From Actinokineospora inagensis DSM 44258 (GTDB lineage Bacteria > Actinomycetota > Actinomycetes > Mycobacteriales > Pseudonocardiaceae), in contig NZ_AXWW01000025.1 in NCBI RefSeq assembly GCF_000482865.1, forward strand, positions 1 through 64,000: a stretch of DNA of 64,000 bases, given 5' to 3'. Positions 1-64,000 of the stretch are shown here, one piece after another. Numbering within the stretch: the stretch's first letter is position 1; every line of letters begins with the position of its first letter. The translations under genes were made by a program, and so were the position numbers. The notes below the pieces were generated by a model. It had not been told where the DNA came from. It saw only the letters and a list, made by a program, of their open reading frames with translations, and ran no database searches.

Positions 1-84
1 CCCCGCCAGACCCTCGACTGGCACAAACCCGTCGAGAAACTCAACGAACTACTGGTCAAACACGGTGGCGCACCGATCACTTGA
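1..84 (+). pseudogene. IS30-family transposase, C-terminal fragment (cut by window edge)
   Basis: Only the last 27 codons are in the window; the frame is open at the left edge and stops at TGA 82-84. The peptide RQTLDWHKPVEKLNELL matches the end of IS30-family DDE transposases (R-x-T-L-x-W-x-x-P-x-x-x-L), which follows the catalytic glutamate. Whether the upstream part is intact cannot be seen. A second, decayed IS30 copy lies at 62.8-63.3 kb. Family assignment rests on a short but characteristic stretch. Confidence 0.7.
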
Positions 85-108
85 GACCAAGGTGTCCAAG
101 ATCCGTTT

Positions 109-945
109 GTGACGACAGACCTGAACACCCTTCTCACCGCACTCTACGTCACGATCGACGACCACCTCGCGGGCCGGCGCCGGACGGGCAGACCACCGAA
201 GCTGACCGACGCCGAGCTGGTCACCCTGGCCGTGGCCCAGGCGTTGCTGGGGTTCACCTCCGAGGCCCGCTGGTTGCGGTTCCTGCCCACCCGGATGCCC
301 GGCGCGTTCCGCTACCTGCCCGGCCAGTCCGGCTACAACCGCCGCTTGCGGGCGGCGTTACCCCTGGTCAAACAGGTGATGCGCTGGCTGGCGGCCAACA
401 CCGACCTGTGGACCGACACCACCTGGATCGTCGACTCCACCCCGGTCGAGTGCGGCCGCTCCCGGCCCACGGTCAAGCGCTCCGAGCTTGCCAGCTGGGC
501 CAAGTACGGCTACTGCCGCTCACATTCCCGCTGGTTCTGGGGCCTGCGCCTGCACCTGGTCTGCACCCCGGCCGGGCTGCCCGTCACGTGGGCCCTGGCC
601 GACCCGAAGATCGACGATCGACAGGCGCTCATGGCGATCTGCGACCACGAACCCCACCTGCTCGCCGACCGCCCCGACCTGCTGATCATCGCCGACAAGG
701 GCTACATCTCCCACGAACTGGACCGCTTCCTGAGCGAACGCGGAGTCCGGCTGATCCGACCGTCCTACCGCAACCGCCAGCCCCATCCCGGTGAGCCGCT
801 GCTCAAGTCCATCCGCCAGCTCATCGAGTCAGTCAACGACACCCTCAAAGGGCAATTGAACCTCGAACAGCACGGCGGACGCACCATCGAGGGCGTCGGC
901 GTCCGCGTCGCCCAACGCCTCCTGGCCCTGACCGCCGCCATCTGA
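109..945 (+). CDS. IS982-family transposase, shortened by a TGA
   Basis: A 278-residue DDE transposase starting at GTG 109. The catalytic triad is visible as D109 (in WIVDSTP), D196 (in IIADKGY) and E240 (in LIESVNDTLKGQ), with the spacing expected of IS982. The N-terminal 90 residues carry the LTDAELVTLAVAQALLG helix region. The frame stops at TGA 943-945, but translation past it continues in frame for 18 more codons (HNRATGQPLTRSLTAYDH) to TAA 1000-1002. Family members normally end with such a tail after a tryptophan, so a TGG-to-TGA change probably removed the last ~19 residues. The DDE core is complete. No clear terminal inverted repeats were found. Confidence 0.85.
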   Translation: MTTDLNTLLTALYVTIDDHLAGRRRTGRPPKLTDAELVTLAVAQALLGFTSEARWLRFLPTRMPGAFRYLPGQSGYNRRLRAALPLVKQVMRWLAANTDLWTDTTWIVDSTPVECGRSRPTVKRSELASWAKYGYCRSHSRWFWGLRLHLVCTPAGLPVTWALADPKIDDRQALMAICDHEPHLLADRPDLLIIADKGYISHELDRFLSERGVRLIRPSYRNRQPHPGEPLLKSIRQLIESVNDTLKGQLNLEQHGGRTIEGVGVRVAQRLLALTAAI

Positions 946-1029
946 CACAACCGCGCCACCGGCCAACCCCTCACCCGATCCCTGACCGCCTACGACCACT
1001 AACCGACTTTCGCATTACTCGTCTAGCGG

Positions 1030-1771
1030 TACACGGTCTCGAAGTGGCAGACGCGGATTCTCGCCGACCGGCCGCAGGGCTCGTCCGACGAGCCCTGGCC
1101 GAGCTGGCGCCGCATTTAATCGGGCCTGGAAGCTGTCCACCGACCCGCAGTTGGTGGATAAGGTCGGCGACGTGCTGGGCCTGCATCTGGCCCCGCCGAA
1201 GAACGCCCCGGTGCTCACGGTCGACGAGAAGTCGCGGGTGCAGGCGATCGACCGGGCCGCGCCGATCCTGCCCACCACGCTGGCGCGGATGACGCATGAC
1301 TACGTCCGGCACGGCACCACCAGTCTCTTCGCCGCCTTCGCCATCGGCAGCGGCTCGGTGATCACCCAGCACTATCGGCGCCATCGTCACCAGGATATTC
1401 CTGCGGTCCTGACGCTGATCGACGCCCTGGTTCTGAAAGGACTGGACCTGCACCTCGTACTGACAACCACGCAACTCGCAAGACGCCCAAGGTCAAGCAA
1501 CGGCTGATCCACAACCTGCGGATCCACCTGCATTTCACCTCGAACCAGCAGTTCTGGCTCACCCTCGTGGAGCGCTGATTCGTCGAGTTGACCACCCGCA
1601 AGCTGCGCCGGTCCGCCATCGCAGCGCCATCTAACTGGAGCCGACGTCCGACGCTGGCTCGACGAGTGGAACAAGGATCCCCAACCGGTCGTGTGGACCA
1701 CATCAGCCGACTAGATCCTCTGCACCCACGCCACGTACACGGAACGAATCAACTACTCACGACACTATTGA
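1030..1771 (+). pseudogene. IS630-family transposase remnant
   Basis: Successive pieces in different frames belong to one IS630-type transposase. VSKWQTRILADRPQG (about 1036-1080) is the N-terminal region. After a deletion of the helix-turn-helix middle, AAFNRAWKLSTDPQLVDKV (about 1110-1165) leads into VLTVDEKSRVQAIDR with the first catalytic Asp. At about 1460 a one-base loss removes the Asp of the LVLDNYATHKTP motif; the shifted frame continues through LTLVER (third catalytic residue region) to a TGA in place of Trp. The C-terminal RINYSRHY ends at TGA 1769-1771, with a further in-frame TAG before it. Multiple independent lesions show the element is dead. Confidence 0.75.
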
Positions 1772-1910
1772 CGCTCGATTAGCGCACGACCAGGCTAGAT
1801 GGTAGGTGCGGGTGGGCCCTCGGCAGCAGCAATCGGCCAGCTGGCGCTCACACCTGGTAGGTGTCTTCGAGCGTTAACCGACCGACTGCTGATGTTGCCC
1901 ATGTTTTGTG

Positions 1911-1983
1911 TGCCCCCGGCAGGATTCGAACCTGCGACACACGGTTTAGGAAACCGATGCTCTATCCCCTGAGCTACGAGGGC
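1911..1983 (-). tRNA. tRNA-Arg (anticodon CCT)
   Basis: Read on the minus strand, a 73-nt cloverleaf: acceptor arm GCCCTCG pairing with CGGGGGC, D arm with CTCAGGGGATAGAG, anticodon loop TTCCTAA, and T arm GTTCGAATCC. The anticodon CCT decodes AGG. CCA is not encoded. The IS remnants end about 140 bp away; tRNA genes are common integration sites, but no attachment repeat was found. Confidence 0.93.
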
Positions 1984-2149
1984 TGGCGGGCTCACCCTAC
2001 CGGGGGTGGGCCTGGGGGTGGTGGTGGGGTGGTACCGGGGGTGGACGCCAGGGGAGGGGTGCGGGTGGTCCACTAGGGGCCATTCCGGATGGCGGTCTGC
2101 TCGGGTTTGGGCAGGATGCCTGGGGTCATGGCTGGTGAAGGGAGCGACG

Positions 2150-3070
2150 GTGGTGGAGCGGCGGTTGGAGATCGATGGGGTCTCCAAGCGGTACGGGGAC
2201 GTCGTGGCGTTGCGGGAGATGACGTTCGCGGTGGCGGCGGGGGAGTTGTTCGGGTTCGTCGGGTCCAACGGGGCCGGGAAGACGACCACGATGCGGATCG
2301 CGTTGGGGGTGTTGGCGGCGGACAGCGGGGTGGTGCGGTGGGCGGGGGAGCCGATCACGTTGGCGACGCGGCGGCACATCGGGTACATGCCGGAGGAGCG
2401 GGGGCTGTACCCGAAGATGAAGGTGGGCGAACAACTGGTGTACCTGGCCAGGTTGCACGGGCTGGGCGCGACCGGGGCGAAGCGGGCGGTCGAGGAGTGG
2501 ACGGAGCGGTTGGGGGTGGCGGGGCGGCGGGATGACGAGGTGCAGAAGTTGAGCCTCGGCAACCAGCAGCGGGTGCAGTTGGCGGCCGCGTTGGTGCACG
2601 ACCCGGCGATCCTGGTGTTGGACGAGCCGTTCTCCGGGTTGGACCCGGTGGCGGTGGACGTGATGAGCACCGTCTTGCTGGACAAGGCGGCGCAGGGGGT
2701 GCCGGTGGTGTTCTCCAGCCACCAGTTGGACCTGGTGGAGCGGCTGTGCCACCGGGTGGGGATCGTTCGCAGTGGACAGATGGTGGCGTGTGACACGGTG
2801 GACGCGCTGCGTGCCGGTGGCGTCGTGCACCTCGTGGTGGACGCGCCGGGCGCGCGGCCGGGGTGGGCGGACGGCCTGGCGGGAGTCACCGTGGTGGAGC
2901 ACAGCGGGACGCGGACGGTGTTGGACCTCGGCGACGGCGCCGACGACCAGGCGGTGCTGCGGGCGGCGTTGGCGACCGGCCCGGTGACCGAGTTCAGCAG
3001 GCGCAGGCAGTCGTTGACCGAGCTGTTCCGCAACGTCGTGTCGGAGCACACCGAGGCGGTGGCGGCGTGA
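2150..3070 (+). CDS. ABC transporter ATP-binding protein (NatA-like)
   Basis: A 306-residue ABC ATPase that would energise the permease encoded next to it. Visible motifs are Walker A GSNGAGKTT, Q-loop region YMPEERGLYP, signature LSLGNQQRVQ, Walker B ILVLDEP and H-loop VVFSSHQ. The C-terminal ~80 residues after the nucleotide-binding domain look like the DUF4162 extension typical of Na+/drug ATPases paired with ABC-2 permeases. GTG 2150 is chosen because the homologous sequence begins just after it and a GAAGGGAG ribosome site precedes it; GTG 2153 is equally possible. It overlaps the permease start by 4 nt, implying translational coupling. The substrate cannot be read from sequence. Confidence 0.9.
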   Translation: MVERRLEIDGVSKRYGDVVALREMTFAVAAGELFGFVGSNGAGKTTTMRIALGVLAADSGVVRWAGEPITLATRRHIGYMPEERGLYPKMKVGEQLVYLARLHGLGATGAKRAVEEWTERLGVAGRRDDEVQKLSLGNQQRVQLAAALVHDPAILVLDEPFSGLDPVAVDVMSTVLLDKAAQGVPVVFSSHQLDLVERLCHRVGIVRSGQMVACDTVDALRAGGVVHLVVDAPGARPGWADGLAGVTVVEHSGTRTVLDLGDGADDQAVLRAALATGPVTEFSRRRQSLTELFRNVVSEHTEAVAA

Positions 3071-4266
3071 GCGCGGACGTGCGGGTGGGCGACTGGCAGG
3101 CGGTTGGCCTGGTGGCGAACCGGGAGATCAACACGAGGGTGCGGTCCAAGGCCTTCAGGATCACCACGGCGGCGACGTTGGTGTTGCTGGTGGGGTTCAC
3201 GTTGGTGATGAAGTTCGCCGCGGGCGGGTCGGACGCCACGGTGGGTGTGTCCGGCGGGTCGGCCGCCCTGGCCGCGCCGCTGAAGGCGACCGCGACGTCG
3301 ATCGGGCAGACCATCGACACCCGCGAGGTCACCGAGGCCGCAGGCCGGTCCCAGGTCGACAGCGGTGACCTGGACGCGCTGCTGGTCGGGGACGGCAGCA
3401 AGATCGTCGTGGTGGTCAAGAAGGACATCGACGAGAAGCTGCGCAACGTCCTCAACGTGCTGGCCGGGCAGTTGGCGCTCAACGAGGAGATCAAGGACCT
3501 CGGCGGCGACCCGACCAGGATCGGTCAGCAGGTGGCCGGGGCCAAGGCCGTGGTCGAGCCGATGCAGCCGCCGTACGACTACAACGGCCAGCAACTCGTC
3601 ATCGGCATGATCGCGGGCATCCTGATCTACATGTCGCTGCTGATCAACGGGCAGGCGGTGGCCCAGGGCGTGGTCGAGGAGAAGTCCAGCCGGGTGGTGG
3701 AGCTGCTGCTGGCCACGATCCGACCGTGGCAGCTCATGGCGGGCAAGGTCCTCGGCATCGGCGCGGTCGGCCTGCTGCAGATGCTGATCATCGGCGGGGT
3801 CGGCATCGCCGCGGGCCTGGCGACCGGGGTGCTGACGCTGTCGGTGTCGACGGCGATCGGCACGGTGATCTGGCTGGTCGTGTGGTTCCTGCTCGGTTTC
3901 GTGGCCTACTCGCTGGTGTTCGCCGCGCTCGGCGCGCTGGTGTCCCGGCAGGAGGACGTCGGCGGGGTGATCACGCCGCCGCTGATGTTCGTGATCCTCG
4001 GCTACGTGCTCGGCATCTCGATCCTGCCGAGCGACCCGGGCAGCCACCTGGTCGAGGTCCTGTCGATCATCCCGCTGTTCGCGCCGACGCTGATGCCGAT
4101 GCGGCTGGCCATGGGCGGGGTCCCGGTGTGGGAGGCGGGCCTGGCCGTGGTCCTGGTCGTACTGCTCATCCCCGCCCTGGTGTGGCTCGCGGGCCGCATC
4201 TACAGCAACGCGGTGACCCGCAGCGGCGCCCGGGTGAAGCTGCGAGACGCCCTGCGCGCGGCCTGA
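3067..4266 (+). CDS. ABC-2 type transporter permease (NatB-like)
   Basis: A 399-residue membrane protein starting at GTG 3067 inside the stop of the ATPase gene. One hydrophobic segment near residues 35-55 is followed by a ~130-residue extracellular domain, then five or six membrane segments from about residue 180 to the C-terminus, the layout of ABC2_membrane_3/NatB permeases. With the ATPase it should form an exporter for sodium, drugs or a peptide; the sequence does not decide which. The motif EEKSSRVVELLLATIRPWQL just after the extracellular domain is the usual coupling-helix region of this family. A strong hairpin follows the stop codon. Confidence 0.9.
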   Translation: MSADVRVGDWQAVGLVANREINTRVRSKAFRITTAATLVLLVGFTLVMKFAAGGSDATVGVSGGSAALAAPLKATATSIGQTIDTREVTEAAGRSQVDSGDLDALLVGDGSKIVVVVKKDIDEKLRNVLNVLAGQLALNEEIKDLGGDPTRIGQQVAGAKAVVEPMQPPYDYNGQQLVIGMIAGILIYMSLLINGQAVAQGVVEEKSSRVVELLLATIRPWQLMAGKVLGIGAVGLLQMLIIGGVGIAAGLATGVLTLSVSTAIGTVIWLVVWFLLGFVAYSLVFAALGALVSRQEDVGGVITPPLMFVILGYVLGISILPSDPGSHLVEVLSIIPLFAPTLMPMRLAMGGVPVWEAGLAVVLVVLLIPALVWLAGRIYSNAVTRSGARVKLRDALRAA

Positions 4267-4274
4267 CCCGCGCG

Positions 4275-4317
4275 AACGCCGATGGGGTCCTCGGTCGCCG
4301 AGGACCCCATCGGCGTT
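4275..4317. terminator. Perfect 20-bp hairpin between convergent genes
   Basis: Arms 4275-4294 and 4298-4317 are exact reverse complements (AACGCCGATGGGGTCCTCGG) around a 3-nt loop. The dyad sits 8 bp after the permease stop and 2 bp before the stop of the convergent acylase gene, so it can end transcription from both sides. There is no T tract, as is usual for high-GC actinobacterial terminators. Confidence 0.85.
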
Positions 4318-4319
4318 GG

Positions 4320-7058
4320 TCAGCGGTGGCTCGGGTACTCGACGACCTGCTGGAACGTCGGTCGGTTCTGGAAGCTGATCGGTTTCTGGGTGATGCCGCC
4401 CAGCGGGTTGTGGATGATCGTGTCGGAGCACCACTGGTCACCGGCGGCGCACCCGCTCCCGGCCGGGTAGACCTGCTCCTTCGGGGTGGCGACGGCCTGG
4501 CGCAGGCTGTCCACCATGGCCTGCCTGCACGTGCCCAGGTCACCGCCGCCGCAGAACTTCGTGGCGTACGGTGCGGTCACCGGGTCGCCGAGCACGGCGC
4601 GCAGGTCTTTGTTCACATAGCCCCACCAGCCGGTTTGGAACGAAGAACCCTCGTGGCTGGCGGGCGTCTCGTCGACCTTCACGCGTTTGGTCATCTCGGC
4701 GTAGGCGGCGTTACCCATGCTCGGTTCGAACTCCGCCTTCACCAGCAAAGGCCACCACGCGTCAAGAATCCGGATGGCGTCCGCGTCGGCGTAGACCTTG
4801 CTGCCTTGTGTTGTCTCGGTGCGGCGGCCGCCCGCGGCGAGCCACTGGCGCAGTTCGGTAATCGCCGTTGACGTCGACGAGTCGCCGTTGCCGACGACCC
4901 TAAGAAGCAGCGGTAGCACCCTCTCCGCGCGAAGGTCGGTAAGGGCGGCTTCCGCCATCGCCTTGGTCAGTGATGCTCGGTCTACCTTGCCGCCGTTGGC
5001 AATCAGGGCCTTCACGCGTGTGTCGAGAAGATCCGCCCGGTGTACCGACTGCCGCTCCAAGCCTGCGGCCGCTGTCCCCGGGGCCTGACCGTTGTTCCAC
5101 GAGATCAGGTAGTCCTGGTTGACGACGTTCGGGTGCTGCTCGTACGGGGTGTAGTTCGCGAGGTTGGTCGCCGGGTCCCAGCCAGCCCAGTCATACCCCG
5201 CGTTGCCCCATACGGGCATCGCTGGGTCGACGGTCGGTTGCCGCACCGGGTTGTTGCCGGAGTTGTAGTAAGCGATGTCCTTGGAGTCGGCGTAGAACCA
5301 GTTGAACGTGTAGCCGATGTGCGAGGCCGCGCGCTGGAAGTCGGTCGCCGAGTGGATCGCGTCGGGGTCGTTGAACTTCTGGAACCCGGTCACCGCGTCG
5401 AGTTCGCGCATGTACGTCGACCGCAACTCGGCGTACGCGACGGGCTTACCACCGACAGTGGCCCTGTACGTCACGGGTCCGTACTTGGTCCTGTACGACC
5501 GGAGCGTGTAAGAGCCCGCAGGTGCCGTGCTGCCTACCGACGAATACCAGGAGTTCTTGCGCTCCACGACATCCATGGGCAGGCACTGGCCGCGGAACAG
5601 GTAGTAGTTGCTGTCCTTCGTCACCGGACTGCCGTTTGGTGAGCACAGCTCGACCGCGTAGGTGTCCGTGATGTCCTGGCTCGAACTCGTAGCGCTCCAC
5701 GAGTAGTCCTGCCCGCGGCCCAGCAGCACATAGAAGCTGATACCGGCGAACGACGCACCCCGCGCGCTGATGCCCGGACCCTGCAGCTCCTCCAGCATCA
5801 GCAACTGTGGTGCGAAGTACCCGGTCTGCGGCCCGAACACGGCTACCGGGTGGCCGCTCGCGGTATGCGAACCAGAGACCAGTAGCGCGTTGGACATACC
5901 GTGCTTGTTCTCCAACAAGTCGCCCGGCAAGACACCCTTGTCGAATATCCCCCGCACAGAGTCTAAGCCGGGCCAGGTAGGTGCGGGAGCGGCTGAACTC
6001 GTACGGTCAAACACCAACTGTTGAGGCGCAACAGAGCTCTTATCCGGTAGAGCAGCCCCCTGCGGATTGGCGGGGGTCTTGCCGTACGGGAAGCTCTGTC
6101 CGTTGTGGATGGTCTTGACGTGCTCGGGGTCGTCCTCGGAACGCAGCCCCTGCCACACCTTCTCGCCCTGGACAACGCCATAGCGCTCCTGGAGGGCCAG
6201 CTTGGCGATGGCCGACTGCACCTCGCCGCCACCGCCGCCACCGAACTGCGCGCCGATCACCGCGGAGACGACGGCCAGGTCGGTCAGGGTGAACGGGTCG
6301 ATCTTGCCCGCGTTGGTGATCGGGTCGATGTGGCCGAGCAGCACGTACTCGCCGGGGAAGTACCGGCCGTTGTACGACTCGGTGATGTACTGGTTGATCC
6401 CGTCCACGTAAGACTTCGCGTCGGCCATGGACTGCGCGCCCTCCGGGCCGGACGCGGCGGCCTGGTCGACCTGTCTCTGCAGCTCGGCCTCGGTGTACGG
6501 GGCCGCGGCGAAGAAGCTCTGCTCAAGCTGCTGGTTCGCCTCGGAACCGCCCGCGAACGGCGTCAACTGGCCGCGGCCGACGTGCCGCAACACGTCCATC
6601 AGGAACAACCTGTCCTGCGCGGCGGCATAACCGGCGCCGAACGTCGTACCCGCGCGGGTGGTGCCGTAGACGTGTGGTGTGCCGGTTGCCTTGTCGCGCA
6701 CGATGGTGACATCCGCGCGCGGCTTGCGAGTGCTCTCAACCTGACCAGCAGGTACCCCGAACGACGCGTCGTTGAAGAACGCGTTGATTTTGTCGGTGGT
6801 CAGGGTGGAGTATCCCTTGGCGAGGCTGTCGTAGCGGTCGAGTTGGTCGTCCGAGTGCCGGGGACGGACACCGAACGCTTTGTGCGCCAGGATCTCGGTG
6901 AGCGTCGCGCTGCCGTTCTCACCCGGCGGCACGATGTCCGAGCACTGGCCTGAGCAGTAGTCGTTGGCGGCTGTTCGGTGCGGTTCGGCCGAGACCGGTG
7001 GTGGGGTGATCGTCAGCGCGACCAGCAGGCAGGCCACGGGCAGGGCGGCTTTGGCCAT
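4320..7058 (-). CDS. Secreted penicillin acylase family protein (S45 Ntn-hydrolase)
   Basis: A 912-residue precursor with a Sec signal peptide (hydrophobic residues 5-23, cleavage near VSA-EP). It resembles the penicillin G acylase/acyl-homoserine lactone acylase/lipopeptide deacylase superfamily, made as one chain and self-cleaved into alpha and beta subunits. The beta-subunit nucleophile is most likely Ser389 in GMSNALLVSGSHTASG; the preceding alpha-chain part carries VTIVRDKATGTPHVYG and the AAQDRLFLMD motif. The substrate is unknown: cyclic lipopeptides, AHLs or other N-acyl amides are all possible. GAGGAG precedes ATG 7058. It is divergent from the NarL-type regulator at 7257 across a 198-bp promoter region, so that regulator is a candidate controller. 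Confidence 0.88.
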   Translation of the reverse strand: MAKAALPVACLLVALTITPPPVSAEPHRTAANDYCSGQCSDIVPPGENGSATLTEILAHKAFGVRPRHSDDQLDRYDSLAKGYSTLTTDKINAFFNDASFGVPAGQVESTRKPRADVTIVRDKATGTPHVYGTTRAGTTFGAGYAAAQDRLFLMDVLRHVGRGQLTPFAGGSEANQQLEQSFFAAAPYTEAELQRQVDQAAASGPEGAQSMADAKSYVDGINQYITESYNGRYFPGEYVLLGHIDPITNAGKIDPFTLTDLAVVSAVIGAQFGGGGGGEVQSAIAKLALQERYGVVQGEKVWQGLRSEDDPEHVKTIHNGQSFPYGKTPANPQGAALPDKSSVAPQQLVFDRTSSAAPAPTWPGLDSVRGIFDKGVLPGDLLENKHGMSNALLVSGSHTASGHPVAVFGPQTGYFAPQLLMLEELQGPGISARGASFAGISFYVLLGRGQDYSWSATSSSQDITDTYAVELCSPNGSPVTKDSNYYLFRGQCLPMDVVERKNSWYSSVGSTAPAGSYTLRSYRTKYGPVTYRATVGGKPVAYAELRSTYMRELDAVTGFQKFNDPDAIHSATDFQRAASHIGYTFNWFYADSKDIAYYNSGNNPVRQPTVDPAMPVWGNAGYDWAGWDPATNLANYTPYEQHPNVVNQDYLISWNNGQAPGTAAAGLERQSVHRADLLDTRVKALIANGGKVDRASLTKAMAEAALTDLRAERVLPLLLRVVGNGDSSTSTAITELRQWLAAGGRRTETTQGSKVYADADAIRILDAWWPLLVKAEFEPSMGNAAYAEMTKRVKVDETPASHEGSSFQTGWWGYVNKDLRAVLGDPVTAPYATKFCGGGDLGTCRQAMVDSLRQAVATPKEQVYPAGSGCAAGDQWCSDTIIHNPLGGITQKPISFQNRPTFQQVVEYPSHR

Positions 7059-7256
7059 ACCGAGACTCCTCTCGCGAAGGCGTGACGCCGGGTGATGTTA
7101 CCGGCGCGTAGCACAGTCGCGACAGGAGTTCGGGTTTGCCACCGGTTGTCAAAGTGTGATCGGCACGGCGCAGGGTAAGATCTCACGACATACACTGCTA
7201 GTTGGTGATGGCTTGACCTGTGAACTGGGCTGCGGACGCCGCTTCAGGAGGCGCGT

Positions 7257-7904
7257 GTGATCAAAGTTCTCATCGCGGACGACGAGGACCTGGTCCGGTC
7301 GGGTCTGCGGACCATCCTCTCCAGCGCGGGCGACATCGAGGTCGTGGCCGAGTGCGACGACGGTGTCCACGTCACCGAACTGGCCCGGTTACACCGCCCC
7401 AACGTGGCCCTGCTCGACATCCGCATGCGCACCTCGGACGGCATAGACGCCCTCCGCGGGCTGATGATGCTACCTGAGCCGCCCGCCGTGTCCATGCTGA
7501 CGACTTTCGACGTCGACGAGTATGTCCGCGAGGCCCTACGCGTGGGTGCGAGCGGCTTCCTGCTCAAAGACACCGAACCCCGACACCTCATCAAGGCCGT
7601 GCGGGACTTGGCGCGCGGTGGCGCTGTCTTAGATCCCAAGGTTGCCGCGCGCGTTGTCTCTACCGTCGCTGATGGCGCCCGCGCTGCGGAACCGGCTCGC
7701 AGGCTCTTGTCGATGCTCTCCGACCGCGAGTTGGAGGTCGTGACCCTCGTCGGGCACGGTCTGTCCAACGCCGAGATCGGCCAGCAACTGCACCTGTCCG
7801 AGGCGACCGTTAAGGGGTACGTCTCCGCCGTGCTCGGCAAGATAGGCGCGGCGAACCGGGTGCAGGCGGCCCTGGTGGCCTACCGGGGCGGCTTGATCGC
7901 GTAG
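7257..7904 (+). CDS. NarL/LuxR-family response regulator (orphan)
   Basis: A 215-residue two-domain regulator. The receiver domain (1-120) has acidic residues D8, D9 and phosphoacceptor D54 in LLDIRMR, with K104 in FLLKDTEP. The LuxR-type helix-turn-helix (about 150-212) contains LSDRELEVVTLVGHGLSNAEIG. GTG 7257 follows AGGAGG. No histidine kinase is adjacent, so its partner is elsewhere. The divergent acylase gene is a plausible target. It contains a TTA leucine codon at 7629. Its 3' end overlaps the convergent cyclase gene by 25 bp. Confidence 0.9.
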   Translation: MIKVLIADDEDLVRSGLRTILSSAGDIEVVAECDDGVHVTELARLHRPNVALLDIRMRTSDGIDALRGLMMLPEPPAVSMLTTFDVDEYVREALRVGASGFLLKDTEPRHLIKAVRDLARGGAVLDPKVAARVVSTVADGARAAEPARRLLSMLSDRELEVVTLVGHGLSNAEIGQQLHLSEATVKGYVSAVLGKIGAANRVQAALVAYRGGLIA

Positions 7905-9448
7905 TCGTCGGCCGGGGAGTGCACCTCGACCCGGTTGCGACCGTGCCGCTTCGCCCGGTACAGCGCCACGTCCGCATTGGCGAACAACCGCTCCAAGGTG
8001 TCCGGGCCGGTCGCGACGCCGATGCTCACGGTGGGCCGCTGCGTGCTGCCCAACACCGCCATCCAGTCGTGGCGGTCAACGGCTTGCCTTATCCGCTCGG
8101 CCACCGCCACACCGACGGGACTGGTACGGCCTTCCGAGTGGTCCACCACCGCGTCGGTAAGCAGCACGACGAACTCGTCACCGGCCCACCGCGCGATCAC
8201 ATCCCCGCCACGGCACTCCGCGCGTAGAAGCTGCGCGATTTCCCGTAGTGCGGCGTCACCGGCCGCGTGCCCCGCGGCGTCGTTGACGCCCTTGAACCAG
8301 TCGACATCGATGAGCACCAACCACGGGATGCGACCCGTCGCGACAGCGCGTTCCAGGATGCCGGGTGCGGTGCGCTCCAAACCGAGCCGGTTCGACAACC
8401 CCGTCAACGGGTCGCGCGCCGCCAACTCCTGCGCCGCCGTCGCCAACCGCTGCGCCCGGATCGCGAGCCTGCGCTGCTCCAACGCCTGACCGAGGCCCTC
8501 CTGCAGCGTCTCCATCGCCGTCCGCCGGGCCACGATGTTGCGCCGCAACGCCTCCGCCTCACCCACCGCGTCGCCGTTGTCGCGGCAGATGTCGGCGAGG
8601 TCCTGCGAGTACCGCTGCAGCAGCGACGTGTCGTTGATCCGGTCGGCCTCCGCCACGGCGACCCGCCCGAATGTGCTCGCCTGGTCCAACCGGCCCTGCC
8701 TGCGCCGGATCATCGACAACACCCAGTTGCCGACCGACCGCGCCCACTTGTTGTCCTGCCGCGCCGCCAACGTCAACGCCTCGTTGGCCGTCTGCTCCGA
8801 CCGCGCCAACTCGCCGACCCCGGCCAGCGACGCCCCGTACGCCGCCAGCAGCGCCAGGTGGATCCGACCCTCGTCGAGCAGCGACAGGCCCTCCTCCAGC
8901 AGCGGGATGGCCTCACGGAAGGTCGCGATCGACAGGTCCTCGGGCAGCTCGCACGCCCGGAAGTTCAGCGTCCCACCCAGGCCCTGCAGACAGTGAGCGA
9001 GGATCTCCCGGTCATCACCGGTTCGAGCGACATCGACCGCCAACCGGCACATGTCCAACGACGCACGGCGATGGCCGATCCCCTCCAGCAGATACCCCAA
9101 CCGCCCCAACGTGTCCGCCGCGAACGACCCCCGCGGCTGCTCCGCGTCGATGTCGCTCCACCCCTCGGCGGCCAACTCCAACGCCAGCGGGATCCGCCGC
9201 AACCGCCACGCCGCCACCGCCCGCCGAGTCAGGATCGCGGCCCGCGCCCACGGGTCCAACCCGGCCGGGACCTTGGCCAAGAGCTGGTCGAACAGCGTGT
9301 TCGCCTCTTCCGCCCGACCGGCGTCGATGAGCAGGCGGACCTCTTGGTCCGCCAACAACGCCTCCGTCGTCGCCCCGCGGTCGTCGTGCCCCACACCGTC
9401 CTCGACATGTCCCTCAGCGAACGGCGGCCCGTTCGTGGCCTGCGACAC
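7880..9448 (-). CDS. TPR-containing GGDEF diguanylate cyclase
   Basis: A 522-residue soluble protein. Residues ~30-330 form helical TPR-like repeats, followed by a coiled segment and a C-terminal GGDEF domain (about 345-515). The active-site motif is RWAGDEF, a tolerated GGDEF variant, and the product-inhibition I-site RxxD is present as RGGD exactly five residues upstream. It should make cyclic di-GMP and be feedback-inhibited. No membrane segment or EAL domain is present, so the input probably comes through TPR protein contacts. The start is GTG 9448 and the first ~30 residues are weakly supported. Confidence 0.87.
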   Translation of the reverse strand: MSQATNGPPFAEGHVEDGVGHDDRGATTEALLADQEVRLLIDAGRAEEANTLFDQLLAKVPAGLDPWARAAILTRRAVAAWRLRRIPLALELAAEGWSDIDAEQPRGSFAADTLGRLGYLLEGIGHRRASLDMCRLAVDVARTGDDREILAHCLQGLGGTLNFRACELPEDLSIATFREAIPLLEEGLSLLDEGRIHLALLAAYGASLAGVGELARSEQTANEALTLAARQDNKWARSVGNWVLSMIRRRQGRLDQASTFGRVAVAEADRINDTSLLQRYSQDLADICRDNGDAVGEAEALRRNIVARRTAMETLQEGLGQALEQRRLAIRAQRLATAAQELAARDPLTGLSNRLGLERTAPGILERAVATGRIPWLVLIDVDWFKGVNDAAGHAAGDAALREIAQLLRAECRGGDVIARWAGDEFVVLLTDAVVDHSEGRTSPVGVAVAERIRQAVDRHDWMAVLGSTQRPTVSIGVATGPDTLERLFANADVALYRAKRHGRNRVEVHSPADDYAIKPPR

Positions 9449-9631
9449 AGTGCGGCAAGATTACCCGCCACGCGACTCGTGGCCCGAACGGAGTAGTCGC
9501 GGGTCCCTGTGTTTTTTGCTGACCGCCGTGGGGCCGTGCTGTGGGGAGCCGGGCGATCCGGGACGAACCGCAGGTCAAGTCACATCGGCCCGCTTTGACC
9601 TCTCGCGGACTTTCACCCGTCTCAGCGACAG

Positions 9632-9732
9632 GAGTTATCCACAGGAGAGACTCTCCCCTGGTCAAGCCAAGATCCACTGTCGGTACCTGCCGGTAGACTG
9701 GCATCGAGGGCTGCCCCCGGGAGGGTGGGGGC
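9632..9732 (+). repeat. DnaA-box/TAGACT element, copy A
   Basis: Member of a five-copy intergenic family. A perfect DnaA box TTATCCACA (9635-9643) inside GAGTTATCCACA is followed 46 bp later by CCGGTAGACTGGC (9690-9702) and a C-run/G-run hairpin ending in GGGAGGGTGGGGGC. TAGACT fits an actinobacterial -10 box. This copy is the most diverged (CATCGAGGGCT where the others have CACCGGGGTCG). It lies in the 390-bp gap between the GGDEF gene start and the phosphatase stop; nothing else is recognised there except a G-rich run at 9721-9880. Confidence 0.7.
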
Positions 9733-9838
9733 CGCCCTTGGGGGGTTGGGGGTGGGTTGGCAAGAGGTTTGGGGTGGGGGTGCCGGATTGGGTGAAGGGC
9801 CGTGGGGGCGGTGGTTGGGCTTTGGGGTGGTGTTGGGG

Positions 9839-10486
9839 TCAGAGTTGGGTGGTGGTGTCGGGGGAGGGGCGCCATTGGGTGAAGGGGCGGTCGAGGGTCC
9901 AGCGGCCGTTGGTGAGGGTGAGGACGCGGTGGTCGCAGTGGGGTGGGTTGGACAGGGACTCGAAGAGTTCGATGCTCCACGAGAACATGCGTCGGCACAG
10001 CAGGCGCATGGTCAGGCCGTGGGAGACGACCAGGGCGGTGTCGGGGTGGGTGGGGTCGTGTTCGACGCGGGTTTCCAGTTCGGTGAGGAAGCTGGCGACG
10101 CGGTCGTCGACGTCGGCGCCGGATTCGCCGTGGGCGAGGCGGTAGAAGAAGTGGCCGAACTCGTGGCGTTTTTGCTTCTGGACCTGTTGCTCCACCGGGT
10201 CCTGCAGGTTGCCCCAGTCCTGTTCGCGTAGGCGGGGTTCCTGGACGTGGCGTTCCACGGGGAGGTTCAGCAACTCGAAGGTGCGCATGGTCCGCACGTA
10301 CGGGCTGATGTAGGCCGCGACCGGGCGCCCGGCGAGGACGGCGCGCAGGCGGGCGCCCTCGGCCCTGGCCTGCGCCTCGCCGCGGGGGGTGAGGGGGAGG
10401 GCGTGGTCGGGGATGCGGCAGTAGGCGAGCTCGTCGACGTTGCCCAGGCTCTCGCCGTGCCGCAGCAGGATGATCCGCACGAACAC
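9839..10486 (-). CDS. Histidine phosphatase family protein (phosphoglycerate mutase-like)
   Basis: A 215-residue protein starting at GTG 10486 (GTG 10480 possible). The phosphohistidine motif LLRHGES lies at the N-terminus, and the second catalytic histidine is in VVSHGLTMRLL near residue 160. Length and motifs fit the broad phosphatase branch (GpmB/CobC/SixA-like), not a true glycolytic mutase. The N-terminal RHG begins only seven residues from the start, supporting this start over a longer upstream reading. It is divergent from the EthD operon, with a 46-bp shared promoter region. Confidence 0.85.
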   Translation of the reverse strand: MFVRIILLRHGESLGNVDELAYCRIPDHALPLTPRGEAQARAEGARLRAVLAGRPVAAYISPYVRTMRTFELLNLPVERHVQEPRLREQDWGNLQDPVEQQVQKQKRHEFGHFFYRLAHGESGADVDDRVASFLTELETRVEHDPTHPDTALVVSHGLTMRLLCRRMFSWSIELFESLSNPPHCDHRVLTLTNGRWTLDRPFTQWRPSPDTTTQL

Positions 10487-10532
10487 TATGGTGCCCAATG
10501 TCGGAGCCCGTTGACGTGCCGAGGAGACACCC

Positions 10533-10850
10533 GTGATCAAGTACATCGCCCTGTACCGGCGACCGGACGACCCCGGGGCCTTCGACGAGAAGTACTTCGG
10601 CAGCCACCTGGACCTGGTCGGCAACACCCCTGGCCTGCTGCGCACCGAGGTGGCGAAGGTGCGGCGGGTGTTCGTGCCGGGGTTCCTCGGCGAGAGCGAA
10701 CCGTACCTGGTGGCGGAGATGTACTTCGCGGACGAAGCGGCGATGAAGGCCGCGCTGCAGTCGCCTGAATGGCAGGTGGCGGGGGCGAACCTGTCCGAGA
10801 TCGGCGGGCTGGATCTTGTCGCCATGTTCGCCGCGGAGGTGCTGTCGTGA
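10533..10850 (+). CDS. EthD family protein
   Basis: A 105-residue dimeric alpha/beta-barrel (ferredoxin-like) protein. The pattern MIKYIALYRRPDD..FDEKYFGSHLDLV is typical of EthD, a family first seen next to ethyl tert-butyl ether degradation genes and now mostly linked to small ring-modifying or uncharacterised roles. It is the first gene of an operon with hydroxyacyl-CoA dehydrogenase (4-nt overlap), suggesting a part in acyl-CoA or aromatic catabolism. GTG 10533 follows GAGGAG. Confidence 0.82.
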   Translation: MIKYIALYRRPDDPGAFDEKYFGSHLDLVGNTPGLLRTEVAKVRRVFVPGFLGESEPYLVAEMYFADEAAMKAALQSPEWQVAGANLSEIGGLDLVAMFAAEVLS

Positions 10851-11689
10851 GCGTTCCCAACACTGTTGCCGTAGTGGGCGGCGGGACCATGGGCGCAGGC
10901 ATCGTCCATGTTTTCCTCGCGGCCGGTAGTTCTGTCGTGCTTGCCGAGGCTGACGCGGTAAGGGCGGCGGTGGGGTTAAGCAACGTCGAGGCTTCGCTGC
11001 GCAAGGCCGAGGAACGCGGCAAGCTCGACCGGTCCGCGACCGAGCTGCTTGGCCGGTTGTCCACAGTGGAAGACCTGGGTGCGTTGCCCGAGGACACCGC
11101 GCTGGTGGTCGAGGCGGTGCCGGAGAAGCTGGACCTCAAGCGCGCCGTGTTCGACGCCGTGGCGCGGCGGTGTCCGGGAGCGGTGCTGGCATCCAACACG
11201 TCGTCGCTGTCGATCACCGAGTTGGCCGGCGGGTTGCCCGGTGAGCGGGTGATCGGGATGCACTTCTTCAATCCGGTCCCGGTTCAGGCACTGGTGGAAC
11301 TGGTGCTGCACCCGGGATTGGCCGCCGAGACCGTCGCGACCGTGCGCGGGTGGGCTGAGGCGCTTGGCAAGACCGTGATCGAGGTGCGCGACTCGCCCGG
11401 CTTCGCCACGTCACGACTTGGACTCGTCGTCGGATTGGAGGCGATCCGGATGCTGGCGGAGGGGGTCGCGACGGCGGAGGACATCGACACCGGCATGCGG
11501 CTGGGATACGCGTGGCCGATGGGTCCGCTGCGGCTCACCGACCTCGTCGGCTTGGACGTCCGGCTGTCCATCGCCGAGCACCTTGCCGCTGAACTCGGTC
11601 CGAGGTTCGAGCCACCGCAGTTGCTGCGTGACAAGGTCGCCCGGGGTGAACTGGGACGCAAGACGGGGCAAGGGTTCTTCACATGGTGA
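10847..11689 (+). CDS. 3-hydroxyacyl-CoA dehydrogenase family protein
   Basis: A 280-residue NAD-dependent dehydrogenase of the 3-hydroxybutyryl-CoA dehydrogenase (Hbd/PaaH) type. The Rossmann motif VVGGGTMGAGIV is at residues ~8-19. The catalytic histidine is in GMHFFNPVP, with the glutamate ~12 residues later, and the NSSSL-type loop reads SNTSSLSITEL. The C-terminal dimerisation domain has GYAWPMGPLRLTDLVGLD. It would oxidise 3-hydroxyacyl-CoA to 3-oxoacyl-CoA in beta-oxidation or butyrate-type metabolism. It starts at GTG 10847 in the EthD stop and overlaps the next gene by 7 nt. Confidence 0.92.
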   Translation: MSVPNTVAVVGGGTMGAGIVHVFLAAGSSVVLAEADAVRAAVGLSNVEASLRKAEERGKLDRSATELLGRLSTVEDLGALPEDTALVVEAVPEKLDLKRAVFDAVARRCPGAVLASNTSSLSITELAGGLPGERVIGMHFFNPVPVQALVELVLHPGLAAETVATVRGWAEALGKTVIEVRDSPGFATSRLGLVVGLEAIRMLAEGVATAEDIDTGMRLGYAWPMGPLRLTDLVGLDVRLSIAEHLAAELGPRFEPPQLLRDKVARGELGRKTGQGFFTW

Positions 11690-12843
11690 CTGTCCGTCCG
11701 TACACGCGTGAAGATGCTGATGCCGCGTACCAGTTGCGGCGACTAGCCTTCGGTGGTCCCGCCCAGCGGTCTGCCACGCCGCCTGAGCATCCGGACGCGT
11801 GGCGTGGTCTTGTCGCCGACGACGACACGGGCCTGGTCGGCTTCCTGCGGATCTGGGCCTACCACCAGTTCTTCGGCGGCAAAGCGGTGCCGATGGGCGG
11901 TATCGCGAGCGTGGCCGTGCAGCCCCACGCGCGCGGTAACGGCGTCGCGGGCTCGTTGCTGACCGAGTCGTTGAGCGTCATGCGCGAGGCAGGGCAGGTC
12001 ATCTCGGCGCTATACCCGTACGTGATCCCCCCATACCGGCGCTACGGCTGGGAACACGTCGGCACGACGGAACTGGCGCTGTTGACCCTCTCAGGTCTCG
12101 CCTCGACTCCACGCTCGTCGGTCGCCCTGCGCCCAGCGGTCCAAGAGGACCTGGATGACATCCACGAGTGCTACCTGCGGACAGCGTCAACGGTCGACGG
12201 GATGATCGATCGCTCCGCCCCCGGTTTTGACCTGACCTGGTTAGTCGAACGAGACGTGGTGACGGTCGCCCCAGGCCCACACGGGATCCGCGGTTACCTC
12301 AACGCCGACCGCCCAGACGGCAAGCGTTTGCGCGCCTATGACCTGGTCGCCGACGACCTCGATACCGCGCACGCCCTGCTCCGTCAGCTCGCCGGGTGGG
12401 CCGGAACGCTCACCGACGCGCGCATCCGTGTCCTGGGCCACACCCTCGACTTGGCTGTCCCCGGCGGGCTGCGGCGTGGCCTGGAGGTCCACGACTTCAT
12501 GTTGCGCGTCGTCGACCTCCCGGCGGCGGTGGCCGCGCGCGGCTGGCCCGCCGTCGCGGAGTCGAAGCCGTTCACGGTCGACATCGAGGTCGCCGACCCG
12601 CACGCGCCGTGGCAGTCCGGTCGCTGGCGGCTCGTCCACGAGGACGGTGTCGTCGCCGCCGAACCGGGCGGTAGCGGTGCGCTCCAGCTCACCACCCGCG
12701 CCCTGGGCCCCTGGTACGCGGGCTCGGCCACCGCCGCCGCGCTGCGCACGGCCGGGCTGCTCACCGGTGACCCGGCGGCCGGGGTGGCACTCGACCGGCT
12801 GACCGGCGCGCCGCACCCGGTGCACATGGCCGAGACCTTCTGA
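11683..12843 (+). CDS. Eis-like GNAT N-acetyltransferase
   Basis: A 386-residue protein with the Eis architecture: an N-terminal GNAT domain (VAVQPHARGNGVAGSLL is the acetyl-CoA P-loop near residue 85), a second degenerate GNAT fold, and a C-terminal SCP2-like domain. The C-terminus ends in a short acidic/aromatic tail (HMAETF), whose carboxylate acts as base in Eis enzymes. Mycobacterial Eis acetylates aminoglycosides and protein lysines; here the substrate is unknown. It contains a TTA codon at 12241. ATG 11683 overlaps the dehydrogenase stop, so it is the third gene of that operon. Confidence 0.88.
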   Translation: MVTVRPYTREDADAAYQLRRLAFGGPAQRSATPPEHPDAWRGLVADDDTGLVGFLRIWAYHQFFGGKAVPMGGIASVAVQPHARGNGVAGSLLTESLSVMREAGQVISALYPYVIPPYRRYGWEHVGTTELALLTLSGLASTPRSSVALRPAVQEDLDDIHECYLRTASTVDGMIDRSAPGFDLTWLVERDVVTVAPGPHGIRGYLNADRPDGKRLRAYDLVADDLDTAHALLRQLAGWAGTLTDARIRVLGHTLDLAVPGGLRRGLEVHDFMLRVVDLPAAVAARGWPAVAESKPFTVDIEVADPHAPWQSGRWRLVHEDGVVAAEPGGSGALQLTTRALGPWYAGSATAAALRTAGLLTGDPAAGVALDRLTGAPHPVHMAETF

Positions 12844-12866
12844 CCCGCCCACTACCCTGCGCGTTT

Positions 12867-13478
12867 GTGCTGCTCGTAGTCCTGGAACTGGCGGGCCTGG
12901 TGGTCTTCGCGGCCTCCGGGGCGCTGGCGGCCGTCCGCGCGCGACTCGACGTGTTCGGCGTCGTCGTCCTCGGGCTCACCACGGCCTTGGGCGGGGGCGT
13001 GATCCGGGACGTCCTGCTCGGGGTGCACCCGCCGACCAGTCTCAGGGATTGGCCGTACCTGCTGGTCCCGGTCGCGGCGGCGCTCGCGGTCTTCGGGTTC
13101 CACCCGCAGGTCGCGAAGCTGCGGCGAGCCGTGCTGCTCGCCGACGCCATCGGGCTCGGTCTGTTCACGGTCTCCGGTACCGCTACCGCGCTCAAGACCG
13201 GCGTCCCGGCTTACACGGCCTGCTTGATCGGGATGACCGCGGGCATCGGCGGCGGTGCCATGCGGGATCTCTTACTGCGGGAGATCCCACTCGTCCTTCG
13301 CCGTGAGATCTATGCACTGGCCTCGCTCGCCGGGGCCGTCGTCGTCGTGGTTGGTGCCAGGGTGGCGTGGCCCGCGGTGCCGGTTACCGTCGCGGCCGCC
13401 GCGATTGTCGTCACCATCCGGTTGGTGTCGTTGTGGCGGCAGTGGCACGCGCCGGTGGCCAGGGGGCTCGACCGGTGA
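12867..13478 (+). CDS. Trimeric intracellular cation (TRIC) channel family protein
   Basis: A 203-residue integral membrane protein with about seven hydrophobic segments in two related halves, each carrying a glycine-rich [11 protein letters not shown] / [12 protein letters not shown] motif. This is the hallmark of the UPF0126/YadS family, whose members were shown to be TRIC-type cation channels. GTG 12867 is taken as start because the first membrane helix begins directly after it. It contains a TTA codon at 13272. It ends 3 bp before the MprA-box-like repeat. Confidence 0.88.
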
Positions 13479-13480
13479 AC

Positions 13481-13497
13481 TCTCAGGCGCGTCTCAG
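13481..13497 (+). promoter_or_regulatory. MprA-box-like direct repeat upstream of mprA
   Basis: TCTCAG occurs at 13481-13486 and again at 13492-13497, 11 bp start to start, ending 22 bp before ATG 13520. The same pair with the same 11-bp phase lies upstream of pepD. Direct repeats of about one helical turn are the usual target of OmpR/MprA-type regulators, so autoregulation is likely. The short distance to the ATG suggests a leaderless or nearly leaderless mRNA. Confidence 0.65.
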
Positions 13498-13519
13498 CAG
13501 CACAGGGAACACTGACCGC

Positions 13520-14227
13520 ATGCGCATCCTCGTAGTCGACGACGACCGGGCCGTGCGCGAGTCACTCCGGCGGTCGCTGCAGTTCAACGGCTACCAGGTC
13601 GATCTCGCCAGCGACGGCCAGCAGGCGTTGGAGTCGGTGCTCGGCACCGGCGGCGACGCGGGCGAGCGGCCCGACGCCATGGTGCTCGACGTGATGATGC
13701 CCCGGCTGGACGGGCTCGAGGTGTGCAGGCGGCTGCGCGGGGTCGGCGACGACCTGCCGATCCTGGTGCTCACCGCGCGCGACCTGGTGTCCGACCGGGT
13801 GGCGGGCCTCGACGCGGGCGCCGACGACTACCTGCCCAAGCCGTTCGCGCTGGAGGAACTGCTGGCCAGGCTGCGCGCGCTGCTGCGCAGGGCCGTCCAC
13901 GAGCAGGCCAGCGCCGCCGAGCCGACGCTGGGCTTCGCGGACCTGGAGCTGGACCCGGGCACCCGCGAGGTGCGCCGCGGCGACCGCCCGATCAGCCTCA
14001 CCCGGACCGAGTTCGCGCTGCTGGAACTGCTGCTGTCGCACCCGAAGCAGGTGCTCACCCGCGGCCGGATCCTGGAGGAGGTGTGGGGCTACGACTTCCC
14101 GACCTCGGGCAACGCGCTGGAGGTCTACGTCGGGTACCTGCGCCGCAAGACCGAGGCGGACGGTGAGCCGCGGCTGATCCACACCGTCCGCGGCGTCGGC
14201 TACGTGCTGCGCGAGACGCCCCCCTGA
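13520..14227 (+). CDS. mprA: Response regulator MprA (OmpR family)
   Basis: A 235-residue OmpR-type regulator. The receiver domain has acidic D7, D8, D9 and phosphoacceptor D57 in [12 protein letters not shown], with the KPF lysine in [15 protein letters not shown]; the winged-helix DNA-binding domain ends [11 protein letters not shown] 13520 begins the receiver (MRILVVDDD). It overlaps mprB by one base (TGATG). Position before mprB and near pepD, as in mycobacteria, supports the MprA name. In that system it controls the envelope-stress response, including itself and pepD, and the shared TCTCAG repeat agrees. Confidence 0.93.
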
Positions 14228-15621
14228 TGGCGGTCACCCACCCGGGGGAACCATCGGCGCAGCGGATGTCGCTGCGGTCCCGCATCACCCTGCTCGCCGC
14301 GTTCTGCGTCGGCGGTGCGGTGGCCCTCGTGTCCCTCGGCGCCTACATCACCGTCTACCGCGGCCTCTACCAGCAGGTGGACGACAACCTGCGGGCGCGG
14401 GCCGACGCGATGGTCAGCAACACCCAGGTGGTCGCCGAGGGGTTCACCCAGATCCCGCGGTACTTCCTGGAGCTGTCCGACATCAAGTTCGACGTGGTGG
14501 ACAGCAGCGGCCGGTCCGCGATCCGCCAGCAGGTGATCCGGCCGCCGGTCGGGCCGGACGAGCTGAAGGTCGCCTCCGGCGACAAGACCTCGAACGTCCG
14601 CACCGACACCGCCACGGACTCCCGGGTGCTGGCCGTCGACTACCCCTTCCTGGACAACACCGCACTGGTGCTGGCGGAGCCGCTGGACTCGACGAAGACC
14701 ACGATGAGCAAGCTGGCCGTCGTGCTGATCGTGATCGGCGGGTCCGGGATCATCGTCGCCGCGCTGGCGGGCACCGCGGTCGCCCGGGGCAGCCTGCGGC
14801 CGGTGCAGCGGCTCACCGCCGCCGCCGAACGCGTCACCCGAACCGGTGAGTTGCGGCCGATTCCGGTCGCGGGCGACGACGAGCTGTCCCGGCTCACGCA
14901 CAGCTTCAACACCATGCTGGGCGCCGTCGCCGAAGCGCAGGAGCGACAACGCAGGCTGGTCGCCGACGCGGGTCACGAGCTGCGCACGCCGCTGACCTCG
15001 TTGCGCACCAACCTGGAGCTGCTGCTGGCGTCCGAGGCGCCCGGCGCGCCCACGCTGTCCGCGCTGGACCGCTCCGAGATCCAGGACGACCTGCGCGCCC
15101 AGCTCGACGAGCTGACCCAGCTCATCGGCGACCTGGTCGAACTGGCCCGTGAGGACGCCGCGCCGTCGGTGCAAGAACACGTGGAGATGGTCGAGGTCGT
15201 CGAGCAGGCCCTGGACCGGGCGCGCAGGCGGGCGGTCCACGTGCGGTTCGACGTGCGGCTGCAGCCGTGGCACCTCATCGGACACGCGGCGTCGTTGGAA
15301 CGCGCGGTGCTCAACCTGCTGGACAACGCGGTCAAGTTCAGCCCGCCGGGCGGCGTTGTCCGCGTCGACCTGGCGTCCGCGGGCGACGGTTTCGCGTTCC
15401 TGCAAGTCGCGGACGCGGGACCGGGCATCAGCGACGAGGACCTGCCGCACGTCTTCGACCGGTTTTACCGGTCGGAGGAAGCGCGCACGCTGCCCGGCTC
15501 CGGGCTGGGTCTGGCAATTGTGAAACAAGCCGCGGAACGCCATGGTGGGTCTGTGTTCGCGGGACGTTCTGTCGACGGCGGCGCGCTGATGGCGATGCGT
15601 CTGCCCGGTAGTCCGGATTGA
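14227..15621 (+). CDS. mprB: Sensor histidine kinase MprB
   Basis: A 464-residue membrane sensor kinase. TM1 is at about 20-42, followed by an extracytoplasmic sensor region (about 43-158), TM2 (about 159-182), a HAMP linker, a HisKA domain with H250 in GHELRTPLTSL, and an HATPase domain with N box LNLLDNAVKFSPPGG and G boxes DAGPGIS and GSGLGLAIVKQ. It would autophosphorylate on envelope stress and pass phosphate to MprA. The mycobacterial sensor is held off by DnaK and HtrA-type chaperoning; this is known of the family, not visible here. The second conserved partner, pepD, lies 2 kb downstream past an inserted operon. Confidence 0.93.
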   Translation: MAVTHPGEPSAQRMSLRSRITLLAAFCVGGAVALVSLGAYITVYRGLYQQVDDNLRARADAMVSNTQVVAEGFTQIPRYFLELSDIKFDVVDSSGRSAIRQQVIRPPVGPDELKVASGDKTSNVRTDTATDSRVLAVDYPFLDNTALVLAEPLDSTKTTMSKLAVVLIVIGGSGIIVAALAGTAVARGSLRPVQRLTAAAERVTRTGELRPIPVAGDDELSRLTHSFNTMLGAVAEAQERQRRLVADAGHELRTPLTSLRTNLELLLASEAPGAPTLSALDRSEIQDDLRAQLDELTQLIGDLVELAREDAAPSVQEHVEMVEVVEQALDRARRRAVHVRFDVRLQPWHLIGHAASLERAVLNLLDNAVKFSPPGGVVRVDLASAGDGFAFLQVADAGPGISDEDLPHVFDRFYRSEEARTLPGSGLGLAIVKQAAERHGGSVFAGRSVDGGALMAMRLPGSPD

Positions 15622-15675
15622 GCCGACCGGGGTAAGAGCGCATCGCGGACCAACAAGACCGAGCGTTTGACTGCG

Positions 15676-15681
15676 TAGAAT
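15676..15681 (+). promoter_or_regulatory. TAGAAT -10 box for a leaderless DeoR-galT transcript
   Basis: TAGAAT sits 6 bp before GTG 15688. This spacing would put the transcription start at or beside the GTG, the common leaderless arrangement in actinobacteria. No Shine-Dalgarno sequence precedes the GTG, in agreement. Confidence 0.5.
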
Positions 15682-15687
15682 TGTGTT

Positions 15688-16500
15688 GTGCTCGCTCGTC
15701 AGCGTCAGGAAGTGATCCTGGAGGAGATACGGCGCACCGGCGCCGTCCAGGTGCACGCCCTTGTCGCCCGGCTCGGCGTGTCCGACATGACCATCCGCCG
15801 CGACTTGGACGTGCTGGCCAAACGCGGCCTGGTGGAGAAGGTCTACGGGGGTGCCACCGCCGCGGTCGGGCAGCCCAGCGCGCACGAACCCGGTTTCGAG
15901 GCGAAGTCCGTGCGGTCGCTGCCGCAGAAGGAAGCCATCTCCGCGTACGCCGCCGCGCTCATCCGGCCCGGCACCGCGATCGGGATCTCCGCGGGCACCA
16001 CCACGTGGACCTTCGCCCGGTTCCTCGACGAGGTGCCGGAGCTGACCGTGGTCACCAACTCCATCCGGGTCGCCGACGTGCTGCGCGCGGGCGGCCGCGG
16101 CGACCGCACCGTCGTGCTCACCGGCGGCGTCCGCACCCCGTCCGACGCGCTGGTCGGGCCGGTCGCGGTGCAGACACTCAAGTCGCTGCACCTGGACATG
16201 GTGTTCCTCGGTGTGCACGGCATGGCCGAGGGACCGGGGTTCACGACGCCGAACATCAACGAGAGCGAGACCGACCGCGCGTTGGTCGACGCCGGGCGAC
16301 GGCTGGTGGTGATCGCCGACCACACCAAGTGGGGGGTCGTCGGCATCTCCACCATCGCCCGGCTGGACGAGGCGGACGTCCTCATCACCGACGACGGCCT
16401 GCCCGCCGATGCCGTCGCCGTGCTGCGCGACCGGGTCGGCGAGCTCGTGGTGGCCGAGGCGCGGCCCGAGGTCGGGGAACTCGCCGAGGCGGAGGCGTGA
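15688..16500 (+). CDS. DeoR/GlpR-family sugar-responsive transcription regulator
   Basis: A 270-residue regulator. The N-terminal DeoR helix-turn-helix has the classical RQEVILEEIRRTGAVQVHAL..SDMTIRRDLD pattern (residues 4-45). The sugar-phosphate isomerase-like sensor domain follows, with AGTTTWTFAR and VVLTGGVRTP motifs. It overlaps galT by 4 nt, so it most likely represses the galactose (Leloir) operon in response to a sugar phosphate. The DeoR-galT pair interrupts the mprAB-pepD order seen in mycobacteria. Confidence 0.9.
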   Translation: MLARQRQEVILEEIRRTGAVQVHALVARLGVSDMTIRRDLDVLAKRGLVEKVYGGATAAVGQPSAHEPGFEAKSVRSLPQKEAISAYAAALIRPGTAIGISAGTTTWTFARFLDEVPELTVVTNSIRVADVLRAGGRGDRTVVLTGGVRTPSDALVGPVAVQTLKSLHLDMVFLGVHGMAEGPGFTTPNINESETDRALVDAGRRLVVIADHTKWGVVGISTIARLDEADVLITDDGLPADAVAVLRDRVGELVVAEARPEVGELAEAEA

Positions 16501-17549
16501 GGCGCACCAGCGCGCGGCTCGCCGACGGCCGGGAGATCATCTACTTCGACGACACCCCGGGCGCGCCGACGCGCACCGCTGTCGACCGCCGCGACCTGCC
16601 GCCCACCGAGAACTCCGGGCAGATCCGCCGCGACCCGCTGACCGGCGAGTGGTCCGCGATCGCCGCCCACCGGCAGACCCGCACGTACCAGCCGCCCGCC
16701 GACCTCTGTCCACTGTGTCCGTCCGCACCGGACCGGCCGACGGAGATCCCGGAGGCCGACTACGACGTGGTGGTGTTCGAGAACAGGTTCCCCTCCTTCG
16801 CGCAGAACGCGATCGGGGTGGTGGAGCGCGGTTTGGTCGAGCGAGCACCGGGAGTCGGGCGGTGTGAGGTCATGTGCTTCACGTCCGACCACAACTCCGC
16901 GTTCGGTCAACTGAGTCCCGCACGCGTACGCACTGTCGTAGACGCTTGGGCCGACCGCACCGAGGCACTGTCAGCGCTACCGGGTGTCGAGCAGGTTTTC
17001 CCGTTCGAGAACCGTGGCGATGAGATCGGCGTGACACTCAGCCACCCACACGGGCAGATCTATGGCTACCCGTTCGTGACACCACGCACCGAGAAGATGC
17101 TCGCGGTAGCCCGCGCGCACGGTGGGCCTGTCCTCGGGGAAGTCCTCGCCTACGAACGATCCGACGGAAGTCGCGTAGTGGCGTCCTCCGAGCACTGGAC
17201 CGCTTACGTCCCCGCCGCCGCGCGTTGGCCGATCGAAGTACACCTGGTGCCACACCGCCAAGTTCCCGACCTACCCGCTCTATCACCCGCGGAGCGTGAT
17301 GACTTCGCCGATCTGTACCTAAGAGTGTTGGGTAGGTTAGACGGTCTCTATAACCGGGAACTGCCTTACATAGCCGCGTGGCACCAAGCCCCCGTGCGCG
17401 AGGGTCGGGAGTTCGCGTGGCTGCACCTGGAGGTCTTCTCCATACTGCGGGCGGCGGACAAACTGAAGTACCTGGCGGGCTCCGAGTCCGGCATGGCGGT
17501 CTGGATCAACGACGTCACGCCCGAGGACATGGCCGCGCGCCTGCGCTGA
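16497..17549 (+). CDS. galT: Galactose-1-phosphate uridylyltransferase
   Basis: A 350-residue GalT: transfers UMP between UDP-glucose and galactose-1-phosphate in the Leloir pathway. The nucleophile motif H183-P-H185-G-Q is present (His185 carries UMP), and a zinc-type CPLCPS motif lies near residue 75. The GTG start overlaps the DeoR stop. galE and galK are not nearby. From about 16,930 the codon usage loosens (more A/T third positions) and a TTA codon occurs at 17337, unlike the first half of the gene; this suggests a recombined or less biased 3' half but does not affect the motifs. Confidence 0.94.
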   Translation: MRRTSARLADGREIIYFDDTPGAPTRTAVDRRDLPPTENSGQIRRDPLTGEWSAIAAHRQTRTYQPPADLCPLCPSAPDRPTEIPEADYDVVVFENRFPSFAQNAIGVVERGLVERAPGVGRCEVMCFTSDHNSAFGQLSPARVRTVVDAWADRTEALSALPGVEQVFPFENRGDEIGVTLSHPHGQIYGYPFVTPRTEKMLAVARAHGGPVLGEVLAYERSDGSRVVASSEHWTAYVPAAARWPIEVHLVPHRQVPDLPALSPAERDDFADLYLRVLGRLDGLYNRELPYIAAWHQAPVREGREFAWLHLEVFSILRAADKLKYLAGSESGMAVWINDVTPEDMAARLR

Positions 17550-17593
17550 CCGGTTCGCGCGGCCCGGAAAACCACGGGTTGCGCACAGGACGG

Positions 17594-17610
17594 TCTCAGG
17601 TGCTTCTCAG
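17594..17610 (+). promoter_or_regulatory. MprA-box-like direct repeat upstream of pepD
   Basis: TCTCAG at 17594-17599 and 17605-17610, 11 bp apart start to start, ending 23 bp before ATG 17634. The arrangement matches the one in front of mprA in sequence, phase and distance to the start codon. This is strong internal evidence that both genes are read by the same regulator. Confidence 0.65.
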
Positions 17611-17633
17611 TCGCGACGCGCAAGGTGGTGCAC

Positions 17634-19301
17634 ATGACGGAGAACGGACCCGATGACCAGGCAGGACACATCAGCCCGTGGTCAGCCCGAGGCGCCAACG
17701 CGGCCGCCGGGCAGTCGGGCGATCGGACGCCGGACGGGGAACAGGGCCCCGTCCGTCCGGAGGCCGGCACCCCGGCGCGCGAGGAGCAGGGCCTCGCCGC
17801 GTCGGGGGCCGGAGCTTCCGACCAGACCCCCAACCAGACCTGGACCGGGCAGCCGAGCGGCTTCGCCACGAGCCGGCACACCGGCGACCAGCCGACCGTC
17901 CACGGCGCGGGCAGCACTCAGCCGGAGACCGCCCACGGCTCGGTCACGGGTCCGACGCCGCACGGCGCCGCTTCCCAGCCGGAAGTAGGCCACTCCGGCC
18001 AGTACTCCGGTGAGCAGGCGCACCATGGCGCAGGCCAGGCCGGGGCGCCCGAACAACAGGCTCTCTACGGCCTCGGCCCGAGCCACCAGGCGGGTGACAC
18101 GGGACAGCACGCCACCTTCGGCGGTGCGGCCGGACAGCCGCGGTACGACACCGGCGGGGTTTCCGGCACCGCGTACTACGGCGCGGCGGGGACTCAGCAG
18201 TTCCCGCCGCAGCAGCGGCGGGAGCCGAGGCGCACCGGGTTTGTCGTGGGGGTGACCGTGCTCGCGCTGCTCGTCGGGGGTGGCGCGGGTGTGGCGGGTG
18301 GGCTGCTCAGTGCCAACCACGACAAGACCGGTGGCTCCTCGTCGACCGCGCTCGACGCGCAGCCGCCCGCGAAGCAGACCGGGTCCGCCACGGCGGGGTC
18401 CGTCGAGTCGGTCGCCCAGAAGGTGCTGCCGACCGTCGTCCAGTTGCAGGTGCGCGGCCGCTCGGCCGCCGGTGAGGGCTCGGGGTTCGTGATCAGCGCG
18501 GACGGGCTGATCGTCACCAACAACCACGTCGTCGAGGTCGCGGCGGACGGCGGTCAGATCCAGGCCGTGTTCCAGGACGGCAAGACCGCCACCGCCACCG
18601 TCGTCGGGCGTGACCCCACATCGGACGTGGCCGTGGTCAAGGCGCAGGGCGTGAGCGGCCTGCAGGTATCCGAACTCGGCCGCTCCGACGACCTGCGGGT
18701 CGGCCAGGCCGTGGTCGCCGTCGGCTCGCCGTTCGAACTGTCCGGCACCGTGACTTCCGGCATCGTCAGCTCGCTGCACCGCCCGACCCGCGCGGGTGGC
18801 GACAGCGGCAGCCAGACCACGGTCATGGACGCCATCCAGACCGACGCCGCGATCAACCCGGGCAACTCGGGCGGCCCGCTGGTCAACATGCAGGGCCAGG
18901 TCATCGGCATCAACTCGGCCATCTACAGCCCCCAGTCCGGCGAGGCGTCGGCTGGCTCGGTCGGCATCGGCTTCGCCATCCCGATCGACCAGGCCCGGCG
19001 CACCGCGGACGAGATCGTCAAAACCGGCAAGGCCACCCAAACCGTGCTCGGCGTCTCCGTCCGCGACAACGACAACGGCGGCGCCCTCATCGCCGACATC
19101 GTCGCAGGCGGCGCAGGTGAGAAGGCAGGCCTCAAACAGGGCGACGTGGTCACCAAGCTCAACGACCGCCGAATCGACACCTCCGACGCCCTCGTCGCCG
19201 CCGTCCGAGCCCTGGCCCCCGGCGACAAGGTCACCCTGACCCTCCAGGACAACCGCACCGTCCAAGCCACCCTCGGCGGCCAGCCAGTGACGACCAACTA
19301 G
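17634..19301 (+). CDS. pepD: HtrA-family serine protease with PDZ domain (PepD-like)
   Basis: A 555-residue membrane-anchored protease. Residues 1-205 are a low-complexity Gly/Gln/Thr/Ala/Pro cytoplasmic region. A single transmembrane helix (about 208-230) leads to an extracytoplasmic trypsin-like domain with His298 (VTNNHVV), Asp331 (TSDVAVVKA) and Ser412 (NPGNSGGPL), then a C-terminal PDZ domain (about 460-550). It should degrade or refold damaged envelope proteins and feed back on MprAB, as in mycobacteria. ATG 17634 is preferred over GTG 17625 because its distance to the upstream TCTCAG repeat equals that in mprA. Confidence 0.93.
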   Translation: MTENGPDDQAGHISPWSARGANAAAGQSGDRTPDGEQGPVRPEAGTPAREEQGLAASGAGASDQTPNQTWTGQPSGFATSRHTGDQPTVHGAGSTQPETAHGSVTGPTPHGAASQPEVGHSGQYSGEQAHHGAGQAGAPEQQALYGLGPSHQAGDTGQHATFGGAAGQPRYDTGGVSGTAYYGAAGTQQFPPQQRREPRRTGFVVGVTVLALLVGGGAGVAGGLLSANHDKTGGSSSTALDAQPPAKQTGSATAGSVESVAQKVLPTVVQLQVRGRSAAGEGSGFVISADGLIVTNNHVVEVAADGGQIQAVFQDGKTATATVVGRDPTSDVAVVKAQGVSGLQVSELGRSDDLRVGQAVVAVGSPFELSGTVTSGIVSSLHRPTRAGGDSGSQTTVMDAIQTDAAINPGNSGGPLVNMQGQVIGINSAIYSPQSGEASAGSVGIGFAIPIDQARRTADEIVKTGKATQTVLGVSVRDNDNGGALIADIVAGGAGEKAGLKQGDVVTKLNDRRIDTSDALVAAVRALAPGDKVTLTLQDNRTVQATLGGQPVTTN

Positions 19302-19483
19302 CCACTAGCCCAACGACGCTCGGGCGCCCAGCGCCCGAGACCAACCCCGGTTCGCTGCCCCCGAACCGGACCGGGCTCCCCCGTCGGGAGCCCGCCCCAG
19401 AAGCCGCACGCGGACGGCAATCCCCTCACCGCCCGCTGCGGCTCCTGGTCGTCCAAGCACAGGACCGTCGAAACCCACCCCAC

Positions 19484-19563
19484 CCGCGCGCCCCAAAACC
19501 CCCAGCCCCATCGACGAAGCCCACCAACCGGCCCCGCGCGCCTCGGGACCCGCCGACACCAAC
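19484..19563 (+). repeat. ~50-bp tandem units (2) leading into palindromic element, locus 1
   Basis: Two units beginning CCGCGCGCC at 19484 and 19534 (period 50) with a conserved ATCGACGAAGCCCACC segment between them. The same unit occurs three times at 39.9 kb and four times at 53.5 kb, each time ending directly at the palindromic element. The spacer sequence is not random, so this is not a CRISPR array. From 19302 to 19483 no gene or other element is recognised. Confidence 0.7.
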
Positions 19564-19564
19564 C

Positions 19565-19714
19565 GCCCGCTGGGGTGGACTTGTTTTGTGTGGGGGGACG
19601 GTGACCGCGAAGCTGGCTGGCGGGGAAGGCCACGCTTTCCAGTGGCCCCGCCTTTTAGCCTTACCGTGCGGTTGCCGTAGGGGCCCCACACAAAACAAGT
19701 TCACCCCAGCGGGC
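19565..19714 (+). repeat. 150-bp palindromic element, locus 1
   Basis: Terminal arms 19565-19595 and 19684-19714 are reverse complements except for one G:T-compatible position. A second stem (ACGGTGACCGC with GCGGTTGCCGT) lies inside. The centre holds a GGCGG...CCGCC stem around GGCCAC-GCTTTCCA-GTGGCC followed by TTTTAG. The central 38 nt are identical to the copies at 40.1 and 53.8 kb, and the arms differ from them by paired changes. A 15-nt hairpin GTCGCCGAAGGCGAC (19746-19760) follows. No convincing protein is encoded. It lies downstream of pepD. Confidence 0.85.
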
Positions 19715-19760
19715 GCAGCCGCGTCATCTGGCGCCCGAGGCCGGCGTCGCCGAAGGCGAC

Positions 19761-20582
19761 CAGGCCGAACCCCGAGGCGCAGCCGAGGCCCAGAGACCCC
19801 TCACACCAAGATCAACCGAGAACAAAGCCCCCGAATGCACAGCCTAAACAGACCCACCGACAAAATCGGCTACCGCGCCCAAGCATGATCAACCCGCTCC
19901 GAGCCCCCGAATGCACACCCTAGCCGCGACCACCGACAAGATCACCAACAATGCCGGCGACAAGATCGGCCACCGGAACGGGTCGCGGAGTTCGGCCCGA
20001 GATCGGGTCGGCGGCAAGCCCGACACCCCCGCCCTCGCGACCGAGAGCCGCGTCCCGGTGGTTCATCACCAGTTCGTCAAACGGTTCGGTGTGAATTGTC
20101 GAAGGCGGACCTCGGAAAAGCGGCACCCGGTCCGCTCGGTGTCCCGACATCTCCATTCCCGGATACCGGGGAGGATTTCCGGTAATGCGCTCGCCGGATC
20201 ACGGTACGACGACTCGGCGGACGGCCGGTGCCGGTGCACGGGACTGGTAGCGCTCCCAGTTCCGGTCGGGGCCCGAGCTGACTGTCCACTCAGGTCAACC
20301 TGGCAAATCGTTGAAGGGACGTCATATTCGCTCTCCGTGGCCGTTTTCGTCACCGGTTGTAGTGGACGGTGTGGCGGGATGGGCTACAGTTGGCGATACT
20401 CCGTTCGGCCCCCGTCGAGTGTCTGGTCCGGACTTCGCAACCCAGTAACGGCATTGCGAACTGCACTTTGCACGGTGGTAGCGGCACAATTGACTCCAGA
20501 ACAGCGGCAGGATCGCGAATTGTGATCTACCAGCAGGCGTTCTCCCGCGACAACGCGGCCTCGCAGCCGTGACAATGGGGCT
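19761..20582. other. Long intergenic region without a recognised gene
   Basis: About 820 bp, lower in GC than its surroundings. It contains a direct repeat AGCCCCCGAATGCACA at about 19829 and 19903, and three variants of CGACAAGATC nearby. Reading frames exist on both strands, but none shows homology-like patterns, a ribosome site or actinobacterial codon bias. Confidence 0.5.
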
Positions 20583-20900
20583 ATGGCTTCGATGGCGACG
20601 TCGCTGCGCCGGGTCCGGCACACGCTGCGCGGACCGGTGCGGCTGCCGCTGGGCGTGCTCGCCGCCGCGGTGTGCGTCGGGGTGGCGGTGCTCCAGGCGA
20701 CGGTGCTGACCATCCGCACCGACGGGCTGTCCGGGACGCACGCGTTCTTCGTGCACTGGGCGCACCCGGCGGTGTGGATAGTGCTCGGCGCGGTGTGCCT
20801 GGAATACGCCCTCGGGGCGGAGCGGATCGTGTTGAACCGGACGGCGATGGTGGCTGTCGCGTTGTATCTGGCCTTCCTGTTGTCGGTCAGCTTCGCTTGA
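20583..20900 (+). CDS. Small membrane protein of unknown function
   Basis: A 105-residue protein not recognised by family. After a basic N-terminus (RRVRHTLRGPVR) there are three hydrophobic segments at about 22-40, 58-75 and 85-104, so an inner-membrane protein with a cytoplasmic N-terminus is likely. Strong G/C third-position bias supports coding. It precedes moaB by 29 bp and could be in one transcript with it. Confidence 0.65.
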   Translation: MASMATSLRRVRHTLRGPVRLPLGVLAAAVCVGVAVLQATVLTIRTDGLSGTHAFFVHWAHPAVWIVLGAVCLEYALGAERIVLNRTAMVAVALYLAFLLSVSFA

Positions 20901-20929
20901 TCGGGCCGTGCGCGCTCAGGTGGTGAACA

Positions 20930-21490
20930 GTGACTGACAGCACCGCCCTCCGGCGGCTCTCGGTGGTTCCGACGACTACGGTGAGCCCCATGGAACGCAG
21001 CGCGCAGCGGCTTGGCCGGGCTCTGATCGTGATCGTCGACGACCGGGTCGCCCACGGCGAGCACGAGGACACCGTCGGCCCCCTGGTGACCGAGCTGCTG
21101 GAGGAGGCGGGCTTCATCGTCGACGGCGTCGTCACCGTCGAGGGCGAGACCGTGGCCATCCGCAACGCGCTCAACACCGCCGTCATCGGCGGCGCCGACT
21201 TGGTCGTCACCGTCGGCGGCACCGGCGTTTCCCCGCGCGACGTCACCCCCGACGCCACCCAGGGCGTGCTGGACCGCCCGATCCCCGGCATCGCCGAGGC
21301 CCTCCGCTCCTCCGGCCTCGCCGCGGGCGCCGTGGACGCCGGCGTCTCCCGTGGCCTGGTCGGTGTCTCCGGCAGCACCCTCGTGGTCAACCTCGCGGGC
21401 TCCCGCAGCGCCGTCCGCGACGGCATGGCGACCCTGTCCTCCCTCGTGCCCTACGTCATCGGCGAGCTGTCCGGCCTCGACACGAACTGA
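20930..21490 (+). CDS. moaB: MoaB/Mog-type molybdopterin-binding domain protein
   Basis: A 186-residue protein. Residues ~25-175 form the MoCF/MogA fold with the GTVGGTGVSPRDVTPDAT-type molybdopterin-binding loop seen as VGGTGVSPRDVTPDAT. It corresponds by position to moaB2 of mycobacteria (pepD-moaB2-mscL order). MogA-like proteins adenylylate molybdopterin, but many actinobacterial MoaB2 copies are of uncertain activity. GTG 20930 is used with AGGTGG before it; ATG 20990 would give a product closer to family length. Confidence 0.87.
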   Translation: MTDSTALRRLSVVPTTTVSPMERSAQRLGRALIVIVDDRVAHGEHEDTVGPLVTELLEEAGFIVDGVVTVEGETVAIRNALNTAVIGGADLVVTVGGTGVSPRDVTPDATQGVLDRPIPGIAEALRSSGLAAGAVDAGVSRGLVGVSGSTLVVNLAGSRSAVRDGMATLSSLVPYVIGELSGLDTN

Positions 21491-21495
21491 GGCCC

Positions 21496-21741
21496 ATGCC
21501 CACCACACCGGTCTCGCCCGACCCCCACACCCCCGAGGGCTCGGGGGCCTCGGCCGGACCTGCCCCCCAGTCGAACGCACCTGAGGCCGGTGAGCCCGCC
21601 AAGCGCCGCCGCCCCACCCTCGACGAGATCTTCGGCGACGTCCTCCCGGACACCACCGCCGACGAGCGCGACCCGACGACCCCCGCGGCCACCCCGGACG
21701 ACTGGTACCTGCGCAACCGCCCACCTCACCACGGTGGCTGA
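21496..21741 (+). CDS. Small conserved-looking hypothetical protein
   Basis: An 81-residue protein starting 5 bp after moaB, so probably co-transcribed. The first half is Pro/Ala/Gly-rich and disordered; the second half (RRRPTLDEIFGDVLPDTTAD and DDWYLRNRPPHHGG) is ordered-looking, acidic-basic patterned and reads like a conserved peptide motif. No function is proposed. Confidence 0.65.
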   Translation: MPTTPVSPDPHTPEGSGASAGPAPQSNAPEAGEPAKRRRPTLDEIFGDVLPDTTADERDPTTPAATPDDWYLRNRPPHHGG

Positions 21742-21803
21742 CCGGGCCGCCGTCCCCGGGCGCGGCGGGGCCACCGGTGCGGGTGGCCCACGCCGGACCG
21801 GAC

Positions 21804-22202
21804 TCAGCGGTTCTGCTGCTGGCGGAGCAGGTCGCGGATCTCGGTGAGCAGCTCGACGTCGGTGGGCTCGGCCGGGCCGGGCTCCTCGCCGCGCTTGCGG
21901 CGGTCCTGGATGTGCTTGACCGGCAGCACGATGACGAAGTACACGATCGCGGCGACGATCAGGAAGTTGACCGCCGAGTTGATCACCGAGCCGAAGTCCA
22001 GGAACGTCGACGGGTTGCCGCCGATGACGCGGAAGCCGAGGCCGTCGGCGGCGTGCGTGCCACCGGCCGAGTTGATCAGCGGTTTGATCAGGCCGTCGGT
22101 GAAGGACGTGACGATGGTGGTGAACGCGGCGCCGATGATCACGGCGACCGCGAGGTCGATGACGTTGCCGCGCATCAGGAAGTCCTTGAAGCCCTTCAGC
22201 AC
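21804..22202 (-). CDS. mscL: Large-conductance mechanosensitive channel MscL
   Basis: A 132-residue channel. The amphipathic N-terminal helix LKGFKDFLMRGNVIDLAVAV is followed by TM1, a periplasmic loop, TM2 (FLIVAAIVYFVIVLPV) and a cytoplasmic helix ending in LLTEIRDLLRQQ. It opens under hypo-osmotic membrane tension. The usual family start (M-LKGFKDFL) corresponds to GTG 22202, with GGAG 9 nt upstream. An upstream in-frame GTG at 22244 would add 14 unsupported residues. Orientation and place next to moaB match mycobacteria. Confidence 0.95.
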   Translation of the reverse strand: MLKGFKDFLMRGNVIDLAVAVIIGAAFTTIVTSFTDGLIKPLINSAGGTHAADGLGFRVIGGNPSTFLDFGSVINSAVNFLIVAAIVYFVIVLPVKHIQDRRKRGEEPGPAEPTDVELLTEIRDLLRQQQNR

Positions 22203-22261
22203 GTGTGCGCTCCATTCTCGGGGGTGGGACGGTGTGCTCGTCACCGTCCGGGGGCGTTGGG

Positions 22262-22834
22262 CTACCGGAGCGTAACCGCTACCTGCGCGGTCAATGCCGT
22301 CGCCGCTACCTCCGCCGCCGCGGCCCTGGGTAAGGCGAGTACGGCCAGGCCACCGTCGTCTGACGGGCGCACCGTCACCACCATCGCGTCCCGGGCGAGC
22401 ACGACGTGATCAGCGGTCACCACGTCGACATGGGCACCCGGGTAGAGCAGTTCAGTGTCGGCCACCCGCACGGGTACAGCGGCGGCATCCGACCCTGCTG
22501 TCGCTAAGAGGTTCTCCGCGCCGACAAGGCGGACCGACGTGACGGCCTCACCCTCGCCGATAGCTCCGGCGGGTATGCGCGCGACAACCTCACGCGGCTC
22601 GGACAGTGCGGACGGTGGCCGTAGATCCGGTGGTGCCCGCACCACCCGGACATCGGTCGCAGTCAACGCGACGCCGGGTGCCAGCGGTCGCACGGCCACG
22701 AGCAGCGGCACCGAGGCCTCCGCGCGCGGAGGTTGGCAGGCCACCACCACGGCGGCGAGCACGAGCACGGCGGCCAGCGCCCGGCGCACGGTCATGGCGT
22801 GCGGCAGCGAACGGGGTAGACGCGGGGTGATCAC
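22262..22834 (-). CDS. SAF domain protein (CpaB/RcpC-like)
   Basis: A 190-residue protein with an N-terminal membrane helix or signal (about 17-35, ending VVACQPP) and a SAF domain from about residue 45 (AVRPLAPGVALTATDVRVVRAP). This layout is that of CpaB/RcpC Flp-pilus assembly proteins, although no pilus genes are nearby. A cysteine after the hydrophobic stretch (VVVAC) could make it a lipoprotein. GTG 22834 has an AGGAGGA ribosome site. Confidence 0.8.
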   Translation of the reverse strand: MITPRLPRSLPHAMTVRRALAAVLVLAAVVVACQPPRAEASVPLLVAVRPLAPGVALTATDVRVVRAPPDLRPPSALSEPREVVARIPAGAIGEGEAVTSVRLVGAENLLATAGSDAAAVPVRVADTELLYPGAHVDVVTADHVVLARDAMVVTVRPSDDGGLAVLALPRAAAAEVAATALTAQVAVTLR

Positions 22835-22950
22835 GGTTCCTCCTGGTCAGATCGGGTCTGACCTCGACGTTAGGAGGATTGCGCGCCCAGCGGGGGCCCG
22901 GGATCGCGGCCGTGGACAACCCCGGGCATTGTGGATAACTCGTCGGTAAC

Positions 22951-23301
22951 CTACGACGCCTTGGCCGTGGCGGTCGACGACGAAGACGAAGACGAGGACG
23001 TCGACGCGGATGAGGAACCCGACGAAGACGAGGTCGCCGTCGCCGGAGCGGGCGAGTCCGACTTCGACCCGGACTCGGTCTTCGTGGTCGACGGCGTCGC
23101 GGCCGGGGTGCCGCTCGACGAACCGGACCGGCTGTCGTTGCGGTAGAAGCCGCTGCCCTTGAAGACAACCCCGACCGAGCCGTAGAGCTTGCGCAGGCGG
23201 CCCGAGCACTCCGGGCACTCCGACAGCGCGGAGTCGGTGAACGACTGCACCGCCTCGAAGCGGTGCTCGCATGCCGTACAGGCGTACTGGTACGTGGGCA
23301 C
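22951..23301 (-). CDS. FmdB family zinc-ribbon protein with Ser-rich tail
   Basis: A 116-residue protein. Residues 1-42 form the FmdB zinc ribbon (PTYQYACTACEHRFE, then CPEC), normally a putative regulatory fold. The rest, from about residue 65, is a low-complexity tail of Ser, Ala, Thr and Gly. GTG 23301 begins the canonical MPTYQYAC start and follows AAGGGAG. Its place beside the 5-formyl-THF cyclo-ligase gene equals that in mycobacteria. Confidence 0.88.
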   Translation of the reverse strand: MPTYQYACTACEHRFEAVQSFTDSALSECPECSGRLRKLYGSVGVVFKGSGFYRNDSRSGSSSGTPAATPSTTKTESGSKSDSPAPATATSSSSGSSSASTSSSSSSSSTATAKAS

Positions 23302-23409
23302 GGACTGGGCTCCCTTGTCGCACTTGGCACTCCGCCGGACAGAGTGCCAACCGATTCTGCGGTAACGCGTGTGCGGAGCGCAAATGTTCCGGTGCGAAGT
23401 CACACACCG

Positions 23410-24018
23410 TCAGTACAGGCGCAGCAATCCGCGACCCGGGGTGAGCACCCCCGTCATCGTCACGTCGTGCCGTTCGGCGGGCAGCCGGTCGAACACCTCC
23501 GGATCGCGCACCACGGCGACCAACGGCGTGTCCGGTGCCGCCAGCGACAGCGACCGGTCGTAGTACCCGGCGCCGCGACCCAGGCGGGTCCCGTACCGGT
23601 CGACCGCCAACGCGGGCACCAGCACCACGTCCGCGATCCGCAGCGCCGTCTCCCCCAACCGCTCCCCGATCGGTTGGTACAGCCCGAACGGACCCGGCCG
23701 CAGGTACTCCCGACCGTCGTACCACGCCCAGTCCAGCGGCCCCGGCCCGGTGACGATGGGCAGGAGTATCCGCACTCCGTGGTCGGCCACCTCGTCGAGC
23801 ATCTGCACCGACCCCGGCTCCGACCCGATCGGCACGTACGCGCACAACGTCTGTCCCCGGCCGACCACCCTGCCACTGGTGAGCAGGCCCGTGAGCTGCA
23901 TCGCCTCGGCGAACCGGACGCTCGCGGGCACCCGGCGCCGTTCGGCGAGCAGTGCTCGCCGCCACTGGTCCTTGGTCCACGCGCGCGTCGCGTCGAGATC
24001 ATTACCCGGGCCTGCCAC
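23410..24018 (-). CDS. 5-formyltetrahydrofolate cyclo-ligase
   Basis: A 202-residue enzyme converting 5-formyl-THF to 5,10-methenyl-THF with ATP, a salvage step in one-carbon metabolism. The family signature GRGAGYYDRSL lies near residue 150 and the basic N-terminal KDQWRRALLAERR region is present. The GTG start is only 18 bp from the divergent galU ATG, so the two promoters must overlap each other's coding sequence or the transcripts are leaderless. Confidence 0.92.
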   Translation of the reverse strand: MAGPGNDLDATRAWTKDQWRRALLAERRRVPASVRFAEAMQLTGLLTSGRVVGRGQTLCAYVPIGSEPGSVQMLDEVADHGVRILLPIVTGPGPLDWAWYDGREYLRPGPFGLYQPIGERLGETALRIADVVLVPALAVDRYGTRLGRGAGYYDRSLSLAAPDTPLVAVVRDPEVFDRLPAERHDVTMTGVLTPGRGLLRLY

Positions 24019-24036
24019 ACGTCGAGGTTAGGCTGC

Positions 24037-24933
24037 ATGTCCATGAGCGCGTCGACCGCATTCACCGCCGCCATCGTGCCCGCGGCGGGACTGGGCACCA
24101 GGTTCCTGCCCACCACCAAGGCCGTGCCCAAGGAACTGCTGCCGGTGGTGGACACCCCCGGCATCGAGTACGTCGCGAAGGAGGCCGCCGAGGCGGGTGC
24201 CACCAGGCTGATCATCGTCACCTCGCCGGGAAAGGACGCTGTGGCGCAGTACTTCCAGCCCCGCCCGGAGCTGGAGAAGACCCTCGAGGACCGTGGTAAG
24301 ACGGAGCTGCTGGAGAAGGTCCGGCGTGCCCCCAACCTGCTCTCGGTGGAGACAGCCATTCAGGAACAGGCGCTGGGTCTCGGTCACGCTGTCGGCTGCG
24401 CCGAGCCGAACCTGCGGCCGGAGGACGAGGCCGTCGCGGTGCTGCTGCCCGACGACCTCGTGCTGCCCACCGGTGTGCTCGCCCGGATGGCCGCCGTCCG
24501 CGCGGAGAAGGGCGGTTCCGTCCTGTGCGCGTTCGACATCCCGCGCGCGGAGATCTCCGCCTACGGCGTCTTCGACGTCGAGGAGACCGATGACGACGAC
24601 GTCAAGAAGGTCAACGGCATGGTGGAGAAGCCCCCGGCGGATGAGGCCCCGTCGACCTTCGCCGCCGCGGGCCGCTACCTACTCGACCGGGCGATCTTCG
24701 ACGCGCTCAAGCGGATCACCCCGGGCGCCGGTGGTGAACTCCAGTTGACCGACGCGATCGCGCTGCTGATCGCCGAGGGCCACCCCGTGCACGTGGTCGT
24801 GCACCGAGGTGGGCGCCATGACCTGGGGAATCCGGGTGGGTTCCTGCGTGCCGCCGTGGACTTCGCGCTCGAGCACCCGGAGTATGGGCCGAGCCTGCGC
24901 GGGTGGCTGCGGGACCGGGTCGGTTCCGAGTAG
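24037..24933 (+). CDS. galU: UTP-glucose-1-phosphate uridylyltransferase
   Basis: A 298-residue GalU making UDP-glucose for cell-envelope polysaccharides, trehalose and galactose use. The nucleotidyl-transferase motif AAGLGTRFLPTTKAVPKE is at residues ~15-32 and the sugar-binding VEKP motif reads MVEKPP. ATG 24037 is chosen (ATG 24043 also possible). It is followed 33 bp later by glp, forming galU-glp-rimJ-glpR as in mycobacteria and corynebacteria. It supplies a substrate for the GalT reaction. Confidence 0.95.
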   Translation: MSMSASTAFTAAIVPAAGLGTRFLPTTKAVPKELLPVVDTPGIEYVAKEAAEAGATRLIIVTSPGKDAVAQYFQPRPELEKTLEDRGKTELLEKVRRAPNLLSVETAIQEQALGLGHAVGCAEPNLRPEDEAVAVLLPDDLVLPTGVLARMAAVRAEKGGSVLCAFDIPRAEISAYGVFDVEETDDDDVKKVNGMVEKPPADEAPSTFAAAGRYLLDRAIFDALKRITPGAGGELQLTDAIALLIAEGHPVHVVVHRGGRHDLGNPGGFLRAAVDFALEHPEYGPSLRGWLRDRVGSE

Positions 24934-24966
24934 CCGAGAACAGCGGACGAAACCAAGGTAAACCGG

Positions 24967-26181
24967 ATGAGGTCAGTCGACGAGCAACTCGCCAGGGCAC
25001 TGGCTGCCGCGGTCCGGCCCGCCCCCGTGCGGGTCGCCATCTCCGAGTCGCAGGGGCTGCTCTGCGCCGAAGAGATCGTGGCGGAGCGCGCCCTGCCCGG
25101 GTTCGATCAGGCTGCCGTGGACGGTTACGCCGTGCGCAGCGTCGACACCCAGGGCGCCGAGCCGGTAGTGCTACCGGTCGTCGGTGAGATCGCGTCCGGG
25201 TCTCGCCAACCACGCAGGCTTCAACCAGGGCAAGCGGTGCGCGTGGCGACAGGAGCACCGCTGCCCACCCTGGCCGACGCGGTAGTCCCGGTCGGTTATA
25301 CCGATGGCCACCACGCCCGCGTCACCGTCAACCAACCCGTGCCGTCGGCCGCCTACGTCCGGCGGACCGGTGAGGACGTGCAGACCGGTGACGTCGCCGT
25401 GCGCCGAAACTCGGTGATCGGCTCAGCGCAGGTGGGTCTACTCGCCGCGGTGGGCCGGTCGAAGGTTCTTGTGTACCCGCGGCCGCGGGTCTCGGTTATC
25501 TCCCTCGGCGATGAACTCGTGGACGTCGACCGAGCCCCCGGCCAGGGACAGGTCTACGACGTGAACTCGTACGCGCTATCCGCGGCCGCCCGCGATACCG
25601 GAGCCGATGTCATCCGCGTCGGCATCGTCTCCACCGACACGCGACGGTTGCGCGAGACGATCGAGAGTAGGCTGCTGCTGTCCGAGATCGTGCTCATCTC
25701 CGGTGGTGTCGCGGGCGAGATCGGCAACGAGGTCCGTTCCGCCCTACGCGACCTCGGTGACTTGGACCTCACCCGGGTCGCCATGCACCCCGGCTCCGTG
25801 CAGGGCTACGGCAGGCTCGGCCCGGACGCCACTCCCACGTTCCTGCTGCCCGGCAACCCGATGAGCGCGCTGGTCGTGTTCGAGGTGTTGGTGCGCCCGC
25901 TCATCCGGACCGTCCAGGGCAAACAACCCCATCGCCGGGTGGTTTCCGCCAGCCTCCTGTCACCGATCACCTCCACCAAAGCTCGACGGGGCTACCTGCG
26001 CGGGCAACTGCTACGCGACGAGGACACCAACGAGTACCTGGTGCAGCCGCTCGGCATGTCCGGCTCCCATCTGCTCGCCTCGCTCGCCGAGGCCAACTGC
26101 CTCATCGTCGTCGACGAGGACACCACCGAGGTCTCGGTCGGCGAGCAAGTCCAGGTCATGTTCCTCGCCCAGCGTGGCTAG
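24967..26181 (+). CDS. glp: MoeA/gephyrin-like protein Glp
   Basis: A 404-residue MoeA-fold protein with the four MoeA domains (GFDQAAVDGYAVRS near residue 38, the MoCF domain with ISLGDELV, and a C-terminal beta barrel). By sequence it could be a molybdopterin molybdenumtransferase. The position directly before rimJ and glpR, however, matches the corynebacterial Glp that binds FtsZ and the membrane receptor GlpR in division. The MoCF loop here reads SGGVAGEIGNEV, not the usual SGGVSxGxxD, so loss of molybdenum insertion activity is plausible. Third-position A/T is higher than in its neighbours. Confidence 0.88.
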   Translation: MRSVDEQLARALAAAVRPAPVRVAISESQGLLCAEEIVAERALPGFDQAAVDGYAVRSVDTQGAEPVVLPVVGEIASGSRQPRRLQPGQAVRVATGAPLPTLADAVVPVGYTDGHHARVTVNQPVPSAAYVRRTGEDVQTGDVAVRRNSVIGSAQVGLLAAVGRSKVLVYPRPRVSVISLGDELVDVDRAPGQGQVYDVNSYALSAAARDTGADVIRVGIVSTDTRRLRETIESRLLLSEIVLISGGVAGEIGNEVRSALRDLGDLDLTRVAMHPGSVQGYGRLGPDATPTFLLPGNPMSALVVFEVLVRPLIRTVQGKQPHRRVVSASLLSPITSTKARRGYLRGQLLRDEDTNEYLVQPLGMSGSHLLASLAEANCLIVVDEDTTEVSVGEQVQVMFLAQRG

Positions 26182-26827
26182 CCCCCCGTACGCGGGCAGG
26201 CACCCCGGCTGGCCTGCCCGCCTCGGCCCGCTCCAGGTCGCCGCGGGTGTGGTGGAACTGCGCGGTCCCCGGCTCACCGACGGCCGCGCCTGGAGCCGCA
26301 TCCGGATGCGCGACCGCGACTACCTGGAGAACTGGGAACCCACCGCGCCCGGCGACTGGGCCGAGCGCAACGCGCCGACCGCCTGGTTCAGCCAGTGGTC
26401 CACCCTGCGCGCCCTGGCCCGGCGCGGCATGTCGCTGCCGTTCGTGATCACCGTGGACGGCCGGTTCGCCGGTCAGGTCACCGTCGGCAACGTGGTGCGC
26501 GGGTCGCTCTGCTCGGCCTGGGTCGGCTACTGGGTGGCCACCGACGCGGTCGGCGGGGGAGTGGCCACCGCGGCGTCCGCCCTGGTCGTCGACCACTGCT
26601 TCACCGTCGGCGGCCTGCACCGGGTCGAGGCCACCGTCCGGCCGGAGAACGCGCCCAGCCTGCGCGTGCTGGCCAAGCTGGGGTTCCGCGAGGAGGGCCT
26701 GTTCCGCCGCTACCTCGACGTCGCGGGTGGCTGGCGCGACCACCTGTGCCTCGCTCTGACCACAGAGGACGCCCCGGGTGGCCTGGTGTCCCGGCTGGTC
26801 GCGGCCGGACTGGCCACCCGGCCGTAG
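26174..26827 (+). CDS. GNAT N-acetyltransferase (RimJ/RimL type)
   Basis: A 217-residue GNAT protein overlapping glp by 8 nt. The acetyl-CoA-binding region is around WVATDAVGGGVATAAS, followed by the RimJ-type VEATVRPENAPSLRVLAKLGFREEG motif. RimJ/RimL enzymes acetylate protein N-termini such as those of ribosomal proteins; the target here is unknown. The conserved place between glp and glpR suggests a link to that division module, but it may only be transcriptional. Confidence 0.9.
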   Translation: MASPPYAGRHPGWPARLGPLQVAAGVVELRGPRLTDGRAWSRIRMRDRDYLENWEPTAPGDWAERNAPTAWFSQWSTLRALARRGMSLPFVITVDGRFAGQVTVGNVVRGSLCSAWVGYWVATDAVGGGVATAASALVVDHCFTVGGLHRVEATVRPENAPSLRVLAKLGFREEGLFRRYLDVAGGWRDHLCLALTTEDAPGGLVSRLVAAGLATRP

Positions 26828-27011
26828 TCGGATTCATGTTTTCCCCGGGTGAAGTTTGATCACCCCCGTTACGGGGAACGGTCCACAAGCGAACTACCCG
26901 ATCGGGTAACCCCGTGCGGCGGAGGTCGGCGCGCCTCCGCCGCACGTGTGACTGTTGTGACTAACGTGGCGATCACCAGGACGCCGCTGAGCAGGGGGAG
27001 GTGACGGGACC

Positions 27012-27671
27012 ATGCCGAGTTCGCTGATCGTGGTCGGGTTGGTCGTGGCCTGGCTCGTCGTCCTCGTACCGATGGTCGTGCGCAAGCGCCAAGAGGTGGC
27101 CCGGACCACCGACACCGCGCTCGCCGCCCGCGTCGTCCGCAGCGGTGCCCAGCCCCGGGAGGAAGCCGCCGTGGAGCCCGACGCGTCTTTCGACCCCGAG
27201 CCCGAGTACGACGACCCCGAGTACGACGAGGTCGACACCCCCCGCTACCGCCCCGGCCGCGGCGGCTACGACCCCGACGCCGCCGCCCGCTCCGCCCGCG
27301 CCAAGTACGCCTTCCGGCAGCGCGTGGTCGTCCTCATGCTGCTCGCCGCCATCGGCACCGGCGTCGCCGCAGGCCTCGTCATCCCGCTGCTCTGGTGGGC
27401 CTGTGCCCTAGTCGGCGCCACCCTCGTCGGCTACCTGACCTACCTGCGCCGCCAAGTCCGCATCGAACAGGACATCCGCGAACGCCGCGCCGCCCGCGCC
27501 ACCGCCGTCCGCCGCTCCCACGCCCGCCCCACCGAGGCCCCGGTCGCCGACCACGTCCCCCCGACCCGCCTCCACCCCACCGCCACCATCGTCTCCCTCG
27601 ACGACGAAGACCCCTGGTTCGACGACCTCGACGAACCCACCGCCACCTACCGCCGCGCCGCAGGCGAATAA
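27012..27671 (+). CDS. glpR: Glp receptor-like membrane protein GlpR
   Basis: A 219-residue protein with an N-terminal membrane helix (SSLIVVGLVVAWLVVLVPMV), an acidic disordered stretch (residues ~45-90), two further membrane helices at about 100-140, and a basic then acidic cytoplasmic tail. This layout and its position in the galU-glp-rimJ operon fit GlpR, the membrane partner of Glp in Corynebacterium. GTGACGGGACC precedes ATG 27012, and AGGGGGAGG gives the ribosome site. Assignment rests on synteny and architecture. Confidence 0.75.
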   Translation: MPSSLIVVGLVVAWLVVLVPMVVRKRQEVARTTDTALAARVVRSGAQPREEAAVEPDASFDPEPEYDDPEYDEVDTPRYRPGRGGYDPDAAARSARAKYAFRQRVVVLMLLAAIGTGVAAGLVIPLLWWACALVGATLVGYLTYLRRQVRIEQDIRERRAARATAVRRSHARPTEAPVADHVPPTRLHPTATIVSLDDEDPWFDDLDEPTATYRRAAGE

Positions 27672-27726
27672 GACCCCCTGCGCGGCACCCGCCGCCAGGA
27701 CTGCTAAGCTCTGCGAGCACGAACAA

Positions 27727-27799
27727 GGGGCTGTAGCGCAGTTGGTAGCGCGTCTCGTTCGCATCGAGAAGGTCCGGGGTTCGATTCCCCGCAGCTCCA
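27727..27799 (+). tRNA. tRNA-Ala (anticodon CGC)
   Basis: A 73-nt cloverleaf: acceptor GGGGCTG paired with CAGCTCC, anticodon stem TCTCG/CGAGA around TTCGCAT, and T arm CGGGGTTCGATTCCCCG. The anticodon CGC decodes GCG. CCA is not encoded; a hairpin terminator begins 9 bp downstream. Confidence 0.94.
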
Positions 27800-27808
27800 C
27801 GCATAGGT

Positions 27809-27835
27809 GGCCCGTGCCCGCAGAGGGCGCGGGCC
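27809..27835 (+). terminator. Hairpin terminator after tRNA-Ala
   Basis: GGCCCGTGCCC (27809-27819) pairs with GGGCGCGGGCC (27825-27835) over 11 positions with one G:T, loop GCAGA, followed by GTTTGCGTTT. Distance and T-rich tail fit termination of the tRNA transcript. Confidence 0.75.
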
Positions 27836-28229
27836 GTTTGCGTTTCGCGATCATATTGGGGGTGCGACCCCAAACCCCGCTCGGGAGGCTCGCGCCCCCG
27901 AACCCCCGGCTGTGGTTGCGGTGAGTGGGTCGGGGTTGAACAAAACTGTGGTTGCTCCGCGAGTGTGGGTGGGTGCTCGAGGGGAGCGGACGCCATTCTT
28001 GGTTCGGGTTCGGGGGTCCAAGCCCCCATGGTTCTAGCTGGGGCAGGCGCTTGGACCCTGGTGAGGTGCGGGGCATGCGCTGGGCTGTGGCGTCGGATGT
28101 CACGAACGATGTGAGTCCGGGTGCTTGTGCACACGAGTGGTGACGGGTCCGAAAGGACCTCGTGGTTTGCGCCATCTTCTGCCGAGCGACTGCGGGAGCG
28201 GCGAACCTTGATCGCCAACGGCACCTCGC
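27836..28229. other. Intergenic stretch without a recognised gene
   Basis: About 390 bp before the SerRS-like gene. It might be expected to hold the missing SerRS N-terminus, but no frame gives the usual first helix (D-x-K-x-x-R pattern). It contains two G-rich patches (CTCGGGAGGCTCG region and GGTTCGGGTTCGGGGG) and no clear promoter. Confidence 0.4.
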
Positions 28230-29456
28230 TTGGTACTGGTGGGTTCGGAAGTGCCCTGCAGTCTGGTCTCTGGTCGAAGCACCCTGATCCAACGTCGGGA
28301 CGATGCTCGCGCCGAGTCCAACCGGATCGCCGGTGAGGTCCGTGCGGCGGGGAAAGCCGGCGAGGACACCTCCAGTCTTGTCGAACGGGCCCGTGAGCTG
28401 AAGGCTGAGATCGCCTTGGCCGAGGAGGACCATAAGAAGGTCGAGGGCGAGCTGCGGGCGTTTCTGCTCGGAGTGCCGAATCTGCCCGAGGACCGCTGTC
28501 CTGACGGGGATTCGGACGAGTTTGCCGTCGAGGTGCGGACGTGGGGCACGCCTCCCGCGTTCGACTTCACGCCTGCGGATCACGTGGACATCGGTGAACG
28601 CATCGGGATCTTCGACTTTGCCAGGGCGACCAAACTCTCGGGGCCTCGGTTCGTCGTCGCGAAAGGCGTCGGCGCCCAGCTTGAGCGAGCGATCGCTCAA
28701 CTGTTCCTGGACATTCACACCAAACGGCACGGCTATACCGAGTTCTCGCTGCCCGCCCTGGTTACCCGCGAGACGAGGACCGGTACCGGTCAGCTTCCGA
28801 AGTTCGAGGAAGACTTGTTCAAGACCGGTATCGGCGACCGGGAACTGTTCCTGACGCCTACCGCGGAAGTCCCGTTGACCAACCTGCACGCGGACGAAGT
28901 GCTGGCCGCTGACGACCTTCCGCTCGCCTACACAGCGTGGACACCTTGCTTCCGGTCGGAAGCCGGTTCCTACGGACGCGACACCCGTGGCCTGATCCGC
29001 CAGCACCAGTTCGCCAAAGTGGAGATGGTGCGATTCTGCGATCCGGAGACGTCAAGCCAGGAGCTGGAGAAGATGTTGGGACACGCCGAAGCGTGTCTCC
29101 AGGACCTGGGTCTCGCCTACTGGGTTGTCGCGTTGCCTGCGGGGGACATCAGCTTCTCGGCGCAGTTCACCTACGACATCGAGGTGTGGTTGCCCAGCCA
29201 GCAGCGCTACCGCGAGATCTCCAGTTGCTCGGATCGCTCGACGTTCCAAGCGCGTCGTGCGGGCATCCGCGTCAAGAGCAAAGACGGGAAGAGGGGCTAC
29301 GCCGCGACTGTCAACGGCTCTGCCTTGCCGATCGGCCGGACTCTCGTCGCCATCCTGGAGCAGGGGCAGCAGGCGGACGGCTCGGTCGTGCTGCCTAAAG
29401 CACTCGCCCCGTATCTCGGCTATGCGCGGATCAACCCTGACGGAAGGACAAGCTGA
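28230..29456 (+). CDS. Seryl-tRNA synthetase paralog, N-terminally shortened
   Basis: A 408-residue class II synthetase. Residues ~20-85 are the second helix of the tRNA-binding coiled arm (RRDDARAESNRIAGEVRAAG). The catalytic core shows TPTAEVPLTNL, motif 2 FRSEAGSYGRDTRGL and motif 3 GSALPIGRTLVAILEQ. The first ~35 residues of normal SerRS are missing; the frame before GRSTLIQRRDD is not SerRS-like. Motif 3 also differs from the housekeeping NGSGLAVGRTL form. It is therefore likely a second, specialised SerRS (valanimycin VlmL is a known example of such use) or a decaying copy. No known natural-product genes flank it. ATG 28230 is uncertain. Confidence 0.8.
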   Translation: MVLVGSEVPCSLVSGRSTLIQRRDDARAESNRIAGEVRAAGKAGEDTSSLVERARELKAEIALAEEDHKKVEGELRAFLLGVPNLPEDRCPDGDSDEFAVEVRTWGTPPAFDFTPADHVDIGERIGIFDFARATKLSGPRFVVAKGVGAQLERAIAQLFLDIHTKRHGYTEFSLPALVTRETRTGTGQLPKFEEDLFKTGIGDRELFLTPTAEVPLTNLHADEVLAADDLPLAYTAWTPCFRSEAGSYGRDTRGLIRQHQFAKVEMVRFCDPETSSQELEKMLGHAEACLQDLGLAYWVVALPAGDISFSAQFTYDIEVWLPSQQRYREISSCSDRSTFQARRAGIRVKSKDGKRGYAATVNGSALPIGRTLVAILEQGQQADGSVVLPKALAPYLGYARINPDGRTS

Positions 29457-29554
29457 TGAAGATCAGGGCGGTGGCGTATCGCGATCACATAGGACGCTTG
29501 CCCCGAATTCCGGTGCACGGGGTTGGCGTTAGGAGTGGGTGTGGCTTGGTTTAG
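29456..29554 (+). other. 32-codon frame coupled to the SerRS-like gene (possible gene remnant)
   Basis: ATG 29456 overlaps the SerRS stop by one base (TGATG), normally a sign of a co-translated next gene. The frame (MKIRAVAYRDHIGRLPRIPV...) stops after 32 codons at TAG 29552-29554, inside the start of the next gene. It reads like the first residues of a larger enzyme and may be what remains of a partner gene. No family is recognised. Confidence 0.3.
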
Positions 29555-29987
29555 GTGGGGGAGACGGCCGGGTGGGGTGCTTCCGTTGAGTGAGGGGGAG
29601 TGGGAGTGGGTTTTGGGGAATTTGGGGGTTCTTGGGGACTTGGGGGTTGACGTTGGGGATGGTGGGTGGTTGGGGGAGTTTTATGACGCCCAGCTTGACG
29701 AGTGGGGGGTGGGTGGGGAGAACGTTGGGTTGGATCCGAATCCGACCATCAACCTCATTGGGTTGGGGCTGGGGGAGCACCTGGTGCGGCGGTGTGGGCT
29801 GCGCTGGGTTGTGGTGGAGGACGGGCAGGGGGCGGAGATCGCTGTTTACGGGGAGGTTGGCGATGTCCTGATCTATCCGACGAATGTTGTCGCGAAGCGG
29901 TGGGTTGTTCGGGAGCGCGGGTTTCTGCCGGGGTTCGTGGATGACGTTGTCCGACGAGTTGATGGGATTCGGGGGACCGCCAAGTGA
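29541..29987 (+). CDS. DUF3806-like protein
   Basis: A 148-residue protein resembling DUF3806: NLIGLGLGEHLVRRCGLRWVVVED, then GDVLIYPTNVVAKRWVVRERGFLPGF near the C-terminus. Function is unknown. GTG 29541 is chosen because AGGAG ends 5 bp before it. The first 200 bp of the gene are extremely G-rich on the coding strand (codons GGG, TTG, GTG), unlike the C-terminal half. It is convergent with the gene at 29992. Confidence 0.75.
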   Translation: MAWFRWGRRPGGVLPLSEGEWEWVLGNLGVLGDLGVDVGDGGWLGEFYDAQLDEWGVGGENVGLDPNPTINLIGLGLGEHLVRRCGLRWVVVEDGQGAEIAVYGEVGDVLIYPTNVVAKRWVVRERGFLPGFVDDVVRRVDGIRGTAK

Positions 29988-29991
29988 CTGG

Positions 29992-30840
29992 CTAGTGGGT
30001 GGCTCGGTGGTGGGCGGTGGTGTCGAGTAGGTGGGCGACGGTTCGGTGGGGTGGGGTGGGGGTGGGTGGGGTTGTTTCCTGGTGGAAGCGGCGGAGGAGT
30101 TCCAGGTGGACTGGTGCGCCCTGGGCTACTCGGGTGAGGAGTCGGTCCTTTTCGGTGGGTGGGAGGTGGGTGATCCAGGTGGCGAGGTCGTCGGGGGCGT
30201 CCACGCGTTCGTTCAGGGGTTGAGAGGGGGCGGCGGCGATCGTGAGTAGGGCGGTGTCGAGGTGTAGGAAGTCGGCTAGGGCGCGTTGAGGGGTGGTGAG
30301 CGCGTTCAAGCCTGGGGGGATGGGGGGTTCGATGTCGTCGTCGGCTTCGGGGCCGAAGGCGTCTTCGTTTCGTTCCCACACGCCGTAGGCGGCCAGCCAG
30401 GCGAGGTAGAGGGGGCGGAGGTCACCGGCGGCGAGTTCGGCGCGTACGCCGACTATCGCGGGCAGCAAAGTCTCGGGTTCGTAGTCGAAATCGTCGAGGC
30501 ATTCCTCGATGGTGAAGTCGAGGATGACGGACTCGTCCGTGGTCCAGGCGGTCACCTGGTCGCCGACGCAGTAGTCCTCGATGGTGCCGAGGTCCACAAC
30601 GTCGCGGGGTAGGCGGAACATCACCTGGTGGGTGCCCCAGTTGGTCAGGTACAGGTGCGCGTCGTAGTGGCGCTCCATCAACTGGTGCGGGTCTCCCTTG
30701 AAATCGCCCCAGTGGTACTCGTTGACGAACCTGGTCGCGGTGATGCTCGCCCGGGTCGTCAGCGACCGGACCTCGGCTAGTTGGTCATCGTCCAGTGGCC
30801 GGTCGATCGCCAGGAACTCGAAGTACTGGTACTCACTCAC
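29992..30840 (-). CDS. Conserved hypothetical protein (MSEYQYFEFLAIDRPL type)
   Basis: A 282-residue soluble protein that I recognise only as a recurring actinobacterial hypothetical. The N-terminal half is well ordered (EFLAIDRPLDDDQLAEVRSL, then FVNEYHWGDFKGDP and a LYLTNWGTHQVMFRLP core); the middle is acidic; the C-terminal third is helical and ends in a Pro/Thr/His-rich tail. No catalytic motif, signal peptide or membrane segment is seen. ATG 30840 begins the conserved part. Confidence 0.75.
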   Translation of the reverse strand: MSEYQYFEFLAIDRPLDDDQLAEVRSLTTRASITATRFVNEYHWGDFKGDPHQLMERHYDAHLYLTNWGTHQVMFRLPRDVVDLGTIEDYCVGDQVTAWTTDESVILDFTIEECLDDFDYEPETLLPAIVGVRAELAAGDLRPLYLAWLAAYGVWERNEDAFGPEADDDIEPPIPPGLNALTTPQRALADFLHLDTALLTIAAAPSQPLNERVDAPDDLATWITHLPPTEKDRLLTRVAQGAPVHLELLRRFHQETTPPTPTPPHRTVAHLLDTTAHHRATH

Positions 30841-30884
30841 GGCTCATCCAGCCAACGAAGCACACGGGAACTCTAGTCAGGGCG

Positions 30885-31649
30885 TCAGCCAAAGGTGGAG
30901 TGGGTGCGCCAGGCGGACACGAGGGACTGGTCGCCGGTGGCGGGGAGGGGGTCGGCGAGACGCCGGTAGAGGTCCAAGAGGAGCAGGGTGAGGGGTGCGC
31001 TGACGGTGGCGGTCGCGGGGGTGGTGTGGGTGGTGTACCTGAAAACGGGGCCGGAGAAGTCGACCTGCCAGGAAATGGGGGCGTCGGTGGCGGAATAGGA
31101 GATGGATTTGGGGTGGTGGAGAAGAGTTTTGCGTTCCGGGTAGAAATCGAGGATGGCGGGGAGGGTGGTCAGCGCCATCCATTCGTCAATCGCGTCGATG
31201 GCGACCGGGGCGGTCACGGTGAACGGGCGGTGCAGGGCGAGGGTGGCGTCGGCGCGGTGGATGAGGGTTTCGTGGGTGAAGCGGCGGGCGTAGAACCCGG
31301 CGTTGCCACCGGGAATGGGGCTCCAGAGCGGGGTTGACGCGGGTGTGGCGGCGAGGGCGTCGTGCAGGAGGTGGGCGCCTTCGGTGAGCCAGGGGGACAG
31401 GACGGCGGGGTCCTCGTCCGTGTAGCCGGTCAGGTCCCGGAGAGCGGCGTCGGCCAGGGGCTCCGTGGTGCGGGTGGTGAGGATCTCAGCGGCCCAGCGG
31501 TGGCCGTGGCCGATGTGCCGCAGCAGCATGCCGACGGTCCAGCCGGGGCAGGACGGGACGGGGGTCCGCAGGTCGGCGTCGGCGATCGTGCTGGTCAGCA
31601 GGGCTGTCTGGGTGACGATCTCGGCGCGCAGGTCGGCGTCGGTCAGCAT
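30885..31649 (-). CDS. Maleylpyruvate isomerase family mycothiol-dependent enzyme
   Basis: A 254-residue DinB-like/MDMPI protein. The N-terminal four-helix DinB-type domain carries PVPSCPGWTVGMLLRHIGHGHRWAAEIL, including one metal-ligand histidine, and FYARRFTHETLIHRADA provides the HxxxH-like pair; the C-terminal MDMPI_C domain follows. Mycothiol-dependent isomerases, transferases and dehalogenase-like enzymes share this fold, so the reaction is unknown. It supports a mycothiol-producing actinobacterium. A second relative is at 36698. Confidence 0.85.
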   Translation of the reverse strand: MLTDADLRAEIVTQTALLTSTIADADLRTPVPSCPGWTVGMLLRHIGHGHRWAAEILTTRTTEPLADAALRDLTGYTDEDPAVLSPWLTEGAHLLHDALAATPASTPLWSPIPGGNAGFYARRFTHETLIHRADATLALHRPFTVTAPVAIDAIDEWMALTTLPAILDFYPERKTLLHHPKSISYSATDAPISWQVDFSGPVFRYTTHTTPATATVSAPLTLLLLDLYRRLADPLPATGDQSLVSAWRTHSTFG

Positions 31650-31735
31650 CGGCTGCTCCTCACGGGCGGGGTGGTTCCGGTGGCGAGGATGACGGAGCGG
31701 GATGGCCGCGTTCGACAGCGGTACTGGGACAATCG

Positions 31736-31778
31736 GGTGGGGCGCCGGGGTGTGTAGCAGACATCCCGGCGCCCCACC
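31736..31778 (-). terminator. 14-bp hairpin after the secreted-protein gene
   Basis: GGTGGGGCGCCGGG (31736-31749) and CCCGGCGCCCCACC (31765-31778) are perfect complements around a 15-nt loop. It lies 6 bp beyond the stop of the minus-strand gene at 31785. Confidence 0.75.
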
Positions 31779-31784
31779 TGTCGC

Positions 31785-32165
31785 TTACACGTTGGCCGCG
31801 GCGAGCTCCTTCTGCGGGCCGCCGTGTTCGTCGAACTCGAACACCTTGGCCCAGGTCGGGCCGTGGGCGCAGGCGGCGACGAAGGTGTCGGCCTGGCCGT
31901 GGAACCGGATCGGCGAGCTGATGTGCGGGCCGGGGTCGGCGCAGAACGCCTGCAGCACGAACGCGCCCTCGCCGACGCAACTGCCCATCACCATCTTGGG
32001 CAGGTGCGGGTCGAACCCGACGGCGCACAGCAGTGACGGCGGGTGCGGGTGGTCCGGCGGCGGTGGGGTGGGGTTGTCGTCGGCGGACGCGGTGCCCGTC
32101 CACGCCAGGGACGCCAGGGTGACGCTCACCCCCAAGAGGGCGAGGGTGCGTTTGGTCAACCTCAC
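31785..32165 (-). CDS. Small secreted protein of unknown function
   Basis: A 126-residue precursor. From GTG 32165, preceded by GGAGG, residues 1-28 form a Sec signal peptide (MRLTKRTLALLGVSVTLASL, ending TASA). The mature part has a Pro/His/Asp linker and an ordered domain with four cysteines (LLCAVGFD, GSCVGEG, AFCADPG, ACAHGP), which could form two disulfides. The family is not recognised. A longer upstream reading would bury the signal peptide and is rejected. Confidence 0.75.
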   Translation of the reverse strand: MRLTKRTLALLGVSVTLASLAWTGTASADDNPTPPPPDHPHPPSLLCAVGFDPHLPKMVMGSCVGEGAFVLQAFCADPGPHISSPIRFHGQADTFVAACAHGPTWAKVFEFDEHGGPQKELAAANV

Positions 32166-32433
32166 GGGTGGGTTCCTCCATCGTTGTCGGGAATATGGAG
32201 AACCCATGATGGCGGGGTGCCCGGTCCGCGCGGACCTCCCAAACAAAGTATCAATTACCGCTATGCGGCCCAATGGGTGTTAAATTCACCATAAATGCGC
32301 GGTGCACAGCGGATTCACAGCATATCAATGCTCCAGAAATATTGCCATCGTGCGGTACCCGGCGCCCGGGGTGGACAGCCGGGTCGGTGGACGCCAGGCT
32401 GGGGCGACTGCTGTCGATCTTGTGAGGAGCGCG

Positions 32434-33333
32434 GTGGAGGGGACCTGGATCCCGCGTGAGCCCCGGCGGGGGGTGCGGCCGGACGCCTCGGCGGTGTTGG
32501 GGGTGTTGTTCGCGTTGCCCGCCTTGGTCAGCAGCGCGGTCGTGGTGGCGCTGGTGGCCCGGTTGATCTGGGCCGCCCCCTGGGTCGTGTGGACGGTCGT
32601 CGCGCTGTGGGTGCTGTCCGGGGCGGTCACGTTCCTCCCGTCGGTCGAGTCGCTGCTCGCGCGCGGGATGTTCGACATGCGCAGGCCCTCGACGGTGGAG
32701 ATGACCCGGTTGGGGCCGTTGTGGGAATCGGTGTGCGCGACGGCCGGGGTCGACAGTGCGCGGTACGTGCTGTGGGTCGAGCAGTCGCGGGAGCTGAACG
32801 CGTTCGCGGCCGGTGGCCGGACGGTCGCGGTCACCAGGCGGGCGGTGGAGCTGCCCGCGCGGGCGCTGGAGGCGATCCTGGCGCACGAGTTGGGCCACCA
32901 CCTGTCCGGTCACTCGCGGGTGTCGCTGCTGGCGTGGTGGTACGAGTTGCCCGCGCGGGCGTCGATCTGGCTGGTGGGGTTGGCGACCCGGGCGGTGCTG
33001 CTGGTCGGGCGGGTGTTCGCCCGGTTCGGCAGCGCGGCGGGGGCGTTGGCGTCAGTGCTGGTGAGCCTGGTCCTGCTGGTCGGGTTGATCGCTTTGAACC
33101 CGTGGTTGCTGCTGATGCCGCTGCTCAGCCCGCTGCTGGCGTGGTCGAGCCGGCTGGGCGAGTACCGGGCGGACGCGACCGCGGCCGGGTTCGGCTACGG
33201 GCCCGCGCTGGTCGACGTGCTGTCCGGCTGGTTGGCCGCCGAGCACGGGCGGCGCAGGCCGTGGCGGGTGCGGATGCTGGCCAGCCACCCGGCCACGGCC
33301 GATCGGATCCGCAGGCTGCGCGCGGCCAGGTGA
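32434..33333 (+). CDS. M48/M56-type membrane zinc metalloprotease
   Basis: A 299-residue protein. Two membrane helices (about 22-70) precede the zinc motif H151-E-L-G-H155 in AILAHELGHHLSGH. Two more hydrophobic helices follow, then the third ligand region EYRADATAAGFGYGP and a C-terminal SHPATADRI motif typical of HtpX/M48 proteases. It probably cleaves misfolded membrane proteins. GTG 32434 follows GAGGAG at 10 nt. The AT-richer stretch upstream (32166-32433) holds the promoter region shared with the divergent secreted-protein gene; nothing else is seen there. Confidence 0.87.
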   Translation: MEGTWIPREPRRGVRPDASAVLGVLFALPALVSSAVVVALVARLIWAAPWVVWTVVALWVLSGAVTFLPSVESLLARGMFDMRRPSTVEMTRLGPLWESVCATAGVDSARYVLWVEQSRELNAFAAGGRTVAVTRRAVELPARALEAILAHELGHHLSGHSRVSLLAWWYELPARASIWLVGLATRAVLLVGRVFARFGSAAGALASVLVSLVLLVGLIALNPWLLLMPLLSPLLAWSSRLGEYRADATAAGFGYGPALVDVLSGWLAAEHGRRRPWRVRMLASHPATADRIRRLRAAR

Positions 33334-33355
33334 GCTGCGCCGTTAGGGTGACCGC

Positions 33356-34546
33356 ATGGGGGTTGCGCGACGGGTGCCGCACGCCGCGTTGGTGATGGCC
33401 GGGGCGTTTGTCGTGCTCGCTGTCGCCTACTGGTACGCGGACCGTGGTCTAGGCGTCGATAGCTCTGTCTACCGCGCAGGCGCGTTGACCCTCTTGCACG
33501 GTGACTCTCTCTACGCGCCTCTTACGACAGAGGACTCGTGGGCGCCGCCGCTGCCCTTCGCGTACCCGCCTATCGCCGGTCTGTTGTTCCTCCCGCTGAC
33601 AGCCCTACCGTCGCAGTTGGGTTGGGGTCTGTTGGCCGCGTTGTCGGCTCTCGCGCTCGGGTTCGCGTTCCGGGAAAGTCTGCCGGAAAGACTGCGGTCC
33701 GGCTGGCGGTTCGGCGCGTTGCTGCTGTCCACTTTGGTCTTGGAGCCGGTGTGGCGGTCGTTGGGGCTCGGGCAGGTCAACCTGCTGCTCATGGCCATGG
33801 TGATGGTCGATGTCCTGCTGTTGCGTGGCCGCAAGGGTGCCGGCTTCTTGATCGGAGTGGCCGCCGCGGTCAAACTCACCCCGCTGATCTTCGTGGCGCA
33901 CTTGGCCCTCACTCGACGTTGGGCCGACGCGGCGCGCGCGTTCGGGACCTTTGTCGCACTCAACCTGATCGCCGCGTTGGTCCTACCGCGCGACACCGTC
34001 GATTTCTGGACCAACGCTCTTATCGACGGCAACGACGCCACCACCAACTCCTGGATCGGCAACCAGTCCCTCAACGGCATCTTCCAGCGATTGACCGGTG
34101 AAAGTCATTCCGCACTGGCCCTCTATGCAGTCACTTCGCTGGTGGCGTTAACCGTGGGGGCCTTGCTGGTGCGGCGGCTGCACCGCGACGGCGACAACCT
34201 GGGCGCGCTACTGGTGACCGCGGCTGTCGGCCTGTTGGTGAGCCCTGTGTCTTGGACGCATCACTGGGTGTGGGTTATACCGTTCATCGGTTACCTCATC
34301 ACGCGCCGGAACTGGTGGGCCTTGGTGGCGGTGGCCGTCGTGTTCACCGGGTGGCAGTTCCGCCTGGTTCCCAGCGGTGCCAAGAGTGAACTGAGGTGGA
34401 CGGCGGCGGACATCCTCCTCGGCAACTCGTACGTGATCGCCGCGGTGCTCGCCGCCCCGGTCGTGGTTGTGTTGACCCTGCGCGGCCGGGTACTACGTGC
34501 TGGGGTTGTGCCGGAGTCGAGTCGAGGAGTTGGTGGACGTGGCTGA
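33356..34546 (+). CDS. GT87-family (DUF2029) membrane glycosyltransferase
   Basis: A 396-residue protein with about 10 transmembrane helices. The early extracytoplasmic Asp in GLGVDSSVYRAGALTLLHG is the GT-C-type catalytic residue position; PPFAYPPIAGLLFLPL-type and KLTPLIF motifs are those of alpha-mannosyl/arabinosyl GT87 enzymes (PimE-like) using polyprenyl-phosphate sugars. It could add sugars to lipoglycans or wall polymers. A TTA codon occurs at 34148. It overlaps the next gene by 8 nt. Confidence 0.87.
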   Translation: MGVARRVPHAALVMAGAFVVLAVAYWYADRGLGVDSSVYRAGALTLLHGDSLYAPLTTEDSWAPPLPFAYPPIAGLLFLPLTALPSQLGWGLLAALSALALGFAFRESLPERLRSGWRFGALLLSTLVLEPVWRSLGLGQVNLLLMAMVMVDVLLLRGRKGAGFLIGVAAAVKLTPLIFVAHLALTRRWADAARAFGTFVALNLIAALVLPRDTVDFWTNALIDGNDATTNSWIGNQSLNGIFQRLTGESHSALALYAVTSLVALTVGALLVRRLHRDGDNLGALLVTAAVGLLVSPVSWTHHWVWVIPFIGYLITRRNWWALVAVAVVFTGWQFRLVPSGAKSELRWTAADILLGNSYVIAAVLAAPVVVVLTLRGRVLRAGVVPESSRGVGGRG

Positions 34547-35897
34547 GTTGGTCGTTGACGTCGCTGTGGTCGGCCTCGGTCCGGGCGGTGAGGCGCTGGC
34601 GACCAGGCTCGCCCAGGCCGGGCTGGCGGTCGCGGGCGTCGAGTCCCGGCTGGTCGGCGGCGAGTGCCCGTACTACGCGTGCGTGCCGACCAAGGCCATG
34701 ATCCGCGCCGCCGACGTGCTCGCCGAGGCCCGCCGGGTGCCCGACCTCGCCGGGACCGCGCAGGTCACCCCGGACTGGGGCAAGGTCGCGGCCAGGGTGC
34801 GCGACGAGATCACCGCCGACTGGGACGACCGGGCCGCCGTCGACCGGCTGGAGTCGGCCGGGGTCCAGGTCGTGCGCGGCCGCGCGAAGATCACCGAGCC
34901 GGGGCTGCTCGCCGTGGCGGACCGGGTGGTGCGGGCCCGCCGGGGCATCGTGCTGAACCCGGGCACCGATCCGGCCGTCCCGCCGGTGCCGGGGCTCGCG
35001 GACACTCCGGTGTGGACGAACCGGGACGCGGTCCGGGCCACTGCCGTGCCGGAGTCGCTGGTGGTGATCGGTGGCGGTCCGGTGGGCTGCGAGTTCGCCC
35101 AGGTGTTCGCCCGGTTCGGCGCGGCGGTGACCCTGCTGCAGTCCAACGACCGGCTGCTGCCCCAGGACGAGCCCGAGGCGGGCGCGCTGCTCGCCGAGCG
35201 GTTCGCCGCCGAGGACATCCGGGTGCGGACCGGCGTCAAGATCACCTCGGTGCGCCACGACGGCGAGCGGTTCACCCTGGAGTTGGCGGCCGCGGAGCCG
35301 ATCACCGCGGCGCAGGTCCTGGTCGCGGCGGGCCGCAAGTCCGACCTGGCCGAGCTGGGGATCGGCGCCTACGGGCTCGACGAGTCCGCGCGCGGGGTCA
35401 CCGTGGACGAGCACATGCGCGCCGCGGACGGTCTATGGGTGATCGGCGACATCGCCGGTAGGGGCGCCTTCACGCACATGTCGATGTACCAGGCCGCCAT
35501 CGCCGCCGCCGACATCCTGGGCGAGGAGAACCCCGGCGCCGAGTACCACGCCGTACCCAGGGTCACCTTCACCGACCCGGAAATCGGCTCTGTTGGCCTT
35601 ACCGAGGCTGCTGCGCGCGCCGCCGGTCTTAACGTGCGCACGGGCTTTACCCCGTTGTCGTCGTCCACGCGCGGGTTCCTGCACAAGGCCGACGGGCTTA
35701 TCAAGCTGGTCGAGGATGCCGACCAGGGCGTGCTCGTAGGGGCCACGTCGGTCGGTCCGACCGGGGGTGAGGTGCTCGGCGCTCTTGTCCTCGCCGTGCA
35801 CGCGCGCATCCCGGTCGACCAGTTGCGGCGCATGATCTACGCGTACCCCACGTTCCACCGGGCCATCGAGTCGGCGTTGGCCGACCTGCGCGCCTAG
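34539..35897 (+). CDS. FAD-dependent pyridine nucleotide-disulfide oxidoreductase
   Basis: A 452-residue flavoprotein. An N-terminal FAD-binding GLGPGGEALA motif is followed by the redox-active disulfide C-P-Y-Y-A-C in GGECPYYACVPTKAM, an NAD(P) motif GGGPVGCEFAQVFARFG, and a C-terminal dimerisation domain with AYPTFHRAIESAL (the His-x4-Glu of lipoamide and mercuric reductases, here HRAIE). It is a class I reductase of dihydrolipoamide dehydrogenase/mercuric reductase/mycothione reductase type. Substrate is not certain; mycothione reductases have a similar layout. GTG 34539 is chosen for the FAD motif. Confidence 0.9.
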   Translation: MAELVVDVAVVGLGPGGEALATRLAQAGLAVAGVESRLVGGECPYYACVPTKAMIRAADVLAEARRVPDLAGTAQVTPDWGKVAARVRDEITADWDDRAAVDRLESAGVQVVRGRAKITEPGLLAVADRVVRARRGIVLNPGTDPAVPPVPGLADTPVWTNRDAVRATAVPESLVVIGGGPVGCEFAQVFARFGAAVTLLQSNDRLLPQDEPEAGALLAERFAAEDIRVRTGVKITSVRHDGERFTLELAAAEPITAAQVLVAAGRKSDLAELGIGAYGLDESARGVTVDEHMRAADGLWVIGDIAGRGAFTHMSMYQAAIAAADILGEENPGAEYHAVPRVTFTDPEIGSVGLTEAAARAAGLNVRTGFTPLSSSTRGFLHKADGLIKLVEDADQGVLVGATSVGPTGGEVLGALVLAVHARIPVDQLRRMIYAYPTFHRAIESALADLRA

Positions 35898-35898
35898 C

Positions 35899-36741
35899 GT
35901 GCTCGCCGACGTCCTGCCGTACCTGGTCTGCCCGCACTGCGGCGGCGCCCTTGGGCAAATCGGTTCATCGTTGCGCTGCGCCGACGGGCACACGTTCGAC
36001 GTCGCACGACAGGGCTATGTGAGCCTGTTGCGCGCGGCGACCTCGTTCACCGGTGACACCGGCGCGATGATCGAGGCGCGGGCCGCGTTCCTCGGCGCGG
36101 GCCACTACGCCTCGATCGTTCGCGAACTGCTCGCGGTTGAACCGGGTCCCGGGTGTGTGTTGGACGTCGGCGCGGGTATCGGGCACTACCTGGCCGCCGT
36201 TCTCGACGCGCGCGCCGATCGCGTTGGCATCGCATTGGACGCGGCTAAACCCGCGTTGCGTAGGGCCGCTCGGGCGCACGCGCGACTTGGCGCTGTCCTG
36301 TGCGACGCCTGGCAGCCGCTACCGGTGCGGACAGGCTCGGCGGGTCTTGCGTTGAACGTGTTCGCTCCACGTAATCCCGTTGAACTGCACCGGGTCCTGC
36401 ATCCATCCGGCCGACTCGTCGTCGTTGCGCCGACCGAACGCCACCTGGGCGAGCTGATGTCCACAGTGGACATGTTGACGGTCGCGGCGGGCAAGGGTGA
36501 ACAGGTCTCCACGCGGCTCGCGCCTTACTTCACCGAGGAAAACCGCGTGTTGCGCGAGTTCACGATGACCTTGTCCCATCGTGATGCCGCAGCCTTGGTC
36601 GGTATGGGTCCTACGGCGTTTCATACCGATGCAGACACCATCACCGCGCAGGTGTTGGCGTTGCCGGAACCGGTCACGGTTACCGGCTCGGTGACGGTTA
36701 CGACGTACTTGCCGGAGTCCACTGTGCCGGGCGGCCGGTAA
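35899..36741 (+). CDS. 23S rRNA (guanine-N1)-methyltransferase RlmA-like
   Basis: A 280-residue SAM-dependent methyltransferase. The N-terminal zinc ribbon (YLVCPHCGGAL, then LRCADGHTFD) followed by QGYVSLL is the signature of RlmA(I)/RlmA(II) enzymes that methylate G745 or G748 of 23S rRNA. The SAM-binding loop LDVGAGIGHYL and the NVFAPRNPVELHRVL motif complete the family. TlrB/RlmA(II) members confer tylosin resistance in producers; no macrolide cluster is present here. GTG 35899 lies one base after the preceding stop. The 3' end overlaps the convergent gene by 44 bp. Confidence 0.9.
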   Translation: MLADVLPYLVCPHCGGALGQIGSSLRCADGHTFDVARQGYVSLLRAATSFTGDTGAMIEARAAFLGAGHYASIVRELLAVEPGPGCVLDVGAGIGHYLAAVLDARADRVGIALDAAKPALRRAARAHARLGAVLCDAWQPLPVRTGSAGLALNVFAPRNPVELHRVLHPSGRLVVVAPTERHLGELMSTVDMLTVAAGKGEQVSTRLAPYFTEENRVLREFTMTLSHRDAAALVGMGPTAFHTDADTITAQVLALPEPVTVTGSVTVTTYLPESTVPGGR

Positions 36742-37264
36742 ACGCCAACATCCGCTCTTGCGGTGTCGCGCCTTCGGGAACCGACAACTGTTCGGCGAAC
36801 AGACCGTCTGGCCCCCAGATGGTGCCGTCGTTGGGGAACTGCGACATGACCTTGGAGACGGCCGCCACCAGGTCTTCGGGCAGTCGGACGTCGAGGCCGA
36901 TGGCGCTACCGAGGTCCCAGCCGTGCACGAGCGTGTCGGAGAAGTGCACGCCGAGCGCGACCCCCACGGTGTACGGCTTGCCGAGCAGTTCGATCGGCAA
37001 GTCCAGCACCGACTCGTCGGCCAGCGCCCTGGCCAGCGTCGCGCCCAGGTGGGCGAACTCGGCCCGCACGTCGCCGGTGGGTTCCGGGGCGCCGCCGGTG
37101 AGCCGGGTGAGGAGCCTGCGCTTGTTGTCGTTCATGTGCGCCACCACGTCTCGGGCGGTCCACCGCTCGCACGGCGTTGGCGCGTCCAGTTGGGCGTCGG
37201 TGAGCCGGGCGACGATCGCGCCGGTCGACTCGACCGCGCGCCGGTCCAGGTCCCTGATGTCCAC
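36698..37264 (-). CDS. TIGR03086/MDMPI-type mycothiol-linked protein
   Basis: A 188-residue DinB-fold protein of the maleylpyruvate isomerase N-terminal family: DAPTPCERWTARDVVAHMNDNKRRLL contains the first metal histidine, and VHFSDTLVHGWDLGSAIG has the HxxxH pair. Enzymatic reaction unknown. GTG 37264 has GAGGGG upstream. It is divergent from the TetR gene, whose likely operator lies between them, so it is a candidate target of that regulator. Confidence 0.83.
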   Translation of the reverse strand: MDIRDLDRRAVESTGAIVARLTDAQLDAPTPCERWTARDVVAHMNDNKRRLLTRLTGGAPEPTGDVRAEFAHLGATLARALADESVLDLPIELLGKPYTVGVALGVHFSDTLVHGWDLGSAIGLDVRLPEDLVAAVSKVMSQFPNDGTIWGPDGLFAEQLSVPEGATPQERMLAFTGRPAQWTPASTS

Positions 37265-37282
37265 GAGTCCCCTCCAGGAGTA

Positions 37283-37300
37283 TTCGAACGATCGGTCAAA
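37283..37300. promoter_or_regulatory. Imperfect palindrome, candidate TetR operator
   Basis: TTCGAACGATCGGTCAAA is centred on CGATCG with partly symmetric TT...AA arms. It lies in the 75-bp divergent gap, about 40 bp before the TetR start. This is the usual place and length for a TetR self-operator. Confidence 0.5.
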
Positions 37301-37339
37301 TAGTGTCAGAACCCGGCACGACCGTCTACATTGTTTCGC

Positions 37340-37981
37340 GTGGACGGACGACACGCCCGCGGCATCCACACCCGCCGCGTCACCCTGGCCCGCGCGGTCG
37401 ACCTGGCCACCGTGTCCGGCCTCGACGGGCTGACCCTGGGCGGGCTGGCCGCCGACCTGCGGTTGAGCAAGAGCGGCATCTTCGCCCACTTCGGCTCCAA
37501 GGAGGAGCTGCAGTTGGCCACCATCGCGTTCGCCGAGGAGATCTTCACCGAGCACGTGCTGCGGCCCGCGTTCCAGATGCCCAGGGGCAAACCCCGGCTG
37601 CTGGCCCTGTTCGAGCGGTGGATGGCCTTCTCCCGCGGCCGGGTCTTCACCGGCGGCTGCTTCTTCTCGGCGGTCACCGCGGAGTTCGACGCGCGGGAAG
37701 GCCGGGTGCACGACGTCGTGGTCGAGTGGCGGCAGGTGTGGATGGACCTGCTGCAGCGTCTCGCGTCCGAGGCCGTCGAGGAAGGCCACCTCCCCGAAGA
37801 CACTGACGTCGCCCAGCTCGCCTTCGAGTTGAACGCCTTCGGCCGCGCCGCCAACCACGACGGCGTTCTCACCAACGCCAACATCCACTACGACCGCGCT
37901 CTTACCGCCATCCGCGCGCGGTTGGGTGAGTCAGGCGGAGTCAGCCAACAGGCGCGTGAGCCGGGCGTGGATGATCGGTAG
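37340..37981 (+). CDS. TetR/AcrR-family transcription regulator
   Basis: A 213-residue regulator. The helix-turn-helix (residues ~20-60) reads LARAVDLATVSGLDGLTLGGLAADL..SKSGIFAHFGSKEEL. The ligand domain contains RVFTGGCFFSAVTAEFDAREGRVHD, typical of the TetR_C_6-like subgroup. GTG 37340 is preferred to TTG 37331. It probably controls itself and the divergent mycothiol-linked gene. Its 3' end overlaps the convergent regulator gene by 51 bp. Confidence 0.88.
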   Translation: MDGRHARGIHTRRVTLARAVDLATVSGLDGLTLGGLAADLRLSKSGIFAHFGSKEELQLATIAFAEEIFTEHVLRPAFQMPRGKPRLLALFERWMAFSRGRVFTGGCFFSAVTAEFDAREGRVHDVVVEWRQVWMDLLQRLASEAVEEGHLPEDTDVAQLAFELNAFGRAANHDGVLTNANIHYDRALTAIRARLGESGGVSQQAREPGVDDR

Positions 37982-39211
37982 CCGGGAATCCGTGCGTGGC
38001 AGCACATCCAAGAGCGTTTGCACGACCTCCAGGTCCGATGAGCCGGTAGGGCCTTGGACCAACGTCCAAAGGTCCTCGTGGTCTCCCGTGTCGATGACGG
38101 CGCGGTGCACCGCGGTGACCAATTCGGTTCGTAGTGCGCGGATCTCAGGTGCGTCCGAGCGCGGCAGCAGCGGCCCGCGAGCAGCAGCCTCCCGCAGTTT
38201 GCCCGACCTGATGAGGTGGGGGAGTTCCAGGAAGTCCGCCGTTACCTCTGCCGACAGCCGGTAGGGCCGGGTGAGCACAATGCCGGTAGCCGCACGCAGC
38301 CTGTGGACCTCGGCGCGCACGGTAACCGGATTGCCCGACTCGCCATAGAGCGCGAGAGCGAGCCGATCGGCGGTAAGCCCATCTCGGTGGATGGCCAACA
38401 ACGCCAAGATCTCCGCGTGCCGCATGGACAACGGGGTGAGCACGCCGTCCAGTACCGCGACAGGGCTATCAGCGCCGAGGAAGTCCAGACGCAGATGCCG
38501 CTGTCGAGCATGAGCGTGGAACAGGTAGCCCCCCGCGATGGGCTCTAGAGCCCCGGTGGGCGCCGTCAGGTCAATCCGGGCGGGCAACAGCCCGCAGCCC
38601 TCAGCCGCGATAACCCTGCCTGTCGAACTCAGCAGAGCAACACCATCCTGGAGCCGGTACTGCTGCCGCATGCGCTCGTCGCGGGTAGTCATCAGCTCAC
38701 GCAAACCGGCCTCCGCTAGCCGGGCGGCGGCCGTGACCAGGGCGAGTGTCGTGGGATGCCGGGTGTGCGCGGGCCCGGTCACGTCGACCACGCCCAGCAC
38801 GGCACCGGTGTCCGGGTCGTGGATCGGAGCCGCCGCGCAGGTCCACGGGTGCGCGGCCGACGCCTGGTGCTCGACCCCGTGCACCGCGACCGGAGCGTCC
38901 GCCGCCAAGGCCGTCCCGATGGCGTTGGTCCCGGCCGTCTGCTCACTCCACCGAGCACCCTCGGTCAGCCCGATCCCGTCCGCACGGTTCCGCACGTCCG
39001 ACCGCCCTTCCCGCCACAGCACGGTCGCCGCCGCGTCCGCCACGACCATCACGTGCTCGGCCTCGTCGGCGATGTCGACCAGCGTCGCCCGCAGCACCGG
39101 CAGCACCCCCGCCAGCGGGTGCCCGGCCCGCAGTTCCACCAGGTCATCCGCCGCGTACGCGATCGGCGGCGCCTCGTCCACTACGCGGTGGTGTCGCGTC
39201 GGCTCACTCAT
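37931..39211 (-). CDS. GAF domain-containing helix-turn-helix regulator
   Basis: A 426-residue regulator. Residues ~60-200 form a GAF domain like that of AcoR-type activators (GARWSEQTAGTNAIGTALA and HPWTCAAAPIHDPDTGAVLGVVDVTG). There is no AAA+ domain; instead the C-terminal half ends in a winged-helix-like region (MRHAEILALLAIHRDGLTADRLALALYGESGNPVTVRAEVHRLR), giving the sigma-54-independent form found in actinobacteria. These often control alcohol/aldehyde or acetoin use; here the divergent neighbour is thioredoxin. ATG 39211 is chosen. The 228-bp gap to trxA has two TGCAAC repeats but no firm operator. Confidence 0.85.
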   Translation of the reverse strand: MSEPTRHHRVVDEAPPIAYAADDLVELRAGHPLAGVLPVLRATLVDIADEAEHVMVVADAAATVLWREGRSDVRNRADGIGLTEGARWSEQTAGTNAIGTALAADAPVAVHGVEHQASAAHPWTCAAAPIHDPDTGAVLGVVDVTGPAHTRHPTTLALVTAAARLAEAGLRELMTTRDERMRQQYRLQDGVALLSSTGRVIAAEGCGLLPARIDLTAPTGALEPIAGGYLFHAHARQRHLRLDFLGADSPVAVLDGVLTPLSMRHAEILALLAIHRDGLTADRLALALYGESGNPVTVRAEVHRLRAATGIVLTRPYRLSAEVTADFLELPHLIRSGKLREAAARGPLLPRSDAPEIRALRTELVTAVHRAVIDTGDHEDLWTLVQGPTGSSDLEVVQTLLDVLPRTDSRLPIIHARLTRLLADSA

Positions 39212-39439
39212 CACCCCGATGGTGCGGTCCCGCCACCGCCCGCCGCAGCCCGTGCAACCCGACTGCAACGGTGTCGCACCTAACGTTGGTCGCCCCAACC
39301 CAGGAGGCCGAATGACCAGGTACCCACGCGCCACGTCCCGCGACTGGTGGCACCACCCGGGAATGTTTACCCATCCCGGCTCGTTGGTACCGCTGTAGCT
39401 CCGAACACCTTGGCGAACCCCGCCCCCTGAGGAGGCCCC

Positions 39440-39814
39440 GTGGCAACGGTCGAGCTGACCACCGAGAACTTCGACGAGGTCGTAGGCGGTGGCGGAACCG
39501 TGCTGGTCGACTTCTGGGCCTCCTGGTGCGGCCCCTGCCGCCAGTTCGCCCCCGTCTTCGACGCCGCCTCCACCAAGCACGACGACATCGTCTTCGCCAA
39601 GGTCGACACCGAGGCCCAGCAGCAACTCGCCGCCGCCTTCAACATCACCTCCATCCCCACCGTCATGGCCGTCCGCGACGGCGTAGTCCTCTACGCCCAG
39701 CCCGGCGCCCTCCCCGCCCCCGCCCTGGAAGACCTCATCGGCCAAGTCCGCGCCGTCAACATGGACGAGGTCCACGCCCAGGTCGCCGCCGCCCAACCCA
39801 ACGCAGCGGAGTAA
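39440..39814 (+). CDS. trxA: Thioredoxin
   Basis: A 124-residue thioredoxin with the active site W29-C30-G31-P32-C33, the buried Asp in VDFWA and the cis-proline in ITSIPT. It reduces protein disulfides, drawing electrons from thioredoxin reductase, which is not nearby. GTG 39440 follows GAGGAGG. The C-terminal ~15 residues extend beyond the usual fold (AQVAAAQPNAAE). A perfect hairpin terminator lies 26 bp after the stop. Confidence 0.95.
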   Translation: MATVELTTENFDEVVGGGGTVLVDFWASWCGPCRQFAPVFDAASTKHDDIVFAKVDTEAQQQLAAAFNITSIPTVMAVRDGVVLYAQPGALPAPALEDLIGQVRAVNMDEVHAQVAAAQPNAAE

Positions 39815-39840
39815 CAGGGACACCCTCACGACTTAAACCG

Positions 39841-39865
39841 AAGGCCCGGCATCCCGCCGGGCCTT
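39841..39865 (+). terminator. 10-bp hairpin terminator after trxA
   Basis: AAGGCCCGGC (39841-39850) and GCCGGGCCTT (39856-39865) are perfect complements around ATCCC, followed by CACTCTATTTC. It separates trxA from the repeat block beginning at 39.92 kb. Confidence 0.85.
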
Positions 39866-39923
39866 CACTCTATTTCGGAACAAACCAAATCCGCCCGCGA
39901 TAAAGCGCCACGACCAACCGGCC

Positions 39924-40049
39924 CCGCGCGCCTCGAAACCCACCCCGCATCGACGAAGCGCCACCCCCGCACCGCGCGCCTCGGAACCCCCGGCCCCATC
40001 GACGAAGCCCCACACTTGCCCCGCGCGCCTCGAAACCCGCCGATACCAA
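39924..40049 (+). repeat. ~50-bp tandem units (3) leading into palindromic element, locus 2
   Basis: CCGCGCGCCTC recurs at 39924, 39972 and 40021 (periods 48 and 49), each followed by a GGAACCC/GAAACCC segment and, in the first two, a CATCGACGAAGC segment. The third unit runs straight into the palindromic element through CGCCGATACCAACT. Confidence 0.75.
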
Positions 40050-40051
40050 CT

Positions 40052-40200
40052 GCCCGCTGGGGTGGAGTTGTTTTGTTTGGGGGGAGCGGTGGCCTAAGCC
40101 GGCTGGCGGGTAAGGCCACGCTTTCCAGTGGCCCCGCCTTTTAGCCTTACCCAGGCCACCGCACAGGGGCCCCAAACAAAACAACTTCACCCCAGCGGGC
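40052..40200 (+). repeat. 149-bp palindromic element, locus 2
   Basis: Outer arms 40052-40082 and 40170-40200 pair over 31 positions with one G:T-compatible mismatch. An inner stem GCGGTGGCCT/AGGCCACCGC is perfect, and the central GGCGG..GGCCAC..GTGGCC..CCGCC hairpin plus TTTTAG matches the other loci. The follow-on hairpin GTCGCCGAAGGCGAC is at 40231-40245. It lies between trxA and the convergent kinase gene. Frames across it on the minus strand are judged non-coding. Confidence 0.87.
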
Positions 40201-40270
40201 ACAGCCCGAAAACCCGCGCAATCCAGCGGCGTCGCCGAAGGCGACAAGCAGTCCCCCAGGCCCAGTGAAC

Positions 40271-42079
40271 TCACCGCATCGGCCGAGTCCGATCAACATC
40301 CCCAATAGCCTTCCGATGAACAATCTGCGTCACCGGCCCCGTCTCCGTATGCCCCTCCCGCGCCAACCAATCACTCAACTCCCGCGCCACCGTCCGCAAG
40401 GTAGGCCGCCGCGCCGGATCCGCATCAAGCGACGCATAAAGCAGCCGCCGATGCGCACTATGCAACGGAAGCTCCGATAACCGCTCCCCCTTGGCCGCAG
40501 CCATCAACGCAGCCATCGCGTTCTCCCGATTCCCCCGCGGCGGCTTCCCGGTCAACGCATAGCTCACCGTCGCCGCCAACTGCCAGGCATCAGAAGCCGG
40601 AGTCGCGTTCTCCCCCGCGGCCGTCTCCGACGCCAGGAAGTCCGGTGTCCCCACCATCATCCCCGTCGCCGTCAGCGTCGAGTCCCCCTTCGACCGCGCG
40701 ATCCCGAAGTCGATCAGGTGCGCGTTCCCGTCCGGATCGATGATGATGTTCGACGGCTTCACGTCCCGGTGCAGCACCCCCTTGGCGTGCGCCGCCGCCA
40801 ACGCCCCCGCCATCGTGATCCACAACCGCGCGACCGACACGTCGTCCAACGGCCCACCCTTGGTGACCCGGTCGGCCAGCGGCTGCCCCTCGATGTACTC
40901 CATCACCAGCCCGAGCCCATCCGGCTCGGACACGATGTCGTACACACGCACGCAGTTCGGGTGGTGCACCGCGGCCAGCGCGCGCGCCTCCCGCAGCATC
41001 CGCTCCTCGGTCTCCGCGTCCGGAGCGTGCGCCGTCTTCACCGCCACAGTCCGGTCGAGTTGCGTGTCCACGGCCAGCCACACCGTCCCGAACCCGCCAT
41101 GCCCGAGCGCGCGAACCTTGCGGAAACGCCCCCCGGCAGGCCGGACCGGCGGAGGCGGCGGTTTCGCCCCTCGCGGCGTGAACGGCAACGGCCCCGGATC
41201 GGCGGCCAACTGCGCCCGATCCGGCTCGGGCTCGCGGCGCGGCGGTAACGGCGGTGCCCCGAACGGCGCCTTCCTCGTCGAGGCGGGCGGTACATACGGC
41301 GGCACCGGAGGCGGCGGCACGTACGGCGGCGGCCCCGGCGGCTGCTGTTGCTGGGCTTGCGGCGGCCCCGACTCGGGCCGCTGGTAGTTGCGCTCGACGG
41401 TGGACCAACTCGGCGGCCCGATCACGTACACCGGAATCAACCCCAACACGCTGATCGGCAGGAACCCCAGCCACAGGTAGCCCGCGGTGTTCGCCTCAAC
41501 CGGCAGGCTCAGCAACGCCATCACCGCGAACGGCACCCACACCAGCCTGCCCGGCCAGCGCGGACCGCGCCGCGTCGCCGCGCGGACCTGCAGGATGACG
41601 AACAGCAGGCTCGCCGCGGGCAGCACGACCAGCGCGCCGATCCGCAGCAGGTACAGCGGCCACGACTCGAACGGGTGGAACAGCACCTCGTACCCGGTGG
41701 CGCCGCCACCCAGATACCGGTCCTGCGCGCTCACCCAGCAGGTGCCCTCGTGGAACGACCGCAGCTCGACGCCGCTGAGCGCGACCTCGCCGTCGCCGGT
41801 GAACAGGCTGCGGAACACGCTGCTGACGCCGTTGAACAGCAGCCACGGCAGCAGGAACGCGGTGACCCCGCCCACCACGCCGAACGCGGTGAGCGTCGCC
41901 GCGTTGTATGTGTTGCCGGTGAACTTCCGGACCAGGGCGATGATCACCGTGCCGAGCACCGGGAACAACGCGATCAACGCGCCAGCCGTGCCCGTCGCCC
42001 ACACCCAGTCGCCCGGACAGATGCCCGGCCCGAAGATGCTGTGCGCGAAGGACAGCAGTGAGGCAGCCAGCTCCAGCAC
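40271..42079 (-). CDS. Serine/threonine protein kinase with N-terminal membrane domain
   Basis: A 602-residue protein with unusual order: about five membrane helices (residues ~28-220), a Pro/Gln-rich linker (~225-310), then a C-terminal kinase domain (~315-590). PknB-type kinases have the kinase first and the helix after it. The kinase has G-loop GHGGFGTVWLAVD, Lys in VAVKTA, catalytic HRDVKPSNI and DFG in LIDFGIARS; the APE motif is altered to ASE (GTPDFLASE). GTG 42079 follows GAGGAG and removes an unlikely basic leader. The sensor function of the membrane part is unknown. Confidence 0.85.
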   Translation of the reverse strand: MLELAASLLSFAHSIFGPGICPGDWVWATGTAGALIALFPVLGTVIIALVRKFTGNTYNAATLTAFGVVGGVTAFLLPWLLFNGVSSVFRSLFTGDGEVALSGVELRSFHEGTCWVSAQDRYLGGGATGYEVLFHPFESWPLYLLRIGALVVLPAASLLFVILQVRAATRRGPRWPGRLVWVPFAVMALLSLPVEANTAGYLWLGFLPISVLGLIPVYVIGPPSWSTVERNYQRPESGPPQAQQQQPPGPPPYVPPPPVPPYVPPASTRKAPFGAPPLPPRREPEPDRAQLAADPGPLPFTPRGAKPPPPPVRPAGGRFRKVRALGHGGFGTVWLAVDTQLDRTVAVKTAHAPDAETEERMLREARALAAVHHPNCVRVYDIVSEPDGLGLVMEYIEGQPLADRVTKGGPLDDVSVARLWITMAGALAAAHAKGVLHRDVKPSNIIIDPDGNAHLIDFGIARSKGDSTLTATGMMVGTPDFLASETAAGENATPASDAWQLAATVSYALTGKPPRGNRENAMAALMAAAKGERLSELPLHSAHRRLLYASLDADPARRPTLRTVARELSDWLAREGHTETGPVTQIVHRKAIGDVDRTRPMR

Positions 42080-42390
42080 CGCGTCCCCAGCTCCTCTCTC
42101 CACCGGCCGTTCCCCGGCACACGCGGGCTCCAGGGTAGGCGAACCGCGACCGGAACCCGGTCGGTTGTCCACAGGACGCCACAGCCGGTGCCGGGGTTGT
42201 GGTGGCGGTCGCCACGGCCAGTCTATCGAGCCGTCCCCGTGCGCCCTACGGCCACGACGGGCCCGCTTTGGTGGCATGGTGGTCCCAGGCGCACGCGACG
42301 GAGGCCGCCCATGGACTGCCCCACCCGCCCGGAACCGGTGCGGTACAACGCGAACCAGCCCCCCGGCCGCGTCCCACCCGGGACCTGACC
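42080..42390. other. Divergent promoter region of kinase and KTSC genes
   Basis: About 310 bp without a gene. A perfect DnaA box TTGTCCACA lies at 42165-42173, in GGTTGTCCACAGG. It is not accompanied by the TAGACT/hairpin part of the dispersed element family. Confidence 0.45.
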
Positions 42391-42603
42391 GTGGACCGCA
42401 GACCGGTCGCCTCCACCAGCGTCGCCGCCATCGGCTACGACGCCGACGCGCGCGTGCTGGAGGTGGAGTTCCACAACGGGCGGGTTTACCAGTACCTGGA
42501 CGTGCCGAAGAAGCTGTACTGGCAGTTCGCGTCCGCGCCCAGCCTCGGCGCCTTCCTCAACCACGAGATCAAGGACCGCTACGAGGCCAGGTCGGTCGAC
42601 TGA
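42391..42603 (+). CDS. KTSC domain protein
   Basis: A 70-residue protein consisting of one KTSC domain: VASTSVAAIGYDADARVLEVEFHNGRVYQYLDVP, then FLNHEIKDRYEARSVD. The domain is small and often found as phage or RNA-associated accessory proteins; function is unproven. GTG 42391 sits just before the domain. The gene is convergent with the GlxA-type regulator at 42610. Confidence 0.85.
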   Translation: MDRRPVASTSVAAIGYDADARVLEVEFHNGRVYQYLDVPKKLYWQFASAPSLGAFLNHEIKDRYEARSVD

Positions 42604-42609
42604 GCCCGG

Positions 42610-43566
42610 TCAGCCCGCCTGGTCGGCGAAGGTGCGGCGGTAGTCCTTGGGCGCGACGCCGACGATGCGTTGGAAGTGGTGGCGCAGGAGCGCGGCGCTG
42701 CCGAAGCCGCAGCGGCGGGCGACCTCGTCGACCGGGAGCGCGGTCTGCTCCAGCAGCCTGCGGGCGTGCAGGACGCGCTGGGTGGAGAGCCACTTGTGCG
42801 GGGTGGTCCCGGCCTCGGCGACGAAGTGGCGGGCGAAGCTGCGTTCGGACATCCGGGCGCGCTGGGCGAGGGCGGCGACGCTGTGGTCGTCGGCGATGTT
42901 CTCCAGCATCCACGCGAGCACCGGCTGCAGGCTGTCGGCGGAGCACTCGGGGATGGGGAGTTCGACGTACTGGCGTTGGCCGCCGTCGCGCTGCGGGGGG
43001 ACGACCATCCGGCGGGCGATGGCGGTGGCGGCGGCCGAGCCCTGTTCGCGGCGGATGACGTGCAGGCAGGCGTCGATGCCCGAGGCGGTGCCCGCGCTGG
43101 TGACGATGTCGCCGTCGTCGACGAAGAGGACGTCCGGGTTGAGCCGCGCGCGGGGGAAGCGCTCGGCGAACTCGCTCACGTGGCGCCAGTGGGTGGTGCA
43201 CGCGCGGTCGTCGAGCAGGCCCGCGGCGCCGAGGACGAACGCGCCGCTGCACTCGGACAGGATGGTGCTGCCCGCCCGGTTGGCCTCCCGCAGCGCCTCT
43301 AGAACCACCGGCGGGTAGTGCTCACGGATTCTGGTGGCTGGTACGGCTACCAGGTCCGCGCCGATCAACGCGTCAAGACCGTTCGGCGGGATCAACGGCA
43401 CGCCGACGGTGCTGGGCACCGGCACGCCTGCCTGCGCGCCACACACACGGAACTCGATCGGCGGCACGCCGTCCTCGGTCCGGTCGGTGCCGAACACCTC
43501 ACACAGCACGCCGAACTCGAACGGGGCCACGCCGTCGATCAGCACGGCGGCCACGGTCTTCAACAT
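42610..43566 (-). CDS. GlxA-family AraC-type transcription regulator
   Basis: A 318-residue protein: an N-terminal DJ-1/PfpI (class I glutamine amidotransferase-like) domain (VAAVLIDGVAPFEFGVLCEVFG; nucleophile-elbow region LSECSGAFVLGAAGLL with Cys) and a C-terminal AraC helix-turn-helix pair (SVAALAQRARMSERSFARHF, then LPVDEVARRCGFGSAALLRHHF). Such regulators often control catabolic or nitrogen genes in actinobacteria. ATG 43566 is chosen because the DJ-1 fold begins at LKTVAAVLID. No obvious target lies beside it. Confidence 0.9.
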   Translation of the reverse strand: MLKTVAAVLIDGVAPFEFGVLCEVFGTDRTEDGVPPIEFRVCGAQAGVPVPSTVGVPLIPPNGLDALIGADLVAVPATRIREHYPPVVLEALREANRAGSTILSECSGAFVLGAAGLLDDRACTTHWRHVSEFAERFPRARLNPDVLFVDDGDIVTSAGTASGIDACLHVIRREQGSAAATAIARRMVVPPQRDGGQRQYVELPIPECSADSLQPVLAWMLENIADDHSVAALAQRARMSERSFARHFVAEAGTTPHKWLSTQRVLHARRLLEQTALPVDEVARRCGFGSAALLRHHFQRIVGVAPKDYRRTFADQAG

Positions 43567-43653
43567 GCCGAGAAGAGTAGCTGGCAGGATTTTATCGCAC
43601 AAGGTCAGAACTGCCACTGTTGGCAGTAAATCCGCCAACGCAAACTTAGTGCC

Positions 43654-43920
43654 ATGACAACAGTGTTAGTGCTGGTCACCCTGGTCGCAGCGGTGACTTA
43701 CGGCCTCAACCGCAACCACGTCCGCACCCGGGAACCGGCCGGTGGCAGCCACGTCGAAGATCGCGACCGGGCACGGGTGGCCGCCGAGTTGGCCGCCCTC
43801 CAGCAGGCCTACCGCCAGGACGGCAACCAGAGCTCCGCCTGCCAACGCCACTCGGTGATCGAGTCGCCGTTGAGGATGGGCCACAGCCAGGCGAAGTTGG
43901 CCACCACCAGGCCCACGTAG
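43654..43920 (+). CDS. Putative small membrane-anchored protein (uncertain)
   Basis: An 88-residue frame beginning with a hydrophobic helix (TTVLVLVTLVAAVTYGL) and a charged helical segment (REPAGGSHVEDRDRARVAAEL). It is divergent from the GlxA-type gene across 87 bp. The last 37 codons are antisense to the end of the mannosyltransferase gene and look non-coding, so the true product may be shorter or the frame may be spurious. Confidence 0.4.
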   Translation: MTTVLVLVTLVAAVTYGLNRNHVRTREPAGGSHVEDRDRARVAAELAALQQAYRQDGNQSSACQRHSVIESPLRMGHSQAKLATTRPT

Positions 43921-45377
43921 AGCGCGACGGCGAGCAGGCCGGTACGACGGCGTTCCGGCCCGTCGGTCGCCTTCCCCAGCACGTGCCCCAGACCGAGCGT
44001 GATGCCGAGGACCAGGAACGCGGCCATCGGGGTGGCGTAGAAGAAGTACATCTGCCGGTCGAGGTTCAGGAACCACGGCAGGTAGCCCGCCAGGTACGCG
44101 GTGACGACGGCGGCCCAGCGCCAGTCGAACCGGCTGAACATCCGCCAGAGACCCCAGCCGAGCATCGGCAGGGACAACCACCACAGGGCGGGCGTGCCGA
44201 TGAGCATCGTCGCGGAGACGCACTTGGCCTCGCCGCAGGCGGTGGTGCCGCCCTCGTAGTAGTAGAGCATCGGCCGCAGGCTCATCGGCCACACCCAGGG
44301 CTTGGACTCCCACGGGTGCTGCGACTCGGGTCTGGTGACCAGGTGCTCGTGGAAGTCGAGCACCTTCTCGTGCCACTGGAACAGCGACCCGACCGCGCCC
44401 TTGACCACCGACCACGCGTCGGTGCCACCGGTCTCGACCCGGTGCCGGTAGACGCCGGTCTCGCTGGCGAACCACGGCGCGTAGCAGGCCACGTAGACCA
44501 CGATCGGCAGGGCCAGGAACGCCAGCAGCCCGGGGAGGGCGTCCCGCAGCAGTGTCCCCCACCACGGGTGCCGCACGCCGACGGCCCGCCGCGCGGTCAG
44601 GTCGAACACGATCGTGAGCAGGAAGTAGGCGGCCATGAAGTACAGACCTGACCACTTGACCCCACAGGACAGGCCCAACAGCGCCCCACCAGCGAGACGC
44701 CACCAGCGCACCCCGAGCCGGGGGCCGTAAGGGGACTCGGTAGCCCAGCCCGCCTCGACAGCCCGCATCAGCCGTTGGCGCACCAGGTCGCGGTCGAGCA
44801 GCACGCACGCGAACGCGGCGAGCACGAAAAACGCCTGGAAGATGTCGAGCATGCCCATCCGGGACTGGATGTGCGACACACCGTCCGCGATCAGCAGGAT
44901 GCCCGCGATCCCGCCGAGCAGCGTGGACCGGGTCAACCTGCGCGCGATCCGCACCACCATGACGACCATGAGCGCGCCGCACAGCGCCGCGGTGAACCGC
45001 CACCCCCAGCCGTTGTAGCCGAACAGGGCCTCGCCGATGGCGATCATGACCTTGCCCAGCGGCGGGTGCACGGTCAGTTCGTACCCCGGGTTGTCCTCGA
45101 ACCAGCCGTTGCGCAGCATCTGCCACGCCTGCGGCACGTAGTGCTTCTCGTCGAAGACCGGGGTCCCCTTGTCGGTGGGGAACCCCAGGTTCTGGAACCG
45201 GACGATCGCGGCCAGGACGCCGACGAACGCGGTCACCAGCCAGCCGCGCAGGCGGTCGGTCGGCAGCGGGGTGCCCACCAGCCGCGCGCGGGTGGCCTCG
45301 ATCGGGTCCGCGTCCGGCGTCACCTGGTCGGGTGACAGGGTGCGGCTGGCCTCGTCTTGGGCTAGCAGGGCGCTCAC
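43809..45377 (-). CDS. pmt: Polyprenol-phosphate-mannose protein mannosyltransferase (GT39)
   Basis: A 522-residue membrane enzyme with ~10-11 helices that O-mannosylates secreted proteins in actinobacteria using polyprenyl-phosphate mannose. The catalytic loop motif FDEKHYVPQAW (the Asp-Glu pair of GT39) is at about residue 78. Family features VHPPLGKVMIAIGEALFGYNGWGWRF and a C-terminal WLWPILNGDSITEW are present. GTG 45377 is the start. Equivalent to Rv1002c in position next to rsmI; here an XRE regulator and a PH-like gene are inserted between them. Confidence 0.94.
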   Translation of the reverse strand: MSALLAQDEASRTLSPDQVTPDADPIEATRARLVGTPLPTDRLRGWLVTAFVGVLAAIVRFQNLGFPTDKGTPVFDEKHYVPQAWQMLRNGWFEDNPGYELTVHPPLGKVMIAIGEALFGYNGWGWRFTAALCGALMVVMVVRIARRLTRSTLLGGIAGILLIADGVSHIQSRMGMLDIFQAFFVLAAFACVLLDRDLVRQRLMRAVEAGWATESPYGPRLGVRWWRLAGGALLGLSCGVKWSGLYFMAAYFLLTIVFDLTARRAVGVRHPWWGTLLRDALPGLLAFLALPIVVYVACYAPWFASETGVYRHRVETGGTDAWSVVKGAVGSLFQWHEKVLDFHEHLVTRPESQHPWESKPWVWPMSLRPMLYYYEGGTTACGEAKCVSATMLIGTPALWWLSLPMLGWGLWRMFSRFDWRWAAVVTAYLAGYLPWFLNLDRQMYFFYATPMAAFLVLGITLGLGHVLGKATDGPERRRTGLLAVALYVGLVVANFAWLWPILNGDSITEWRWQAELWLPSWR

Positions 45378-45565
45378 GGGGGGAGATCGTAGGCGGACCG
45401 GTGTGGTATCCGCGTCGGAAGTTCCTCGATCGGGCCGGGTCGCAGTCCGGCCGCCGCCGTGGGATCAACTGATCGTGTAGTTGTTTGCCCAGTTCAGGCA
45501 CGGTACAAGAGGATCATCAGCCGCGCTCGACGGGACCGCGGGTCAACACACGGGCGGGGTGCACG

Positions 45566-46429
45566 GTGCCTCCTGGACGGCCGACCATCAGGTCGCGGCA
45601 GGTCGCTGGCGAGCTGCGCAGGCTGCGCAAGCAGGCCGGGCTGACCACGGGCGAGGTCGGCGCCCGGCTCGGCCTGTCCCAGGCCAAGGTCAGCCGGGTG
45701 GAGACCGGCAGCAGCGGGCTGCGGCTGCGCGACGTGCAGGCCATGCTGGGCCTCTACCGGGTGCCCGAGCCGCGCCAAGAGGAGATCCTGGACCTGGTCC
45801 GCCGGGCCGCTGAGCCGGGCTGGGTGCAGGTGCACGGCCGCGGCCTGCCCGAGCAGTGGCAGACCCTGATCGACTGGGAGTCCAAGGCGCTGGCCCTGCG
45901 CGCCCACCACGGCGGCCTGGTGCCGGGCCTGCTGCAGACCGCCGACTACGCGCGCGCCGCGATCCGGGACACCGCCGCCGTCCGGCCCAGCGACGTCGAA
46001 CTGGACGGCAAGGTCGCCGCCCGGCTGGCCCGGCAGGGCATCCTCAGCCGGGAGCGACCGCCGTCACTGCACGCCCTGATCGGCGAGGCCGCGCTGCGCA
46101 TCCCGGTCGGCGGCCAGGCCGTGGCGTCCGCGCAACTGCGGCACCTCGCGGAGCTGAACCGCAAACCGCACGTGGTGGTCCGTGTCGTGCCGATGGCGGC
46201 GGGAGCCCACCCCGGGCTGGAGGGGTCGTTCCTGTTGATGGACTTCGCCGAGGACCGGTCCCTGGTTTACACCGAGCACCGCTCCCGCACCCTGTTCCTC
46301 GACGACGACAGCGCCGTCCAAACCCACCGCCACGCCTGGGACCGCATCGCGGCGGCCGCGCTGCCCGCACCGGAATCCGCCGACCTGATCACCGAGTTGG
46401 CCGTCTCCGCTTCCCGAGATCCGGCGTGA
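45566..46429 (+). CDS. XRE-family regulator with DUF5753 domain
   Basis: A 287-residue regulator. The N-terminal helix-turn-helix reads LRRLRKQAGLTTGEVGARLGLSQAKVSRVETG; the DUF5753 domain follows (GLVPGLLQTADYARA, then LEGSFLLMDFAEDRSLVYTEHRS). This family is abundant in filamentous actinobacteria, often paired with a small DUF397 protein, which is absent here. GTG 45566 is preferred to the upstream ATG because the family begins near PPGRPTIRSRQ. Confidence 0.9.
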   Translation: MPPGRPTIRSRQVAGELRRLRKQAGLTTGEVGARLGLSQAKVSRVETGSSGLRLRDVQAMLGLYRVPEPRQEEILDLVRRAAEPGWVQVHGRGLPEQWQTLIDWESKALALRAHHGGLVPGLLQTADYARAAIRDTAAVRPSDVELDGKVAARLARQGILSRERPPSLHALIGEAALRIPVGGQAVASAQLRHLAELNRKPHVVVRVVPMAAGAHPGLEGSFLLMDFAEDRSLVYTEHRSRTLFLDDDSAVQTHRHAWDRIAAAALPAPESADLITELAVSASRDPA

Positions 46430-46451
46430 CCTGGGCGAGTACCCTTCGACC

Positions 46452-46862
46452 GTGACCACCTACCGCCCGCGCTGGAGCATCGTGCTGGGGCTCGGTGCGG
46501 TTCTGGCCCTGGTAACCACGGCGGTCTTGCTGGTCCTGCCGCGCCCGGATCCCATCGCCATCGGGTTCACCGGGGTGATGTGGCTGGTGATCGGTGCGGT
46601 CAACGCTCGCCGCCAGTGGTTGGCGGTCACCGAGGACGGCTGCGAGTACGTGGCCAACGGATTCCGCCTGACCTACCACTGGGTGGACTTCCAGGAGTAC
46701 CGACGGGGCCGACTGCGGTTCCGCGCGGGCGAGGTCGACCACAACGGCGACTTCTTCTCCCGCTGGGCAGCGCGGCGTCTGCGGTACCGGGTGCCGGTCT
46801 GGATGTTCCCGGTCGACTGGCGCGCGCTGCCGGTCAGGTCTGTTGTCGAAGGAGTTGTGTGA
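46452..46862 (+). CDS. PH domain-like membrane protein
   Basis: A 136-residue protein with two membrane helices (about 8-30 and 36-52) followed by a bacterial PH-like beta domain (WLAVTEDGCEYVANGFRLTYHWVDFQEY). Function unknown. It overlaps rsmI by 4 nt, so the two are translated together. Confidence 0.78.
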   Translation: MTTYRPRWSIVLGLGAVLALVTTAVLLVLPRPDPIAIGFTGVMWLVIGAVNARRQWLAVTEDGCEYVANGFRLTYHWVDFQEYRRGRLRFRAGEVDHNGDFFSRWAARRLRYRVPVWMFPVDWRALPVRSVVEGVV

Positions 46863-47686
46863 GCGGTCGGTTGGTGTTGGCGGCGACCCCGCTCGGTGAG
46901 GTTGGGGACGCCTCGGCGCGGTTGGTGGAGGCGTTGGGGTCGGCGGATGTGATCGCGGCTGAGGACACACGGCGAGCGCGGTCGCTCGCTGTGGCGCTCG
47001 GTGTCACTCCGGTCGGTCGGGTCGTGAGCTTCTACGACGCTGTTGAGACCGCTCGGGCGCCCGCGCTCGTTGACGCTATCCGCACCGGTCAAACCGTTCT
47101 GCTCATTACCGACGCCGGCATGCCCAGCGTGTCCGACCCCGGTTACCGCCTGGTCGCCGCGTGCGTCGAGGCCGACCTGCCCGTGACGTGCCTACCGGGA
47201 CCGTCAGCGGTGACGACGGCGTTGGCGTTGTCCGGGCTGCCGTGTGACCGGTTCTGCTTCGAGGGTTTCGCGCCGCGGAAGCAGGGGGAGCGGCGCAAGT
47301 GGCTGCAGGTCTTGGCCGACGAGCCGAGGACGGCGGTGCTGTTCGAGGCGCCGCACCGGATCGACGCGTTGCTCGCGGACGCGGTCGACGTGCTCGGCGG
47401 CGAGCGGCGGGCCGCGGTGTGCCGGGAGCTGACCAAGTCGTACGAGGAGGTCAAGCGCGGCACCCTGGCCGAACTGGCCGAATGGGCCAAGGACGGGGTG
47501 CGCGGGGAGATCACCGTCGTGCTGGCGGGCGCCGAGCCGCGCACACTGGACCTGGACACCCTGGTCGGTCGGGTCAGGGCGCTGGCGGCGGAGGGCACCC
47601 GGCTCAAGGACGCCGCCGCCGAGGTCGCGGCCGCGACGGGGATGAGCAAGAAGGCCCTGTACGACGCGGCCGTCAGTCGGGCATGA
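46859..47686 (+). CDS. rsmI: 16S rRNA (cytidine-1402-2'-O)-methyltransferase
   Basis: A 275-residue SAM-dependent methyltransferase of the tetrapyrrole-methylase fold that modifies C1402 in the 16S decoding centre. Family motifs: VLAATPLGEVGDASARLVEAL, AEDTRRARSL, LITDAGMPSVSDPGYRLV and VCRELTKSYEEVKRGTLAEL. The GTG start overlaps the previous stop. The C-terminal KDAAAEVAAATGMSKKALYDAA helix-turn-helix-like tail is typical of actinobacterial RsmI. Confidence 0.95.
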   Translation: MSGRLVLAATPLGEVGDASARLVEALGSADVIAAEDTRRARSLAVALGVTPVGRVVSFYDAVETARAPALVDAIRTGQTVLLITDAGMPSVSDPGYRLVAACVEADLPVTCLPGPSAVTTALALSGLPCDRFCFEGFAPRKQGERRKWLQVLADEPRTAVLFEAPHRIDALLADAVDVLGGERRAAVCRELTKSYEEVKRGTLAELAEWAKDGVRGEITVVLAGAEPRTLDLDTLVGRVRALAAEGTRLKDAAAEVAAATGMSKKALYDAAVSRA

Positions 47687-47699
47687 GAGTGAGTCGAGC

Positions 47700-48680
47700 A
47701 TGGCAGCGGAGTTGGTCGAGCGGATAACCGGGCACGGCTCGGTCAACGACACGGCGGCGCGGTTCGGCGTGCACGCCACGGACCTCGGTGTCATGTGGGA
47801 CGGGGGCGGCGGCCGCACGTTCGTGGCTTTCGGCGACACCTATGGCCACGGTTGGTGCGGTGACGGCGCCGGTCCGTCCGAGGGCAGCGACTGGCGGTGC
47901 AACTTCCTCGCCGTATCCACCGACGAGGACTTGGACAACGGCCTCAAGTTCGACTACGTCATCGCCGGACCCAACGGCCACGCCCGTCAAATCCTCGACC
48001 GCGACTCTTACGGCACCGAGGAAACCGTCATCCCGTGCTCGGGGGTCGCGATAGGGGATACGCACTACCTGCACTACATGTCAGTGCACGCGTGGGGCAG
48101 CCGAGGCCGGTGGGCCACCAATTACGGCGGTATCGCTGTCTCCACCGATGACGGCGAAACCTGGGACAAGCCCGTAGGCGCCAGATGGCCCAACAGAGCC
48201 GAACGTGACCACCCGTTCCAAATGGGCGCCTTCGCCCTCGCCGACGACTACCTCTACCTCTTAGGCACACAAAACGGTCGATGGAACGGCGCCAGCCTCG
48301 CCCGAGTGCCCAAGAACGACGTACTAAACCTCCGCTCTTACGACTACTGGAACGGCGCCGGTTGGTACCCACGCGAGGAGTTGCGCGCGACCCCGGTGCT
48401 GCTCGGCAACGTCGCCGAGCTGTCCGTCATCTACTCTGTCCACTTCGGACAATGGCTGGCCGTACACCTCGACGAGGCCCTTGCCGCCCTGGTCCTGCGC
48501 CGCGCGGACGAGCTGACCGGACCGTGGAGCGAACCCGAGGTGCTGGCCACCGGCCGTGACTACCCCGGCCTCTACGGCGGCTTCCTCCACCCGGCGTCCG
48601 CACACGGCCCGGTCATCCACTTCACGATGTCGCAGTGGTCCCCCTACAACGTCTACCTGATGCGGGCAGACCTGTCTTAA
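47700..48680 (+). CDS. DUF4185 protein (GH183-like five-bladed propeller)
   Basis: A 326-residue protein: THATDLGVMWDG-type opening, FVAFGDTYGHGWCG, and a repeated TNYGGIAVSTDDGETWDK propeller blade are DUF4185 hallmarks. Some DUF4185 members were recently shown to be endo-D-arabinanases (GH183) acting on mycobacterial-type arabinan. No signal peptide is visible from ATG 47700, so export is unclear. It contains a TTA codon at 48261. Codon usage is less GC-biased than in rsmI, which precedes it by 13 bp. Confidence 0.82.
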   Translation: MAAELVERITGHGSVNDTAARFGVHATDLGVMWDGGGGRTFVAFGDTYGHGWCGDGAGPSEGSDWRCNFLAVSTDEDLDNGLKFDYVIAGPNGHARQILDRDSYGTEETVIPCSGVAIGDTHYLHYMSVHAWGSRGRWATNYGGIAVSTDDGETWDKPVGARWPNRAERDHPFQMGAFALADDYLYLLGTQNGRWNGASLARVPKNDVLNLRSYDYWNGAGWYPREELRATPVLLGNVAELSVIYSVHFGQWLAVHLDEALAALVLRRADELTGPWSEPEVLATGRDYPGLYGGFLHPASAHGPVIHFTMSQWSPYNVYLMRADLS

Positions 48681-48705
48681 GCCTCCGGACGACGGCCATG
48701 ATGGC

Positions 48706-48719
48706 TGCAAGCGTTTGCG
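48706..48719. promoter_or_regulatory. LacI-type operator-like palindrome
   Basis: TGCAAGCGTTTGCG is close to the LacI-family consensus TGCAANCGNTTGCA with a central CG. It lies 26 bp after the DUF4185 stop and 103 bp before metG. No LacI regulator gene is in the window. Confidence 0.35.
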
Positions 48720-48821
48720 CGGGTGGTCGCGGCACTGTTCACCAGCAACTGTCGGCCACCGCTCTGCGCCGCGTGTAACCCGATGGCCCAGCTCGGGCCG
48801 GGCTCCGTACGCTAGTGGCCC

Positions 48822-50611
48822 ATGAGCGCCAACGTGTTGACCGCGGTGGCCTGGCCTTACGCCAACGGCCCCCGCCATATCGGTCATGTGTCCGGATTCG
48901 GTGTCCCCTCGGACGTCTTCTCCCGCTACATGCGCATGTCCGGCCACCGAGTGCTCATGGTCAGCGGCACCGACGAGCACGGCACGCCGATCCTCGTCCA
49001 GGCCGACAAGGAAGGACTGACCGCCCGCCAGCTCGTCGACAAGTACAACCGGGTGATCGCCGAGGACCTGCACGGGCTCGGCCTGTCCTACGACCTGTTC
49101 ACCCGCACCACGACCGGCAACCACTACCAGGTCGTGCAGGACCTGTTCCTCGCGCTCTGGCGCAACGGCTACGTGCAGTCGCAGACCCAGTTGGGCGCCA
49201 TCAGCCCGTCCACCGGCCGCACCCTGCCCGACCGCTACATCGAGGGCACCTGCCCGATCTGCGGCTACGACGGCGCCCGCGGCGACCAGTGCGACAACTG
49301 CGGCAACCAGCTCGACCCGGTCGACCTGAAGAACCCGCGGTCGCGGATCAACGGCGAGACGCCGAAGTTCGTCGAGACCGAGCACCTGTTCGTCGACCTG
49401 CCGCAGTTCACCGAGACGCTGGGCCGGTGGCTGTCCACCCGCTCGGAGTGGCGGCCGAACGTGCTCAAGTTCAGCCAGAACCTGATCGACGACATGCGGC
49501 CGCGGCCGATCACCCGCGACCTGGACTGGGGCATCCCGATCCCGCTGGACGGCTGGCGCGACCTGCCGATGAAGCGGTTCTACGTGTGGTTCGACGCGGT
49601 CATCGGCTACCTGTCGGCCAGCGTCGAGTGGGCCCGCCGCTCCGGCGACCCGGACGCGTGGCAGCAGTTCTGGACCGACCCGTCCGCCCAGGGCTACTAC
49701 TTCATGGGCAAGGACAACATCGTCTTCCACTCGCTGATCTGGCCCGCGCTGCTGCTCGGCCAGAACGGGGCGGGCGACAAGGGCGGCACCCCCGGCCGGT
49801 TCGGCGCGCTGAACCTGCCCACCGAGGTCGTCTCCAGCGAGTTCCTCACCATGAGCGGCTCGAAGTTCTCCACCTCGCGCGGCACCGTCATCTACGTGGG
49901 TGACTTCCTGCGCGAGTTCGGCCCGGACGCGCTGCGGTACTTCATCTCGGTCGCGGGCCCGGAGAACCAGGACACGGACTTCACCTGGGACGAGTTCGTC
50001 CGGCGGACCAACTTCGAGTTGGCGAACGAGTGGGGCAACCTGGTCAACCGGTCCATCTCGATGGCGCACAAGAACGTCGGCGCCGTGCCGAAGCCGACCA
50101 GCCCGACCGCGGCGGACGCGGAGCTCAAGGCGCTGGCCAAGGCCGCTTTCGACACGGTGGGCGACAACCTGCGCCGGTCCCGGTTCAAGGCGGCGGCCAC
50201 CGAGGCGATGCGGGTGGTCGGCGCGGCGAACAAGTACCTGTCCGACGAGGAGCCCTGGAAGCGCAAGGACGACCCGGACCGCCGCGACACCATCCTGCAC
50301 ACCGCGCTGCAGGTCGTGTCCGACGCGAACACGCTGCTCACCCCGTTCCTGCCGCACTCGGCGCAGAAGGTGCACGAGGCGCTCGGCGGTACCGGCGTGT
50401 GGGCGGCCCAGCCGGAGGTCCGCGAGGTCGACGACCTGGACGACCCGTCGATCCGGTACCCGGTGCTGACCGGTGACTACGCGGGCGAGCAGGCCGCGTG
50501 GAAGTCGGTCGACATCGAGGTCGGCAGGCCGCTGGACAAGCCGGTGCCGCTGTTCGCCAAGCTCGACCCCGAGCTCGGCGAGACCGGTCCCGAGTGGGCG
50601 CCGATCCAGAA

Positions 50612-50615
<4 letters not shown>
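48822..50615 (+). CDS. metG: Methionine-tRNA ligase
   Basis: A 597-residue class I synthetase charging tRNA-Met. HIGH-type motif GPRHIGH is at residues ~16-22. The zinc knuckle has two CxxC pairs (CPICGYDG and CDNCG), placing it with the MetG type carrying the zinc insert. The KMSKS-type motif reads [10 protein letters not shown]. The anticodon-binding domain fills the C-terminal third; the extra dimerisation EMAP domain is absent. Its stop overlaps tatD. Confidence 0.96.
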
Positions 50616-53324
<2,709 letters not shown>

Positions 53325-53348
53325 CCCCCCACTTTTCTTCTTTCCACT

Positions 53349-53379
53349 GGCGGTCCCCATCCCTTGGGGACCGCCTTTT
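53349..53379 (+). terminator. 10-bp hairpin with T tract after rpfB
   Basis: GGCGGTCCCC (53349-53358) and GGGGACCGCC (53366-53375) pair perfectly around ATCCCTT and are followed by TTTT, a textbook intrinsic terminator. ksgA therefore likely has its own promoter, unlike the joined rpfB-ksgA of mycobacteria. Confidence 0.88.
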
Positions 53380-53546
53380 CTGTTGAACCCCATCGCGCAG
53401 CGACTTTTCAGATACCAACAGTCAAGTTGACAAAAACCTAGAAATATCCCACCTCACCCAGCAGTAGCTCAGGCAACACCAGCCCGCCAACCCCGCGCCG
53501 CCCCCCAACAAACCACCGCACCACAACCCACCACGACCAACCAACA

Positions 53547-53724
53547 CCGCGCGCCTCGAAACACCCCACCCCACATCGACAAAGCCCGCCAGCCCGCCCC
53601 GCGCGCCTCAAATCCCGTCCTACATCGACAAAGCCCGCCAGCCTGCCCGCGCGCCTCAAATCCCGTCCTACATCGACGACGGCCGCCAACCCACCCCGCG
53701 CGCCTCGAAACCCGCCGATACCAA
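53547..53724 (+). repeat. ~50-bp tandem units (4) leading into palindromic element, locus 3
   Basis: CCGCGCGCCTC recurs at 53547, 53599, 53647 and 53696 (periods 52, 48, 49). The middle units share ...AAATCCCGTCCTACATCGAC followed by an AAAGCCCGCCAGCC segment. The last unit leads through CGCCGATACCAACT into the palindromic element, exactly as at locus 2. The 53400-53546 stretch before it shows nothing recognisable. Confidence 0.78.
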
Positions 53725-53726
53725 CT

Positions 53727-53875
53727 GCCCGCTGGGGTGGAGTTGTTTTGTTTGGGGGAGGCGGTGGCCTAAGCCGGCTGGCGGGTAAGGCCACGCTTTC
53801 CAGTGGCCCCGCCTTTTAGCCTTACCCAGGCCACCGCACAGGGGCCCCAAACAAAACAACTTCACCCCAGCGGGC
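53727..53875 (+). repeat. 149-bp palindromic element, locus 3
   Basis: Outer arms 53727-53757 and 53845-53875, inner stem GCGGTGGCCT/AGGCCACCGC and the central hairpin are the same as at locus 2; the two copies differ only at a few unpaired bases. The trailing hairpin GTCGCCGAAGGCGAC is at 53909-53923. It lies between rpfB and ksgA on the + strand. Confidence 0.87.
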
Positions 53876-54029
53876 ACAGCCCGCGAAAATCTGGCGCGAT
53901 CCAGCGGCGTCGCCGAAGGCGACAAGCAGTCACCCGGCACCCCAAAAATGCACCCCCCGAATCCAGCCTACGAGAGATCCCCCCACCAACACCCCCGCAC
54001 AACCCGCCCCTGTGCACACCCACCCCCCT

Positions 54030-54183
54030 TGTGGAACACCCATCCACACCCCCTTGTAGAACACACACCCCCTGTGGATCACCCACCCACATCCCTGTGG
54101 AACCTCCATCCACAAACACCGATCCACAACCCCCACCCCACTCGCGTATGGCACACCACTCACATGTGGAACACCCATCCACA
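54030..54183 (+). repeat. ~23-bp degenerate tandem array with TGTGGA-N7-TCCACA dyads
   Basis: Full dyads start at 54030, 54096 and 54165; a CCCACA variant starts at 54073, and weaker versions are at 54055 and about 54147. The copies at 54030 and 54165 share TGTGGAACACCCATCCACAC. Spacing is near multiples of 23 bp. The array ends about 60 bp before ksgA. It resembles an iteron-like binding array; TCCACA is also the core of DnaA boxes. Confidence 0.65.
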
Positions 54184-54244
54184 CCCGAGTCCCAGCCCAC
54201 TCCCGCCAAGAACCCCCTCCCCCCAATCCCGTACCCTCCCCCCA

Positions 54245-55099
54245 ATGACCCCGGCGCTGCTCAGCCCTGCCGACATCCGCAGGCTCGCCGCCGATCTCGA
54301 CATCCGCCCCACCAAGAAGCTCGGCCAGAACTTCGTCCACGACCCCAACACCGTCCGCCGCATCGTCACCACGGCGAACCTCGCTCCCACCGACCGGGTA
54401 CTCGAAGTCGGCCCCGGCCTCGGCTCCCTGACCCTCGCGCTGCTGCCCGCGTGCGCCTCCGTCGTCGCCGTCGAGCTTGATCCCGTGTTGGCCGCCCGAC
54501 TTCCCCACACCGTCGGTGACCGCGCCCCGGACACGGCCGACCGCCTCACCGTCGTCCACGCCGACGCCATGCGCGTCACGCGCCCCGAGCTCGGTGACGA
54601 ACCCACCGCCCTCGTCGCGAACCTGCCGTACAACGTCGCGGTCCCCGTCGTGCTGCACCTGCTCGCGGAGTTGCCGAGCCTGCGCACGGTGCTGGTCATG
54701 GTCCAGGCGGAGGTCGCCGACCGGATGGCGGCGGGACCCGGGAGCCGCGTGTACGGGGTGCCCAGCGTCAAGGTCGCCTGGTACGCCGAGGCCCGGCGGG
54801 TCGCCACGGTGTCGCGCAGCGTGTTCTGGCCGGTACCCAACGTCGACTCCGCGCTGGTCCTGCTCACCCGTCGCCCCAGCCCGACGGGGGTCGACCGGGC
54901 CGCCGTGTTCCGCGTGGTCGACGCCGCGTTCGCGCAGCGGCGGAAGACGCTGCGCGCCGCACTGTCCGATTGGGCCGGTTCACCCGCGAAAGCCGAGGCG
55001 GTGCTCACATCCGCGGGGGTTGACCCGGCGGTAAGGGGTGAGCAGTTGTCGGTAAGCGACTTCGTCCGAATAGCCCAGGCGTTCACTCGGGTGTCGTAG
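54245..55099 (+). CDS. ksgA: 16S rRNA (adenine-1518/1519-N6)-dimethyltransferase
   Basis: A 284-residue KsgA that dimethylates two adenines in helix 45 of 16S rRNA. Motifs: [17 protein letters not shown]-binding [21 protein letters not shown] and catalytic [10 protein letters not shown]; the C-terminal domain has [15 protein letters not shown] 54245 is chosen because the family begins a few residues before LSPADIRRL. It is separated from rpfB by a terminator and two repeat blocks. Confidence 0.95.
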
Positions 55100-55210
55100 G
55101 GCTGACCTGCCCGGATTACTCCCCCGGTGTGATGTGTGGAACGGGGTGACCTCGTCTTGCCCTCCGGTGCTTGATTTTGGTGGTCCGCGTCAGGTCTACT
55201 CTGTGGGCAT

Positions 55211-55296
55211 TCCATCCCGAGCGGCTGAGAGACCTGGCTCGTTGACGCCGCAGCAACCACCCACCGTGGGCAGGTGCTACCGCCAGGAGCGATGGA
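55211..55296 (+). promoter_or_regulatory. SAM riboswitch (S-box/SAM-I type)
   Basis: P1 is TCCATC (55211-55216) with GATGGA (55291-55296). Between them lie the S-box core GAGCGGCTGAGAGACC, TGACGCCGCAGCAACC, GGTGCTA and GCCAGGA in the order of SAM-I aptamers. It lies about 200 nt before the MetN-like gene, whose family is classically SAM-controlled. No obvious terminator stem was found in the leader, so control may be translational or Rho-linked. The rest of the 55100-55499 gap shows no gene. Confidence 0.85.
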
Positions 55297-55499
55297 GGAG
55301 TTGAGAGCGGATGCCGATCCTCACGACGCGGCGGGTCATCGACCAGTGCAGGCGAACCGTGACGGCATGTCGACCGATGTGCGTAGCTAGCTGATTTCCG
55401 CGTAGCACCACGTCTTTCGCCACCCTTTCCGCACCGGACTGTCCCCTGTGGACCGACCGGTTCGCGGTATGCCGTCGCGCGCCCGCTTGGAGTAGCACT

Positions 55500-56507
55500 G
55501 TGATCACCGTCGAGAACCTCAGCAAGTCCTTCTGGGGCAACGCAGGCCCCGTCGTCGCCCTCGAAGACGTCACCCTGGACGTGCCGACCGGCGCCATCAC
55601 CGGCGTCGTCGGACCCGCCGGGTCCGGGAAGTCGACCCTGGCCCGCCTCATCGCCCTGCAGGAACGCCCGGACAGCGGCGTCATCCGGGTCGACGGGTTC
55701 AACACCGCGGCCCTCGACCCGCGCAGACTGCGCGCCGCCCGCCGACGAATCGGGGTCGTCACCCAGGGCGACCTCTTGCCGCAACGCACCGCCGCCGGGA
55801 ACATCGCCCTGCCACTCGAGCAGGCCGGGGTCGATGGCCCGCAGCGCCGCGAGAAGGTCGGCAAGCTGCTCGACCTGATCGGCCTCACCGACAAGGCCGC
55901 CCACTACCCCGACACCCTCACCCCCGGCCAGCGCGCCCGGATCGAGGTCGCCCGCGCCCTCGTCGGCGACCCCGGCCTCCTGCTCGCCGACGACCCCACC
56001 AGGTCCCTCGACGCCGACGCCGCCGCCGGTGTCCTCACCGTCCTCGACCGGGCCCGCGCCGAGCTCGGCGCGACTGTGCTGGTGGTCACCAGCGACACCG
56101 GCGTCATCCGCCGCATCGCCGACGACGTCGCCCTCCTCGACGGCGGCCGGGTCCAGGAGGCGGGCAACCTGCTGACCCTGGTCCAGGACCCGACCAGCCA
56201 CGTCGCCCAGTCCCTGCTCCCCGCCATCGACGCCCCCAAGGGCGCCACCGCAGGCCACGACCGCTCCGCCGAGATCACCCTCATCGGCTTCGCCGCCGTC
56301 GGCGCCCTCCTCCCTGAGGCCACCGCCCGCTTCGCCACCCCCATCGCCATCCTCGGCGGCGGCCTCACCCGCGTCGGCGAGACCCCCGTCGCCCGCTTCC
56401 TGGTCGGCCTCACCGGCCCGCACGCCCAAGAAACCCTCACCTGGCTCACCACCCGCGGCGCCGTCATCCGCCAACAGCCCACCCTCACCGCCGCCATCGC
56501 CGCCTGA
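55500..56507 (+). CDS. MetN-like ABC ATPase with NIL domain, degenerate and orphan
   Basis: A 335-residue protein of the D-methionine importer ATPase type. Walker A (GPAGSGKST, 38-46) and Q-loop Q89 are intact, but the signature is L140-T-P-G-Q144 instead of LSGGQ, the Walker B glutamate is Asp165 (LLLADDPT) and the H-loop His is Ser198 (VVTSDTG). The C-terminal ~90 residues form a NIL-type (ACT-like) domain that binds methionine in MetN. No metI permease or metQ binding protein follows; a terminator ends the unit. Poor hydrolysis and a regulatory or salvage role are inferred. GTG 55500 is preceded by GGAG. Confidence 0.85.
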   Translation: MITVENLSKSFWGNAGPVVALEDVTLDVPTGAITGVVGPAGSGKSTLARLIALQERPDSGVIRVDGFNTAALDPRRLRAARRRIGVVTQGDLLPQRTAAGNIALPLEQAGVDGPQRREKVGKLLDLIGLTDKAAHYPDTLTPGQRARIEVARALVGDPGLLLADDPTRSLDADAAAGVLTVLDRARAELGATVLVVTSDTGVIRRIADDVALLDGGRVQEAGNLLTLVQDPTSHVAQSLLPAIDAPKGATAGHDRSAEITLIGFAAVGALLPEATARFATPIAILGGGLTRVGETPVARFLVGLTGPHAQETLTWLTTRGAVIRQQPTLTAAIAA

Positions 56508-56518
56508 CCCGACGCCCC

Positions 56519-56548
56519 CCGGCCGCCCACTCTCCCGTGGGCGGCCGG
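56519..56548 (+). terminator. 12-bp hairpin terminator after the MetN-like gene
   Basis: CCGGCCGCCCAC (56519-56530) and GTGGGCGGCCGG (56537-56548) are perfect complements around TCTCCC, followed by TTTCATT. It isolates the riboswitch-MetN unit from what follows. From 56549 to 56804 no gene is recognised. Confidence 0.87.
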
Positions 56549-56804
56549 TTTCATTCCCCGACCTTGCTCCGCGGCGCGACACCGTCAGCAAGACCACCAT
56601 GTCCGCGCCCGCACTGCCCCGATCAACCACCCAGCACAAGGTTCGTCAAACAGCCCGCACGGCTGAACTCCTCGCCCGACACCGCAAGCTCACCCCGAAC
56701 GACCACTCGACGCCCCATCACGCTGAGCCCCGCCGGTGGCCGTCTCCCAGCAACAACCCACACCCCCGCCGCCACCCCTTGACAAACCGCTGCCCCGCCC
56801 CTAG

Positions 56805-56942
56805 CCCTCCGGGCGGCCCCCACCCTTCCCGGGGGGCGACCCCGGTGCCAGTCTACCGGCTTGCGGTGATCGACAGGGTGGGGCGAGGTGGGCTGTGGAA
56901 AGCCGGAGGGGGTGTGGACAACTCGCGCGCGAGGAGCCGGGG
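56805..56942 (-). repeat. DnaA-box/TAGACT element, copy C (left inverted repeat of ispE)
   Basis: On the minus strand it carries a DnaA box TTGTCCACA (56913-56921), CCGGTAGACTGGC (56847-56859) and the CCCCCCGGGAAGGGTGGGGG hairpin. Over its whole length it matches copy B at 58037-58189 in inverted orientation, including stretches not shared with other family members. It begins 8 bp beyond the ispE stop. Confidence 0.85.
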
Positions 56943-56949
56943 ACGCGGG

Positions 56950-57918
56950 TCAGGCGTGGGCTTCGGGTGGGGGAATGGTCCGCGGCGCGTCGTCGCCGGT
57001 GATGACGCGGGCGCCGGGGACGGGGCCGTGGGCGACGCGGACGGTGCGGCAGACGCCCGCGCCGGAGAGTTCGGCGGCGACGCGGAGGGCGGCGTCGGCG
57101 TCCTCGCAGAGGAAAGCGCAGGTGGGGCCGGAACCGGAGACGGTGCCCGCCAGCGCGCCCGCGTTGACCCCGGCGCGCAGCGTGCGGCGCAGTCCGGGGC
57201 GCAGCGAGACGGCGGCGGCCTGCAGGTCGTTGCCGAGCAGCAGCGCGAGTTGCCGCGGGTCGCCGGTGGCCAGGGCCTCCAGCACCGGTTCGACACCACC
57301 GATGCGCGGCGGGTCGCCCTCGTCGCGCAGCCGGTCGAGTTCGCCGTAGACCTTGGGGGTCGACAGGCCGCGGCGGTCGAACGCCAGCACCCAGTGGTAC
57401 GTGTGGCGGGTCAGCACCGGCACCAACTGCTCGCCGCGGCCGGTCCCCAGAGCAGTGCCCCCATGCAGGACGAACGGCACGTCGCTGCCGAGCTTCGCGG
57501 CGACCTGGGCCAGTTCGTCCCGCCCGATCTCCAGCCGCCACAACGACGCCAGCGCGACCAGCGTCGCCGCCGCGTCCGCGCTGCCGCCCGCCATGCCGCC
57601 GGACACCGGGATCCCCTTGCGGATGACGATGCGCACCTTCGGCTCGTCCGCGTCCCGACCCACGTGCCGGGCCAGTTCCTGCACCGCGCGCCAGGCCAGG
57701 TTGCTCGCCCCGGTCGGCACCGCGTCCGCGCCCTCGCCGTGCACCTCGACCCCCGGCTCGTCCGCCACCGCGACCGTCACCTCGTCGGTGAGCGACAGCG
57801 CCTGGAAGACGGTGGCCAGGTCGTGGTACCCGTCCGGCCGCAGGTCCCCCACGGCCAGATGCAGGTTGACCTTGGACGGAACCCGGACGGTCACCGGGGG
57901 AGGCACGACTGCGAGCAC
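56950..57918 (-). CDS. ispE: 4-diphosphocytidyl-2-C-methyl-D-erythritol kinase
   Basis: A 322-residue GHMP kinase of the MEP isoprenoid pathway: phosphorylates CDP-ME. Motifs: [30 protein letters not shown] loop [17 protein letters not shown] and the C-terminal [14 protein letters not shown] 57918 is the start. In mycobacteria ispE follows ksgA on the same strand; here it is on the opposite strand and lies between the inverted copies C and B, so a local inversion is likely. The promoter must lie in 57919-58036 or further out in copy B. Confidence 0.95.
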
Positions 57919-58036
57919 CGCTCCAGCCTACGGGGACCCGCGGGCCCGTCAGGAATCCCCTGTTCACCCCGGTCATCGGCCGACGACGAAGATCGCAGTT
58001 CAGCGCCCTGCCGCCCACCCCTCCGAGTGATCTTCA

Positions 58037-58189
58037 CCCCGGCTCCTCGTGCGCGCGGCCCCGAGTTGTCCACATCCCCTCCGGCTCTCCACAGCCCACC
58101 TCACCCGACCCTGTCGATCACGGCAAGCCGGTAGACTGGCACCGGGGTCGCCCCCCGGGAAGGGTGGGGGCCGGGCTGCGCCCGGAGGG
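58037..58189 (+). repeat. DnaA-box/TAGACT element, copy B (right inverted repeat of ispE)
   Basis: DnaA box TTGTCCACA at 58066-58074, CCGGTAGACTGGC at 58128-58140, hairpin CCCCCCGGGAAGGGTGGGGG, then CCGGGC-TGC-GCCCGG. It is an inverted near-copy of C across ispE. The gap 58190-58445 up to the lipoprotein gene is G-rich and shows no gene. Confidence 0.85.
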
Positions 58190-58445
58190 TCGCGGTAAGA
58201 GTTGGGGGCGGGTGTTGCGGTACGCCGAGTTGGGCAGGTAAGAGGGCCTGGTCGGCGGGTGGCGGAGGGGATTGTCGGCCGGATCGCGGTGGGGCAAGGC
58301 CAATGTTTTGGTGAGGGGCGGGGGTGCTCAGGTGGCTGTCATGCGCTGAGCTCGCTCAAGCCGTTGCGGTCAGGCTGGCGAGGTTGATATCGACAAAGTC
58401 TGACACCGCGGTCCGGTTGGAACGCGACACGGGTGACGTGGTCTG

Positions 58446-58964
58446 TCAGTAGTCCCAGTGCCAGCCTGCGACGTCGTTCGGGAGGTTGTGGGGTTTGTAG
58501 GTGACGGTGCCGTGGACGCTGGCGGAGTCGATGAGGACGACGCCGTAGTAGCCGGAGTCGGAGAGGTAGAAGTCGTCCGGGAGGTAGCGGTTTTCGGGGA
58601 GGCAGGAGGTCACGATGCCGTGGCCGGTGACCTTGCCGCCGCTGTCCTCCGTGGTGAAGTCGGCGGCGCTCATCCACCAACCGGAGTCCGGGGTGTACTG
58701 CTCGGTGGTCTGCAGCACGATGGTGGCGGCCAGGTAGTGGCCGCTGCTGGCCGGGAGGCTGCCCGGCTCGGTGCAGTCGACCGGGGCGACGCTCTCCAGC
58801 CACAGGCTGGCGAGGGTGGGGCTGCTGCTGGACCGGATGGTGATCCGGTTGCCGAGGTGGGCGGTCTCGGTTCCGTCCCCCGACCCGGCATCGCTGGAAC
58901 AGGCGGCGAGTGCCAGGGCCGCGATGGCGACCGGCAGTCGCGCCCACCGGCGCGCGTTCGACAT
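58446..58964 (-). CDS. Putative lipoprotein of unknown function
   Basis: A 172-residue protein with a lipoprotein signal: basic start, hydrophobic core and lipobox LAAC (cysteine near residue 22). The mature part is Ser/Asp-rich, then a beta-type domain with two cysteines (VDCTEPG and TSCLPEN) and many aromatics near the end (GWHWDY). Family not recognised. GGGAGGT precedes ATG 58964. Confidence 0.78.
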   Translation of the reverse strand: MSNARRWARLPVAIAALALAACSSDAGSGDGTETAHLGNRITIRSSSSPTLASLWLESVAPVDCTEPGSLPASSGHYLAATIVLQTTEQYTPDSGWWMSAADFTTEDSGGKVTGHGIVTSCLPENRYLPDDFYLSDSGYYGVVLIDSASVHGTVTYKPHNLPNDVAGWHWDY

Positions 58965-59198
58965 TTTACCTCCCAGACGAACTTGTACGTCGTAATTAGT
59001 CGATTTTCGTTACCGGGTCAAAAGAATCACACGGAGCGTGCTTGATCCGTTGCAAACAAACGGTGTGGCTCACGATGGGTCGTTGCCCGAATGCGCTCGA
59101 TATTCGGTAAATCTGGGAATGTCACGGCCCGCGCCCGTCCGGCCACACTGGCCGGTCGTTACCCTGGGTCCCCGGTGTCGGGGCGAGGAGCGGGGCAG

Positions 59199-60971
<1,773 letters not shown>

Positions 60972-60992
60972 CGGTCAACTAGGCTGCGTGTT

Positions 60993-62651
60993 ATGAGCCG
61001 GTTCGTCGACACGCTGCTGGACACCGCCCGCGCCCGCGGCGACGTCAAGGGGATCACCACGGGCGAGCCGAAGGAACCCGTGCGGCACACCTGGGGGCAG
61101 GTGCACGAGCGCGCGCTGCGGATGGCGGGCGCGCTGGCCGCCGGTGGTCTGGCCAAGAACGGCGCGGTCGCGGTGCTCGCCGCCGAACCGGTCGACATCG
61201 CCCCGGCGATCCAGGCGGTGTGGCTGGCAGGTGGCAGCGTCACCATGCTGCACCAGCCGACCGCGCGCACCGACCTCGCCGAGTGGGCACACGACACGGT
61301 CCGGGTGCTCACGATGATCGACTCCAAGCTCGTGCTGCTCGGCGCCCCGTTCGACCAGCTCGCCCCGCTGCTCGACGAGCACGGCATCGGCTACCTGCGG
61401 CTGGAGGACCTCGCGGCCGGTGCGCCGCTGGCAACGGTCGTCGAGGTCGACGAGGACGCCACCGCGCTGCTGCAGTTGACCAGCGGGTCGACCGCGGAGC
61501 CGAAGGCCGTGCGGATCACCCACGGCAACCTGCACTCCAACCTGTCCGCCATGGTCGAGATGGCCGAATTGGACGTCGACAACGACGTCATGGTGTCCTG
61601 GCTGCCGCTGTTCCACGACATGGGCATGGTCGGTTTCCTGACCGTGCCGATGACGTTCGGGCTGGAACTGGTGAAGGTCACCCCGGTCGAATTCCTCAAC
61701 GGCCCGCTGATCTGGGCCGACCTGATTTCCCGGCACCGCGGCACGATCACCGCGGCACCCAACTTCGCCTACGCGCTGCTCGGCCGCCGACTGTCCGGTG
61801 TGGACGACGACGCGCGGTACGACCTGTCGTCGCTGCGGATCGCGCTCAACGGCGCCGAACCGATCGACGAGAAGGCGGTGCGGTCGTTCACCGACCAGGG
61901 AGCCCGGTTCGGGCTGCACGCGGAATGCGTCTTCCCCGCCTACGGAATGGCAGAGGCGACGCTGGCCGTTTCCTTTGCACCGCTTTTCACCGGGCTGACC
62001 CTGGATTGTGTCGAAGCGGACAAATTGGAGTCGGAGAACCTGGCCGTGCCCGCGGAATCGGGGCGCGCATTCGCGGTGCTCGGCAAACCGCTGCCGGGGA
62101 TCGAGGCGCGGATCGTGTCCTCGTCCGGGGAAGTGTTGGGGGAACGCGAAGTCGGCGAGATCCGGCTGCGCGGATCGGCGGTCACCCCCGGGTACCTGAC
62201 GGTCGACGGCCCGGTGCCGACCCAGGACACCGACGGGTGGCTGGCGACCGGGGACATCGGGTACACAGTGGACGGTCAGATCGTCATCTGCGGCCGCCGC
62301 AAGGACGTGATCATCCTCGGTGGGCGCAACATCTACCCGACCGACATCGAACGGGCCGCCACTTCGGTCGAGGGCGTGCGCGCCGGAAACGCCGTCGCGG
62401 TTCGGATCGACGCGGGATCACGCCGGGAACGGTTCGCGGTGGTCGTCGAATCGCGGTTGGCGGAGGACGAATCCGCCGTGAAGGTGCTGCGCAAGGATGT
62501 GGCCGCGCGGGTTTTCGAAACGGTGAACGCCCGACCGGTTGCTGTTGTCGTCCTGAAGCCCGGCTCCCTGCCGAAAACCCCCTCCGGCAAACTCCGCCGC
62601 GCCGCCGCAGGCGAACAGGTCGCGGCGACGGTCAAGGCTTCCGAGAGCTGA
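60993..62651 (+). CDS. Fatty-acyl-AMP ligase-like enzyme (Pks16-like)
   Basis: A 552-residue adenylate-forming enzyme. A3 motif [22 protein letters not shown]-type [12 protein letters not shown]5 [10 protein letters not shown]7 [10 protein letters not shown], and A10 lysine near [11 protein letters not shown]. The DMG after FH and the overall pattern resemble FAAL/Pks16 enzymes that activate fatty acids as adenylates for lipid or polyketide synthesis. By position it matches Rv1013 (pks16) of M. tuberculosis. It starts at ATG 60993, 21 bp after the ABC-F gene. Its last codons are duplicated 0.75 kb downstream. Confidence 0.88.
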
Positions 62652-62834
62652 CCCTGCCGTCCCCCGTTCGGGTACGCCTCGGCTGATTCCGGCCGTCGCG
62701 TCGCCCTCGACGTGGCTCGTTTGTCCACAAGGCTTGAGTTGTCCACAGCTGGCGCCCGTCTCGGTCCTCGGTGCCTTTCAGCCGGTAGACTGGCACCGGG
62801 GTCGCCCCCCGGGAGGGTGGGGGCTGCTCTGGGG
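62636..62834 (+). repeat. Direct repeat D: end of acyl-AMP ligase gene plus DnaA-box/TAGACT element
   Basis: About 200 bp repeated at 63381-63583 with roughly ten differences. It begins inside the ligase gene (GGCTTCCGAGAGCTGA includes its stop), holds two perfect DnaA boxes TTGTCCACA (62721-62729 and 62739-62747, 18 bp apart), then CCGGTAGACTGGC (62782-62794) and the C/G hairpin. It ends at GGCTGCTCTGGGG. Confidence 0.87.
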
Positions 62835-62847
62835 GTTCTGGGGTCGT

Positions 62848-63290
62848 CGCAACCCAACTGATCGACTGGCTGTGGTCGGGAGTGTCGCGAGGCGGTCGGC
62901 CGGGGTGTTGTGCGTGGGCGGCCGTTGAGGTGGACCGCGATGGCGTCGGGGTGTTCTCGGGTGTGGACGGCGAGGTCGGTGGCTTGGGGCAGGCCGTTGG
63001 TGTTCTCGTTGCTGCCGCGTCGCCAGGAGCTGTGGGGTCGCGGAAGTAGACCGGGCTGCCGGTGCCGAGGGTGAACTCGTGGTGGCGGTGCTTTCGCCGC
63101 CTTGGTCCCAGGCGGTGTGCGGACGATGGTCACCGGAGACCTGATGGGCGTTGCGGCGCGGCTCCCGGCTGATCGTCGCGGGATCACGACCGAGTTCGGC
63201 GGCGATCTGCCGCATCGTGGCACCAGCGCGTCGGCGGTCGGCGATCCGCTTGTTGTCGTTCAGAACCGGCCCCGCACAACAGAAAACCGC
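62848..63290 (-). pseudogene. IS30-family transposase remnant
   Basis: Minus-strand fragments in several frames: the helix-turn-helix [20 protein letters not shown] with [12 protein letters not shown] (about 63130-63260), then, after loss of the whole middle, the C-terminal [10 protein letters not shown] (catalytic Glu region) with [23 protein letters not shown] (about 62920-63020), and a tail [14 protein letters not shown] near 62860. The core of the DDE domain is missing, so it cannot transpose. It sits between direct repeats D and E. Confidence 0.72.
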
Positions 63291-63380
63291 CGCCGAGGTG
63301 ATCGACGACGCCCGACCGTCGTTGGGGTGACGGTCGTCGCGCCGGCGTGTGCCAGTCCGGAGGTTGACCCCGATGATCAG

Positions 63381-63583
63381 GGCTTCCGAGAGCTGATCCC
63401 GGCCGACACCCGTTCGGGTACACCTCGGCTGATTCCGGCCGTCGCGTCGCCCTCGACCTGGCTCGTTTGTTGTCCACAAGGCTTGAGTTGTCCACAGCTG
63501 GCGCCCGTCTCGGTCCTCGGTGCCTTTCAGCCGGTAGACTGGCACCGGGGTCGCCCCCCGGGAGGGTGGGGGCTGCTCTGGGG
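63381..63583 (+). repeat. Direct repeat E: second copy of D
   Basis: Copy of 62636-62834 including the last codons and stop of the ligase gene. DnaA boxes are at 63470-63478 and 63488-63496, again 18 bp apart; CCGGTAGACTGGC is at 63531-63543. Small changes lie mostly in the first 60 bp. It is followed by 40 bp of unassigned sequence and the end of the HD gene. Confidence 0.87.
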
Positions 63584-63625
63584 TGGGTGATGGCTTGGCG
63601 AGTGTCAAGAGTTGGGGGAGTGGGG

Positions 63626-64000
63626 TTAGCGGTCGCGCCAGGTCAAGGGGGATAGGGATAGGGCTGCGTCGGCGATGTGTTGGGCGGTGGGGGTGGTCAG
63701 GGCGGTGCGGGCGGACTCGATCCAGCCGGTGACGCGGTGGATGCCGGTGTCCTGGTATTCGAGGGCTTGGAGCAGCATTTCCAGGCGGTCGGCGTCTTGG
63801 GCGCAGTGGGCTTCGGGGGTTGTCGCGTCCTCGAACTCGTCGACTGCTTGGCGGACCAGGGTTTTCGACCGGTCCGGCAGGGCTGACGTCTGGTCCCGGG
63901 TGATGTGGCGGGGGTCGGGTTTGCCCAGGTAGGCGGTGGCTGTGTGCGGGAGGTCGCCGGTCCGGGTCTCCTGCGAGTCGTGCCACCGGGCCAGGAACGC
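63626..64000 (-). CDS. HD-domain phosphohydrolase-like protein, C-terminal part (cut by window edge)
   Basis: An open minus-strand frame from the right edge to TAA 63626-63628, 124 residues visible. FLARWHDSQETRTGDLPHTATAYL has the HD...E pattern of YfbR/HDDC2-type HD hydrolases, whose HD pair binds metal and acts on nucleoside monophosphates. The rest is helical (ALPDRSKTLVRQAVDEFEDA, then CAQDADRLEMLLQALEYQDTG, with another conserved Asp). The N-terminal half lies outside the window. Confidence 0.75.
   Translation of the reverse strand, partial: AFLARWHDSQETRTGDLPHTATAYLGKPDPRHITRDQTSALPDRSKTLVRQAVDEFEDATTPEAHCAQDADRLEMLLQALEYQDTGIHRVTGWIESARTALTTPTAQHIADAALSLSPLTWRDR

Follow-up and report, generated by a model that had tools for sequence, protein, structure and literature searches.

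The 64,000-nt stretch of Actinokineospora inagensis DSM 44258 analysed here (contig NZ_AXWW01000025.1, positions 1 to 64,000; hereafter the window) contains three copies of a palindrome of about 150 nt, which raises the question of what kind of element they represent and why their arms still pair. The coordinates given by the first-pass annotation are exact for the palindromes (Table 1). The end-to-end pairing of the 31-nt arms was borne out, with a G.T site at alignment columns 14/139, and the two double stem changes are present at columns 16/137 and 26/127. Some details had to be corrected: the invariant centre measures 40 nt instead of 38, and the TTTTAG thought to end the element lies inside the fold, CCTTACC following it. 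Furthermore, the element has many copies beyond the three first noted: the same genome gives 120 rows (one weak place appearing on both strands), including 114 strong places with E <= 3.9e-22. On the + strand, copies 1, 2 and 3 have minimum free energies of -113.2, -110.5 and -111.3 kcal/mol, against shuffled means of about -65 (z of -11.3, -10.4 and -10.7; 0/200 shuffles as low for each). The minus strand reaches -101.9 kcal/mol for copy 1; it folds slightly better than the + strand for copies 2 and 3 (-112.4 and -112.9), which counts against a + strand reading.

Table 1. Coordinates of the palindrome copies and their flanking modules in the window
Feature	Position	Strand	Details
Copy 1	19565..19714	+	150 nt; P1 19565-19595 with 19684-19714; P2 19598-19609 with 19667-19678
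Copy 2	40052..40200	+	149 nt; P1 40052-40082 with 40170-40200; P2 40086-40095 with 40153-40162
Copy 2 bulge	40163-40169	+	ends AGGGG
Copy 3	53727..53875	+	149 nt; P1 53727-53757 with 53845-53875; P2 53761-53770 with 53828-53837
Tandem array, 5' side of copy 2	39917..40038	+	period 49; Tandem Repeats Finder; repeat families D2/D4
Tandem array, 5' side of copy 3	53573..53714	+	period 48-49; Tandem Repeats Finder
3' flank module, copy 1	19736..19943	+	GTCGCCGAAGGCGAC hairpin, two CCCCCGAATGCACA(G/C)CCTA motifs (19828, 19904); family D8
3' flank module, copy 3	53905..53970	+	hairpin and CCCCCGAATCCAGCCTA (53954); family D7

The element follows a constant plan. It has an outer stem P1 (about 19-35 bp) and an inner stem P2 that varies; P2 is followed by a loop motif, the apical helices overlap in many cases, and there is an AGGGG-like bulge. 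This anatomy is kept in copies of seven genera while the letters change, and the asymmetric bulge also persists across genera. In an alignment of 28 copies from the window's own genome (25 distinct), 99.7% of 1024 stem cells are paired, and this falls to 40-51% when the partner is slid by 1-3 columns. Double-change cells number 94 against 31.2 in shuffles, and 12 stem pairs carry a double change, a number reached in 41/500 shuffles; the structure tested was derived from those same 28 copies. Covariation thus exceeds the controls, and the further copies, whose failure to covary had been named beforehand as grounds for rejecting the idea, do covary. Moreover, no Rfam family covers the element at gathering score in the window, in copy 2 or in 11 loci of other genomes, and permissive scanning, applied to a single window stretch and to the 11 loci, returns over the element only sub-gathering matches, mostly to microRNA hairpins. 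These results support the proposal that the element is a MITE or structured RNA family that is not catalogued and is selected for its structure. No publication on the element was found by title in open-licence PMC.

Automated parsing of 69 loci (three places being represented twice) left 3 without P2, 3 double-copy, 3 mis-split and 5 on the opposite strand. Among the 59 rows of plausible size, 40 have an ARCY motif near the P2 end and 27 a TTT within the core's 3' half; therefore, the loop motif is common and the pyrimidine bulge only frequent. The apical region can also pair alternatively, one 5' strand having two overlapping 3' partners. This alternative pairing exceeds dinucleotide shuffles (p < 0.05) in 15 of 27 cores, those within one genus being related to each other, and does not in the other 12, including the window's own (p 0.27). 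It is a feature of the element, not proof of a switch.

The wobble pairs of P1 differ between strands. Read on the + strand, they comprise 196 G.U versus 6 A.C in 3874 cells (125 of 129 copies, four with non-aligning arms being dropped), every A.C being a single cell. A further relative, G006, shows 204 G.U versus 5 A.C in 3410 cells (110 of 112 copies, two being dropped likewise); ten of its copies belong to the 129-copy set, and most or all of them may recur here. At some sites G.U is the majority state, for instance in 63/110 in G006, and A.C is not. Counted once per genome and site, the 129-copy set gives 24 G.U versus 6 A.C (p 0.0014). The remaining mismatches, 10 cells in the 129-copy set and 28 in G006, lie mostly at one outer site. 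All these copies were found by a pattern in which part of the arm letters is fixed, the sites with most wobbles being open to G.U and A.C alike; this regular expression misses copies with altered arm ends, and the pattern-based counts (wobbles, G006 placement, boxes beside copies) are undercounts. Since G.U so outnumbers A.C, the element probably acts as a folded + strand, either RNA or single-stranded DNA.

The element is widespread in the genus and patchy beyond it. It occurs in 15 of 16 Actinokineospora genomes (G012 has no match) and in 22 of 150 Pseudonocardiaceae genomes belonging to 7 of 46 sampled genera, the other 39 giving no match. In these soil bacteria the copy number reaches a hundred or more in a single genome, with a genome-specific consensus; some of the row counts can take both strands of a palindrome, and the best 20 or best 150 candidates were scored. 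The exact core pattern has no match over genome contigs, a set from which own or near records were possibly excluded. A looser 3'-arm pattern gives at least 77 matches, all in Actinokineospora among the matches listed; in other genera the arms differ, which hides most of the copies from this pattern.

Copies are concentrated between converging genes. Over five genomes, regions with a copy are 106 convergent, 69 codirectional and 5 divergent (of 180) versus 59, 341 and 117 (of 517) for those without (p 1e-34). This comparison uses pattern-found copies for the own genome, Actinokineospora sp. NBRC 105648 and A. diospyrosa, so that its "without" class may include copies that the pattern missed. 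Covariance-model positions were used for A. globicatena and A. terrae, both here and in the turnover comparison and the box counts per intergenic region below. G006 shows the same trend (36, 26 and 5 versus 32, 144 and 58; p 1e-10), and in none of its 112 copies does the overlap with a called gene exceed 60 nt. The gene calls come from an unbenchmarked, purpose-written caller. Codirectional sites comprise 32 sense and 19 antisense copies in the five genomes and 18 and 30 in G006, that is 50 and 49 when pooled. Hence, the element has no net orientation to its neighbour genes and lacks the sense bias of a terminator. Like bacterial MITEs, it is small (about 100-200 bp), multicopy and mostly intergenic.

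Comparison of sister species reveals turnover. Among 50 A. globicatena copies, 17 have an A. terrae copy at the orthologous site and 33 have no counterpart among the 70 A. terrae loci examined. Many copies are old, since 14 of the 17 shared sites keep the orientation (three are opposite). Ten A. globicatena copies were queried for empty sites and eight A. terrae regions compared, one of the other two copies giving only a weak match and the other having its flanks on two contigs. Three regions have their flanks in order, one has them 3.5 kb apart, two are rearranged and two have a single flank; no covariance-model match overlaps any of the eight. The three ordered sites measure, between aligned flanks, 44 nt versus 585 (L295/L397), 164 versus 719 (L299/L404) and 92 versus 711 (L292/L403, the left piece being only 200 nt at 78%). 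Such presence and absence could also stem from loss or recombination exchange, not only from transposition.

Many copies are accompanied by flank modules, a tandem array on the 5' side and, on the 3' side, a hairpin and in some species a DnaA-box module. The 3' module of copy 1 shares its first part, as far as ACCGACAA(G/A)ATC, with further copies of the own genome; in NBRC 105648 the element is solitary. In S. coelicolor and M. tuberculosis, TTGTCCACA is the DnaA box of high affinity (PMC4285127). It is found exactly in 36/46 A. globicatena intergenic regions with a copy versus 1/24 without, in 30/70 versus 0/52 in A. terrae and in 18/67 versus 2/132 in G006. In these three relatives, the exact boxes lie mostly 110-275 nt past the 3' arm, inside a larger composite. 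Within 400 nt past the 3' arm of 49 A. globicatena copies, exact TGTGGACAA occurs in 35, of which 21 as a pair 18-19 nt apart, and no box in reverse orientation was found. Boxes also exist on the 5' side, for instance 5/21 in A. terrae. Since only two boxes lie beside pattern-found copies of the own genome, none beside those of NBRC 105648 and two in 97 kb of loci from other genera, the boxes do not belong to the core of the family.

The ends were examined mainly at the 19 solitary NBRC 105648 copies. P1 arms of 19-35 bp reach the element ends and are thus terminal inverted repeats. Direct repeats do not significantly exceed shuffled expectation (mean best 3.5 versus 3.2, p 0.14; the ends are uncertain by a few bases). 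Neither TA at the ends nor GTAG in the 6 nt next to them was found, and CGTC or GACG lies within 8 nt of an end in 3/19 copies, never at the end itself, so that no REP tag is present. No U tract follows the 3' arm in these or in the window copies. No autonomous copy with matching ends was seen in the loci examined. At locus L210 of genome G001, a pair of inverted copies flanks two frames that carry DDE transposase domains; by eye, the ends of the insert are not P1 and one copy's arm is interrupted, which suggests that they belong to an unrelated insertion sequence, a bystander. In addition, the sole IMG/VR match is a copy cut at the contig start, with a Resolvase and Recombinase frame about 140-165 nt beyond. 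With no second copy on that contig and no similar recombinase in the other loci collected by then, this was interpreted as a single phage or island that had inserted at the copy, and not as the mover.

Several known repeats resemble the element in part. ERIC/IRU, Correia/NEMIS, RUP, RPE and CIR are described in PMC2229807 as bacterial palindromic MITEs of 100-200 bp, in high copy number, whose transcripts fold into long stem-loops, several being tabulated there with target-site duplication and TA termini. The element shares their size, copy number and long stem-loop, but has other hosts, and no clear target-site duplication and no TA termini were found; its own stems are rewritten between genera on a constant plan, with strand-polar wobble. 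The cell-cycle methyltransferase site that CIR carries according to PMC2229807 loosely recalls the DnaA-box composite. REP/BIME repeats, in which the REPs measure 20-40 bp and bear a GTAG or CGTC tag on one side (PMC3733652; PMC12306157), are likewise palindromic, dispersed and sometimes in inverted pairs; the element is longer and has no such tag. BrickBuilt of Porphyromonas gingivalis is presented in PMC4596501 as a MITE with an internal minisatellite, always intergenic, whereas here the array adjoins the palindrome, and the listed NBRC 105648 copies show none.

On balance, we lean towards a non-autonomous, dispersed MITE/REP-like repeat of Pseudonocardiaceae whose + strand folds single-stranded to be copied. 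An enzyme would recognise this folded strand, RNA or single-stranded DNA, and insert copies; natural candidates for what it recognises are the loop motif that follows P2 and the AGGGG-like bulge. Copies landing in promoters or genes would be lost, leaving those between converging genes. A bolder version, which we regard as doubtful, is a new class of mobile element that would move via a folded single strand with built-in alternative pairing, without RAYT or reverse transcriptase, would be old enough to reach across the family and would have joined DnaA boxes in one lineage as a replication-linked cassette. Movement of a classical REP family by RAYT, which acts on folded single-stranded REP DNA (PMC3733652), or of a retron-like RNA in trans by a reverse transcriptase would fit the palindromes, the paired and tandem arrangements and the strand polarity. 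Y1_Tnp (PF01797) and RVT_1 (PF00078) are, however, absent from the own genome despite its 114 strong places and present in only 2/16 and 3/16 Actinokineospora genomes, which, together with the missing tag, makes this extremely improbable.

Instead of a mobile element, the palindrome may be a host element, a transcribed hairpin that stops read-through between converging genes or protects or processes 3' ends. The strong convergent enrichment, the very stable fold, the RNA-like tolerance of wobble and one copy situated 128 nt past a 5S rRNA gene (L184) argue for it. Intrinsic terminators are stable hairpins near gene 3' ends, and they differ from these dispersed homologous copies, which show no U tract and are antisense as often as sense. 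Moreover, most A. globicatena copies lack a counterpart among the A. terrae loci examined, G012 and 39 of the 46 sampled genera have no match, and a stopper would not need a loop motif kept across genera; we consider this role rather unlikely. Less likely still is a unit that binds DnaA or is linked to replication (datA-like titration or origin-like), with array, palindrome and boxes forming one cassette. The box enrichment in three relatives, the single orientation and pairing of the A. globicatena boxes and one exact box in the dnaA-dnaN interval of that species are consistent with it; the rarity or absence of boxes beside own, NBRC and other-genus copies and the 5'-side boxes are not. Finally, double changes might arise with no structural selection, by quasi-palindrome (arm-to-arm) correction in replication, which would alter both arms of a long, nearly perfect P1 together. 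Such correction is strand-blind, yet some sites retain G.U, but not A.C, as their majority state, and the asymmetric bulge persists across genera; the wobble asymmetry thus speaks against both the arm correction and the cruciform suggested in the first-pass annotation, and we find the former highly improbable.

To our knowledge, many bacterial palindromic repeats are RAYT-dependent or have no known mover. The present element offers natural variants by the hundreds from several genera; their stems turn over freely while fold plan and strand polarity persist. Therefore, comparison can show which features are recognised, and co-occurrence can be used to search for the mover. Furthermore, the association with DnaA boxes makes it possible to test directly whether such repeats get drawn into replication control.

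The palindrome follows a single plan, established by script folding and parsing of 69 loci, with some parsing faults, and by direct inspection. From 5' to 3', it comprises an outer stem (P1), a short linker, an inner stem (P2), an ARCY motif, apical helices, the 3' strand of P2 (P2'), an AGGGG-like bulge and the 3' arm of P1 (P1'). The bulge is AGAGG where P1 carries GGAG/CTCC, and AAGGG in genus g8. Frequently, the 5' apical strand has two overlapping 3' partners. This alternative pairing exceeded dinucleotide shuffles significantly in 15 of 27 cores and was not significant against such shuffles in the window's own core. The positions and arm pairing that the first-pass annotation gave for the three window copies hold on the sequence. 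Their centre is indeed invariant, over 40 nt rather than the 38 proposed, and TTTTAG, described as ending that centre, sits inside the fold. For every window copy folded singly, none of 200 shuffles was as low in minimum free energy (MFE) as the real + strand.

Features of the palindrome and of the window (motif counts out of the 59 parsed rows with plausible sizes; MFE in kcal/mol)
Feature	Position or size	Description
Copy 1 (+)	19565-19714	MFE -113.2 (+ strand), -101.9 (minus strand)
Copy 2 (+)	40052-40200	MFE -110.5 (+ strand), -112.4 (minus strand)
Copy 3 (+)	53727-53875	MFE -111.3 (+ strand), -112.9 (minus strand)
P1	19-35 bp	T-rich middle; inner end GGGG or GGAG
P2	8-19 bp	sequence unrelated from genus to genus
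ARCY motif	near end of P2 5' strand	often UAAGCU; 40/59
U run	3' side, before P2'	27/59
Bulge	between P2' and P1'	AGGGG or variant
GCCGGTAGACTGGCACCGGGGTCGCCCCCCGGGAGGGTGGGGGC repeat	9689-9751	second repeat family
GCCGGTAGACTGGCACCGGGGTCGCCCCCCGGGAGGGTGGGGGC repeat	56814-56949	second repeat family
GCCGGTAGACTGGCACCGGGGTCGCCCCCCGGGAGGGTGGGGGC repeat	58038-58173	second repeat family
GCCGGTAGACTGGCACCGGGGTCGCCCCCCGGGAGGGTGGGGGC repeat	62721-62843	second repeat family
GCCGGTAGACTGGCACCGGGGTCGCCCCCCGGGAGGGTGGGGGC repeat	63470-63592	second repeat family
SAM riboswitch RF00162	55209-55298	above gathering score; unrelated to palindrome

The compensatory changes reported for these copies extend to further ones in the own genome. 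With P1 and P2 specified, standard pairs fill 99.7% of the 1024 stem cells of 28 own-genome copies (25 distinct), and double-change cells number 94 versus 31.2 in shuffles, for a structure derived from those same copies. Sliding the pairing partner abolishes this signal; the number of pairs changed on both sides (12) was reached by 41 of 500 shuffles. Strand polarity is the strongest test of selection on the fold. Because G.T on one strand of DNA reads as A.C on the other, any process that works on the duplex would be expected to leave the two in equal numbers. Among 3874 P1 cells in 125 copies from seven Actinokineospora genomes, 196 are G.U and 6 are A.C (10 other mismatches), each A.C cell being found in one copy only; in 110 copies of genome G006, there are 204 versus 5 among 3410 cells (28 other mismatches). 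Counted once per genome and site, G.U still prevails (24 versus 6, p 0.0014). This excess favours a folded + strand, as RNA or single-stranded DNA, and speaks against cruciform extrusion or arm correction, both suggested in the first-pass annotation, as sole cause.

According to a purpose-built gene caller, the 180 copy-bearing intergenic regions of five genomes are 106 convergent, 69 codirectional and 5 divergent, versus 59, 341 and 117 of the 517 regions without (36, 26 and 5 versus 32, 144 and 58 in G006). Where the flanking genes are codirectional, the + strand is sense in 32 and antisense in 19 cases in the five genomes, and sense in 18 and antisense in 30 in G006. These mixed counts indicate no net link to the neighbour's transcription, which makes a role in cis as a 3'-UTR or terminator less likely.

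The repeat had been seen as three-copy. BLAST finds at least 40 places in the own genome, and covariance model R1 (33 copies from five genomes, only the outer stem set as paired) returns 120 rows there, 114 of them with E <= 3.9e-22. Fourteen contigs start no more than 500 nt from one of these places (for instance C43:117, C42:90, C60:24 and C70:57), the place being weak in one case, so the assembly probably breaks at the palindrome family and the real count is probably higher. Matches to R1 occur in 15 of 16 Actinokineospora genomes, G012 being the only exception, and, with rough E-values, in 22 genomes, from 7 genera, of the 150 Pseudonocardiaceae genomes (46 genera) scanned. Outside Actinokineospora 16 genomes are positive, and one locus folded from each has, by inspection, the same plan. 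In G006 (loci L218-L277), copies are arranged in tandem, with starts mostly 237-278 bp apart, and in inverted pairs; the latter also occur in G001 (L140, L209) and G009 (L137, L211). In another genus (G094), a 5S rRNA gene is followed, 128 nt downstream, by a copy at L184:357-732, of a subtype also present in L185 and L190.

Between sister species, comparison of 50 A. globicatena copies with 70 A. terrae loci gives at least 17 of them a counterpart in the orthologous position, in the same orientation at 14 sites and opposite at 3; one further match is shifted. Eight A. terrae regions were examined for ten of the A. globicatena copies that lack a counterpart, and all eight lack a copy by pattern and among listed covariance-model matches. 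At three of these, both flanks are in order, 44 versus 585, 164 versus 719 and 92 versus 711 nt apart.

Concerning candidate movers, the RAYT-type transposase domain Y1_Tnp (PF01797) is absent from the own genome and present in 2 of 16 Actinokineospora genomes. The reverse transcriptase envisaged earlier fares similarly (RVT_1, PF00078: none in the own genome, 3 of 16). Two DDE transposase frames between a pair of inverted copies in G001 were read as a bystander IS. On viral sequence IMGVR_UViG_2528768220_000001 (L031:1-2117), a frame with the Resolvase and Recombinase domains of a serine recombinase begins about 140-165 nt from a copy in which one arm is truncated; copies may therefore be where a phage or island attaches.

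Among the copies examined from the own genome, A. terrae, A. globicatena, A. diospyrosa and G006, many have a tandem array 5' of the palindrome and hairpins 3' of it; part of these copies also have a CCCCCGAATACACAGCCTAC-like motif on the 3' side. In A. sp. NBRC 105648, the palindrome stands alone and ends at or near CT|GCTCGAT...ATCGAGC|(A/C)CACC. Counting both strands, the stretches within 400 nt of A. globicatena copies hold 58 instances of TTGTCCACA, given in PMC4285127 as a DnaA box in Streptomyces and Mycobacterium; across the 251 observed 9-mers of its composition the average is 1.5, and the next highest (18) overlaps it. Regions with versus without a copy hold an exact box in 36/46 versus 1/24 cases in A. 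globicatena, 30/70 versus 0/52 in A. terrae and 18/67 versus 2/132 in G006. In these genomes and in A. diospyrosa, boxes lie mostly 3' of the copy at a narrow distance. One exact TTGTCCACA between dnaA and dnaN of A. globicatena is consistent, if thinly, with DnaA-box identity there. The association is absent in the window's species, with 2 boxes beside own-genome copies. At four of the five GCCGGTAGACTGGCACCGGGGTCGCCCCCCGGGAGGGTGGGGGC places in the window, one or two TTGTCCACA boxes precede the repeat, with a spacing of 18 nt at 62721 and 63470. The GTAGACTG..CGGGG of this second family resembles GTAGGCTG..CGGGGG (reverse strand) of the palindrome's 3' module.

Overall, the palindrome is a structure-selected dispersed repeat of several genera of one family, with no description met in searches of the open-licence PMC literature, and its copy number, species-specific consensus and turnover suggest that it would be mobile.
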